DNA from: Ptychodera flava
Lineage: Eukaryota > Hemichordata > Enteropneusta > Ptychoderidae
NCBI RefSeq assembly: GCF_041260155.1
Contig: NW_027248277.1
Coordinates: 17,457,872 to 17,521,871, forward strand
DNA length: 64,000 bases
Direction: 5' to 3'
In this document: piece after piece, positions 1 through 64,000 of the stretch
How the letters are laid out: each line of letters begins with the position of its first letter
Position numbering within the stretch: position 1 is the first letter of the stretch
Position numbers and translations under genes: made by a program
Notes under the pieces: generated by a model
Seen by the model: only the letters and a program-made list of their open reading frames with translations
What the model was told of the DNA's origin: nothing
The model's database searches: none

Positions 1-321
1 TATGTATAAGGAGGAACGCTAACTATAAAGTTAAGTCGCAAATTCCAAGATATAACTCGTCATTTATGATTTATCATCATTTATCATTCGCGGGTTTATA
101 AATTTTCTGTATCAGATTTTTTCCGCTTGTTTGCCTCTTTCTGTTCTGTTTCATCATTCTCTCCCATCACTGGGGTCTTCTCTGCAATTTTTTTCTCTTC
201 CTCTCTCAGACTGCTGATATTTTTATCTTCTGTTGAAATATCTGTCATTCCTAATTCTCCGAAATAGAAGTCTATAGAATTACCGAAGGATATCGTGAAT
301 AGTACAAATCATGGATTATAC
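1..321. other. Intron 3 of copy A
   Basis: Near-identical to 39436-39754 in copy C. On the minus strand it contains a short charged open frame (MTDISTEDKN...) that is also seen in B (about 17120-17273), but the frame is broken in C, so it is not called as a gene. Confidence 0.5.
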
Positions 322-1804
322 CTTCTGTTCACCTCTTCATTTTCAAACTCCCTTGGAATCATCTGATAGAATTTTTTCATAATTGGGAATAATCCAGCAT
401 TTAAATCTGCTTACCATTTTCCGGTTTAAGTGTGTGCAGTTTGCCATTTTATTGGCAATTAACCTGGGAAATACACCAAGACTTCATATAAATACCTTCA
501 TGCATTCATCGTTGGTCTGTTCGTCACAAGGCTTCAATCACTGTTGACCTTCATTCTGCATCTAAGATTTGCTTCCTGTGACCTTCAGACCGCTCAATTG
601 CAAAACTAGCGTAACAGGCTTACCAAAATTAACTTGATGCATTTGCTCATTCAATAAAATTACTCTTGTGATATATTTGCTAATGTACAATTTCTTCAAA
701 TATCAGCACATGAGTGTCTAATAAGTGTTAATTTTTAACTAAGCAATGTCTCAATTGCTACAGCTTTTTTCATATAAAAGCTAATCTTGAAGTGTATGGG
801 ATTGTGCTTTGACAGAGAATGCCAATTCAAAACTCAAAAATGCACCTAAAATCATGGGACACTTTTACTGTTGATTAGGGATATGTTGATCGTCGTGATA
901 GTTAAACTGTTGAGTTATTGATACTATCTATTTAAATTGTTTAATTTTGTAATCATAGTTTTTTTTTGGAAAGTGAAAAGAGCATAACATTGAGCATTGT
1001 TAAAGTACCCACCCAATGATACCAATTTGAAACACTGATGCAGAACATTTTCGAATACTCACGGATATATTTTCTCCGACTTCACCATATCTAAATCTAT
1101 TGTCTCACCAGGGACATACTGATAACAAATCCCATTATTGAAACAACAGTGAAGTTCAGGACCACACTTGGCTTTGAATAAGACCTGAAAGGTTTCTATT
1201 TCTTTTACTCTGTCCACCATCGATATTGATTTGTTTCCGTAAACGCGAATTAAAACCATGTCACGTGTATTTTCAGGCAAATAAAACCGAACAACTTATT
1301 CGAAATGCCACCCGTAAACACCTGAAATGTAAAATAAAAATTGATATCGTATTAGATGATTCTTGATTCAAAATTCGACAGTCACACCAGGATAATATAC
1401 CTGCATGCGAATGTGTATCATACATGTTGGACGATTACGCCAAGCGTGGCTGGCCTGTTAAATCTTTTGTTTAACAAGGTTTATTGACATGTCATGATAT
1501 AAAGGTATCGACATCTTGATTGGGGTTATCATTGTCTTGTTCCCTGAAGTAATCCCAGCACGTTTGTTCCCTGAAATAATCCCAGCAGAATAAATATTTT
1601 GGGTCTATGACGTAACTATTACAGCATGGATAGCTAAACTCAAGTCAATTACAAATTAAAACATCGGCAGTATTACCTTGTGAATAACATAATTATAAAA
1701 AATTAATCTATGCTGCCTTTATTAATTGGCGTCGATTGTCAAGTCCTTTATACCAACGATGAAGGCTCCTGCTGTTCATGTATGTAGGAAAACCGTGGCA
1801 AGGA

Positions 1805-2275
1805 TAAGGCTACGCTCACAAATAACGCTGAAGGGAGGGCTGGAGGAATCGCGATTGAAATATCTTCTTTTTCAGGTCCCCTAAATGCTCTAAAATTTTC
1901 AAGTCCCTCCGGATCAATTTTTTTCAAATCCCCTAATTATGATATAGCATATTTATTAGGAATGCAAACAAAGAAAATATAAATATGATATAGGCAATTC
2001 TGCTCGACGATGTTCAACACTACCTGTGCAAACATGAATATTGCGTGTTTCAGCATGCTTTAGGGAGACAGCAAGAAACTGTATTTGACAAATATGCATT
2101 CAGATATTGAAACAACTATCAACAGTTGCAGCTTCTGCCCTGATACTAGGCCTACTTGTTTATTTTTCATACAAGATTTATAATTTATTTTTTATTTTTC
2201 GTGACTACCCCAAAATTTTCGAATCCCCCTGAAATCCTCCAACGCCCTCACTCTTTTTGTGAATGCAGAGTAATG
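1805..2275. mobile_element. Possible MITE with imperfect inverted ends (copy A intron 1)
   Basis: The left end has CACAAATAACGCTGAAGGGA and then GGGCTGGAGGAATC. The right end, read on the other strand, has CACAAAAAGAGTGAGGGCG and then TTGGAGGATTTC. The ends are only roughly inverted and no clear target duplication was found. The same block lies in C (about 41240-41712), B (about 15105-15560) and D (about 60835-61300). Confidence 0.3.
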
Positions 2276-2819
2276 AGGATATTGACATAAAGCTCTGAGA
2301 AAGCCTTGGCGTATTGATCGGTTAAGATAACTGGACTCCAAAACCGACTGGACCCTAGTCAACTAGACCTCAGATCAACTCCACCTTAAACCCCGAACAA
2401 GTGTACCTCCTATTAAAAGTTTATCTCTTCGAATCATTTTTGATTAGTAGCCACTTGTGTTGAGGGTCATTCTGTTTCTTCCTTATGATATATGTACAGA
2501 CCAAGAGTCAGCTGTTGTCATGCTACAGTCACACAAGAGCTTCCACAGTTTTAGTAATTTAATTTGATTTTACATGTAATTTTTCTTCGAACTCCGTCCT
2601 GACACTGTGTACGACAGTGAAGCCCGTTCATACCTTTTATGGGAGACCATGAACTGCTTGATGAATTCCAATGGTTCAGGCGTGATAGACCCCGGAGAAA
2701 TAAGAGGTGGAGGTGTGGCTATTTGAGTAAATTTCTCTCTTGGAGCCAAACGAATGTCACACTATGAATCCAACTGTGAACTATAAAATACAATGACTAT
2801 GTTGCTTCTGGTGCAGGAG

Positions 2820-4507
2820 ATCTCGAGAACAACCCAAGCGATTTTTCTCTTTTGCTACAGCCTGTATGAAAGAGACAAAGTCGCGTATACCTTGTACTAT
2901 AAGGCTTGTGACGAGCAAGCTCAGAGGCCGATATTTTCAATACCTTTTTGAATCTGTTTTTACAAATGATGTCATTAATACCAATCCTGAATTAGAAACC
3001 CAATATATGATCCATTGCTTAGGTTCACTATTCTGTGTCAGAGGTTAAGTTAGAACTTTAAGTCCTGAATAAACATAAAGCAATGGATGACGATAATTTG
3101 CCAGCGATAGTTTAAAAATGTGCTGATTCACTTTTCCATTCCACTAACTTTCATATATAATCGGTCAATCCACGAGGGAGTTTTCCCGAAAGCTGAAGAA
3201 AGCTTTGGTTGTACCTAGTACCTATACACAAAAAGGGTACCAAAACAAACGTAAGAAATTATCGCCAAGTGTCCCTCTTATTTCAAAAATGTGTGAGAAA
3301 ATGATACCAAGGCGAGTATATAACCATGTAAAGAATGGTTTTTCGTCGGGGCGATCCTTTGATCTATCTGTCTTGCTTAATGAAGCTCGTATTGCTGTTA
3401 ATGAGGCAAAACAGTTGGATATCAAATATACAGATTTTTCTAAGGCATTTGACGAAGTAAATCATAAATATTTAGTTAACACACTTAGTAAGTATGGAAT
3501 ACAAGACGCCCTCCTTGACTGGTTTGTTAGCTAACTAACTGATAGATCGAAGGTAGTTAATGTTAAAGGGTGTAGATCAAACCCTGGTTCAGGGAAGTCA
3601 GGGGTTCCGCAGGTGTCACAACTAGGATCACTGTGTTACATTCATTAAATGACCTATTTGGCAAGCCGCACTTTCCAATCCCAGGTTCTCGCATTAGTGG
3701 AGTTCTCCTCCCAGTCAAACACTTGGCCAGTACGATGTTTGATTTCTACAACATTGATTACACAAACTGATCTCAACCTTTTGTCACATTTTGCTAATCC
3801 TGCAAACAGAGTTTATACAAGCGTTTGATTGACGGTCGGTTCAAATCACCAACGGTCGTTGATTCGCCACCATAAACACTTGAATTTCCTAGAGAAGTTG
3901 TCTTCCAGTCGCGTTAGACTTTGATAACCAAAGAGTTCGATCGCCAGCAGCTTCGCGCTGATAGCTTGGCAGTCTGTCTGTGTTTTTGCGGCCGGGGAAA
4001 CTAAAAAGTGGCATTTTCTGGAGCGTGTGCCCGCGTGTTGCCTGTTTGGTGTCCACTTACACAGTGAACGCCGCCATAACTTCGCGTCGTTTTAAAGGGA
4101 GGCTCCGCCTTTAAGGTTGCAGACGATCTGAAGCTGTTTAAAGGCATTTCTGGCGATCCCTGGGATTGCGATTGTTCTGGTCTGTACGAGGATTATTGAA
4201 GTGTGATAGCCTTTTGTTTTCCATAGACATTATAATCTTGTTGGTAAATTTTCTGATGAGATAATCTGGCGCCAACGAATGCCTTTAAGATAATAGATAG
4301 TGTGAGTGACTGTTCAATGTTACAGGAGGATATCACTTGTCCACATGGTGTGACAAATGGAAGATGCGCCTTAATTATGCCAAGTTTGTAGTACTCAGCC
4401 CTCCTTTGAAAAGATTGCCTATTGAAAGGCCTTATAACTTTGATGCACTCAATTTGGAGACAGATTATAGTTGTAGCATAGGCCCTCTGAGGGACTGTAG
4501 TTATAGT
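2820..4507 (+). mobile_element. LINE ORF2 relic, 5' part (copy A intron 1, antisense to host gene)
   Basis: Translations in several frames give the Jockey/CR1-type ORF2 order. A linker region (FQYLFESVFTNDVINTNPEL) comes first, then QKGYQNKRKK...ISKMCEKMI, then GFSSGRSFDLSVLLNEARIA and YTDFSKAFDEVNHKYLV, and then SGVPQ. The polymerase motif is interrupted by a 450-bp insertion, leaving VADDLKLFKG. It resumes after 7371. Several stops and frameshifts show it is dead. The same relic is in all four copies. Confidence 0.65.
3663..4114. mobile_element. 450-bp TTAA-type element inserted in the LINE polymerase motif (copy A, first)
   Basis: Inverted copy of 5962-6419, from AAGCCGCACTTTCCAATCCC to GGAGGCTCCGCCTTTAA. 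Copies B and D have uninterrupted LINE sequence here (FGNFKCGSLGFADDLKLF or its mutated form in D). The insertion site lost about 20 bp of LINE sequence. No coding capacity is seen. Confidence 0.5.
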
Positions 4508-4910
4508 GATCTAGGCATAAAGGTGTGGGATTGATGGATAGCCAAAATAGCCAGCTTTGACATATTTAGCAGCTATGCAGCTAAGAGGGTTTACAGCAAC
4601 GACTCAAGGGATAATTAGCGGCTATTCAGCTATTATGTTTGGGACCTCATGGTGGTAACTTAATAGTGCTTCGGGGTTGTTGAGCAGCTATTTAGCTATT
4701 TTGCTATGATACCAAAATCCTTGGCTATTCAGCTATTCAAGCCAATAGCCGTTTTTAGCCGCTATTAGCCAATGCTAGTTGGCTATTAGCTGGCTATCAG
4801 CTATTTTCTTATCAATCTTATTCATGCAAAAACACAGTCATTTTTTCCCGTATTAACTATTGCCTTGCCTGGAACTTATACGCTCATCATCAACCCGCCG
4901 AATGAGGTGA

Positions 4911-5262
4911 CATAATAATAATAATAATAATATTGGGTTCTTATATAGCGCACATATCCACAAGTACATGTGCTCAATGCGCTTACAATTATTATTACCC
5001 CTGGTCACTGGACCTAATATGATACCACTCAACTCCCTGGGGAGCAAACTACAGCTCACATGTGCAGCCAATAAGCGCAGCAGAGCTAAACACACACATT
5101 ACAACCACTGTCCTACCAGGTACCCATCACTCCTGGGTGGGGAGGAGCAATGAGGAATAAAGTGCCTTGCTCAAGGACACAACACCATGGCCATGCCGGG
5201 GCTCGAACTCACCATCCTGTGATCGTAAGTCCACTGCTCTATCCACTGGCCCATGATGCGTA
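4911..5262 (-). mobile_element. tRNA-derived SINE inside the foldback element (copy A)
   Basis: On the minus strand the head reads TGGGCCAGTGGATAGAGCAG (A-box-like), then GAGTTCGAGCCCC (B-box-like). It continues with the TCCTTGAGCAAGGCACTTTA core found in many invertebrate SINEs, and ends in a (TAT)n tail (the ATAATAATA run at 4911-4932). It is present in A and C. In copy D the site is empty near 58590. Confidence 0.68.
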
Positions 5263-5961
5263 TGTGTATTTTCTGACTTTTTAATTACATTTCAAACATT
5301 TGCTTACGAACTTTTAAACTTTTAAACTCGAGAAATCTCGCAATGTCTTACAGTGCGATTACTATTGCAATGCAGCACCTGTTTGTCGATATCTTTCTTA
5401 TTTACACCAATTATTCCCACTGCCGATCTGAGTGATCTCGCAACTGCGCTTCTGCTTTTCCACATGAACTTACTCGTCGCAGCTCTTTGTCTGATTTAGA
5501 ACCTGTGTAATCAGTCATTCATGTTTGTTTCCGGGATTAGTATCTATTAAAACCTGTAAAGTGGGCATAAACATTACCAATTCTCATGTACAGTGTGATC
5601 TTTTGGCGTGATTTTACCCTTCGCTTAAAACTTAAAGACAATAAACAAAATAATTACCATGTTCACCATTGCCTCCGTAGAGCCCCGCTCGACAAGAAAT
5701 GCACAATGCAATTAGGTATTTCTAATGTAACCTGACATTTGATATTATTTTCTTGGTTCTACCATGGAGGTAGCAGAGAGCATTTCTATTTAATACAGAG
5801 GCCAAGCGAAAACTACAGCTGATCGTCCAAACGCTTGTGTAACTTCCTATGTAAGTACTTGTCAGTTGTGGGAAGTCTTCTGCAAACAACTTTTGTGTTC
5901 AGCTGCAAACTGACATGCATATTTAATGAGTCTTTGAACAAAAGACAATGCAAAAAGGTAT

Positions 5962-6419
5962 TTAAAGGCGGAGCCTCCCTTTAAAAGGACGCCAAGCTAT
6001 GGCGGCGTTCACTGTGTAAGTGGACATCAAACAGGCAACATGCGGGCACACGCTCCAGAAAATGCCACTTTTTAGTTTTCCCCGGCCGCAAAAACGCAGA
6101 CAGACTGCCAAGCGGTCAGCGCGAAGTTGCTGCCGATCGAACTCTGTGGTTATATTCAAAGTCTAACGCGACTGGAAGACAATTTTTTAGGAAATTCGAG
6201 CGTTTGTGATGGGGAATCAATGACCGTTGGCGATTTGAACCGACCGTCAATCAAACGCTTGTATAAACTCTGTTTGCAGGATTAGCAAAAGGTGACAAAA
6301 GGTTGAGATCAGTTTGTGTAATTAATGTTATAGAAATCAAACATCGTACTGGCCAAATGTTTGACTGGGAGGAGAACTCCACTAATGCGAGAACCTGGGA
6401 TTGAAAAGTGCGGCTTTAA
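5962..6419. mobile_element. 450-bp TTAA-flanked element, second insertion in copy A
   Basis: Flanked by TTAA at 5962-5965 and 6416-6419. Inner ends are AGGCGGAGCC and, inverted, AGCCGCACTT. TTAA flanks suggest a piggyBac-type MITE. It is an inverted copy of 3663-4114. Copy D lacks it (about 57875). Confidence 0.5.
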
Positions 6420-7371
6420 GAAAGCCTCTGCTGAATGTCGTTACCATGTAATCACATGAAACTTTTTCAGACACAAGCAATCACATGAAACCTTTTCAAA
6501 CAAAGACTAATCGACCATAACTCCTCTACCGGTCAACCAGCCATGTGACTTAATATATTTTCTTGGTTCTACCATTTCTCGAGGGTCTATGGTTCTACAA
6601 ATCGCAAGATTCGCCTGATCATTTTGCAACAAAATTTTTCATGCCATTGAATGAAATCCTCAATACGCACAATTTGTGATTTCTTTAGCTCTCAATGCAG
6701 AAAAAATGCCATGTGCTGTGGTTAGTAGAAACTTATACTTGCATGAAAGAAAATATTTCCATACAGAACTCAATACTACGTTCTTGGTTCTACAATATTT
6801 ATTCAGTATATTCATGTGATGTCTAATTCTTTCTACACCTAAGTGAAAGTCACGCCCGTAACTTCTTTGTAAGTAGTTGTCAGGCCTTTTAAGACGTGTC
6901 CAATGATTAGCTGGTAGCCAGCTAATAGCTGGCTAATAACAGCTAATAGCTTGAATAGCTCAATAGCCAGCCATTCCGACCTCGGGAGTTGTTAGCTGGT
7001 AGCCAGTTAATAACTGGCTAATTACAGCTAAAAGCGGCTAAAAACGGCTAATAGCTTGAATAGCTCAACAGCCAGCCCATTCGGACCGCGGGAGTTCTTA
7101 GCTGGTAGCCAGCTAATAGTGGCTATTAGCGGCTAAAAACGGCTAATAGCTTGAATAGCTATATAGCCAGCCCTACAATCATTATTTTAGCTGAATAGCT
7201 ACCTACTACGTTTATTAGCAGCTAAAAGTGTCCTGTGGAAATTAATAATAGCTTAAATAGCCACAAGCAGCTAAATATAAGCTATTCTTATTGCTAACAT
7301 AGCTATTAGCTACCTAGCTATTTACGGGGCTATTCAGCTATCAAGCAATCCCGCACCCCACTCGATCTAGG

Positions 7372-7690
7372 GGTGACACTAGACACCAATTTAATTTTTC
7401 AACTCATGTTGTTTCTATTATCACTGATGATTGAAAACTACTGGGCATGCTAAAAAAAAAATCGGGAAAGATTGGCAAAAAGTTGGAACGCTGTTATTGT
7501 ACAAAGGGGGTGCTTTTTGGCCATAGTGGCTTGTGGATGCATTGCTCATGGTTTACACAACGTTCATCAGAACCACGTGGGTAGAGGGACTGTGTCAGAA
7601 CTAAACTTGAATATGCCTCAGTTGTTTGAAACAGTATTGACAAAGTGTACTCTGACAAGCAAGAGCTTTACGGCGTGACTTTGTTAAATA
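7372..7690 (+). mobile_element. LINE ORF2 relic, continuation after the foldback element (copy A)
   Basis: Resumes the LINE right after the target duplication. Sequence matches B (12950-13245, minus) where the relic is contiguous. The reading frame is decayed and nothing functional is expected. Confidence 0.5.
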
Positions 7691-8019
7691 TTTTGTTATC
7701 TTGTAAAAGTAACATTTGATGATTATTTATAGGATGATCTGTGTGTTATACTTAATTTGCCAATGCTGTCCGAACGGCATACTTATTCTGACCTTGTGTC
7801 ATACACAAATCAATTAATTTGAGAGGTTTCACAAATTTTTGATATGTACATGTATTTAATCTTGATCAGCTGTACGATGAAAGTCAAAGAGTTCCCAGGG
7901 GTCGGTTTTTGATTTGCGTTCATTACGTCCCAGAATGTCACTGCAAGTAGTAAATCGTAACCTCCAAAATAAACGTTTTGAGTGAAATCGATCAGGGTCC
8001 GGGGCTTTAGCAAAATATC

Positions 8020-8090
8020 TTTGGGGTCAGTTGACTAACGTACGGGGTCAAGTTGACCTGGGTCCAGTTTACTGTTGACTAGTAAAATAT
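8020..8090. promoter_or_regulatory. GGTCAA/TTGACC-rich block with an ERE-like inverted repeat (copy A)
   Basis: Contains GGGTCAAGTTGACCT at about 8056-8070, which on the other strand is AGGTCA-ACT-TGACCC. This is one base from the nuclear-receptor IR3 consensus. The block is conserved in B (about 12550-12610), C (about 47455-47515) and D (about 56200-56265). Function is unproven; it may only be repeat sequence. Confidence 0.25.
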
Positions 8091-8395
8091 CAATCGCGTT
8101 TGTGTCAAGCCCAGAGTCATCGCTCGGGTCAGTGTGCTGTGGCGATGACCCTGGCCACCGTAATTTAAATGGCCAGTATTAGCATGGAGCTACCAAAAGG
8201 TAGCTTCATTGTTTTAGCTTGTGAGCACAATAAGTATACATATGAAGTTCATTCATATTGTGTACAAAGGAGCTCAATGCTGAATAAAAATATAATTGTG
8301 TACAATAACAATACAATGTACTCATATAATGGCTGTAATTCTAGGTGTGTCCATTGCAAAACAAAATATTGTGGACAAAAATACTGAATTAAATC

Positions 8396-8735
8396 AGCAA
8401 GTTTACACAGTGCGGAGATAGATTTAACACAGCGCGGAGACAAATATAAGACAGCGCGGAGATTTCTACACAGCGCACACGCGCGGACTAGCTGCAATAA
8501 TTGTAGCCTTGGTTGTTGGTGGGGATTGGGCTTCTGTCGTGCGGCTCGCGCCTTGCCCCAACCAAGGGGCAAGGCGCGAGCCGCACGACAGAAGCCCAAT
8601 CCCCACCAACAACCAATGCTACAATTATTGCAGCTAAGCGCGGACACAAATTTAACACAGCGCGGAGCTTTTTACACAGCGCGGAGATGAATTTAAGACA
8701 GCGCGGACATAAATTTAACACAGAGCGGAGAATTG
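8396..8735. repeat. Tandem GCGCGGAG minisatellite (copy A intron 1)
   Basis: About eight degenerate units of roughly 20 bp built on TTTAACACAGCGCGGAGA. They surround a perfect long hairpin at 8490-8635. The array is conserved in B, C and D; D lacks the hairpin. Confidence 0.7.
8490..8635. mobile_element. 146-bp hairpin (foldback MITE) inside the GCGCGGAG array, copy A
   Basis: Starts AGCTGCAATAATTGTAGC and ends GCTACAATTATTGCAGCT. The two halves are near-perfect reverse complements and meet at CCAACCAAGG near 8563, leaving almost no loop. It is GC-rich compared with its surroundings. Absent from copy D. In copy C the core is duplicated. Confidence 0.6.
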
Positions 8736-9059
8736 TCGTTTTCATCTACGGTAGTTACATCTTAGTAAATTAATAATGCCTCTGCCGAAGTAGAGTCGCG
8801 TTACGCGATATCGATTTGAAGTTGGGCTTTTCGTGTCTGCTTGAAAGAGGAAACGCAGCAAAATTAAAATTTAGTCACCTTGAATTGTATAGTTATGGCC
8901 ATCCATTCAGGTCTGAGTGTCTTCATTAATCCAGCGCCCCTGGTTCGGGATTGTTTTCATCCACAGTAATATTAATACGTTTAACTCCTGTTTCAGACAG
9001 TGCCATGATTAACCACTGACCCAATCTAAATCTATCACAGGATGAAATCCAATATTTAA

Positions 9060-9255
9060 CTTTTTTATGCAATTGCATAAATTTGCATAAAGTTGGTCAG
9101 CTCCTGTCCTTTATGCAGTGCATAAAGGTGCGTAAACAGGAAGTCAGTGGTGGTGCCTGTATGCATCTTTTATGCACTCGTATAAAAGGTTTAATGGCTC
9201 ATTAATATTATGCACCTTTATGCAATCCAATAAAGATGCATAATTTTGCATGATT
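9060..9255 (-). promoter_or_regulatory. TGCATAA/TTATGCA motif cluster upstream of copy A exon 1
   Basis: Starts about 55 bp upstream of the ATG. Repeated TATGCA, TGCATAA and ATTTGCAT words, several overlapping as short palindromes (TATGCAATTGCATA). ATTTGCAT is the POU-factor octamer and TTATGCAAT resembles a C/EBP site (established motifs). The block is present in all four copies. Its regulatory role is inferred from position and density only. Confidence 0.4.
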
Positions 9256-9603
9256 GTAAGACAACAATGAGGATGACAACTTACAGTCTCTACAAATTGG
9301 AAAGGACTAGGTTTTAAAGAATAGCTGGATGTATAGTGAGAAACACCTAGTCACTTCCCTGGGGTCACTTTGTAAAATATGTGAAAGAGGCTCCCCACCT
9401 AACTATCCAAATGTTTTTGTGTCAAGATTGTGTTTGATTTGTTTCGAATATGTGATCCTTCATTCTTATTCGATTGTTTGTCTTAATAAAAATGTTTGTT
9501 TCGCTTCGGATATTTGTAGGGAAGTTTGGATTAGTGTGAACGGTAATGTTTTATTTGTGTGGGGAAAGCTTATGGCGATGAATGCAGCACGTATAACGCC
9601 CGT

Positions 9604-11034
9604 AACACACAGCCCTGTCGTGCAGAGCTATTGCTGACGGTCCATAGGCTGGCTGTAACATCAAATATCCGATCAGAGCTGGCAAAGAATTCGTGGCTTT
9701 AATATTTGAACAGTGATGAAGGATTTAAAAAGCGCGGGTGTAACACGATTTTCGGGTTTTCCGCATTCTGATCGCATGATCGTAGACGCGAATCACGCAC
9801 TGCTTCTTAGTGTCCGCGGTAAAGTGCAATTTCATAACGCGAATCAATGCCAAGATCTCGCAAAATGTTTTGAAATGACGGCTTACAAATATTTGTCTTC
9901 TTATTTTCTTATGCTGTTAGTATGTTGCATGAAAGGTTGGAGAATTGGAACACGAATGAAAATATATATCCGTCCGAAAATTGTAGAAGCAACGCTGTGA
10001 GAAATTTTAAGATTGTCCAATTCAGCCAATAATGACCCAACCTTTGCAAGAGTCGGTTATCTAACGGAGTAGGAAGAACAAGTTCTCAAACCCTATTCGT
10101 GGATGCTGCAGAGTATTCTGGTGCCTCCGAGAGATCACCAGTAGACAATCTATGGTCACGTGATCGGAGAGATCATGCGCAGAGGCAGAGGCTGCCATGC
10201 ATTCAACATTTTGTAATTTAAAAACAAAAGAATGAAGGCAGAAAAATGTCAACGTGAATTGGTGCAATTTAGGAAGAACGACAAAGACTTAAGATGAAAT
10301 ACGTACCATCAGTTTTGTGGATAAAATTTCATATTTGAATCTACGTACTGCAACGGTGCACTCAAGATACAATTTCTGGGTTTGGCGGGGTTTCTTTAGC
10401 GTTTTTATTGTCGTTCTTTTTATTTCGTGTATCTGCATATTTATTTCAAATCTCGTACGTTTCACTAGAAAAGGCTCAATAAAATATACATTTATGTGAC
10501 AAAATTGACGTTTCGATTTTCAAAAACAAAAACTGGACGGTGAAATCTTCATGTACTCCACAGTCTTCAAAATGAGTGACACACGCAGTGGATCGATCTG
10601 CCAACAATTGCAGAGAAAATTTGAAAGTCCGAATATCTGTCCCTGAGTGCATTCTACTGTTACAACTAGAGACATTACATGAAGGAGTGGCGAATAGGGA
10701 CAGAAGTGTAACGAACTGAAAGTAGTCTATTGCCATTATACTTTGAAAAGACAACTTATCCGTTTTCATGGCTTTCCATTCAAGTTAAGCGCATTCAAGT
10801 CGAACCATTTGATATTCTTTGGATTGGTTTGTTTTGTAACGGACAGTCTCAGCGGACATGTACGAAAAGAATCGGCCACTAGCTCGCAAAGAGAATTAAA
10901 AAAACACCGAAAATACTATACGTTCTATATTTGCATAACGTTTACAAGGCCACCTTTGCAACGACCAATCCCTGACTGCCGTCACATGTTTGTCACATGT
11001 TTGTAGGCTTCTTCTAGTCTTATTTGAGTCAGAC
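9604..11034. other. Spacer of palindrome 1 between copies A and B
   Basis: No supported gene. The segment is present once here and again at about 49105-50531 next to copy C. Part of it (about 9604-10170) is also found inverted at 54334-54870 next to copy D. Open frames in it are not conserved between its copies. It ends abruptly at 11034, where sequence joins the inverted arm. Confidence 0.6.
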
Positions 11035-11384
11035 ACGGGCGTTATACGTGCTGCATTCATCGCCATAAGCTTTCCCACACAAGTAAAACATTACCGTTCA
11101 CACTAATCCAAACTTCCCTACAAATATCCGAAGCGAAACAAACATTTTTATTAACACAAACAATCGGATAAGAATGAAGGATCACATATTCGAAACAAAT
11201 CAAACACAATCTTGACACAAAAACATTTGGATAGTTAGGTGGGGAGCCTCTTTCACATATTTTACAAAGTGACCCCAGGGAAGTGACTAGATGTTTCTCT
11301 CTATACATCCAGCTATTCTTTAAAACCTAGTCCTTTCCAATTTGTAGAGACTGTAAGTTGTCATCCTCATTGTTGTCTTACAAT

Positions 11385-11580
11385 CATGCAAAATTATGCA
11401 TCTTTTATTGGATTGTATAAAGGTGCATAATATTAATGAGCCATTAAACCCTTTTATACGAGTGCATAAAAGATGCATACAGGCACCACCACTGACATCC
11501 TGTTTACACACCTTTATGCACTGCACGCGCACAGGAGGTGACCAACTTAATGCAAATTTATGCAATTGCATAAAAAAGTT
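11385..11580 (+). promoter_or_regulatory. TGCATAA/TTATGCA motif cluster upstream of copy B exon 1
   Basis: Same block as upstream of the other copies, ending about 50 bp before the ATG at 11632. One internal stretch has changed (GCACGCGCACAGG in place of GCATAAAG...), so one motif is lost relative to copy A. Confidence 0.4.
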
Positions 11581-12002
11581 AAATTTGGATTTCATCCTGT
11601 GATAGATTTGAGATTGGGTTAGTAGTTAATCATGGCACTGTCTGAAGCTGGAGTTAAACGCATTAATATTACTGTGGATGAAAACAATCCCGAACCAGGG
11701 GCGCTGGAGTTAATGAAGACAGTCAGACCTGAATGGATGGCCAAGAATATACAATTCAAGGTGACTAAATTTTAATTTTGCTGCGTTTCCTGTTTCAAGT
11801 AGACACGAAAGCCCAACTTCAAATCGATATCGCGTAACGCGACTCTACTTCGGCAGAGGCATTATTAATTTACTAAGATGTAACTACCGTGGACGAAAAC
11901 GACAATTCTCCGCGCTGAGTTAAATTTATGTCCGCGCTGTGTTAAATTCATCTCCGCGCGGTGTAAAAAGCTCCGCGCTGTGTTAAATTTGTGTCCGCGC
12001 TT

Positions 12003-12147
12003 AGCTGCAATAATTGTAGCCTTGGTTGTTGGTGGGCATTGGGCTTCTGTCGTGCGGCTCGCACTTGCCTCTTGGTTGGGGCAAGGCGCGAGCCGCACGA
12101 CAGAAGCCCAATCCCCACCAACAACCAAGGCTAAAATTATTGCAGCT
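12003..12147. mobile_element. 145-bp hairpin inside the GCGCGGAG array, copy B
   Basis: Same element as at 8490-8635, with arms TAGCTGCAATAATTGTAGCC and its complement. The array around it spans about 11905-12225. Confidence 0.58.
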
Positions 12148-12949
12148 AGTCCGCGCTGTGTAGAAATCTCCGCGCTGTGCTTATATTTGTCTCCGCAGTG
12201 TGTTAAATCTATCTCCGCACTGTGTAAACTTGCTGATTTAATTCAGTATTTTTGTCCACAATATTTTGTTTGCAATTGACACATCTAGAATTACAACCAT
12301 TATATGAGTACATTGTATTGTTATTGTACACAATTATATTTTTATTCAGCATTGAGCTCCTTTGTACAGAATATGAATGAACTTCATATGTATACTTATT
12401 GTGTTCACAAGCTAATACAATAGAGCTACCTTTTGGTAGCTCCATGCTAATACTGGCCATTCAAATTACGGTGGTCAGAGTCATCGCCACAGCATACTGA
12501 CCCGAGTGATGACTCTGGGCTTGACACAAACGCGATTGATATTTAATAGTCAACAGTAAACTGGACCCAGGTCAACTTGACCCCGTACGTTAGCCAACTG
12601 ACCCCTAAAATATTTTGCCAAAGCCCCGGGCCCTGATCGATTTCACTCAAAACGTTTATTTTGGAGGTTACGATTTACTACTTGCAGTGACATTCTGGGA
12701 CGTAATGAACGCAAATCAAAAACCGACCCCTGGGAACTCTTTGACTTTCATCGTAAAGGTGATCAAGATTAAATACATGTACATATCAAAAATTCGTGAG
12801 ACCTCTCAAATTAATTGATTTGTGTATAAATAGGTGTGCCTTTTAGACAGCATTGGCAAAATAAGTATAACACACAGATCATCCTATAAATAATCATCAA
12901 ATGTTACTTTTACAAAATAACAAAATATTTAACAAAGTTACGCCGTACA

Positions 12950-14610
12950 GCTTCTTGCTTGTCAGCGTACACTTTGTCAATACTGTTTCAAACAACTGAG
13001 GCATATTAAAGTTTAGTTCTGACACAGTCCCTCTATCCACGTGGTTCTGATGAACGTTGTGTAAACTATGAGCAATGCATCCACAAGCCACTATGGCCAA
13101 AAGGCACCCCCTTTGGTACAGTAATAGCGTCCAACTTTTTGCAACACATTAACAATCTTTTCCCGTTTTTTTAGCATGCCAAGTAGCTTTCAATCATCAG
13201 TGATAATAGAAACAACATCATTTGAAAAAGTTAACTTGGTGTCTAGTGTCACCCTTAGATCACTATAACTACAGTCCCTACCTCCATGCTCAGAGGGACT
13301 ATGCTATCACTATAATCTGTCTCCAAATTGAGTGCATCAAAGTTATAAGGCCTTTCAATAGGCAATCTTTTCAAAGAAAGGCTGAGTACTACAAACTTAG
13401 CATAATTAAGACGCATTTTCCATTTTTCACATCACGTGGACAAGTGATATCCTTCTGTAACATTGAACAGTCATTCACACTATCTATTATCTTAAGGGCA
13501 TTCGTTGGCGCCAGATTGTCTCATCAGAAAATTTACCAACAAGATTATAATTTCATTGGAAAATAAAAGGCTATCACATCCCAATAATCCTCTTTCAGAC
13601 CAGAACAATGGCAATCCCAGGGATCGCCAGACATGCCTTTAAACAGCTTCAGATCGTCTGCAAAGCCTAATGAGCCACACTTAAAATTGCCAAATTGGTC
13701 ATTTAAATAATGAATGAAACACAGTGATCCTATTTGTGACACCTGGGTGGAACCCCTGACTTCCCTGAACAAGGGTCTGATCTACACCCTTTAACATTAA
13801 CTACCTTCGATCTATCAGTTAGTTAGCTTACAAACCAGTCAAGGAGGGTCGTCTTGTATTCCATACTTACTAAGTGTGTGAACTAAATATTTATGATATA
13901 CTTTGTCAAATGCCTTAGAAAAATCTGTATTTTGACATCCAACTGTTTTGCCTCATTAACAGCAATACGAGCTTCATTAGCAAGACAGATAGATCAAATT
14001 ATCGCCCCGACGAAAAACCATGTTGTTGTTCAGATGAAACACTCTTTACATGGTTATATACTAGCCTTGGTATCATTTTCTCACACATTTTTGAAATAAG
14101 AGGGACACTTGGCGATAATTTCTTACGTTTGTTTTGGTACCCTTTTTGTGTATAGGTACTAGGTACAAGCAAAAGATTTATTCAGCTTTCGTGAAACCCC
14201 GCTCATGGATAGACCGATTATATATGAACGTTAATGGAATGGAAAAGTGAATCAGCACATTTCTAAACTATCGCTGGCAAATTATCATCACCCATTGCTT
14301 TATGTTTATTCAGGACTTAAAGTTCTAACTTAACCTCTGACACAGAAAATGAACCTAAGCTATGGATCATATTTGGGTTTCTAATTCAGGATTGGTATTA
14401 ATGACATCATTTGTAAAAACAGATTCAAAAAAGGTATTGAAAATATCGGCCTCTGAGCTTGCTCGTCACAAGGCTTATAGTACAAGGTATACGCGACTTT
14501 GTCTCTTTCATACAGGCTGTAGCAAAAGAGAAAAATCGCTTGGGTTGTTCTCGAGATCTCCTGCAACAGAAAACAACATAGTCATTGTATATTATAGTTC
14601 ACAGTTGGAT
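12950..14610 (-). mobile_element. LINE ORF2 relic, uninterrupted (copy B intron 1)
   Basis: The only copy without the foldback or 450-bp insertions. On the minus strand it keeps the polymerase motif GFADDLKLFKGMSGDPWDC (about 13610-13670), preceded by QLDVKYTDFSKAFD-type sequence with frameshifts. Jockey/CR1-type reverse transcriptase by motif order. It lies antisense to the kinase gene, as in the other copies. Confidence 0.65.
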
Positions 14611-17600
14611 TCATAGTGTGACATTCGTTTGGCTCCGAGAGAGAAATTTACTCAAATAGCCACACCTCCACCTCTATTTCTCCGGGGTCTATCACGCCTG
14701 AACCATAGGAATTCATCAAGCAGTTCATGGTCTCGTATAAAAGGTATGAACGGGCTTCACTGTCATACACAGTGTCAGGCGGAGTTCTGAGAAAAATTAC
14801 ATGTAAAATCAAATTAAATTACTAAAACTATGGAAGCTCTTGTGTGACTGTAGCTTGACAACAGGTGACCCGTGGTCCGTACATATATCATAAGGAAGAA
14901 ACAGAATGACCCTCAACACAAGTGGCTACTAATCAAAAATGATTCGAAGAGATAAACTTTTAATAGGAGGTACACTTGTTCGGGGTTAAGGTGGAGTTGA
15001 CCTGAGGTCTAGTTGACTAGGGTCCAGTCGGTTTTGGAGTCCAGTTATCTTAACCGATCAATACGCCAAGGCTTTCCCTTAGCTTTATGTCAATTCCTCA
15101 TTATTCTGCTTTCACAAAAAGAGTGAGGGGGCTGGAGGATTTCAGGGGGATTCGAAAATTTCGAAAAATAAAAATGTATGAATTTTGTATAAAAATAAAC
15201 AAGTAGGCCTAATATCAGGGCATAAGCTGCAACTGTTGATATTGTTTCAATATCTGTATGAATATTTGTCAGATACAGTTTCTTGCTGTCTCCCTAAAGC
15301 ATGCTGAAACACGCAATGTTCATGTTTGCACAGGTAGTGTTGAACATTTTCGAGCAGAACTTCCCATAACATATTTATATTTTCTTTGTGTGCATACATC
15401 CCTATAAATATGCTGTATCATAATCGGGGGATTTGAAAAAAATGATCATATAGACGGAGGGACTTTTAGGGCATTTAGGGGACCTGAAAAAAAAGAGATT
15501 TCAATCGCTATTCCTCCAGCCCTCCCTTCACCGTTATTTGTGAGCGTAGCCTTATCCTTGCCACGGTTTCCTACATACCTGAACAGCAGAAGCCTTCATC
15601 GTTGGTGTAAACGACTTGACAATCGACGCCAACTAATGAAGGCAGCATAGATTAATTTTTGATAAGCAATGTTATTCACAAGGTAATACTGTCGATGTTT
15701 CTCTTTGTAGTTGACTTGAGTTTAGCAATCCATGCTGTAATAGTTACGTCATAAAGCCAAAATATTTATTGTGCTGGGATTATTTCAGGGAACAAAACGT
15801 GCTGGGATTACTTCAGGGAACAAGACCATGACAACCCCGATCAAGATGTCGATATCTTTATATCATGACATGTCAATAAACCTTGAAAAACAAAAGATTT
15901 ATCAGGCCAGCCACGCATGGCGTAATCGTCCAACATGTATGATACACATTCGCATACAAGTATATTATCCTGGTGTGACTGTCGAATTTTGAATCAAGAA
16001 CCATCATCTAATACGATATCAATTTTTTATTTTACATTTCAGGTGTTTACGGGTGGCATTTCGAATAAGTTGTTCGGTTGTTATTTGCCTGAAAACACAC
16101 GTGACATGGTTTTAATTCGCGTTTACGGAAACAAATCAAAATTGATGGTGGACAGAGTAAAAGAAATAGAAACCTTTCAGGTCTTATTCAAAGCCAAGTG
16201 TGGTCCTGAACTTTACTGTTGTTTCAATAATGGACTTTGTTATCAGTTTATGCCTGGTGAGACAATAGATTCACACATGGTCAAGTCAGAGAAAGTATAT
16301 CCGTGAGTATTCGAAAATCTTTTGCATCAGTGTTTCAAATTGGTATCATTGGGTGGGTACTTTAACAATGCTCAATGTTTTGCTCTTTTCACTTTGCAAA
16401 GCAACCTATGATTACAAAATCAAACAATTTAAATAGATAGTGACAATAACTCAACAGTTTAACTATCACGACAATCAACATATCTCTAATCAACAGTATA
16501 AGTGTCACATGATTTTTAAGTGCATTTTTGAGATTTGAATTGGCATTCTCTGTCAAAGCAGAATCCCATACAGTTCTAGATTAGCTTTTATTTGAAAAAA
16601 GCTGTAGCAATTGAGACATTGCTTAGTTCAAAATGAACACTTGTTAGACACTCATGTGCTGATATTTGAAGAAATTGTACATTAGCAAATATATCAGAAG
16701 AGTAAATTTTATTGGATGAGCAAATGCATCATGTTAATTTTGGTAAGCCTATTACGCTAGTTTTGCAATTGAGCGGTCTGAAGGTCACAATAGGCAAATC
16801 TTGGATGCAGAATGAAAGTCAACAGTGATTGAAGCCTTGTGACGAACAGACCAACGATGAATGCATGAAGGTATTTATATGAAGTCTTGGTGTATTTCCC
16901 AGGTTAATTGCCAATAAAATGGCAAAACTGCACACTCTTAAACCGGAAGATGGTAAGCAGATTTTAAATGCTGGATTATTCCCAACTATGAAAAAATACT
17001 ATCAGATGATTCCAAGGGAGTTTGAAAATGAAGAGGTGAACAGAAGGTATAATCCATGACATGTACTATTCAATTTATCCTTCGGTAATTCCATAGACTT
17101 CTATTTCGGAGAATTAGGAATGACAGATATTTCAACAGAAGATAAAAATATCAGCAGTCTGAGAGAGGAAGAGAAAAATATTGCAGAGAAGGCCCAAGTG
17201 ATGGGAGAGAATGATGAAACAGAACAGAAAGAGGCAAACAAGCGGACAAAATCTGATAGAGAAAATTTATAAACCCGCGAATGATAAATGATGATAAATC
17301 ATAAATGATGAGTTATATCTTGGAATTTGCGACTTAACTTTATAGTTAGCGTTCCTCCTTAACATATGTCGGTGAATATCCTTCATTCCTCTGTCGTCGA
17401 TCCCAGTTTGTGTACTTTCGCGTGTTAATTTCTGTAAAAATCCCCCACAAGTGCATTTTTGCTATCCCCTGCCTGTATATCATCCCTTCACACACAGGTT
17501 TCAAGAAAATATTCCGAGCTATGACCAACTTGGAAAGGAGATTGAAGAGTTGGAGACAAAGTTGGTTCCATTGAATTCACCAATGTGTTCTGTCATAATG

Positions 17601-17699
17601 ATTTATCATCTGGAAATATAGTGTACGACGAACAAAGTGGTAAGTGAAATAATTATCGATTTGTATGAACCTATTCGAATGTCTAATATTAGTAATACA

Positions 17700-17805
17700 T
17701 TTCGTTAGTCCATCCATCCATCCATCCATTCAGTCAGTCAGTCATTCTGTCCAGTCATTCTGTCATTCATCGATCCATCCATTCATTCATTCAAAAAGAG
17801 TACTG
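17700..17805. repeat. Short (CATC/CATT/GTCA)n minisatellite, copy B intron 4
   Basis: About 100 bp of TCCATCCATCCATTCAGTCA-type units. It is the short allele of the 1.45-kb array at 37625-39080 in copy C. The copy D version is at 63460-63540. Confidence 0.7.
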
Positions 17806-17911
17806 TTTATTCTTGAGGTACGAAGATGCTATATAATTTTTTTCAGCCAGTATTCCCATAAGTCCTCAAATTTCTATGGTGTGGTTTAAAACAATAAAGC
17901 AGTCAACAGTT

Positions 17912-18344
17912 AAAGGGGAAGTTCACCAAGTTCACGGGTATGGCCCTGCATTGTCCATTCACAGCAACACAGTAGTAAACAGCAACACAGAATCTGACAG
18001 TGTACAGTTTATTATAAGTGATTTATCGTTTATGCAAGGATACTCAGTATAAACAAAAGTTATGTAAATACGCACAGTCTGGTTTGCGCGTGGGCGAGTG
18101 GACAATGCAATACCCATGGGAAGATGTCCCCTCCATATCAGGTGATGCAAGTTCCAAGCCTGGAGCTATTTTCCCATGATTCAAATTACATGGGCAATAA
18201 ATATCCTGTACTATTTTTATCGGTTTTTGTAAAAAATCGCGCGAGTTATAAATGGCGAAAATAGGTTTTCCGGGGTAAGCGACCACAAACTAGCACATAA
18301 TGTAAAAATCATCCTTGGTGAACTTTCCCTCTAAAAAAGTTACT
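17912..18344. mobile_element. MITE with GGGGAAGTTCACCAAG ends (copy B intron 4)
   Basis: Terminal inverted repeats AAAGGGGAAGTTCACCAAG (left) and CCTTGGTGAACTTTCCCT (right). It is bounded by the 12-bp direct repeat CAGTCAACAGTT at 17900-17911 and 18345-18356. Matching elements are at 37084-37513 (C) and from 63652 to the window end (D). Confidence 0.5.
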
Positions 18345-20275
18345 CAGTCAACAGTTGAGAAATAACAGATTAGCAAGCCATTTGTGAAACACCCTAAACA
18401 TTCTTCGAACTTTCCTAAATGAAACTTTCATCCATTCTCTTACCAAATCAAGAATAAAAATCAGGGGTCACCTAGCTAAGTTTTTCTCAAGAGAAACAAA
18501 TTACCTAACATTAAGCGCTCTTTGAAAGTCAAAATGGCCGCTATCTCTTTGTAACTATACATGAAAAAATAAAATTTGATAAACCATGACAAGATTTTTC
18601 TTACTCTGGGAGCTTTGAAATGAGTCCCAACAAGCAGTAGACCAGGAAAGAATCATAAATATTTGAGAGTTTTAATAGCTGTCCCCAAGGTGCATTTCTC
18701 ATCTAATCTAGTGTCTGCCGTACTTCCATGTTTGTTTGTATGATAATCAAGAGCTCGGCCCGTAGAAATCACCTTTGGCATCGCATTTATGCTTTTCTAA
18801 TTAATAGACACGTTGACGTGACATTATTCAGATGAATATCACAAATTTAAAATCATAAAAAGATTTCAACCACTCCAAAATTCAAAATTATCAAAACAAG
18901 AGAAAATAAGAAATCTAATTAGTAGGAGACTAAAGATACCATTGAATTATATAAAGCACCGAAAACTACGAAAGGAAACATCTTACGAAAGTTACGCTGA
19001 ATACCAGCAAATCACACAATTGTACTTACTTAAAATATTTGTATTTCAGAAGATATTGGGTTCATCGATTTTGAATTAGCGCTTTTCAACTACCAAGGTT
19101 ATGACATTGCTAGCCATTTCTGTGAGTTTATTGGTAAGATTAAAATTGGTTTTTATTTACCTTCATTCATTCAGTATTCCTTGATAATGCAAAGACGTTC
19201 TTAGATTTACGTTCCATTCCTTGACCACATATCATGAACACCTTTAAACCCTCCTTTTTAACAATTATCAGCCTGTTCTTACAGGAGGCAAAATTTTTAA
19301 GAGATTTTTCTTGCAGTATATTTCATTTGTCGATGTAATCCTACAGTCGCATAGCTATCACCGACGAATTTTGTGTTTATCATAACTTCACACAACATCA
19401 AGCAAATTTGCTCTGATGTTATGATATGGTGCGTGAGCTATACTTGCTCTACCCCATATTTCAATATGTCATTTCAATCTTATATTATTATATGACAGAA
19501 ACGCTTACATTACCAATAGAGATTCATTTTCGTTGGTAAAAATGTACACACCGAAAACGTTATGGTCCGTGGTACATATAGCATTGGGTTTAATATCATT
19601 TGGCTGTTTCTTTCCAGGACTCCACGGGATGGACTTCGACAAGTACCCACAGAAGGAATTTCAACTCAAATGGTTGAAAACGTACCTTAGCGATTGGTAT
19701 ACACTGTCTGGAGTCAACAAAGATGTCACCGACGAGGACGTGGAAAAGCTATACGTCGTTGTCATAAATTTGCCTTGGTAGGTGGGCAGTGCTTCAGTAC
19801 AATATTTCGGTGGCAATTTTGCACTTCTTTCATAATTTATGTAAGCTTATAGACGCGTAGTCTTCTTGTATATCAATAGTGTGATACTTAAGTACCAGCA
19901 ATGCCAATGTCACGTCATGATGAGACTAGTGCCAGATATCGGTAACCTTTGGTCTTTCAGATCAAATTTCATGCCAAAACAATGCATCTGGACATTGAAA
20001 AGTTAAAGGCACTGTTCGCAATCCCTGGGATCGCCTTTGTTCTTGTCTGTAAGAGGATTATGGAGGTGTGATAGCCTTTTAGTTTCCATTGAAAGTGTAA
20101 TCTGCTTGGTAAATTTTCTGATGAGACAATCTGGTACCAACACAGGCTTTAAACTGGCCATAACCCCTCTGTCCTTTAGATCACACCACGGAACAAGTTC
20201 ATATGCAAGCTTACTTCATTGCTGACTGATGTTAGACGGGGGTTAAACTTTTTTGTTTCGATAGTTGACGGGCCC

Positions 20276-20290
20276 TATATACATACAAAC

Positions 20291-20321
<31 letters not shown>

Positions 20322-20605
20322 CATACATACATAACATACATACATACATACATACATACATACATACATACATACATACATACATACATACATACATACA
20401 TACATACATACATACATACATACATACATACATACATACATACATACATACATACATACATACATACATACATACATACATACATACATACATACATACA
20501 TACATACATACATACATACATACATACATACATACATACAAACATACAAACATACATACTTACGTACGTACGTAAGTACATACATACATACATACATACA
20601 TGCAA
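20276..20605. repeat. (ACAT)n microsatellite, copy B intron 6
   Basis: About 325 bp of nearly pure CATA/ACAT tetranucleotide, ending with AAACATACAAACATAC and ACGTACGTACGT variants. Tyr-Ile-His-Thr and Met-Tyr-Val-Cys open frames across it are artefacts of the repeat. Copy C has a different compound repeat at the same place (34750-35124). Confidence 0.95.
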
Positions 20606-22337
20606 ACTTAAGGAAGGTATTTCTGGTTTCTTGGTAATATTGCTTAGAAAATATGGGTACTAAAAACACACAGTCACTAAATAAACAGCAACAATACTAT
20701 ACATATACGGTCTAGCGCTCCAGTTTAAAAGTGTTCCAGAATGATTGTGTAAGGGTTGCTGGTAAATATTGTCGTATCATACGGTTACTTGGAAAGAACA
20801 AGGTCTTTATATCACTATCTTAATATCAAGCATTACTACAGTTTACTGCAGTGAGTAAAGATTGATATTTGCGTATTTATGGACAACATTGTGGACTGTT
20901 TACTTTGTTAAACTGACCATATGTTCAAATTGAATTTGTTTGACCAATACTTGATCTCCACAGGCATTTGGGCTTCATTGGGCTTTCAGCAGGGTTGTAC
21001 CTATAATTTAATTTTGTTTTACAGAGGTTGCGATCGTTGTCTTATTTCAACATTGATAACGTCGTAAAAACAATATCACAGATAATATATGTCATTTACC
21101 ATTTTGTGTGACGTATTTCATTTATTTTACACATTTCATTTATTCTGATTTTCTTTGGTTTTATTTCTTAGGCTGCTCATTTTTATTGCGGACTTTGGGG
21201 TTTGAAACAGACAGTGCATTCCACCATTGACTTTGATTATCTCGGGTAAGTTACTGTAATGTGTGCCACTACTTGCCACTACTTGAAAATGTTGAAATAC
21301 ACAAAAGCAACATGTTTACTCTGTTTTCTTGTCAGTTTATAAGTTAAATGTGCGCCACTTCACAAATAGGAATTATTTCCTTTTTTTAACAACTTTTTGA
21401 ATGTCACATAATCTTACCTTCGATTCATCATATACTGTTGTAAAGTGGATTGTGAAATTATTTCACAGATTAATTGCTAGGCTTTCAAATTCCGTTGTGG
21501 AATACAGAAAGCAGTTGATTTAAAATATAAGTTGCTAGAGGGAGGGTGAGTTATCTGAACATGAATTTGTCGTTTGAGTATTGCCAATGATAGGAATCAG
21601 GTCGAATATGATTGAAATATCGTCAGGAAACGTCACATTTTCATTTACATTTGATAAGTCTTCGCCATTCAATTATGAAACTGCGGGATCTTTTAAATAT
21701 TATATGTCGCTTCCTAAATTTTTATTCTAGCCGGTATGTTAAAGTCAACAAGAGGATCTATAATAGCAAGCTGTATACTTTCACTGTACAATCTTAAGCT
21801 CGTAAGTTCTTTAAATGTGATACATCTTCAAGATTCTTATAATTTCTTTTATCTTTATAGGTTTTCAATCCAAAGATTTGGGGAATACTTCCGCAGGAAG
21901 CAGGAGTTTTTAGCTTTGCAGATGCCAAGTGACTAAAACCTAAAACAAATCGCAGCCCTCGATTCGGCCAACCTTGGTGAAAATGAGAAAGAAACACAGA
22001 TCTGTTATAATTATCAATGTTAAAGGGCAATATTGCACTAGTATCAATGAAAAATGAAGTTTTAAAGGAAACGAGACAAACCTCCCATGCATTCCAGACC
22101 ACTATGATTGACAATACGAAAGGTATAAGTGCAAATGAAAGGCGTATCCGTACATCTGTGCATCTTTCGCATGACGAGCGATCATAAGTTTGATTTGAAA
22201 GAAGTGTAACTTTATGCTAATCAGCAGATTTCTGGCTTTACCTTTTTCTCCTGTTTTCAACATTTCAATAAATTTTAACCCCACTTTGGCTGGGCACAAT
22301 TTTATAATATTACCACGTTATGTTATTTAAATGCTAT

Positions 22338-22838
22338 TGTTACGACAGAAAAAGGCGGCGAAGTCTGCAATTTTCTTAAAATAAATTTATTAAAATTAAT
22401 AACTAAGTCTATGAGATTAAGTAAAAATTACAAAACAGTACAGAGATTGCAGTAGTTAGCTTAGCTGACAACGCAAAACTCCTGAAATACAGTCCCCAAG
22501 GAGTTGAGTCCAGACAGACTCTGATGAGTAAGGAGTGAATGCTTCTCTGGCTGCAGGCTTGATGAGGTCTGAACCGTGCAGTGTTCACAGAGAAAAATCT
22601 AGCGTGAAGGTCTACGTCTTGAAAAGAATATGACGTGAAATCCGAAAAAAAGTCTGGTGAAAATCTTTGCCGTCCCGTATTTATAATCCAAAGAAGAAAT
22701 CCCTAGAAAATTACAGACTTTCCGTTGATATGCTAATAACGGTTCTAAAAGTATCTTCACTTGTAGTAAACCTGACCTTCTGAGAACGTTCTAGACTATG
22801 GTAATTGGAGAGAATGACCTACATAACACACTGTAACA
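22338..22838 (-). mobile_element. Solo LTR-like element, copy B 3' flank
   Basis: On the minus strand it starts TGTTACAGTGTG and ends CTGTCGTAACA (TG...CA ends with a TGTTAC/GTAACA inverted repeat). It has a TATAAATA box at 22678-22685 and AATAAA at 22386-22391. About 501 bp, with no internal retroviral-type genes nearby. No clean target duplication was found. The copy C counterpart is 32466-32846 with an internal deletion. Confidence 0.55.
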
Positions 22839-23163
22839 AAACGGCAATTTTGTTTGGCATTAAAGGTCTTACATTTTGAATTCGAGTAATTTCAATTTTG
22901 TTCATGTTCTTCCAACCCCTACTGTTTTAGAATGAGATAGATAATGCAAAACAGAATTTTCGGTTTTTCTACAAATAGTCGTTTCATATGAGGTATTAAA
23001 TTTCATGTAGTATCAAGGTTTGGATCAAAATCAATATTATCATTAAGTCCAAAGTTGACGTTTTCTACCCCAAATATGTACCCCTTCAAGTAAACTCTCG
23101 CTACCTTTACTAAGAAATTTGCATGCCACCTTCGATAAGAAACATTTGTTCGAAAACAGTGTC

Positions 23164-23652
23164 TTAGGGGCCGTCAATAATAAAAGCTGACGCACGACAA
23201 ACGTAATTCTTGCGTTTAGGGGGGAGGGGTAAAAGCTCTTTTCGTTTCGTGTGTGTCAAAATCGCAAAAGGATTTTCTATTGTTTTCGAAGTGCGACTTT
23301 GCAGCGAGAACGCAAAACTACCTTCGCGTTCATCGAGAACAGAATGACCACACAATACGGAGACAGAAAAGACAACGAAAAGACATGAAGGTGAAATAAA
23401 AACTTATATGGTTTTTCAATGTGAAACATGTATGTGAAACATTTTCATACGTGCGAAATACACGTGCCCTTCCGGTATTTTTCATGGGCGTGCGGATCGG
23501 AGAGGTGCGTGTGGGTTTGTCAGACACGGCATCATAATACGAAATTGATTTCGCATAAGAACTTTCGTTTTGAGGGGGGAGGGAGGGGGTTTCAAGTAAA
23601 ACGAAGGAATTACGTTTCTTGTGCGTCAGCTTTTATTATCGACGGCCCCTTA
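23164..23652. mobile_element. 483-bp MITE with TTA target duplication (Harbinger-like), copy B only
   Basis: The element is 23167-23649, flanked by TTA at 23164-23166 and 23650-23652. Terminal inverted repeats of about 42 bp begin GGGGCCGTCAATAATAAAAG and GGGGCCGTCGATAATAAAAG. Copy C carries the empty site (about 32140-32150). A 3-bp TTA duplication and GGG ends suit PIF/Harbinger elements. No transposase frame. Confidence 0.65.
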
Positions 23653-24439
23653 CGTAACTGCAACGCAACCTTAAGGACAAAGCTCTACACTTCTGTAGAG
23701 AAAATTAAAGTTTCTCTTTTTCGTACTTTTTCGGGATACATAACATCGGATATATATTGTTATTGGGTGAGCTTTTATGTCAAGATTTTGTTACTTGGGT
23801 GCAGGTAAGCCAAAATTTCTGTGTTGGACAGGGGGTTACCCATATTCATCATGGGTGGCTGGGGTGACTCAAAATTTCGGAGTTTCTAGTGTATTTCCTC
23901 CGATCCCCAGGCCGTAAATAATGACGGCTCCCTAAACAGCTGTGTACGCCTGAGTCAGAATGACCTGGACCAGTATACACGGCTGATATCTCAGCGAAAA
24001 TTTAAAAACAAGATGAAGGGCAAAGTGTAAAACCAAGGCCTAGTCGGGCCTAGTCGGGCCCTCTAGGCTGGCGATCTAAAATTTAAAGTAAGTCCGTATG
24101 ACACGCGTATCGAGAAGTGAAAATATGAATGATCGTTAGGCTGGTACATGATCGTCTTTATTTCATCTCTGATATTTGTAAATTGTGGATCGATTCCCTG
24201 TACCTTTGATTTTGTCTTTCTCTACCAACACAGAAAACATATTTTTGTAATGCTCTAAGAAAATTTTTCCTACTCGTGAAATAAGAATTATATGGACTGA
24301 TTTAGTCCGAAATAAAGTGAAATAAATAAATAAATGCAGACACGTTGTTTCACCGGCAACAAAGTTAGACAGCACTCCCAAAAATCAGTCAGACAAATGA
24401 TTTATACGAGAGAAGGGAGTACTACTAGGAAGAATGAAA

Positions 24440-24735
24440 GATTATCAAAACTTATTATGTTTCTGACATTAGGTTGGCACGCGGAGAGTAATTCTTTAGC
24501 GTTGTACAGCGAACACGTTGGAAATTCCCGCAGAGACCATAGGCGGTCCAGACACTATAAATAAGCTTGTTATTGAGTTTTTCAGTTTTCTCTATTAGTT
24601 CCTCTCCTTTTGTTGATGCTGAGACTGATCGGAGTAAATAAAATCACAGAGCGACTGTGATAAAATAAATGACTATTAAATAACCTCACCTAGCCTCTTG
24701 ACTCTTTATTTATTTTACACCCCATTACAAGGACG
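24440..24735 (+). mobile_element. Possible LTR-like segment at the end of the B arm
   Basis: Contains CACTATAAATAAGC (TATA-like, about 24556), AATAAA near 24637 and a CCCCATTACA end, reminiscent of an LTR. No matching start or target duplication was identified. The inverted copy is at about 31010-31330. Weak call. Confidence 0.25.
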
Positions 24736-24781
24736 TTTATCTCTCATATACACATCTTGAAGAAATCTAATAACATTTCAG

Positions 24782-25105
24782 TAAAGATGTAAGACAAGTC
24801 GTGGCAGAGGTCACAGATGACAAGTCTTTCCCCAAGATGGAGCGCAAATGACTACAAATAGAACAGCACCACACATAAGTCGCGAAGCGAAATTAGTCAA
24901 ATTAGCTGTCAAATTGAACAATTTACGAGACTTCAAAGAAATCGCTCCTGAAGGATGGACCCCTGAACGAATACAGGGCTATTTTCTACGGGCAACCAAA
25001 GTCATCGAGGGACTCAGGGGTGTTAAAAAAGTGATGGAAGAAGCATTGGACGAAAGTTTAACTGAAAAAGGTTGTACTGGCAGAATCACAGCTATAGCAA
25101 TCTAA
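24782..25105 (+). pseudogene. Terminal exon of a MESH1/HDDC3-type ppGpp hydrolase gene, broken
   Basis: After a TTTCAG acceptor the sequence reads DVRQVVAEVTDDKSFPKMER, then a TGA at 24849-24851 where the family has an Arg codon. It then needs a -1 shift near 24865 to continue as APHISREAKLVKLAVKLNNL and EGWTPERIQGYFLRATKVIE, ending at TAA 25103-25105. This order matches the C-terminal half of animal MESH1 (HDDC3), a Mn-dependent ppGpp/NADPH phosphohydrolase of the HD family. In the family the order is EVTDDK, ERKRLQ, then AKLVKLADKLYNLRDL and EGW. The stop looks like CGA to TGA decay. Upstream exons are absent: the palindrome boundary (24759) lies 22 bp before the exon. AATAAA at 25302-25307. 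It could alternatively be a one-base assembly error plus a real stop. Confidence 0.72.
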
Positions 25106-25689
25106 TACATTGTATTTAATCTTTTCAGAATTTGTATCATCTAACATTCCGAATGGCAAGGTTGCCCTTGACTAGTAAAATAGGGAAAGGTGACAATGTG
25201 TATTTTTGCAGATTGTTGTAAAATATTGTAAAGTTTTATTTGTTTGCCTACTAAGTGCTTCAGCTTTACAAGCTAACATTGAATCTTAATGTTTGATCAG
25301 CAATAAAATACATCGTTGTGAGACGTGTGGCAGGAAATAGAAGGCCATATTCGTATAAACTCCACTACAATTTTAATTTGTGCCATTTTTCAGTATTTTC
25401 GTTTCTGTAACAACTTTACTCTTAGGGTCTACTTCTGAAAAGTTGTTGAATATCGTGGATTTTGATATGTCAAGAAGGCAACCTTTGTATAATGTGCTTA
25501 CAATTGTTCCTGACAACCTGAGAATGTGATCTGCATATTTTTATAAAGTATTTATAAATCACATGATGAGTTAATCGATATACCAGATGCAAAATATATG
25601 TAAAATGTTTTTCAGTTACTCAAACAATAGTGTGAGCAAAATAAACTGAAGTGTACAGGTAACTAAAGGTCGTCTTTGTTACGTCCGAG

Positions 25690-25776
25690 ACATACATACA
25701 TACATACATGTATTGCATGCATGCATGCATATCTACATACATACATATATACATACAGTGCATGCCGACCTATCTA

Positions 25777-25807
<31 letters not shown>

Positions 25808-26335
25808 CATACATACATACATACATACATGCATGCATGCATGCATGCATGCATGCATGCATGCATGCATGCATGTATGCATGTATGTATGTATGTATGT
25901 ATGTATGTATGTATGTATGTATGTATGTATGTATGTATGTATGTATGTATGTATGTATGTATGTATGTATGTATGTATGTATGTATGTATGTATGTATGT
26001 ATGTATGTATGTATGTATGTATGTATGTATGTATGTATGTAGATAGGTCGGCATGCACTGTATGATATATGTATGTATGTAGATAGGTAGACATACACTG
26101 TATGTATGTATGTATGTATGTGTGTGTGTGTGTGTGTGTAAGTGTGTGTGTATATGTTGGGAGGTATGTAGGTAGGTAGGTAGAACTGTATTTACGTGAT
26201 GGTATGTATGCATGTATATGTGTGCATGCAGGTATGTACCATATGTAGGTTGGTAGATAGATATGCATTAACATACATGTATATATGTATATGTGTCTGT
26301 GGTGTGTATGTATGCAGCAAACTAAAATTAAGAAC
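25690..26335. repeat. Self-complementary compound microsatellite (CATA)n(CATG)n(TATG)n
   Basis: ACAT units (25780-25828) pass through GCAT units into GTAT units (25875-26040), so the two halves are reverse complements. Unique flanks also pair: GTGCATGCCGACCTATCT (about 25759) and AGATAGGTCGGCATGCAC (about 26041). Diverged TATG, TGTG and GGTA units follow to 26335. Confidence 0.92.
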
Positions 26336-27445
26336 ATGAAAGTGTTTCAAAAGTTTACTTGAACCTGAAAAATATTTATCATTATTATTATTATTATTAT
26401 TATTATTAGACTTTATTTAAAGAGGGTAATCTGAGTTACAAAAAAAATTGTAATTTACATCAGAGCCCTCTGTGAGCTCGAAAAAAAGTACATGCGTATA
26501 AATAGCAAATACAATGTACATGTAAATACAGTAAGTGTTCAAAATAAGGATGAGTAACATCTTCATTGCAACAAAAAGAAATAAATTAATCTAAAGCTGA
26601 ACCCTCATTTGTAAACTTCGTCATAAGATAATCTCGCAACTTACTTTGAAAGTGGCTAAAGTTGAGGTATTTCTAATCGCAGGGGGAATTGTATTCCAAG
26701 TACTTGCAGCACGAAAAGAGAAAGACTTTTGACCTGTGGTAGTCTTAAATTTTGGAACACACAAATTTCCATGACTGGCATTACGGGTGTTTGATGAAAT
26801 TCGATAAAAAACGACACTCAAATAAGAGGGTGCAAGGCCAATGATTTGAATGTCAATAATGCGGTGAAATAGATAATACGAAGGTCAATCGGCAACCAGT
26901 GCAAAGTTAGAAATATAGTTCGTGAGGGAACACTAATGTCAACCCCTAAAATTACTCTTCCAGCCCTCTTCTGGAGTTTGTAAATACGGTGAAGATTCGA
27001 CTTCGAAGTATTGCCCCAAACAGTGCGACAATAATCAATTAAAGAAAGGAAAAGTGCATTGTACACAACCAAAAAAGTACTCGTATTGGCAAATGGACGT
27101 AGTTTGCGAAGGATACCAATTCTGGTAGAAAGTTTCTTACACAGGTTATCAACGTGAACTCCCAACTTAAAGTTGAATCAATTGAAACGCCTAAAAGGAT
27201 GTGAGAAGAGACATTGGAGATATTTGTTTCTTGTATTGTGACACAAATAGAGGCCTCAGCGTTAGTAACATGTCTAATTTTAGGGCAAGAAGCAATAACC
27301 ATACTTTTAGTTTTCTCTATGTTGACAACCATAGCATTATTAGAAACCCACGATGAGATTGGGACAACATTATCGTTCATACGAGAAGTAATTTCATCGA
27401 CGCTATTACCTGAAACACACAAAGTCTGGTCGTCAGCGAACATAT

Positions 27446-27811
27446 CTAACTCACCCGTGTTAAGGCAAAGGGGAAAGTCGTTGATGAAATCAAAAAGAGA
27501 ATGGACCCTTGAGGGACGCCACTAACAATTGGCAAGACCTCAGACTCACATCCAAGATACTGAACAAGCTGAGTTCTGTCTGTCAGGTACGAGCGAAACC
27601 AACGGAGGGATGACCCGGAAACACCATAAATAGCAAGTTTATCTATGAGAATATCATGGTCAACCAGATCAAAGGCCTTACGTAGATCCAAAAATAATAA
27701 ACCATTGAAGAGACCAGAATCAATGTTCGAAAATAGATGATCCGTCAGTTTAATCAGAGCAGTGTGACATGAGTGATGTTCTCTGAAGCCAGATTGGGAC
27801 TCAACAATCAA
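27446..27811 (-). pseudogene. LINE reverse transcriptase palm fragment
   Basis: Contains the QSGF motif, LDLRKAFDLVDH (first catalytic Asp) and the SGVPQGSIL turn, in frame. The FADD box follows after a frameshift at 27440-27445. Confidence 0.8.
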
Positions 27812-27859
27812 ACCAGGATTTTAGAGAGGAAGGACAAAATCGAAATTGGCTATAGTTGT

Positions 27860-29248
27860 TTACATCACTTTTCGAACCACCCTTGTGAATGGGAACAACA
27901 CGGGCACATTATAACAAGTAGGGAAGACCCCATTTGTTATTGACATATTAAAAATACTGGTAACACAATCAGCAATACACGACGCACCAATCTTCAGAAA
28001 TTTTGAGGAGAGCTCATCATTACCAGGAGACTTCTTTTCATCGAGCAAAGAAAGATGCTTTTTCACAAAGTCAACAGTGACAGGAGGAATTTGGAAGCTT
28101 GGTGAAGAGTTACCATGGCACGAGTTAACCCAAGCTTTGGTTATACTGAGATCACGAGTGTTGTCAAAATGCTGACGAAACTTATCAATGATGCTAGTAA
28201 AATGAATATTGAAAGCCTTGGCGATATCCCCGTGGTTTTTCAGCCTCTTACCTTCATGGTAGAAAGTTGAGCTGAGAGACTGACTGTTACCACGGGACAA
28301 AATATCATTAACAGAACGCCAAAGAACAGAAGCGTTATTAGGGTTGTTTATGAAGACACTACGATAATGACGTCGCTTAGCAGAGGTAATTGCATGGACA
28401 ACCCTGTTCCGTAACGAACGATACACAAGCCAGTCGTTGGGGTTTTTGGACCGAGTGGCTTTCACAAGATTGAAATCTCTGACACGAATAAGATCCAGAA
28501 TTTCAGGAGAGAACCACGGTGGTTGCCTAATCCTACTCACACGTCTCGTGATAATCGGTGCATGCGCATTACAAATACGACTGAAGGAGTTAGTCCAATT
28601 ATTGAAAGTGGTATCCACATCATCAGACATTTGGACATCTGGCCATGAGGTAGATTCCAGATCCCCAACAAAGTGCTCGGGAATAAAATTACGAAATTGT
28701 CTTGACTTAATCGTAATATGGGAACCAGTGGTATCAGAGCATGCATTCAAACGTCGTACAACAAAAACAGGATAATGATCAGATAGGCCAACTTCAGCAA
28801 CACAGACAGATGAAAAATTCTGTGGGCAACTGACATACTCGTGTTCAAGGAGAGTCCCCGACACTGGTCTGGTGGGAACCGAGACAAGCTGTGTAAAATT
28901 CATTGAATCCATACACTTAAAAATATAGTGATTGTTACCATTCTGAGATAATAAGTTAAAATTGAAATCTCCCAAGACGACAATTTCTTTATCTTCAAGA
29001 TAAAGAGTTTCAATAACTGATTCAATTTCGATGTCTACTGAAAAAGATGAAGCGGGTGGCCTGTATACTCCAACTACAATCAGTGGGCGTGCACTTTTCA
29101 TTTCAAGTTCGAGAACAATCATCTCTACTGAATTGGACTCAAGATCTTTCCTGCGTTTGAACAGAATTTGTGACTTCACAAATGCAAGAAGCCCACCTCC
29201 TATACCTGTTACCCTATCTTTTCTGCATAAGTCATAACCATAAGTCAT
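27860..29248 (-). pseudogene. LINE endonuclease domain and start of polymerase (ORF2 fragment)
   Basis: 462-codon frame of the LINE above. Endonuclease/exonuclease/phosphatase fold motifs are present in order, with the catalytic GDFN and SDH motifs intact. The tail (ITNGVFPTCYNVPVLFPF) loses the frame before the polymerase fingers. The Met start is not meaningful because the usual N-terminal part (with the ETWL motif) lies upstream in other frames. Confidence 0.8.
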
Positions 29249-29251
29249 TTA

Positions 29252-29885
29252 ACTGTAATGGGGCAAATTCAAATATTCACTCGTTTATTTGATGCTGAGT
29301 ACTTCCATCAGCGATATAAGGAGTAAGACAGAAACAGTGATTTCATCAGCCAATGTATTTTTTTGTAAACAGAGTGACATCGATGATGAGTATAATTTCT
29401 TTCAGCGTGCCCTGTGTACAATGAGTTACCGAGTAAGCCCAATTCAAGCGCCACGGGCCACATGCCGCATGCCACGTGCCAAATTTCATGATTCAAGTTC
29501 ACACTGTTTGTGTGCATGCATCTTTTAAAGTTGTTCTTAAAATCAGTAGATCTGCCCTATACAAGAGCCATAACTTGTACATCAGTACAACTGCGTTGTG
29601 ATCAAAGGCCCCGCTATTGCTACACCGCCTACCTCTGTGAACACTTGTCCGCGATGTATACATAAGCTTATGGATGTATAAGGTCTTTGTTGGTCGTAAC
29701 AGTCGTTCTGGAATGAAAATTTGTGAACAACCCAGCCGATTCTTCTACTGTTTTAACGTTCCTCTCAACACTTCCGGACAACTTATCTGATGCATACCAT
29801 ACTTCACACCTTCCACTCTTTCACCAGGTTGAAAGTTGCAGTGAGCGCTAATGTGTAGACAATGCATGCAACAGCTACGCATAGT
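29252..29885. other. No gene seen; possible 5' region of the LINE
   Basis: Short frames only. It may hold the 5' part of the 26378-29251 LINE, but no motif could be read with confidence. Confidence 0.3.
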
Positions 29886-30345
29886 GAATAGAATTGAATA
29901 GAATTGATCTTTATTGAACTGTATGCCACTCTAGCATATTAGCACATACAATAAAGATATTCAACTTCAAGTTCAACAAGTCAGAAAGAAGAGAAAAACT
30001 TCCAAATTCACTTAGAAATAATATAATTTTTTTTCTTTTCAAAACAACAATAAATAAATTTTGCCAAAGAAACAGCTGTGTCATTGTTTGTCATTATTTC
30101 AATAAATGTTTCAGTTAAACTTTATTTCTTGTCTTTTAAACGCAGAATTTGTATTCTTTCTTTGTTATATAATGGGCATAAGAGTAAAAAGTGTATTTCA
30201 TCTTCTATTTTGTTACTCTTGCAACATGGGCAGAGACGTTTTTCTGCTCCCATTTAACGATGTCTACCTGTTTCTATGTTAAGGTTATGTGTACTTGGTC
30301 TAAATTGTGTTAGAGAGAAAAAAGGACTAAAGGATGGCGGGAATA
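29886..30345 (-). mobile_element. 3' end of a second LINE (C-terminal Cys-rich segment)
   Basis: On the minus strand, about 30330 down to 30130, the translation reads FRPSTHNLNIETGRHR, a TAA, then AEKRLCPCC and EDEIHFLLLCPLYNKER. This is the CxxC...EDE.HFLL.CP.Y signature at the ORF2 C-terminus of CR1/L2-like elements. The element ends with a GAATAGAATT repeat at about 29886-29905. Confidence 0.65.
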
Positions 30346-30989
30346 TTTTAAAGCGTAGTGGGGAGAATCAAAGCGTAGCGGGGAGAGGCGAAAGCGTAGC
30401 GGGACCGCTACGCTAAAATGGCCTGGCGGAGAACACTGCATATCAATATAAAATGAACCATAGCAAGAAGAAACCTACGCTGAGCCCAAGACACCCTGCC
30501 CTGCCCCTACCCCGGGAACGGACATTCGTACGACCCCTATGCTCTTACCCCAGTCAAAATAAGACTCGTCTCTGGGAAATATGTTTACAAGTTTGCCCAC
30601 ATATAAAGATCGTAAAGGTCAGAGGTTTTACCTTCCGACGTCCTGCTTTACGGATGTCCTCATGTCATGAACTGCACGTAAGGCACTGGCAGGGTTTGCA
30701 CCGTTCGCGACCATTTACACGTTTGAATAAGAGTAGCTGACTCTCCTCGGCCATCGAAATACATTGGCTGCAGTAAATTTTGGATTAATGGTCATGACTG
30801 GCCGCAATTGGGTAATTTCTGGACACATTTCAGGAGAGCTTCTTACCACCGTCCCTCCGTGGGTGGAGGGACGGTGTTCTTACCTTCCTGTTTTAGTAAC
30901 CTTTCCTATCTGTCGAGATGTGGACCAACTCATAAAATCCCTGATAAGTCCACGGATTAGCATAATTAGTTGTTTTGACTAATTAATCA
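30330..30989. other. Right end of palindrome 2 spacer, no gene supported
   Basis: Holds three tandem AAAGCGTAGCGGGGAGA-like units (about 30350-30400) and a perfect 12-bp hairpin CACCGTCCCTCC / GGAGGGACGGTG at about 30847-30876. The B/C inverted arm starts at 30990. Confidence 0.5.
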
Positions 30990-32465
30990 CAAGATGTGTA
31001 TATGAGAGATAAACGTCCTTGTAATGGGGTGTAAAATAAATAAGAGTCAAGGGGCTAGGTTAGGTAATATAATAGTCATTTATTTTATCACAGTCCCTCT
31101 ATGATTTTATTTACTTTGATCAGTCTCAGCATGAAGAAAAGGAGAGGAACTGATAGAGAAAACTGAGAAAACTCAATAACAAGCTTATTAAAAGTGGTCT
31201 GGGCCGCCTATGGTCTCTGCGGGAATTCCAACGTGTTTGCTGTACAACGCTAAAGAATTACCCCAGTTACAATTACCAGAATTACAATTACCTGTTACCC
31301 TCCACGTGCCAACCTAATGTCAGAAACAAAATAAAGTTTTGATAATCTTTCATTCTGCCCACTCCCTTCCCTCGTATAAATCATTTGTCAGACTTATTTG
31401 GGGCGTGCTGTCTAACTTTGTTGCCTGTGACACATGCTGATTTATACCATCAAAACGTGTCTGCGTTTATTTATTTATTTCACTTTATTTTGGTCTAAAT
31501 CAGTCCATATAATTCTTATTTCACGAGTAGGAAAATTTTTCTTAGAGCATAACAAAAATGTTTTCTGTGTTGGTAGAGAAAGACAAAATCAAAGGTACAG
31601 GAATCGATCCATAATTTACAAATATCAGAGATAAAATAAAGACGATCATGTACCAGCCTAACGATCATTCATATTTTCACTTCTCGATAAGCGTGTCATA
31701 GGGACTTACTTTAAATTTTAGATCGCCAGCCTAGAGGGCCCGACTAGGCCCAACTAGGCCTGGGTTTTTCACTTTGCCCTTCATCTTGTTTTTAAATTTG
31801 GCAGAGATATCAGCCGTGTATACTGGTCCAGATCATTCTGACTCAGGCGTACACAGCTGTTTAGGGAGCCGTCATTATTTACGGCCTGGGGATCGGAGGA
31901 AATACACTAGAAACCCCGAAATTTTGAGTCACCCCAGCCACCCATGATGAATATGGGTAACCCCCTCTCTAAAACAGAAATTTTGACTTACCTGCGCCCA
32001 AGTAACAAATGTTGACATAAAAGCTCACCCAATAACAATATGTATCTGATGTTATGTATCCCGAAAAAAGTACGAAAAAGGAAACTAATTTTCTCTACAG
32101 AAGTGTAGAGCTTTGTCCTTAAGGTGACGTTGCACTTACATAAGACACTGTTTTCGAACAAAAGATTCTTATCAAAGGTGGCATGCAAATTTCTTAGTAA
32201 AGGTAGCAATAGTTTACTTGAAGGGGTACATATTTGGAGTAGAAAACGTCAACTTTGGAATTAATGATAAAATTGATTTTGATCCAAACCTTGATACTAC
32301 ATGAAATTTAATACCTCATATGAAACGACTATTTGTAAAAAACCGACAATTCTGTTTTGCATTATCTATCTCATTCTAAAACAGTTGGGGTGGGAGAACA
32401 TGGACAAAATTGAAATTACTCGAATTCAAAATGTAAGAACTTTAATGCCAAACAAAATTGTCGTT

Positions 32466-32846
32466 TGTTACAGTGTGTTATGTAGGTCATTCTCTCCAAT
32501 GACCATAGTCTAGAACGTTCTAAGAAGGTCATGGTTACTACAAATGAAGATATTTTAGAACCGTTATTAGCATATCAATGGAAAGTGTATGATTTTCTAG
32601 CGATTTCTGGATAGTTTCTTTGCATTATAAATACGGGACGGCACAGATTTTCACAAGACTTTTTTCGGATTTCACGTCAATATTCTTTCAAGCCCTAACG
32701 CTAGATCTTTCTATGTGAACACTGCACGGTTCAGACCTCATTAAGGCTGCTGTAATTCTTTAATTTGTACTTAGACTTAGTATAATTATTTTTTTAATTT
32801 ATTTTACAGAAAATTGCAGACTTCGCCGCCTTTTTCTGTCGTAACA
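32466..32846 (+). mobile_element. Solo LTR-like element, copy C 3' flank (internally deleted)
   Basis: Starts TGTTACAGTGTG and ends CTGTCGTAACA, the mirror copy of 22338-22838. It is about 120 bp shorter because the middle (downstream of CAGACCTCATTAAGG) is missing. TATA-like ATTATAAATACGGG near 32626. Confidence 0.52.
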
Positions 32847-33235
32847 ATAGCATTTAAATAACATTACGTGGTAATACTATAAAATTGTGCCCTGCCAAAG
32901 TGGAGTTAAAATTTATTGAAATTTTGAAAACGGGAGAAAAAGGTAAAGCCAGGAAATCTGGTGATTTACATGAAGTTACACTTCTTTCTAATCAAACTTA
33001 TGGTCGCTCGTCATGCGAAAAGATGTACAGATGTACGGATAGGCCTTTCATTTGCACTTATACCTTTCGTATTGTCAATCATAGTGGTCTGGAATACATG
33101 GGAGGTTTGTCTCGTTTCCTTTGAAAACTTCATCTTTCATCGATACTAGTGCAATAATGCCCTTTAAAATTGATAACAGATCTTTGTTTCTTTCTTATTT
33201 TCACCAAGGTTGGCCGAATCGAGGGCTGCGATTTG

Positions 33236-33320
33236 TTATAGGTTTAAGTCACTTGGCATCTGCAATGCTAAAAACTCCTGCTTCCTGCGGAAGTATTCGC
33301 CAAACTTTTGGATTGAAAAC
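33236..33320 (-). CDS. Copy C exon 8: C-terminus and stop
   Basis: 85 nt after the acceptor TCAATAG. It encodes FSIQKFGEYFRRKQEFLALQ then MPSDLNL and TAA. In copy B the stop comes three residues earlier because of a one-base difference (GACTAA versus GACTTAAAC). It matches the RFNQYFKMKPEVTALKVP-like tail of the family. Confidence 0.82.
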
Positions 33321-34784
33321 CTATTGAGATAAAAGAAATTATAAGAATCTTGAAGATGTATCACATTTAAAGAACTTACGAGCTTAAGATTGTAAAGTAA
33401 AAGTATACTGCTTGCTATTACAGATCCTCTCGTTGACTTTAACTCCATTGTTTAATTCTGGAAAACATACCGGCTAGAATAAAATTAGGAAGCGACATAT
33501 AATATTTAAAAGATCCCGCAGTTTCATAGTTGATTTGCGAAGACTTATCTAATGTAAATGAAAATGTGACGTTTCCTGACGATATTTCAATCATATTCGA
33601 CATGATTCCTATCATTGGCAATACTCAAAAGACAAATTCGTGTTCAGATAACTCACCCTCCCTGTAGCAACTTAAATCAACTGCTTCAATCAACTTAAAT
33701 CAATGTTAAATCAACTGCTTTCTGTATTCCAAAATGGAATTGGAAAGCCCAGCAATTAATCTGTGAAATAATTCACAATCCACTTTACAACAGTATATGA
33801 TGAATCGAAGGTAAGATTGTGTGACATTCAAAAAGTTGTTAAAAAAAGGAAATAATTCCTATTTGTGAAGTGGCGCACATTTAACTTATAAACTGACAAG
33901 AAAACAGAGTAAACATGTTGCTTTTGTGTATATCAACATTTCAAGTAGTGGCAAGTAGTGGCACACATTACAGTAACTTACCCGAGATAATCAAAGTCAA
34001 TGGTGGAATGCACTGTCTGTTTCAAACCCCAAAGTACGCCATAAAAATCAGAAGCCTAAGAAATAAAACCAAATAAAATCAGAATAAATGAAATGTGTAA
34101 AATAAATGAATACGTCACACAAATTGTTAAATGACATATATTATCTGTGATATTGTTTCTACGACTTTATCAATGTTGAAAAAAGACAACGATCGCAGCT
34201 TAAACATTTTGAAACACTGACCTACAATTTGCTCAACGTTAATAAGAAATATCAATATACATGTATAAGCTGCGTAACTTCATATCCAAAGTGTTATTCA
34301 AATAAATTAACACCTCTGAATCATAAAACTAAATAATATAGGTACAGTCCTGTTGAAAGCCCTATGAAGCCCAAATGTCTGTGGAGATCAAGTATTGGTC
34401 AAGCAAATTCAATTTCAACATATGGTCAGTTTACAAAGTGAACAATCCACAATGTTGTCCATAAATACGCAAATATCAATCTTTACTCACTGCAGTAAAC
34501 TGTCGTAATGCTTAATATTAAGATAGTGATATAAAAACCTTGTTCTGTCCAAGTAACCGTATGATACGACAATATTTACCAGCAAAACTTACACAATCAT
34601 TCTTGAACATTCTTTTAAACTGGAGCGCTAGATCGTATATGTATAGTATTGTGGCTGTTTGTTTAGTGACTGTCTGCTTTTAGTACCCATATTTTCTGAG
34701 TAATATTACCGAGAAACCAGAAATACCTCCTTAAGTTTGCAATAAACTACAACAAGTACGTAGGTACATACGTGCGTGCGTGTT

Positions 34785-34828
<44 letters not shown>

Positions 34829-34858
34829 CCTGCCTGCCTGCCTGCCTGCCTGCCTGAC

Positions 34859-34921
<63 letters not shown>

Positions 34922-37900
34922 ATGTATGTATGTATGTATGTATGTATGTATGTATGTATGTATGTATGTATGTATGTATGTATGTGTATGTATGTATGTA
35001 TGTATGTATGTAGTATGTATGCATGTATGCATGCATGCATGCATGCATGCATGCATGTATGTATGTATGTATGTATGTATGTATGTATGTATGTATGTAT
35101 GTATGTATGTATGTATGTATGTAGGGCCCGTCAACTATCGAAAAAAACACGTTTAACCCCCGTCTAACATCAGTCAGCAATGAAGTAAGCTTGCATATGA
35201 ACTTGTTCCGTGGTGTGATCTAAAGGACAGAGGGGTTATGGCCAGTTGAAAGGCTTGTGTTGGCACCAGATTGTCTCATCAGAAAATTTACCAAGCAGAT
35301 TACACTTTCAATGGAACACAAAAGGCTATCACACCTCCAGTATCCTCTTACAGACAAGAACAAAGGCGATCCCAGGGATCGCGAACAGTGTCTTTAACTT
35401 TTCAATTTCCAGATGCATTGTTTTGGCATGAAATTTGATCTGGAAGACCAAAGGTTACCGATATCTGGCACTAGTCCCATCATGACGTGACATTCGCATG
35501 TTGGTACTTAAGTATCACACCATTGATATACAAGAAGACTACTCGTCTATAAGCTTACATAAATTATGAAAAGAAGTGCAAAATTGCCACCGAAATATTG
35601 TACTGAACTCTGCCCACCTACCAAGGCAAATTTATTGACAACGACGTATAGCTTTTCCACGTCCTCGTCTGTGACATCTTTGTTGACTCCAGAGAGTGTA
35701 TACCAATCGCTAAGGTACGTTTTCAACCATTTGAGTTGAAATTCCTTCTGTGGGTAGTTGTCGAAGTCCATCACATGAACTCCTGGAAAGAAACAGCCAA
35801 ATGATGCTATATGTACCACGGACCATGTTTTCGGTATGTACATTTTTACCAACGAGAATGAATCTCTATTGGTAAATTTAAGCGCTTCTGTCATAAAATA
35901 ATACGAGAGTAAAATGACATATTGAAATATTGGGTATAGCAAGTATAGCTCACACACAATATCATAACATCAGAGCAAATTTGCTCGATGTTGTGTGAAG
36001 TTATGATAAACACAAAATTCGTCGGTGAATAGCTATGCGACTGTAGGAGTATATCGACAAATGAAATTACACAAATACTACACAAATACTGCAAGAAAAA
36101 TCTCTTAAAAATTTTGCGTCCTGTAAGAACAGGCTGATAATTGTTAAAAAGGGGGTTTAAAGGTGTTCATGAGATGTGGTCAAGGAATGGAACGTAAATC
36201 TAAGAACGTCTCTTTACATTGTCAAAGAAAACCGAATGAATGAAGGTAAATGAAATCTAATTTTTTTGAATCTTACCAGCAAACTCACAGAAATGGTTAC
36301 CAATGTCAAAACCCTGGTAGTTGAAAAACGTTTCATCAAAATCGATGAACGCAATATCTTCTGAAATACAAATATTTTAAGTAAGTACATTTGAGTGATT
36401 TGCTGGTATTCAGCGTAACTTTCGTAAGAAGTTTCCTTTCGTAGTTTTCGGTGCTTTATACAATGGCAATTCATTGTTAGTATCTGTTAGTCTGCTACAA
36501 ATCAGATTTCTTATTTTCTCTTGTTTTGATAATTTTGAATGTTGGAGTGGTTGGAATCTTTTTATGATTTCAAATTAATTTTGTGATATTCATCTGAATA
36601 ATGTCACGTCAAACGTGTCTATTAATTAGAAAAGCATAAATACGATGCCAAAGGTGTTTTCTATGGGCCGAGTTCTTGATTATCATACAAACAAACATTT
36701 AAGTACGGCAGACACTAGATTAGATGAGAAATGTACCTTGGGGACAGCTATTAAAACTCTCAAATATTTATGATTCTTTCCTGGCCTACTGCTTGTTGGG
36801 ACTCATTTTAACGCTCATGGAGTAAGAAAAATCTTGTCATAGTTTTTCAAATTTCATTTTTTTCATATATAGTTTACAAAGAGATAGCGGCCATTTTGAC
36901 TTTCAAAGAGCGCTTAATGTTAGGTAATTTGTTTCTCTTGAGAAAAACTTAGCTAGGTGACCCTGATTTTTATTCTTGATTTGGTAAGGGAATGGATGAA
37001 AGTTTTATTTAGGAAAGTTCGAAGAATGGTTTAGTGCGTTTCACAAATGACTTGCTAATCTGTGATTTCTTAACTGTTGACTGAGTAACTTTTTTAAAGG
37101 GGAAGTTCACCAAGGATGATTTTAACATATGTGCTAGCTTTATGGTTGCTTACCCCGGAAAACCTATTTTCGCTATTTATAACTCGCGCGATTTTTTACA
37201 AAAACTGATAAAAATAGTACAGGAAATTGCCCATGTAATTTGAATCATGGGAAAATAGCCCCAAGCTTGGAGCTTGCATCACCTGATATGGAAGGGACAT
37301 CTTCCCATGGGTATGGTATTGTCCACTCACCCACGTGCAAACCAGGCTGTGCGTATTTACATAACTTTTGTTAGTACTTAGTATCCTTGCATAAACGATA
37401 AATCACTTATAATAAACTGTACACTGTCCGATTCTGTGTTGCTGTTCACTACTGTGTTGCTGTGAATGGACAATGCGGGGCAATACCCCCTGAACTTGGT
37501 GAACTTCCCGTTTAACTGTTGACTGCTTTATTGTTTTAAACCACACCATAGAAATTTGAGGACTTATGGGAATACTGGCTGAAAAAAAATACATAGCATC
37601 TTCGTACATCAAGAATAAACAGTACTCTTAATGAATGAATGAATGATGGATGGATGAATGACAGAATGACTGACAGAATGACTGACTAACTGAATGAATG
37701 AATGAATGAATGGATGGATGAATCAATGACAGAATGACTGACTGAATGACTGACTAACTGAATGAATGAATGAATGAATGAATGGATGGATGAATCAATG
37801 ACAGAATGACTGACTGACTGACTGACTGACTTACTAACTGAATGAATGAATGAATGAATGGATGGATGAATCAATGACAGAATGACTGACTGAATGACTG

Positions 37901-40900
37901 ACTAACTGAATGAATGAATGAATGAATGAATGAATGAATGGATGGATGAATCAATGACAGAATGACTGACTGACTGACTGACTAACTGAATGAATGAATG
38001 GATGGATGAATGAATGACAGAATGACTGACAGAATGACTGACTGACTAAATGAATGGATGGATGGATGAATGAATGAATGACAGAATGACTGACAGAATG
38101 ACTGACTGAATGACTGACTAACTGAATGAATGAATGAATGGATGGATGGATGAATGACAGAATGACTGACAGAATGACTGACTGACTAAATGAATGAATG
38201 ACTGACAGAATGACTGACTGACTAAATGAATGAATGGATGAATGAATGAATGACAGAATGACTGACTGAATGACTGACTGACTGACTAAATGAATGAATG
38301 GATGGATGAATGAATGACAGAATGACTGACTGAATGACTGACTAACTGAATGAATGGATGGATGGATGGATGAATGACAGAATGACTGACTGAATGACTG
38401 ACTAACTGAATGAATGGATGGATGGATGGATGAATGACAGAATGACTGACTGAATGACTGACTAACTGAATGAATGAATGGATGGATGAATGAATGACAG
38501 AATGACTGACAGACTGACTGACTAACTGAATGAATGAATGGATGGATGAATGAATGATAGAATGACTGACAGAATGACTGACAGAATGACAGAATGACTA
38601 ACTGAATGAATGAATGGATGGATGAATGAATGACAGAATGACTGACAGAATGACTGACTGACTGACTAACTGAATGAATGAATGGATGGATGAATGAATG
38701 ACAGAATGACTGACTGACTACCTGAATGAATGGATGGATGGATGAATGAATGACAGAATGACTGACAGACTGACTGACTAACTGAATGAATGAATGGATG
38801 GATGAATGAATGATAGAATGACTGACAGAATGACTGACAGAATGACAGAATGACTAACTGAATGAATGAATGGATGCATGAATGAATGACAGAATGACTG
38901 ACAGAATGACTGACTGACTGACTAACTGAATGAATGAATGGATGGATGAATGAATGACAGAATGACTGACTGAATGACTGACTGACTAAATGAATGAATG
39001 GATGGATGAATCAATGACAGAATGACTGACAGAATGACTGACAGAATGAATGACTAACTAAATGAATGGATGGATGGACTAACGAAATGTATTACTAATA
39101 TTAGATATTTGAATAGGTTTATGCAAATCGATAATTATTTCACTTACCAGTTTGTTCGTCGTACACTATATTTCCAGATGATAAATCATTATGACAGAAC
39201 ACAATTGGTGAATTCAATGGAACCAACTTTGTCTCCAACTCTTCAATCTCCTTTCCAAGTTGGTCATAGCTCGGAATATTTTCTTGAAACCTGTGTGTGA
39301 AGGGATGATATACAGGCAGGGGATAGCGAAAATGCACTTGTGGGCCTGTCGCTGTGGGGACTTTTACAAAAATTAATACGCGAAAGTACACAAACTGGGA
39401 TCGACAACAGAGGAATGAAGGATATTCACCGACATATGTATAAGGAGGAACGCTAACTATAAAGTTAAGTCGCAAATTCCAAGATATAACTCGTCATTTA
39501 TGATTTATCATCATTTATCATTCGCGGGTTTATAAATTTTCTGTATCAGATTTTTTCCGCTTGTTTGCCTCTTTCTGTTCTGTTTCATCATTCTCTCCCA
39601 TCACTTGGGTCTTCTCTGCAATTTTTTCTCTTCCTCTCTCAGACTGCTGATATTTTTATCTTCTGTTGAAATATCTGTCATTCCTAATTCTCCGAAATAG
39701 AAGTCTATAGAATTACCGAAGGATATCGTGAATAGTACAAATCATGGATTATACCTTCTGTTCACCTCTTTATTTTCAAATTCCCTTGGAATCATCTGAT
39801 AGTATTTTTTCATAGTTGGGAATAATCCAGCATTTAAAATCTGCTTACCATTTTCCGGTTTAAGTGTGTGCAGTTTTGCCATTTTATTGGCAATTAACCT
39901 GGGAAATACACCAAGACTTCATATAAATACCTTCATGCATTCATCGTTGGTCTGTTCGTCACAAGGCTTCAATCACTGTTGACCTTCATTCTGCATCTAA
40001 GATTTGCTTCCTGTGACCTTCAGACCGCTCAATTGCAAAACTAGCGTAACAGGCTTACCAAAATTAACATGATGCATTTGCTCATTCAATAAAATTTACT
40101 CTTCTGATATATTTGCTAATGTACAATTTCTTCAAATATCAGCACATGAGTGTCTAATAAGTGTTAATTTTTAACTAAGCAATGTCTCAATTGCTACAGC
40201 TTTTTTCATATAAAAGCTAATCTTGAAGTGTATGGGATTGTGCTTTGACAGAGAATGCCAATTCAAAACTCAAAAATGCACCTAAAATCATGGGACACTT
40301 TTACTGTTGATTAGGGATATGTTGATCGTCGTGATAGTTAAACTGTTGAGTTATTGATACTATCTATTTAAATTGTTTAATTTTGTAATCATAGGTTTTT
40401 TTGGAAAGTGAAAAGAGCAAAACATTGAGCATTGTTGAATTACCCACCCAATGATACCAATTTGAAACACTGATGCAGAACATTTTCGAATACTCACGGA
40501 TATATTTTCTCCGACTTAACCATGTCTAAATCTATTGTCTCACCAGGGACATACTGATAACAAATCCCATTATTGAAACAACAGTGAAGTTCAGGACCAC
40601 ACTTGGCTTTGAATAAGACCTGAAAGGTTTCTATTTCTTTTGCTCTGTCCACCATCGATTTTGATTTGTTTCCGTAAACGCGAATTAAAACCATGTCACG
40701 TGTGTTTTCAGGCAAATAACAACCGAACAACTTATTCGAAATGCCACCCGTAAACACCTGAAATGTAAAATAAAAAATTGATATCGTATTAGATGATTCT
40801 TGATTCAAAATTCGACAGTCACACCAGGATAATATACCTGCATGCGAATGTGTATCATAGATGTTGGACGATTACGCCAAGCGTGGCTGGCCTGTTAAAT

Positions 40901-43900
40901 CTTTTGTTTAACAAGGTTTATTGACATGTCATGATATAAAGGTATCGACATCTTGATTGGGGTTATCATTGTCTTGTTCCCTGAAGTAATCCCAGCACGT
41001 TTTGTTCCCTGAAATAATCCCAGCAGAATAAATATTTTGGGTCTATGACGTAACTATTACAGCATGGATAGCTAAACTCAAGTCAATTACAAATTAAAAC
41101 ATCGGCAGTATTACCTTGTGAATAACATAATTATAAAAAATTAATCTATGCTGCCTTTATTAATTGGCGTCGATTGTCAAGTCCTTTATACCAACGATGA
41201 AGGCTCCTGCTGTTCATGTATGTAGGAAAACCGTGGCAAGGATAAGGCTACGCTCACAAATAACGCTGAAGGGAGGGCTGGAGGAATCGCGATTGAAATA
41301 TCTTCTTTTTCAGGTCCCCTAAATGCTCTAAAATTTTCAAGTCCCTCCGGATCAATTTTTTTCAAATCCCCTAATTATGATATAGCATATTTATTAGGAA
41401 TGCAAACAAAGAAAATATAAATATGATATAGGCAATTCTGCTCGACGATGTTCAACACTACCTGTGCAAACATGAATATTGCGTGTTTCAGCATGCTTTA
41501 GGGAGACAGCAAGAAACTGTATTTGACAAATATGCATTCAGATATTGAAACAACTATCAACAGTTGCAGCTTCTGCCCTGATACTAGGCCTACTTGTTAA
41601 TTTTTTCATATACAAGATTCATACATTATTTTTATTTTTCGTGACTACCCCAAATTTTCGAATCCCCCTGAAATCCTCCAACGCCCTCACTCTTTTTGTG
41701 AATGCAGAGTAATGAGGATATTGACATAAGGCTAAGGGAAAGCTTTGGCGTATCGATCGGTTAAGATAACTGGACTCCAAAACCGACTGGACCCTAGTCA
41801 ACTAGACCTCAGGTCAACTCCACCTTAACCCCGAACAAGTGTACCTCCTATTAAAAGTTTATCTCTTCGAATCATTTTTGATTAGTAGCCACTTGTGTTG
41901 AGGGTCATTCTGTTTCTTCCTTATGATATATGTACAGACCAAGAGTCAGCTGTTGTCATGCTACAGTCACACAAGAGCTTCCACAGTTTTAGTAATTTAA
42001 TTGATTTTACATGTAATTTTTCTTCGAACTCCATCCTGACACTGTGTATGACAGTGAAGCCCGTTCATACCTTTTATACGAGACCATGAACTGCTTGATG
42101 AATTCCTATGGTTCAGGCGTGATAGACCCCGGAGAAATAAGAGGTGGAGGTGTGGCTATTTGAGTAAATTTCTTTCTTGGAGCCAAACGAATGTCACACT
42201 ATGAATCCAACTGTGAACTATAAAATACAATGACTATGTTGCTTCTGGTGCAGGAGATCTCGAGAACAACCCAAGCGATTTTTCTCTTTTGCTACAGCCT
42301 GTATGAAAGAGACAAAGTCGCGTATACCTTGTACTATAAGCCTTGTGACGAGGAAGCTCAGAGGCCGATATTTTCAATACCTTTTTGAATCTGTTTTTAC
42401 AAATGATGTCATTAATACCAATCCTGAATTAGAAACCCAATATATGATCCATTGCTTAGGTTCACTATTCTGTGTCAGAGGCTAAGTTAGAACTTTAAGT
42501 CCTGAATAAACATAAAGCAATGGATGACGATAATTTGCCAGCGATAGTTTAAAAATGTGCTGATTCACTTTTCCATTCCACTAACTTTCATATATAATCG
42601 GTCAATCCACGAGGGAGTTTTCCCGAAAGCTGAAGAAAGCTTTGGTTGTACCTAGTACCTATACACAAAAAGGGTACCAAAACAAACGTAAGAAATTATC
42701 GCCAAGTGTCCCTCTTATTTCAAAAATGTGTGAGAAAATGATACCAAGGCGAGTATATAACCATGTAAAGAATGGTTTTTCGTCGGGGCGATCCTTTGAT
42801 CTATCTGTCTTGCTTAATGAAGCTCGTATTGCTGTTAATGAGGCAAAACAGTTGGATATCAAATATACAGATTTTTCTAAGGCATTTGACGAAGTAAATC
42901 ATAAATATTTAGTTAACACACTTAGTAAGTATGGAATACAAGACGCCCTCCTTGACTGGTTTGTTAGCTAACGAACTGATAGATCGAAGGTAGTTAATGT
43001 TAAAGGGTGTAGATCAAACCCTGGTTCAGGGAAGTCAGGGGTTCCGCAGGTGTCACAACTAGGATCACTGTGTTACATTCATTAAATGACCTATTTGGCA
43101 AGCCGCACTTTCCAATCCCAGGTTCTCGCATTAGTGGAGTTCTCCTCCCAGTCAAACACTTGGCCAGTACGATGTTTGATTTCTACAACATTGATTACAC
43201 AAACTGATCTCAACCTTTGTCACATTTTGCTAATCCTGCAAACAGAGTTTATACAAGCGTTTGATTGACGGTCGGTTCAAATCACCAACGGTCGTTGATT
43301 CGCCACCATAAACACTTGAATTTCCTAGAGAAGTTGTCTTCCAGTCGCGTTAGACTTTGATAACCACAGAGTTCGATCGCCAGCAGCTTCGCGCTGACCG
43401 CTTGGCAGTCTGTCTGTGTTTTTGCGGCCGGGGAAACTAAAAAGTGGCATTTTCTGGAGCGTGTGCCCGCGTGTTGCCTGTTTGGTGTCCACTACACAGT
43501 GAACGCCGCCATAACTTCGCGTCGTTTTAAAGGGAGGCTCCGCCTTTAAGGTTGCAGACGATCTGAAGCTGTTTAAAGGCATGTCTGGCGATCCCTGGGA
43601 TTGCCATTGTTCTGGTCTGAAAGAAGATTATTGAGGTGTGATAGCCTTTTGTTTTCCATAGACATTATAATCTTGTTGGTAAATTTTCTGATGAGATAAT
43701 CTGGCGCCAACGAATGCCTTTAAGATAATAGATAGTGTGAGTGACTGTTCAATGTTACAGGAGGATATCCACTTGTCCACATGGTGTGACAAATGGAAGA
43801 TGCGCCTTAATTATGCCAAGTTGTAGTACTCAGCCCTCCTTTGAAAAGATTGCCTATTGAAAGGCCTTATAACTTTGATGCACTCAATTTGGAGACAGAT

Positions 43901-46900
43901 TATAGTTGTAGCATAGGCCCTCTGAGGGACTGTAGTTATAGTGATCTAGGCATAAAGGTGTGGGATGATGGATAGCCAAAATAGCCAGCTTTGACATATT
44001 TAGCAGCTATGCAGCTAAGAGGGTTTACAGCAACGACTCAAGGGATAATTAGCGGCTATTCAGCTATTATGTTTGGGACCTCATGGTGGTAACTTAATAG
44101 TGCTTCGGGGTTGTTGAGCAGCTATTTATTTGATACCAAAATCCTTGGCTATTCAGCTATTCAAGCCAATAGCCGTTTTTAGCCGCTATTAGCCAATGCT
44201 AGTTGGCTATTAGCTGGCTATCAGCTATTTTCTTATCAATCTTATTCATGCAAAAACACAGTCATTTTTTCCCGTATTAACTATTGCCTTGCCTGGAACT
44301 TATACGCTCATCATCAACCCGCCGAATGAGGTGACATAATAATAATAATAATAATATTGGGTTTTTATATAGCGCACATATCCACAAGTACATGTGCTCA
44401 AGGCGCTTTACAATTATTATTACCCCTGGTCACTGGACCTAATATGATACCACTCAACTCCCTGGGAGCAAACTACAGCTCACATGTGCAGCCAATAAGC
44501 GCAGCAGAGCTAAACACACACATTACAACCACTGTCCTACCAGGTACCCATCACTCCTGGGTGGGGAGGAGCAGAGATGAGGAATAAAGTGCCTTGCTCA
44601 AGGACACAACACCATGGCCATGCCGGGGCTCGAACTCACCATCCTGTGATCGTAAGTCCACTGCTCTATCCACTGGCCCATGATGCGTATGTGTATTTTC
44701 TGACTTTTTAATTACATTTCCAACATTTGCTTACGAACTTTTAAACTTTTAAACTCGAGAAATCTCGCAATGTCTTACAGTGCGAATACTATTGCAATGC
44801 AGCACCTGTTTGTCGATATCTTCTTATTTACACCAATTATTCCCACTGCCGATCTAAGTGATCTCGCAACTGCGCTCTGCTTTTCCACATGAACTTACTC
44901 GTCGCAGCTCTTTGTCTGATTTAGAACCTGTGTAATCAGTCATTCATGTTTGTCTCCGGGATTAGTATCTATTAAAACCTGTAAAGTGGGCATAAACATT
45001 ACCAATTCTCATGTACAGTGTGATCTTTTGGCGTGATTTTACCCTTCGCTTAAAACTTAAAGACAATAAACAAAATAATTACCATGTTCACCATTGCCTC
45101 CGTAGAGCCCCGCTCGACAAGAAATGCACAATGCAATTAGGTATTTCTAATGTAACCTGACATTTGATATTATTTTCTTGGTTCTACCATGGAGGTAGCA
45201 GAGAGCATTTCTATTTAATACAGAGGCCAAGCGAAAACTACAGCTGATCGTCCAAACGCTTGTGTAACTTCCTATGTAAGTACTTGTCAGTTGTGGGAAG
45301 TCTTCTGCAAACAACTTTTGTGTTCAGCTGCAAACTGACATGCATATTTAATAAGTCTTTGAACAAAAGACAATGCAAAAAGGTATTTAAAGGCGGAGCC
45401 TCCCTTTAAAAGGACGCCAAGCTGTGGCGGCGTTCACTGTGTAAGTGGACATCAAACAGGCAACACGCGGGCACACGCTCCAGAAAATGCCACTTTTTAG
45501 TTTTCCCCGGCCGCAAAAACGCAGACAGACTGCCAAGCGGTCAGCGCGAAGCTGCTGCCGATCGAACTCTGTGGTTATATTCAAAGTCTAACGCGACCGG
45601 AAGACAATTTTTTAGGAAATTCGAGCGTTTGTGATGGGGAATCAATGACCGTTGGCGATTTGAACCGACCGTCAATCAAACGCTTGTATAAACTCTGTTT
45701 GCAGGATTAGCAAAAGGTGACAAAAGGTTGAGATCAGTTTGTGTAATTAATGTTATAGAAATCAAACATCGTACTGGCCAAGTGTTTGACTGGGAGGAGA
45801 ACTCCACTAATGCGAGAACCTGGGATTGAAAAGTGCGTCTTTAAGAAAGCCTCTGCTGAATGTCGTTACCATGTAATCACATGAAACTTTTTCAGACACA
45901 AGCAATCACATGAAACCTTTTCAAACAAAGACTAATCGACCATAACTCCTCTACCGGTCAACCAGCCATGTGACTTAATATATTTTCTGGTTCTACCATT
46001 TCTCGAGGGTCTATGGTTCTACAAATCGCAAGATTCGCCTGATCATTTTGCAACAAAATTTTTCATGCCATTGAATGAAATCCTCAATACGCACAATTTG
46101 TGATTCTTTAGCTCTCAATGCAGAAAAAATGCCATGTGCTGTGGTTAGTAGAAACTTATACTTGCATGAAAGAAAATATTTCCATACAGAACTCAATACT
46201 ACGTTCTTGGTTCTACAATATTTATTCAGTATATTCATGTGATGTCTAATTCTTTCTACACCTAAGTGAAAGTCACGCCCGTAACTTCCTTTGTAAGTAG
46301 TTGTCAGGCCTTTAAGACGTGTCCAATGATTAGCTGGTAGCCAGCTAATAGCTGGCTAATAACAGCTAATAGCTTGAATAGCTCAATAGCCAGCCATTCC
46401 GACCTCGGGAGGTTGTTAGCTAGTAGCCAGTTAATAACTGGCTAATTACAGCCAAAAGCGGCTAAAAACGGCTAATAGCTTGAATAGCTCAACAGCCAGC
46501 CCATTCGGACCGCGGGAGTTCTTAGCTGGTAGCCAGCTAATAGTGGCTATTAGCGGCTAAAAACGGCTAATAGCTTGAATAGCTATATAGCCAGCCCTAC
46601 AATCATTATTTTTAGCTGAATAGCTACCTACTACGTTTATTAGCAGCTAAAAGTGTCCTGTGGAAATTAATAATAGCTTAAATAGCCACAAGCAGCTAAA
46701 TATAAGCTATTCTTATTGCTAACATAGCTATTAGCTACCTAGCTATTTACGGGGCTATTCAGCTATCAGTATCCAGCAATCCCGCACCCCACTCGATCTA
46801 GGGGTGACACTAGACACAATTTAATTTTTTCAACTCATGTTGTTTCTATTATCACTGATGATTGAAAACTACTGGGCATGCTAAAAAAAAAATTCGGGAA

Positions 46901-48516
46901 AAGATTGGCAAAAAGTTGGAACGCTGTTACTGTACCAAAGGGGGTGCCTTTTGGCCATAGTGGCTTGTGGATGCATTGCTCATGGTTTACACAACGTTCA
47001 TCAGAACCACGTGGGTAGAGGACTGTGTCAGAACTAAACTTGAATATGCCTCAGTTGTTTGAAACAGTATTGACAAGTGTACTCTGACAAGCAAGAGCTG
47101 TACGGCGTAACTTTGTTAAATATTTTGTTATCTTGTAAAAGTAACATTTGATGATTATTTATAGGATGATCTGTGTGTTATACTTATTTTGCCAATGCTG
47201 TCTGAAAGGCACACCTATTCTGACCTTCTTTCATACAAAAATCAATTAATTTCAGAGGTTTCACAAATTTTTGATATGTACATGTATTTAATCTTGATCA
47301 CCTGTACGATGAAAGTCAAAGAGTTCCCAGGGGTCGGTTTTTGATTTGCGTTCATTACGTCCCAGAATGTCACTGCAAGTAGTAAATCATAACCTCCAAA
47401 ATAAACGTTTTGAGTGAAATCGATCAGGGCCTGGGGGCTTTAGCAAAATATCTTTGGGGTCAGTTGACTTACGTACGGGGTCAAGTTGACCTGGGTCCAG
47501 TTTACAGTTGACTAGTTAAATATCAATCGCGTTTGTGTCAAGCCCAGAGTCATCACTCGGGTTTGTGTGCTGTGGCGATGACCCTGACCACCGTAATTTG
47601 AATGGCCAGTATTAGAATGAGCTACCAAAAGGTAGCTCCATTGTTTTAGCTTGTGAACACAATAAGTACATATATGAACTTCATTCATATTGTGTACAAA
47701 GGAGCTCAATGCTGAATAAAAATATAATTGTGTACAATAACAATACAATGTACTCATATAATGGTTGTAATTCTAGTGTGTCCATTGCAAAACAAAATAT
47801 TGTGGACAAAAATACTGAATTAAATCAGCAAGTTTACACAGTGCGGAGATAGATTTAACACACCGCGGAGACAAATATAAGACAGCGCGGAGATTTCTAC
47901 ACAGCGCGGACTAGCTGCAATAATTGTAGCCTTGGTTGTTGGTGGGGATTGGGCTTCTGTCGTGCGGCTCGCGCCTTGCCCCAACCAAGGGGCAAGGCAC
48001 GAGCCGCACGACAGAAGCCCAATCCCCACCAACAACCAATGCTTCTGTCGTGCGGCTCGCGCCTTGCCCCAACCAAGGGGCAAGGCACGAGCCGCACGAC
48101 AGAAGCCAATCCCCACCAACAACCAATGCTACAATTATTGCAGCTAAGCGCGGACACAAATTTAACACGGCGCGGAGCTTTTTACACAGCGCGGAGATGA
48201 ATTTAAGACAGCGCGGACATAAATTTAACACAGAGCGGAGAATTGTCGTTTTCATCTACGGTAGTTACATCTTAGTAAATTAATAATGCCTCTGCCGAAG
48301 TAGAGTCGCGTTACGCGATATCGATTTGAAGTTGGCTTTTCGTGTCTGCTTGAAAGAGGAAACGCAGCAAAATTAAAATTTAGTCACCTTGAATTGTATA
48401 GTCTTGGCCATCCATTCAGGTCTGAGTGTCTTCATTAAATCCAGCGCCCCTGGTTCGGGATTGTTTTCATCCACAGTAACATTAATGCGTTTAACTCCTG
48501 CTTCAGACAGTGCCAT
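33236..48516 (-). CDS. Ethanolamine kinase, copy C (intact, 8 exons, 359 aa)
   Basis: Phosphorylates ethanolamine with ATP, the first step of the CDP-ethanolamine (Kennedy) pathway, in the cytosol (family knowledge). The eight exons (48388-48516, 40498-40757, 39755-39898, 39148-39290, 36277-36360, 35622-35782, 33982-34055, 33236-33320) have GT/AG borders and join in one frame of 359 codons. Residues 1-43 are the N-terminal segment (NVTVDEN, EPGALDLMKTLRPEW). ISNKLFGCY (about 48-56) is the nucleotide-loop region. CHNDLSSGN (210-218) holds the catalytic Asp213. IDFD (231-234) holds the metal ligand Asp232. FNYQGFDIGNHFCEF follows, then YPQKEFQLKWLKTYL and the RF.EYF C-terminus. The size fits the conserved core of the family. 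HNDL plus the N-terminal match favour ethanolamine over choline kinase. TTTATT at 32912-32917 is a minus-strand AATAAA. It is the only copy here free of frameshifts. Confidence 0.88.
33982..34055 (-). CDS. Copy C exon 7
   Basis: 74 nt. It encodes ASDFYGVLWGLKQTVHSTID followed by FDYLG, equivalent to the ASHFFWGLWAL...FDFLGY helix of vertebrate ethanolamine kinases. Acceptor TTCTTAG, donor GTAAGT. Four amino acids at its start differ from copy B with no silent change in the exon. Confidence 0.84.
34750..35124. repeat. Compound microsatellite (GT)n(TGCC)n(TGTC)n(TGTA)n, copy C intron 6
   Basis: Blocks in order: GT (34790-34823), GCCT (34827-34855), TGTC (34860-34920), TGTA (34920-35010), CATG (35028-35055), TGTA (35056-35124). 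It occupies the same intron position as the pure ACAT array of copy B. Confidence 0.95.
35622..35782 (-). CDS. Copy C exon 6
   Basis: 161 nt. It encodes GVHVMDFDNYPQKEFQLKWL, KTYLSDWYTLSGVNKDVTDE and DVEKLYVVVNKFAL, the C-lobe helices of the family. Acceptor TTTCCAG, donor GTAGGT. The frame is intact here; in copy B one A is missing from the VVVNKF codons. Confidence 0.86.
36277..36360 (-). CDS. Copy C exon 5: metal-binding DF motif exon
   Basis: 84 nt, between TTTCAG and GTAAGA. It reads DIAFIDFDETFFNYQGFDIG then NHFCEFAG. IDF with Asp232 is the DFG-like metal site. GNHFCEF agrees with the choline/ethanolamine kinase family, and copy B has ASHFCEF instead. The residue after DF is D here and E in copy B; the family usually has E. 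Confidence 0.85.
37084..37513. mobile_element. MITE with GGGGAAGTTCACCAAG ends (copy C intron 4)
   Basis: Mirror copy of 17912-18344. Bounded by AACTGTTGACTG at 37072-37083 and 37514-37525. Confidence 0.5.
37625..39080. repeat. 1.45-kb GAAT/GACT/GGAT minisatellite, copy C intron 4
   Basis: Tetranucleotide words GAAT, GGAT, GACA and GACT are ordered into higher-order units of roughly 45-60 bp (GACTAACTGAATGAATGAAT, then GGATGGATGAATGAATGACAGAATG in part). About 25 units with small variants. Copies B and D have only about 100 and 80 bp at this place. Confidence 0.93.
39148..39290 (-). CDS. Copy C exon 4: catalytic HNDL exon
   Basis: 143 nt. It encodes FQENIPSYDQLGKEIEELE, then SPIVFCHNDLSSGNIVYDEQT. 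HND is the phosphotransferase catalytic loop (Asp213 here) and Asn218 the metal-binding Asn. Acceptor CACACAG, donor GTAAGT. The intron downstream of this exon contains the expanded minisatellite. Confidence 0.88.
39755..39898 (-). CDS. Copy C exon 3
   Basis: 144 nt. It begins by completing Pro130, then LIANKMAKLHTLKPE, equivalent to the IARQLAKIHAI helix of the family, and ends NRR with a split codon before GTATAA. The intact frame needs the AATAAAATGGCAAAACTG run, which is one base short in copies A and D. Confidence 0.85.
40498..40757 (-). CDS. Copy C exon 2: N-lobe of the kinase
   Basis: 260 nt. It starts VFTGGISNKLFGCYLPENTR after a TTTCAG acceptor and ends with a split Pro codon before GTGAGT. 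It covers the glycine-type loop (GGISNKL), the VLIRVYGNKS strand with the N-lobe lysine region, and the CGPELHCCFNNG.CYQYVPG strand typical of ethanolamine kinases (family members have a similar APQLYCTFNNG). Copies A and C share IDLDMVKSEKIYP; B and D share IDSHMVKSEKVYP. Confidence 0.88.
42257..43942 (+). mobile_element. LINE ORF2 relic, 5' part (copy C intron 1)
   Basis: Almost identical to 2820-4507, including ISKMCEKMI, GFSSGRSFDLSVLLNEARIA and DFSKAFDEVNHKYLV. It carries the same 450-bp insertion in the polymerase motif (about 43100-43552). Continues at 46803-47130. Confidence 0.65.
43100..43552. mobile_element. 450-bp TTAA-type element in the LINE (copy C, first)
   Basis: Same site and orientation as 3663-4114 in copy A. 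Confidence 0.48.
44336..44692 (-). mobile_element. tRNA-derived SINE (copy C)
   Basis: Same SINE and site as 4911-5262, with the box-like head near 44640-44690 and the (TAT)n tail at 44336-44356. Confidence 0.66.
45387..45844. mobile_element. 450-bp TTAA-flanked element, second insertion in copy C
   Basis: TTAA at 45387-45390 and 45841-45844. Same site as 5962-6419 in copy A. Confidence 0.48.
46803..47130 (+). mobile_element. LINE ORF2 relic, continuation (copy C)
   Basis: Continuation of 42257-43942 after the foldback target duplication. Decayed. Confidence 0.48.
47913..48145. mobile_element. Hairpin element with duplicated core, inside the GCGCGGAG array (copy C)
   Basis: Outer ends AGCTGCAATAATTGTAGC and its complement are as in copy A. 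The GC-rich core (from GCTTCTGTCGTGCGGCTCG through CCAACCAAGG and back) occurs twice in tandem, giving 233 bp instead of 146. Confidence 0.58.
48388..48516 (-). CDS. Copy C exon 1: start codon and N-terminal segment
   Basis: 129 nt, 43 codons, phase 0 at its end, donor GTGACT. It encodes MALSEAGVKRINVTVDENN followed by PEPGALDLMKTLRPEW, which corresponds to the segment just upstream of the nucleotide loop in animal ethanolamine kinases. The ATG is chosen because the next residues are conserved in all four copies and no longer in-frame extension is shared. The TGCATAA-rich block begins about 55 bp upstream. Confidence 0.85.
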
Positions 48517-48569
48517 GATTAACCACTGACCCAATCTAAATCTATCACAGGATGAAATCCAATATTTAA

Positions 48570-48765
48570 CTTTTTATGCAATTGCATAAATTTGCATAAA
48601 GTTGGTCAGCTCCTGTCCTTTATGCAGTGCATAAAGGTGCGTAAACATGAAGTCAGTGGTGGTGCCTGTATGCATCTTTTATGCACTCGTATAAAAGGGT
48701 TTAATGGCTCATTAACATTATGCACCTTTATGCAATCCAATAAAGATGCATAATTTTGCATGATT
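48570..48765 (-). promoter_or_regulatory. TGCATAA/TTATGCA motif cluster upstream of copy C exon 1
   Basis: Same arrangement as copy A, in front of the intact gene. It includes ATTTGCATAAAG and the paired TATGCAATTGCATA. No clear TATA box or initiator can be assigned. Confidence 0.42.
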
Positions 48766-51700
48766 GTAAGACAACAATGAGGATGACAACTTACAGTCTC
48801 TACAAATTGGAAAGGACTAGGTTTTAAAGAATAGCTGGATGTATAGAGAGAAACATCTAGTCATTTCCCTGGGGTCACTTTGTAAAATATGTGAAGAGGC
48901 TCCCCACCTAACTATCCAAATGTTTTTGTGTCAAGATTGTGTTTGATTTGTTTCGAATATGTGATCCTTCATTCTTATCCGATTGTTTGTGTAAATAAAA
49001 ATGTTTGTTTCGCTTCGGATATTTGTAGGAAGTTTGGATTAGTGTGAACGGTAATGTTTTACTTGTGTGGGGAAAGCTTATGGCGATGAATGCAGCACGT
49101 ATAACGCCCGTAACACACGGCCCTGTCGTGCAGAGCTATTGCTGACGGTCCATAGGCTGGCTGTAACATCAAATATCCGATCAGAGCTGGCAAAGAATTC
49201 GTGGCTTTAATATTTGAACAGTGATGAAGGATTTAAAAAGCGCGGGTGTAACGCGATTGTCGGGTTTTCCGCATTCTGATCGCACGATCGTAGACGCGAA
49301 TCGCGCACTGCTTCTTTAGTGTCCGCGGTAAAGTGCCATTGCATAACGCGAATCAATGCAAAGATCTCGCAAATGTTTTGAAATGACGGCTTACAAATAT
49401 TTGTCTTCTTATTTTCTTATGCTGTTAGTATGTTGCATGAAAGGTTGGAGAATTGGAACAATCCTGAAAATATATATCCGTCCGAAAATTGTAGAAGCAA
49501 CACTGTGAGAAATTTTAAGATTGTCCAATTCAGCCAATAATGACCCAACCTTTGCAAGAGTCGGTTATCTAACGGAGTAGGAAGAACAAGTTCTCAAACC
49601 CTATTCGTGGATGCTGCAGAGTATTCTGGTGCCTCCGAGAGATCACCAGTAGACAATCTATGGTCACGTGATCGGAGAGATCATGCGCAGAGGCAGAGGC
49701 TGCCATGCATTCAACATTTTGTAATTTAAAAACAAAAGAATGAAGGCAGAAAAATGTCAACGTGAATTTGTGCCATTTAGGAAGAACGATAAAAACTTAA
49801 GATGAAATACGTACCATCAGTTTTGTTGATAAAATTTCATATTTGAATCTACGTACTGCAACGGTGCACTCAAGATACAATTTCTGGGTTTGGCGGGGTT
49901 TCTTTAGTGTTTTTATTGTCGTTTCTTTTTATTTCGTGTATCTGGATATTTATTTCAAATCTTGTACGTTTCACTACAAAAGGCTCAATAAAATATACAT
50001 TTATGTGACAAAAATTGACGTTTCGATTTTCAAAAAAAACTGGACGGTGAAATCTTCATGTACTCCACAGTCTTCAAAATGAGTGACACACGCAGTGGAT
50101 CGATCTGCTAACAATTGCAGAGTAAAATTTGAAAGTCCGAATATCTGTCCCTGAGTGCATTCTACTGCTACAACTTGAGACATTACATTAAGGAATGGCG
50201 AATAGGGACAGAAGTGTAACGAACTGAAAGTAGTCTATCGCCATTGTACTTTGAAAAGACAACTTATCCGTTTTCATGGCTTTCCATTCAAGATAAGCGC
50301 ATTCAAGTCGAACCATTTGATATTCTTTGGATTGGTGGGTTTTTGTAACAGACAGTCTCAGCGGACATGTACGAAAAGAATCGGCCACTGGCTCGCAAAG
50401 AGAATTAAAAAAACACCGAAAATACTATACGTTCTATATTTGCATAACGTTACAAGGCCACCTTTGCAACGACCAATCCCTGACTGCCGTCACATGTTTG
50501 TAGGCTTCTTCTCGTCTTATTTGAGTCAGACAAACACGACGTTCAAGTGTACTCTCGCTACCGTTAGTTTCATGCGAGGGAGTAATAAACCCATACAAGT
50601 CACTGTACTTAAATGTCGTTCGGTGAAAAAAGTCCGAATAAATTTTATAAACCTTTGTAGATCAAACAAGCTTGCTTCGTACTCAAATGTTCAGGTTTAT
50701 AATGATTTTACTTTACGTTTATCGCAAGTTACAAATAGTACCATATCGAGTCTAACATACATTGCACTTAAACTTTCCGTTATATTGTGAAATTTTACTT
50801 AATGATTTTGCAGTGCGCGTTTTAAACCTAAAACACTCGCTATATCTGTGAAGTAACTATTTCCTTTACATGCAAACGTTTTAGAAAACTACAACTTATC
50901 GATAATATGCATTACTATTAATAAAAGATAATTTAGGTCCGGATAATCTCCAGACGTTTTCAGCCATTTTGAAACACATATGATGTAACAATATCTGTGC
51001 GCTTAAGTTCCTCGCCAGGGCCATTCATTTATTTCTCAGAAATCTAAATCAAATCGCCATCTACGGTGCAAACATTAGCAACTAACATGAAAAGTTAGCA
51101 GTAATTACTGCCATGCATTGGGTTGTCGATTTTCAATTGTCATATATAGTTGACAGGATTCGCTGAATCGAGTTAATTTAAAACTCGTTGGGGAATCGAT
51201 TCACACGCGTCCAAGAAATTGATTCGGCAAACAGCGAGAGCAGACATAAACAAAATCGCGCCTTCGGATACGTTGAATTTAAATAGGTTTGTAGCGTGCA
51301 ATATTAGATATAGTTATCGGTGTATAGAGACAATGGATGATGCGTGGTGGATAGATGCATGATCTTACCTCAAATATCGTAATTCTCTGGCTTCTTTTCC
51401 GTTAAGCCAGCATCTCACCGTGCCGCGTCTTCACTCATGTCAATAGTTTCATTCAACACGTGCCGAGTAAGAGATCGCCAGACGAATGTCACCCAACTGG
51501 TCGCCGGCCGTCACTTCTCAAAGAAGCGAGTTCCACTCCGAAACGATAAATTGTGTGATTTAGTGGCAGAAGTCGACAGGGACCCTGCATTTCAACAAGC
51601 AAGAAAGCACGTTTTAATGGCTTATTTATGCCGTGGTTATTCATATCCACGCACGTGAAGGAAATATTGACTCGTACATCTTGCCAAGATTTGTTCAAAG

Positions 51701-51978
51701 GGCGGGAACCAGCGGCAGTCTGTGACGACATGTGAGGGCGCTGTTTCGGATCGTCGTCAGTACGAGAACACGGATCATCCAAATTTTACAGTGCGCAAAA
51801 AAATACTTTTGCACTACACTACTTGAAACATTTTTCAAGGTAAAAGTTTACATTCTTCATGTGCCCTGTGTTTTAAAAGACATTTGTTCTAAAATGGCTT
51901 TCTTTGGATTTTTTTCCCTAAACGACTTAAAAACTAACTCACGCTGGTGCAGGTACGATATGCACCCTCTTGACGTAT

Positions 51979-52488
51979 CACTATAGGGAAAAGTGCGTGA
52001 CTAGAGCGAGAAACTGACGCTTTCTCGCAATTGGTGAGAATCTCTTCTTATTCTCACCGCTGTCGGTGAGAAAATTTTAATCTCCACTGGAAATTGTGAG
52101 TAATGCACTCCTTGGCGAGAATCAAGTGTGACATCAAATTCTCACCGGTGAGAATGGAAATTCTCACTAAGTACAGCGAGAATTGAAATTCACTGGCGAG
52201 AATCATCAAGACTCGCCGGTCGGAGTCTTTATGATTCTTGCCAATGAACTGCGAGTCTTGATGATTCTCGCCAGTGAATTTCAATTCTCGCTGTACTTAG
52301 TGAGAATTTCCATTCTCACGGTGAGAATTTATTCTCTCACTTGATTCTCGCCAAGGTGTGCATTTCTCACCAATCTCCAGTGGAGATTAAAATTTTCTCA
52401 CCGACAGCGTGAGAATAAGAAGAGATTCTCACCGATTGCGAGAAAGTGTCAGTTTCTCGCTCTAGTCACGCACTTTTTCCCTATAGTG
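51979..52488. mobile_element. 510-bp foldback element with CACTATAGGG ends
   Basis: Near-complete inverted repeat centred at about 52233. Ends are CACTATAGGGAAAA and its complement, flanked on both sides by TAT (TA or TAT target duplication). The arms contain many TTCTCACCGGTGAGAA-like and GGCGAGAATC subpalindromes. No open frame. Confidence 0.75.
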
Positions 52489-52671
52489 TATATGCATTGT
52501 AACTTGTTGTTTTGATGACGTCATCAATTGAATACTGGAACACTGGCAGTGCAGTCATCCCTGTGTAAATAATAGACAATAACTGTACAATACGAAATCT
52601 TTGATTTTCGGTCGGACAGATGGATGCCGATGAGAAGCACTGACATCCGGAAAAAGTGAGTGTAGGCCTAC

Positions 52672-52809
<138 letters not shown>

Positions 52810-55206
52810 ACTTAATTACGGTATTGTCATGGTTGTCATGTACGACTTTGACGGTCAAAGTTAAAAGTGCGGCTTGAAGAGCGATTTGTCGCTTGCAGCC
52901 TTATGCTATGAACAATGCATGCAATGTTTAGTTTGTAAAGGGGAAGTGTTGTGAATTGAGAGCCAATAATATCTTGACATTATCTCACAACTGCACAGAA
53001 AATATACCGAATGAAATATAATCTTTGTTTCTTTTTTCTGGTCTCTAAGACAAGATTTATCGAAGAAAGATTTCACATATTCGTTGTCATTAACAGTGAC
53101 TGATAGAGTGTGATTATATAAGTGTCCATTACATTCCTCTGTTGTATTTGTACAAAATATCGGGAATTGTGATTTACAAATTTTGACCTGGCAACCCGAA
53201 AGAGTCGTAGGCCACAATAATAAATTAATTTACTACCGTGAACTGAAGGGGTTGAAATTGTTGAAAGAAAAAACTGCATGATTATAAAGAATATTTCATG
53301 TGAAGACTTCAACAAACTGTACTATCCACAAAATATCGACTCATGGTTGCGTGACAACTACAGAGATATTTGTACGATATAGTCGAAAAAGTGTTAGAGA
53401 TTGTATGAAAAAAGCAAACGACAAAGTTTTAAAAATTAAGGATTTGAAATGAAAGTGAAAGATGAAAACTGAACGATTTCAAATTTTGGTCCTTCTCCGC
53501 AAAAGGTGGCATAATTTACACAATGATTCCTGTTTCGCTAACTTGGATACAGTTCAGTGCTAACAAACAAAGACAATACAAACATTATAGGATTGAATAC
53601 TTTTAGGTAAAATTTAAGTGTCAGTTGAAGAATCCGAAATGTTTTCATAATTTTTTAAGGATATGTACTCTCATCAAATATACTGATCTTGTTCTACGTA
53701 TACTTGTACGGCAATGGAAACAAAAGGAATACAGTGTACAAGTGAAATTTCCCAAGTTCAAGGTCACAGATGAAACAGCTGATGATTGCATCCTGTTTCC
53801 GCTAACCAGTCTTATATTAAATGACGTCACAGTTATATCATTAATATGCAAATATCTTTCAAATATTGACCGAAAGACTTTCGGAAACCGCAAGGTATGA
53901 GAAGATGGAAATCACACCCTTTGTGTTTTCAAAAGATGGTTTGATAGAGCCTGTAACAACGACGAGTGGCGGCGGGGGTGTTACCACAAAGCAGAAAAGC
54001 ACTGAATTTTTGTCGAACCCAAGAAATATTGTGCACGCGTTCCCGGCCATTCATTTTAATGCAGTGACAAGATTTAGTGGCGATTAAAGTTATCAATGTC
54101 TGTGTCTTTAACCTTTGCAATGAAATATGTCTTCTTCTTGAATTTTGTTTGTCTCCTCAAATTGGCCATTCCATCTTTCAATAAGTTTGTTGTCATCGAT
54201 GATTTATGAACACAGATACATATTTGAACATGCAGCCAAGTGATAAATGTGTAGATAATTTACTATTTTCTATTTTAATATCCAAGATAATATTTCGTAA
54301 TTAAAAGGTTTGTATGTAATTTGACCGATACGAGATCACGTGACCATAGATACTCTGCAGCATCCACGAATAGGGTTTGAGAACTTGTTCTTCCTACTCC
54401 GTTAGATAGCCGACTCTTGCAAAGGTCGGGTCATTATTGGCTGAATTGGACAATCTTAGAATTTCTCACAGCCTTGCTTCTACAATTTTCGGACTGATAT
54501 CTATTTTCATTCTTGTTCCAATTCTCCAACCTTTTATGCAACATACTAACAGCATAAGAAAATAAGAAGACAAATATTTGTAAGCGGATATTTCAAAACA
54601 TTTTGCGAGATCTTGGCATTGATTCGCGTTATGAAATTGCACTTTACCGCGGACACTAAAGAAGCAGTGCGTGATTCGCGTCTACGATCATGCGATCAGA
54701 TTGCGGAAAACCTGAAAATCACGTTACACCCGCGCTTTTTAAATCCTTCATCACTGTTCAAATATTAAAGCCACGAATTCTTTGCCAGCTCTGATCGGAT
54801 ATTTAATGCCAGCCAGCTATGGACCGTCAGCAATAGCTCTGCACGACAGGGCTGTGTGTTACGGGCGTTATACGTGCTGCATTCATCGCCATAAGCTTTC
54901 CCCACACAACTAAAACATTACCGTTCACACTAATCCAAACTTCCCTACAAATATCCGAAGCGAAACAAACAATTTTATTAACACAAACAATCGGATACGA
55001 ATGAAGGATCACATATTCGAACGAATCAAACACAAACTCGATACAAAAACATTTGGATAGATAGGTGGGGAGCCTCTTTCACATATTTTACAAAATGACC
55101 CCAGGGAAGTCACTAGATGTTTCTCACTATACATCCAGCTATTCTTTCAAACGTAGTCCTTTCCAATTTGTAGAGACTGTAAGTTGTCATCCTCAGTGTT
55201 GTTTGA

Positions 55207-55410
55207 AAATATGCAAAATTATGCAACTTTATTGGATTGCATAAATGTGCATAATTTTAATGAGCCATTAAACCCTTTTATACGAGTGCATAAAGATGCA
55301 TACAGGCACTACCGCTGACTTCCTTTTACAAACCTTTATGCACTGCATAAAGTCGTGCACAGGAGCTGACCAACTTTATGCAAATTTATGCAATTGCATA
55401 AAGAATTTTA
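55207..55410 (+). promoter_or_regulatory. TGCATAA/TTATGCA motif cluster upstream of copy D exon 1
   Basis: Same block upstream of the copy D ATG (55462). It keeps ATGCAAATTTATGCAATTGC and adds TGCATAAAGTCGTGCA near 55345. Conservation of the motifs despite scattered changes elsewhere in the block is suggestive but untested. Confidence 0.4.
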
Positions 55411-55729
55411 AATTTGGGATTTCATCCTGTGATAGCTTTGAGATTGGGTCAGTGGTTAATCATGGCACTGTCTGAAGCAGGAGTTAAACGCATGAATGTT
55501 ACTGTGGATGAAAACAATCCCGAACCAGGGGCGCTGGAGTTAATGAAGACAGTCAGACCTGAATGGATGGCCAAGAATATACAATTCAAGGTGACTAAAT
55601 TTTAATTTTGCTGCGTTTCCTGTTTCAAGCAGGCACGAAAAGCCCAACTTCAAATCGATATCGCGTGACGCGACTCTACTTCGGCAAAGGCATTATTAAT
55701 TTACCAAGATGTAACTCCCTTGGACGAAA

Positions 55730-55880
55730 ACGACAATCTCCCCTTTGTGTTAAATTTATGTCCGCGCTGTCTTAAATTCATCTCCGAGCTGTCTTAAATT
55801 CATCTCCGCTCTGTGTAAAAAGCTCCGCGCTGTTTTCAAATTGTCTCCGCGCTGTGTTAAATTTATATCTGCACTGTGTA
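55730..55880. repeat. GCGCGG minisatellite without hairpin (copy D)
   Basis: Five to six units of CTCCGCGCTGTCTTAAATTCA type. Uninterrupted where copies A, B and C have the hairpin element. Confidence 0.65.
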
Positions 55881-56589
55881 AACTTGCTGATTTAATTCAG
55901 TATTTTTGTCCACGATATTTTGTTTTGCAATGGACACACCTAGAATTACAGCCATTATATGAGTACATTGTATTGTTATTGTACACAATTATATTTTTAT
56001 TCTGGATTGAGCTTCTTTGTACACAATATGAATGAAGTTCATATGTATACTTATTGTGCTCACAAGCTAAAACAATGAAGCTTCCTTTTGGTAGCTCCAT
56101 GCTAATACTGGCCATTTAAATTACGGTGGTCAGGGTCATCGCCACAGCACACTGACCCGAGCGATGACTCTGGGCTTGACACAAACGCGATTGATATTTA
56201 ACTAGTCAACAGTAAACTGGACCCAGGTCAACTTGACCCCGTACGTAAGTCAACTGACCCTAAAATATTTTGCCAAAGCCCCAGGCCCTGATCGATTTCA
56301 CTCAAAACGTTTATTTTGGAGGTTATGATTTACTACTTGCAGTGACATTCTGGGACGTAATGAACGCAAATCAAAAACAAACCCCTGGGAACTCTTTGAC
56401 TTTCATCGTACAGGTGATCAAGATTAAATACATGTACATATCAAAAAAGTGTGAAACCTCTGAAATTAATTGATTTGTGTAGGAATAGGTGTGCCTTTCA
56501 GACAACATTGGCAAAATAAGGATAACACACAGATTATCCTATAGATAATCATTAAATGTTACTTTTACAAAATACAAAATATTTAACAA

Positions 56590-56900
56590 AGTCACGCCTT
56601 AAAGCTATTGCTTGTCAGAGTACACTTTTTCAATACTGTTTCAAACAACTGAGGCATATTCAAGTTTAGTTCTGACACAGTCCCTCTATCCACGTGGTTC
56701 CGATGAACGTTGTGTAAACCTTGAGCAATGCATTCACAAACCACTATGGCCAAAAGGCATCCCCTTCGTACAATAATAGCGTCCCAACTTTTTGCCAATC
56801 TTTTCCCGAATTTTTTTTTAGCATGCCAAGTAGTTTTCAATCATCAGTGATAATGGAAACAACATGAGTTGAAAAAATTAAATTGGTGTCTAGTGTCACC
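56590..56900 (-). mobile_element. LINE ORF2 relic, distal part (copy D)
   Basis: Counterpart of 7372-7690, beyond the foldback element. Decayed. Confidence 0.45.
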
Positions 56901-58996
56901 CCTAGATCGAGTGGGGTGCGGGATTGCTGGATAGCTGAATAGCCCCGTAACTAGCTAGGTAGCTAATAGCTATGTTAGACATAAGAATAGCTTATATTTA
57001 GCTGCTTGGGGCTATTATTAAGCTATTATTAATTTCCACAGGACACTTTAGCTGCTAATAAACGTAGTAGGTAGCTATTCAGCTAAAAATAAATGATTGT
57101 TGGGCTGGCTATAGAGCTATTTAAGCTATTAGCCGTTTTTAGCCGCTAATAGTCACTATTAGCTGGCTACCAGCTAAGAACTCCCGCAGTCCGAATGGGC
57201 TGGCTGTTGCGCTATTCAAGCTATTAGCCGTTTTTAGCCGCTATTAGCTGTTATTATCCAGCTATTAGCTGGCTACCAGCTAACAACTGCCGAGGTCGGA
57301 ATGGTTGGCTATTGAGCTATTCAAGCTATTAGCCGTTTTTAGTCGCTATTAGCTGTTATAAGCCAGTTATTAGCTTGCTACCAGCTAAGCAGTGGACACG
57401 TCTGAAAAGGCCTGACAACTACTTACAAAGGAAGTAAGGAGCGTGACTTTCACTTAGGTGTACAAAGAATTAGAAATCACGTAAATATACTGAATAAATA
57501 TTGTAGAACCAAGAACGTAGTATTGAGTTCTGTATGGAAATATTTTCTTTCATGCAAGTGTAAGTTTCTACCAACCACAGCACAAGGCATTTTTTCTGCA
57601 TTGAGAGCTAAAGAAATCACAAATTGTGCGTATTGAGGATTTCATTCAATGGCATGAAAAATTTTGTTGAAAAAACGAAATGATCAGGCAAATCTTGCGA
57701 TTTGTAGAACCATAGACCCTCGAGAAATGGTAGAACCAAGAAAATATATTAAGTCACATGGTGGTTGACCGGTAGAGGAGTTATGGTCGATTAGTCTTTG
57801 TTTGAAAAGGTTAAATGTGATTGCTTGTGTCTGAAAAAGTTTCATGTGATTACATGGTAACGACATTCAGCAGAGGCTTTATCTAATACCTGTGATGGGT
57901 TTTGCATTGTCTTTTGTTCAAAGACTTATTAAATATGCATGTCAGTTTGCAGCTGAACACAAACATTGTTTGCAGAAGACTTCCACAACTGACAAGTACT
58001 TACATAGGAAGTTACACAAGCGTTTGGACGATCAGCTGTAGTTTTGGCTTGGCCTCTGTATTAAATAAAAATGCTCTCTTCTACCTCCATGGTAGAATCA
58101 AGAAAATAATATCAAATGTCAGGTTACTTTAGAAATACCTAATTGCATTGGGCATTTCTTGTCGAGCGGGGCTCTAAAGAGGCAATGGTGAACATGGTAA
58201 TTATTTGTTTACTGTCTTTAAGTTATAAGCGAAGGGTAAAATCACGCCAAAAGATCACACCGTACATGAGTATTGGGAATGTTTATGCCACTTTACAGGT
58301 TTTAATAGATACTAATCCCGGAGACAAACATGAATGACTGATTACACAGGTTCTAAATCAGACAAAGAACTGCGACCAGTAAGTTCATGTGAGAAAAGCG
58401 GAAGCGCAGTTGCGAGATCACTTAGATCGGCAGTAGGAATAATTGGTGTAAATAAGAAAGATATCGACAACAGGTGCTCCATTGCAATAGTAATCGCACT
58501 GTAAGACATTGCGAGATTTCTCGAGTTTAAACGTTCGTAAGCAAATGTTGAAAATGTAACTAAAAAGTCAAAAAATACACCTACGAATTGTATGTCACCT
58601 CATTCGGCGGGTTGATGATGAGCGTATAAGTTCCAGGCAAGACAATAGTTAATACGGGAAAAATGACAATGTTTTTGCTTGAATAAGATTGATAAGAAAA
58701 TAGCTGATAGCCAGCTAATAGCCAGCTAGCATTGGCTAATAGCGACTAAAAACGGCTATTAGCTTGAATAGCTGAATAGCCAAGGATTTTGGTATCATAG
58801 CAAAATAGCTAAATAGCTGCTCAACAACCCCGAAGCACTATTAAGTTACCTCCATGAGGTCCCAAACATAATAGCTGAATAGCCGCTAATTATCCCTTGA
58901 GTCATTGCTGTAAACCCTCTTAGCTGAATAGCTGCTAAATATGTCAAAGCTGGCTATTTTGGCTATCCAGCAATCCCGCACCTTTATGCCTAGATC
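56901..58996. mobile_element. Foldback DNA element, copy D (2.08 kb, lacks SINE and 450-bp element)
   Basis: The element is 56909-58988, flanked by CCTAGATC at 56901-56908 and 58989-58996 (same target site as in A and C). Ends are GGGGTGCGGGATTGCTGGAT and the inverted GGTGCGGGATTGCTGGATAG, the cleanest terminal repeats of the three copies. The SINE site is empty near 58590 and the TTAA-element site is empty near 57875. Confidence 0.72.
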
Positions 58997-60311
58997 ACTA
59001 TAACTACAGTCCGTCAGAGGGACTAAGCTACAACTTTAATCTGTCTCCAAATTGAGTGCATCAAAGTTATAAGGCCTTTGAATAGGCAATCTTTCAAAGA
59101 AGGGCTGAGTACTACAACTTGGCATAATTAAGGCGCATCTTCCATTTGTCACACCACGTGGACAAGTGATATCCTCCTGTAACATTGAACAGTCATATAC
59201 ACTATCTATTATCTTAAAGGCATTCGTTGGCGCCAGATTGTCTCATCAGAAAATTTACCAACAGGATTATAATTCCTATGGAAAACAAAAGGCTATCGCG
59301 CCTCAATAATCTTCTTAAAGACCAGAACAATGGCAATCCCAGGGATCGCCAGAAATGCCTTTAAACAGTTTCAGATCGTTTGCAAAGCCTAATGAGCCAC
59401 ACTTAAAATTGCCAAATTGGTCATTTAAATAATGAATGAAACACACTGATCCTATTTGTGACACCTGGGCGGAACCCCTGGCTTCCCTGAACAAGGGTCT
59501 GATCTACACCCTTTAACATTAACTACCTACGATCTATCAGTTAGTTAGCTAACAAACCAGTCAAGGAGGGTGTCTTGTATTTCATACTTACCAAGTGTGT
59601 GAACTAAATATTCATGATTTACTTTGTCAAATGCCTTAGAAAAATCTGTATATTTGACATCCAACTGTTTTGCCTCATTAACACCAATACAAGCTTCATT
59701 CAGCAAGACAGATAGATCAAAGGATCGCCCCGACGAAAAACCATATTGTTGTTGTTCAGATGAAACATTCTTTACATGGTTATATACTCGCCTTGGTATC
59801 ATTTTCTCACACATTTTTGAAATAAGAGGGACACTTTTCGATAATTTCTTACGTTTGTTTTGGTACCCTTTTTGTGTATATAGGTACCAGGTACAACCAA
59901 AGATTTCTTCAGCTTTCGGGAAAACTCCCTCGTGGATAGATCGATTATATATGAAAGTTAGTGGAATGGAAAAGCGAATCAGCACATTTCTAAACTATCG
60001 CTGGCAAATTATCATCATCCATTGCTCTATGTTTATTCAGGACTTAAAGTTCTAATTTAACCTTTGACACAGAATAGTGAACCTAAGCAATGGATCATAT
60101 ATTGGGTTTCTAATTCAGGGATGGTATTAATGACATCATTTGTAAAAACAGATTCAAAAAGGTATTGAAAATATCGGCCTCTGAGCTTGCTCGTCACAAG
60201 CCTTATAGTACAAGGTATACGCGACTTTGTCTCTTTCATACAGGATGTAGCAAAAGAGAAAAATCGCTTGGGTTGTTCTCGAGATCTCCTGCACCAGAAG
60301 CAAATAGTCAT
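58997..60311 (-). mobile_element. LINE ORF2 relic, best-preserved RT (copy D)
   Basis: The 146-codon frame at 59545-59985 carries the conserved order FIYNRSIHEGVFPKAEE, YTQKGYQNKRKK, ISKMCEKMI, SSEQQQYGFSSGRSFDL and YTDFSKAFDKVNHEYLV. The polymerase motif further on is GFANDLKLFKGISG (about 59365-59405), with the first catalytic Asp of ADD changed to Asn. The linker frame is at 60057-60311. Confidence 0.68.
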
Positions 60312-63300
60312 TGTATCTTATAGTTCACAGTTGGATTCATAGTGTGGCATTCATTTGGCTCCAAGAGAGAAATTTACTCAAATAGCCACACCTCCACCTC
60401 TTGTTTCTCCGGGGTCTATCACGCCTGAACCATTGGAATTCATCAAGCAGTTCATGGTCTCCCATAAAAGGTATGAACGGGCTTCACTGTCGTACACAGT
60501 GTCAGGACGGAGTTCGAAGAAAAATTACATGTAAAATCAAATAAAATGACTAAAATCTGTGGAAGCTCTTGTGTGACTGTAGCTTGACAACAGGTGACCC
60601 GTGGTCTGTACATATATCATAAGGAAGAAACAGAATGACCCTCAACACAAGTGGCTACTAATCAAAAATGATTCGAAGAGATAAACTTTAATAGGAGGTA
60701 CACTTATTAGGGGTTTAAGGTCGAGTTGACCTGAGGTCTAGTTGACTAGGGTCCAGTCGGTTTGGGAGTCCAGTTATCTTAACCGATCCATACGCCAAGG
60801 CTTTCCCTTAGCTTTATGTCAATTTCCTCATTACTCTGCATTCACAAAAAGAGTGAGGGGGCTGGAGGATTTCAGGGGGATTCGAAAAGTTTGGGTAGTC
60901 ACAAAAAATAAAAATGTACGAATTTTGTATGAAAAAATAGACAAGTAGGCCTAGTTTCAGGGCAGAAGCTGCAACTGCTGATATTGTTTCAATATCTGTA
61001 TGCATATTTGTCAAATACAGTTTCTTGCTGTCTCCCTAAAGCATGCTGAAACACGCAATGTTCAGTTTACACAGGTAGTGTTGAACATCGTCGAGCAGAA
61101 CTGCCCATCACATATTTATATTTCTTTGTGTGCATACATCCCTAATAAATATGCTGTATCATAATTGGGGGATTTGAAAAAATTGATCATTTAGACGGAG
61201 GGACTCGAAAATTTAGGGCATTTAGGGGACCTGAAAAAAAGAGATTTCAATCGCGATTCCTCCAGTCCTCCCTTCACCGTTATTTGTGAGCGTAGCCTTA
61301 TCCTTGCGACGGTTTTCCTACATACCTGAACAGCAGAAGCCTTCATCGTTGGTGTAAACGACTTGACAATCGACGCCAACTTATGAAGGCAGCATAGATT
61401 AATTTTTGATAAGCAATGTTATTCACAAGGTAATACTGTCGATGTTCTCTTTGTAATTGACTTAAGTTTAGCAATCCATGCTGTAATAGTTACGTCATAG
61501 ACCCAAAATATTTATTGTGCTGAGATTATTTCAGGGAACAAAACGTGCTGGGATTACTTCAGGGAACAAGACCATGACAACCCCGATCAAGATGTCGATA
61601 TCTTTATATCATGACATGTCAATAAACCTTGAAAAACAAAAGATTTATCAGGCCAGCCACGCATGGCGTAATCGTCCAACATGTATGATACACATTCGCA
61701 TACAAGTATATTATCCTGGTGTGACTGTCGAATTTTGAATCAAGAACCATCATCTAATACGATATCAATTTTTTATTTTACATTTCAGGTGTTTACGGGT
61801 GGCATTTCGAATAAGTTGTTCGGTTGTTATTTGCCTGAAAACACACGTGACATGTTTTAATTCGCGTTTACGGAAACAAATCAAAATTGATGGTGGACAG
61901 AGTAAAAGAAATAGAAACCTTTCAGGTCTTATTCAAAGCCAAGTGTGGTCCTGAACTTTACTGTTGTTTCAATAATGGACTTTGTTATCAGTTTATGCCT
62001 GGTGAGACAATAGATTCACACATGGTCAAGTCAGAGAAAGTATATCCGTGAGTATTCGAAAATCTTTTGCATCAGTGTTTCAAATTGGTATCATTGGGTG
62101 GGTACTTTAACAATGCTCAATGTTTTGCTCTTTTCACTTTGCAAACAACCTATGATTACAAAATTAAACAATTTAAATAGATAGTGACAATAACTCAACA
62201 GTTTAACTATCACGACAATCAACATATCTCTAATCAACAGTATAAGTGTCACATGATTTTTAAGTGCATTTTGAGATTTGAATTGGCATTCTCTGTCAAA
62301 GCAGAATCCCATACAGTTCTAGATTAGCTTTTATTTGAAAAAAGCTGTAGCAATTGAGACATTGCTTAGTTCAAAATGAACACTTGTTAGACACTCATGT
62401 GCTGATATTTGAAGAAATTGTACATTAGCAAATATATCAGAAGAGTAAATTTTATTGGATGAGCAAATGCATCATGTTAATTTGGTAAGCCTATTACGCT
62501 AGTTTTGCAATTGAGCGGTCTGAAGGTCACAATAAGCAAATCTTGGATGCAGAATGAAAGTCAACAGTGATTGAAGCCTTGTGACGAACAGACCAACGAT
62601 GAATGCATGAAGGTATTTATATGAAGTCTTGGTGTATTTCCCAGGTTAATTGCCATAAAATGGCAAAACTGCACTGTCTTAAACCGGAAGATGGTAAGCA
62701 GATTTTAAATGCTGGATTATTCCCAATTATGAAAAAAGTCTATCAGATGATTCCAAGGGAGTTTGAAAATGAAGAGGTGAACAGAAGGTATAATCCATGA
62801 CATGTACTATTCAATTTCTCCTTCGGTAATTCCATAGACTTCTTTTTCGGAGAATTAGGAATGACAGATATTTCAACAGAAGAAAAATATCAGCAGTCTG
62901 AGAGCGAAAGAGAAAAACTTGCAGAGAAGACCCAAGTGATAGAAAAGAATGGTAAAACAGAACAGAAAGAGGCAAACAAGCGGAAAAAATCTGATAGAGA
63001 AAATTTATAAACCCGCGAATGATAAATGATGATAAATCATAAATGACGAGTTATATCTTGGAATTTGCGACTTAACTTTATAGTTAGCGTTCCTCCTTAA
63101 ACATATGTCGGTGAATATCCTTCATTCCTCTGTTGTCGATCCCAGTTTGTGTACTTTCGCGTATTAATTTTTGTAAAAATCCCCCTAGCGACAGGCCCAC
63201 AAGTGCATTTTCGCTATCCCCTGCCTGTATATCATCCCTTCACACACAGGTTTCAAGAAAATATTCCGAGCTATGACCAACTTGGAAAGGAGATTGAAGA

Positions 63301-63459
63301 ATTGGAGACAAAGTTGGTTCCATTGAATTCACCAATTGTGTTCTGTCATAATGATTTATCATCTGGAAATATAGTTTACGACGAACAAACTGGTAAGTGA
63401 AATAATTATCGATTTGCATAAACCTATTCGAATATCTAATATTAGTAATACATTTCGTA

Positions 63460-63540
63460 AGTCCATCCATTCGTTCATTCAGTTAGTCAGTCATTCTGTC
63501 ATTCATTCATCCATCCATCCATTCATTCATTCATTAAGAG
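63460..63540. repeat. Short minisatellite, copy D intron 4
   Basis: About 80 bp of CATT/CATC/GTCA units, the short counterpart of the copy C array. Confidence 0.7.
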
Positions 63541-63651
63541 TACTGTTTAGTCTTGATGTACGAAGATGCTATATAATTTTTTTCAGCCAGTATTCCCATA
63601 AGTCCTCAAATTTCTATGGTGTGGTTTAAAACAATAAAGCAGTCAACAGTT

Positions 63652-64000
63652 AAAGGGGAAGTTCACCAAGTTCACGGGTATGGCCCTGCATTGTCCATTC
63701 ACAGCAACACAGTAGTAAACAGCAACACAGAATCTGACAGTGTACAGTTTATTATAAGTGATTTATCGTTTATGCAAGGATACTCAGTATAAACAAAAGT
63801 TATGTAAATACGCACAGTCTGATTTGCGCGTGGGCGAGTGGACAATGCAATACCATGGGAAGATGTCCTTCCATATCAGGTGATGCAAGTTCCAAGCCTG
63901 GAGCTATTTTCCCATGATTCAAATTACATGGGCAACTTCCTGTACTATTTTTATCGGTTTTTGTAAAAAATCGCGCGAGTTATAAATGGCGAAAATAGGT
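63652..64000. mobile_element. MITE with GGGGAAGTTCACC end (copy D, cut by window end)
   Basis: Begins right after CAGTCAACAGTT (63640-63651). Matches 17912 onward and is truncated by the window border. Confidence 0.45.

Follow-up and report, generated by a model that had tools for sequence, protein, structure and literature searches.

A 64-kb window of the acorn worm Ptychodera flava, by which we mean the whole stretch of DNA analysed, holds four copies of one block arranged minus, plus, minus, plus, each carrying exons of an ethanolamine kinase (ETNK) gene; we consider it reasonably probable that the window belongs to a recent ETNK amplification specific to this lineage, which arose by inverted duplication, then by direct duplication of the resulting pair, with later exchange between copies. 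In kind, the array belongs with inverted segmental duplications, here of a gene family expanded in the lineage, its inverted arms exceeding 1 kb at about 90% identity or more, and as such it is a fairly ordinary recent amplification. Its interest is modest, and lies in the drift of an active-site motif and in the use of an inverted pair as the amplification unit.

The alternating arrangement of four blocks had been claimed by the original prediction, and the comparison of the window with itself that was proposed there, run as a self-BLASTN search, recovered it: block A (1–11035, minus strand) is truncated by the left window end, blocks B (11035–24759, plus) and C (30990–50532, minus) lie inside, and block D (54343–64000, plus) is truncated by the right window end. 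The parallel course foreseen for A with C (position 1 against about 39436) and for B with D was also borne out; positions 1–8620 match 39435–48043 in the same direction (98.1% identity, 8.6 kb), a match which continues between 8530–11035 and 48041–50532 (96.9%, 2.5 kb), and 13290–18266 match 59014–64000 in the same direction (95.0%, 5 kb). The A/B, B/C and C/D pairs have kilobase-scale inverted matches at about 90–94%, and the lengths of these self-matches are far above chance. Block C reaches about 19.5 kb because it includes 30990–39434, the mirror of 17709–24759 in B, and there are no N bases anywhere in the window.

Three spacers had been proposed between the blocks, and they fared differently. 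The B/C spacer (24760–30989) stands as given and the C/D spacer, placed at 49674–54333, had to be corrected to 50533–54342; the stretch at 9604–11034 proved not to be a spacer, for A-type sequence continues there up to 11035, parallel to C until 50532. A adjoins B directly at 11035, with 1.4 kb of A having no counterpart in B, and the C/D spacer, which includes a 517-base palindrome (51976–52492), is missing from the A/B junction. Frame-broken pieces of a non-LTR retrotransposon lie in the B/C spacer (26818–29248, minus strand); in Pfam searches they matched RVT_1 above the cut-off (46.1 bits) and an endonuclease domain under it (19.8 bits, cut-off 27.4), and a third ORF of these pieces had no Pfam match. 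Intron 4 of the gene in block C holds an AATG-like minisatellite (37630–39076, 64-base period, about 22 copies), of which there are only short stretches in B and D.

The prediction that the repeated gene is an ETNK was supported, the product of copy C matching the Pfam family PF01633 with an E-value of 3e-73 (247 bits, cut-off 29; residues 43–342 over positions 2–300 of the 300 in the profile); copy C alone among the window copies was submitted to this profile. Eight exons were located from stop-to-stop ORFs and by tblastn with two relatives, and all eight are visible only in B and C. Copy B (plus strand) has exons 1–4 at 11632–11760, 16043–16302, 16903–17046 and 17498–17639 and exons 5–8 at 19050–19133, 19618–19777, 21172–21245 and 21861–21935; copy C (minus strand) has exons 1–4 at 48516–48388, 40757–40498, 39898–39755 and 39290–39148 and exons 5–8 at 36360–36277, 35782–35622, 34055–33982 and 33320–33246. 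Copy A (minus strand) shows exons 1–3 at 9006–8879, 1321–1063 and 463–322, with exons 4–8 left of the window, and copy D (plus strand) shows exons 1–4 at 55462–55590, 61789–62047, 62645–62787 and 63250–63392, with exons 5–8 to the right of it. The AG and GT dinucleotides are present at every internal exon border (three exons in A, eight each in B and C, and four in D). Copy C is an intact eight-exon gene of 356 codons that can be read through; going by its sequence, a full kinase can be made from this copy at least. Among proteins of solved structure, those closest in sequence are choline and choline/ethanolamine kinases; specificity for ethanolamine is putative, being drawn from the names of relatives and from the position in the tree. 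There were no Rfam or tRNA matches in the window. A viral, plasmid or prokaryotic origin of the window was rejected, as it contains a spliced animal gene.

Proteins of P. flava itself lead the closest relatives of the window copies. Copy C is identical at 330 of 356 residues to P0001, which represents a cluster of seven sequences and is listed, as is a second P. flava protein, P0044, on a contig of 29,013,476 bases. P0044 equals copy A at all 19 readable residues of exon 3, at which B, D and P0001 differ at one residue and C at two, the copy-A signature relative to B, D and P0001 being a single residue; over exons 5 and 6, which in A lie outside the window, P0044 agrees with C at 48 of 48 residues, with P0001 at 43 and with B at 36. 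P0044 is probably copy A. The gene model of P0044 starts past the frame breaks of copy A. A maximum-likelihood tree, rooted at the midpoint, was built from 21 proteins: 18 of the 171 relatives retrieved, plus copies B, C and D of the window, with copy A left out. In it, P0001 and these three copies form one group (100/99), nested in a clade made up of Ptychodera proteins alone (95/94), some of them listed on contigs of 44 Mb and 63 Mb; four Glandiceps and two Saccoglossus proteins formed clades of their own (100/99 each). On the sampling of this tree, the multi-copy state of ETNK looks to have arisen by expansion in Ptychodera and, separately, in each of Glandiceps and Saccoglossus. The earlier expectation that multiple ETNK copies are atypical thus holds for most species among the relatives, but not for these three hemichordates, each of which appears to have several. 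A literature search on hemichordate ETNK expansion returned no paper mentioning 'ethanolamine kinase' among the matches listed, a silence that is weak evidence of novelty.

The history of the array was examined with the four units aligned in a single orientation (20,391 columns). Among 6,041 ungapped four-way columns, the site patterns that join A with C and B with D number 133, against 19 for AD|BC and 7 for AB|CD. Segments of about 425, 345 and 390 bases are common to A and C and missing in D; in B the third of these (~390 bases) is also missing, and the first two cannot be scored there, as the whole region is absent. At the A/B junction (11030–11040), C-type sequence up to 50532 is fused to D-type sequence from 54861, with 1 base of microhomology by eye, such that this junction equals the C/D junction minus about 4.33 kb, and at their outer ends the arms of B and C stop at one and the same base of the unit. 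The site patterns and the junction homology together fit an order in which the inverted duplication came first and direct duplication of the pair later. On this model, the starting unit would be a duplicon of about 19 kb that held a single eight-exon ETNK gene, and an inverted copy of it would have arisen next to it, one strand giving rise to A and C and the other to B and D; a direct copy of this inverted pair would have followed, and the loss of about 4.3 kb from the middle of one of the pairs would have left the present A/B junction. The original prediction had proposed direct duplication of an inverted pair, and the pair as the duplicated unit agrees with the patterns (133 versus 19 and 7) and with the junction homology.

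That this happened in a single clean event was set aside. One event copying the pair should have left A–C and B–D equally old, whereas intron divergence is 1.1% between A and C and 4.6% between B and D, the other four pairs standing at 5.1–5.4%. Near-identity of B and D is confined to unit columns of about 9,650–10,900 and about 12,000–13,550, and over columns of about 1,500–3,500 B is nearer to A and C than to D. In all five pairs tested (A–C, B–D, A–B, C–D and B–C; simulated p of 0.0004 or less), differences counted per 250 aligned columns were over-dispersed. Exchange between copies is a possible and natural reading of this patchiness, to which local rate differences or unseen paralogs could also contribute, and since the patchiness occurs in all five pairs tested it does not amount to proof of exchange. 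Later exchange, by conversion or unequal crossing-over, would produce the patchy divergence and would make B–D seem older than A–C. The suggestion that the array is prone to gene conversion is accordingly tenable as far as exchange goes, but strong homogenisation is contradicted by inverted arms that are ~5% apart.

Three of the four copies carry breaks in the reading frame. Relative to the other copies, A has four 1-base deletions in exons 1–3 and D has two (exons 2 and 3), while B is complete except for two, in exons 4 and 6; all eight coding defects are 1-base deletions, and C has none. A, B and D might accordingly be decayed pseudogenes with C the sole working copy, which would fit a real array or a misjoin alike and to which we give a limited chance of being correct. 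The distribution of the deletions among the copies speaks for such decay, as do an exon divergence not significantly below that of non-exon sequence in four of the six pairs (A–B, A–D, B–C and C–D) and an excess of deletions in the exons of A, where 4 of 10 copy-specific 1-base deletions fall (p = 0.001), an excess for which error alone is an insufficient explanation. The visible exons of all four copies are nevertheless free of in-frame stops and of splice-site loss, dN/dS is below 1 in all six pairs (0.38–0.71, Nei–Gojobori), and the deletions in B and D are not enriched in exons (1 of 16, p = 0.79, and 2 of 20, p = 0.41, respectively). In addition, over the unit positions covered by three or four of the copies, there are 55 copy-specific 1-base deletions against 11 insertions, and 48 of the 55 deletions lie outside exons, which suggests a sequencing origin. 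For the deletions in A, B and D, residual consensus error of long reads, or damage of very recent date, is a likelier cause than long-standing pseudogene decay, and polishing reads that lack a unique placement in such a repeat would add to the residual error. The comparison of exons with the remaining sequence nonetheless indicates that constraint is weak: exon divergence between B and D is below that of non-exon sequence (11/673 versus 263/5717), with most of these exons in the recent B–D tract, and that between A and C is above it (14/529 versus 93/8437, p = 0.005), an excess that is unexplained.

It is rather unlikely, in our estimation, that A with B and C with D are the two haplotypes of one inverted ETNK pair, laid in series by a long-read assembler. 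The intron divergence of 1.1% between A and C is of about the allelic order that we would expect in a variable marine animal, and the frame-breaking deletions suggest imperfect polishing; Purge Haplotigs acts on whole contigs, and a duplication internal to a contig would escape it. Yet the introns of B and D differ four times as much as those of A and C, a poor fit to uniform allelic divergence, and the window has no N bases. Moreover, there are three different sequences of the A/C kind, namely A, C and P0001; P0001 and the A-like P0044 are each listed on a contig of 29,013,476 bases, and since the three apparently come from one diploid animal at least two of them would be non-allelic; as read from the sequences, there is likely to be more than one A/C-type locus, whatever the order of the copies. 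An origin of the inverted arms in chimeric fold-back long reads with missed adapters was rejected as highly improbable: such reads do give an inverted layout, but the arms would be near-identical, and here the introns are ~5% apart and the arms have their own insertions. The published P. flava assembly, from which the window presumably derives, is described in part of PMC11175523 as built from 60x PacBio data on the sperm of one male with MARVEL, Purge Haplotigs, HiC scaffolding and Pilon; the terms 'ethanolamine', 'kinase', 'tandem dup' and 'segmental duplication' were not found in the main text of that paper. Amplification by duplication of an inverted pair is our preferred reading.

The encoded proteins keep one catalytic motif of the family and depart from another. 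For both, we used counts from the alignment with the 171 relatives, since a motif pattern search matched only 97 of them; five of the 171 are gapped at IDFEY, leaving 166 ungapped. The H-x-D-x4-N residues, invariant in 171 of 171 relatives, are present in B, C and D, exon 4 of A lying outside the window. I-D-F/Y-E-Y counts as a defining motif of choline/ethanolamine kinases, and its Glu matters for catalysis. Of the two copies with exon 5 in the window (that of A and D lies outside), neither has this motif: C reads IDFDE and B reads IDFEL, against a D-[FY]-E-Y in most relatives. The Asp is kept in both. Glu234, found in 161 of the 166 ungapped relatives, is replaced by Asp in C, P0001 and P0044 and retained in B, the non-Glu relatives being P0001, P0044 and P0067 (Asp), P0024 (Gln) and P0026 (Ala); Tyr235, found in 158 of the 166, gives way to Glu in C and to Leu in B. 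Such drift is shared with annotated relatives, and we still count the copies as members of the family; a changed kinase activity of the array copies is a fair guess. More speculatively, and with the odds against it, the window may be one part of an alternating array that extends further along a single Ptychodera chromosome and numbers at least five ETNK genes (with P0001 as a third gene of the A/C type), with inverted pairs as the unit of amplification and exchange between copies, in which the drift at IDFEY would mark a kinase remade for a new substrate rather than for dosage, in a phylum with three separate ETNK expansions.

If real, the array would be a case in which an acorn worm has multiplied a housekeeping kinase of a lipid pathway through duplication of an inverted pair, and the motif drift would make a change of substrate testable. 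Arrays of this sort can defeat haplotype purging and polishing, and copy numbers and gene models at this ETNK locus should be read with care.

Among known systems, the arms of sex-chromosome palindromes are near-identical (over 99%) through gene conversion. The array resembles the ampliconic palindromes of mammalian sex chromosomes (PMC4772468) in its gene-bearing inverted arms, its short unique centre and possible exchange; unlike them, it has no known sex linkage, and its arms are ~5% apart (the introns of A–B, C–D and B–C all lie in the 5.1–5.4% range) and show no strong homogenisation, so that it does not belong among the homogenised palindromes. The expanded ethanolamine kinase 1-like genes of hemichordates are of the same family, the window copies falling in the Ptychodera clade beside P0001, and the alternating layout is known here from the copies in this window alone. 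With the solved choline/ethanolamine kinases (e.g., 2cko, choline kinase alpha) the window copies share their sequence family and the conserved H-x-D-x4-N, whereas copies B and C depart from these enzymes at IDFEY, with IDFEL and IDFDE, respectively.

When the ETNK (ethanolamine kinase) exons of copy A (9006-8879, 1321-1063 and 463-322) were compared with those of copy C, we found divergence to be higher in exons (14/529) than in introns (93/8437; p 0.005), and four of the ten one-base deletions of copy A fell within exons. This exon pattern is possibly the consequence of exon-wise conversion from another paralog, or of a local consensus error. In copy C the conserved IDFEY motif of choline/ethanolamine kinases is altered, Glu being replaced by Asp and Tyr by Glu at codons 234-235 (exon 5, 36360-36277); the same change is common to the P. 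flava relatives P0001 and P0044, and an alignment with relatives showed the motif to be conserved otherwise.

The non-coding parts of the array contain several further elements. Blocks A and C each carry two copies, ~93% alike and inverted to each other, of a ~455-base repeat (A, 3663-4114 and 5962-6416; C, 43100-43549 and 45387-45841) that is largely absent from block D at the matching places, and this repeat is probably a mobile element. A reverse-transcriptase-like ORF lies in ETNK intron 1 of copies A (3148-3534), C (42585-42971) and D (59545-59994); a Pfam scan of the A copy gave a match to the reverse transcriptase domain RVT_1 below the curated cut-off. Long ATAC/ATGT microsatellites lie in intron 6 of copies B (20279-20601) and C (34859-35123) and the B/C spacer (25690-26137). 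The C/D spacer contains a MITE-like palindrome of 517 bases (51976-52492; ~91% self-complementary).

Among other acorn worms, the ETNK proteins P0008-P0013 of Glandiceps talaboti and Saccoglossus kowalevskii formed separate clades in our tree, and within each species all were listed on contigs of one length.
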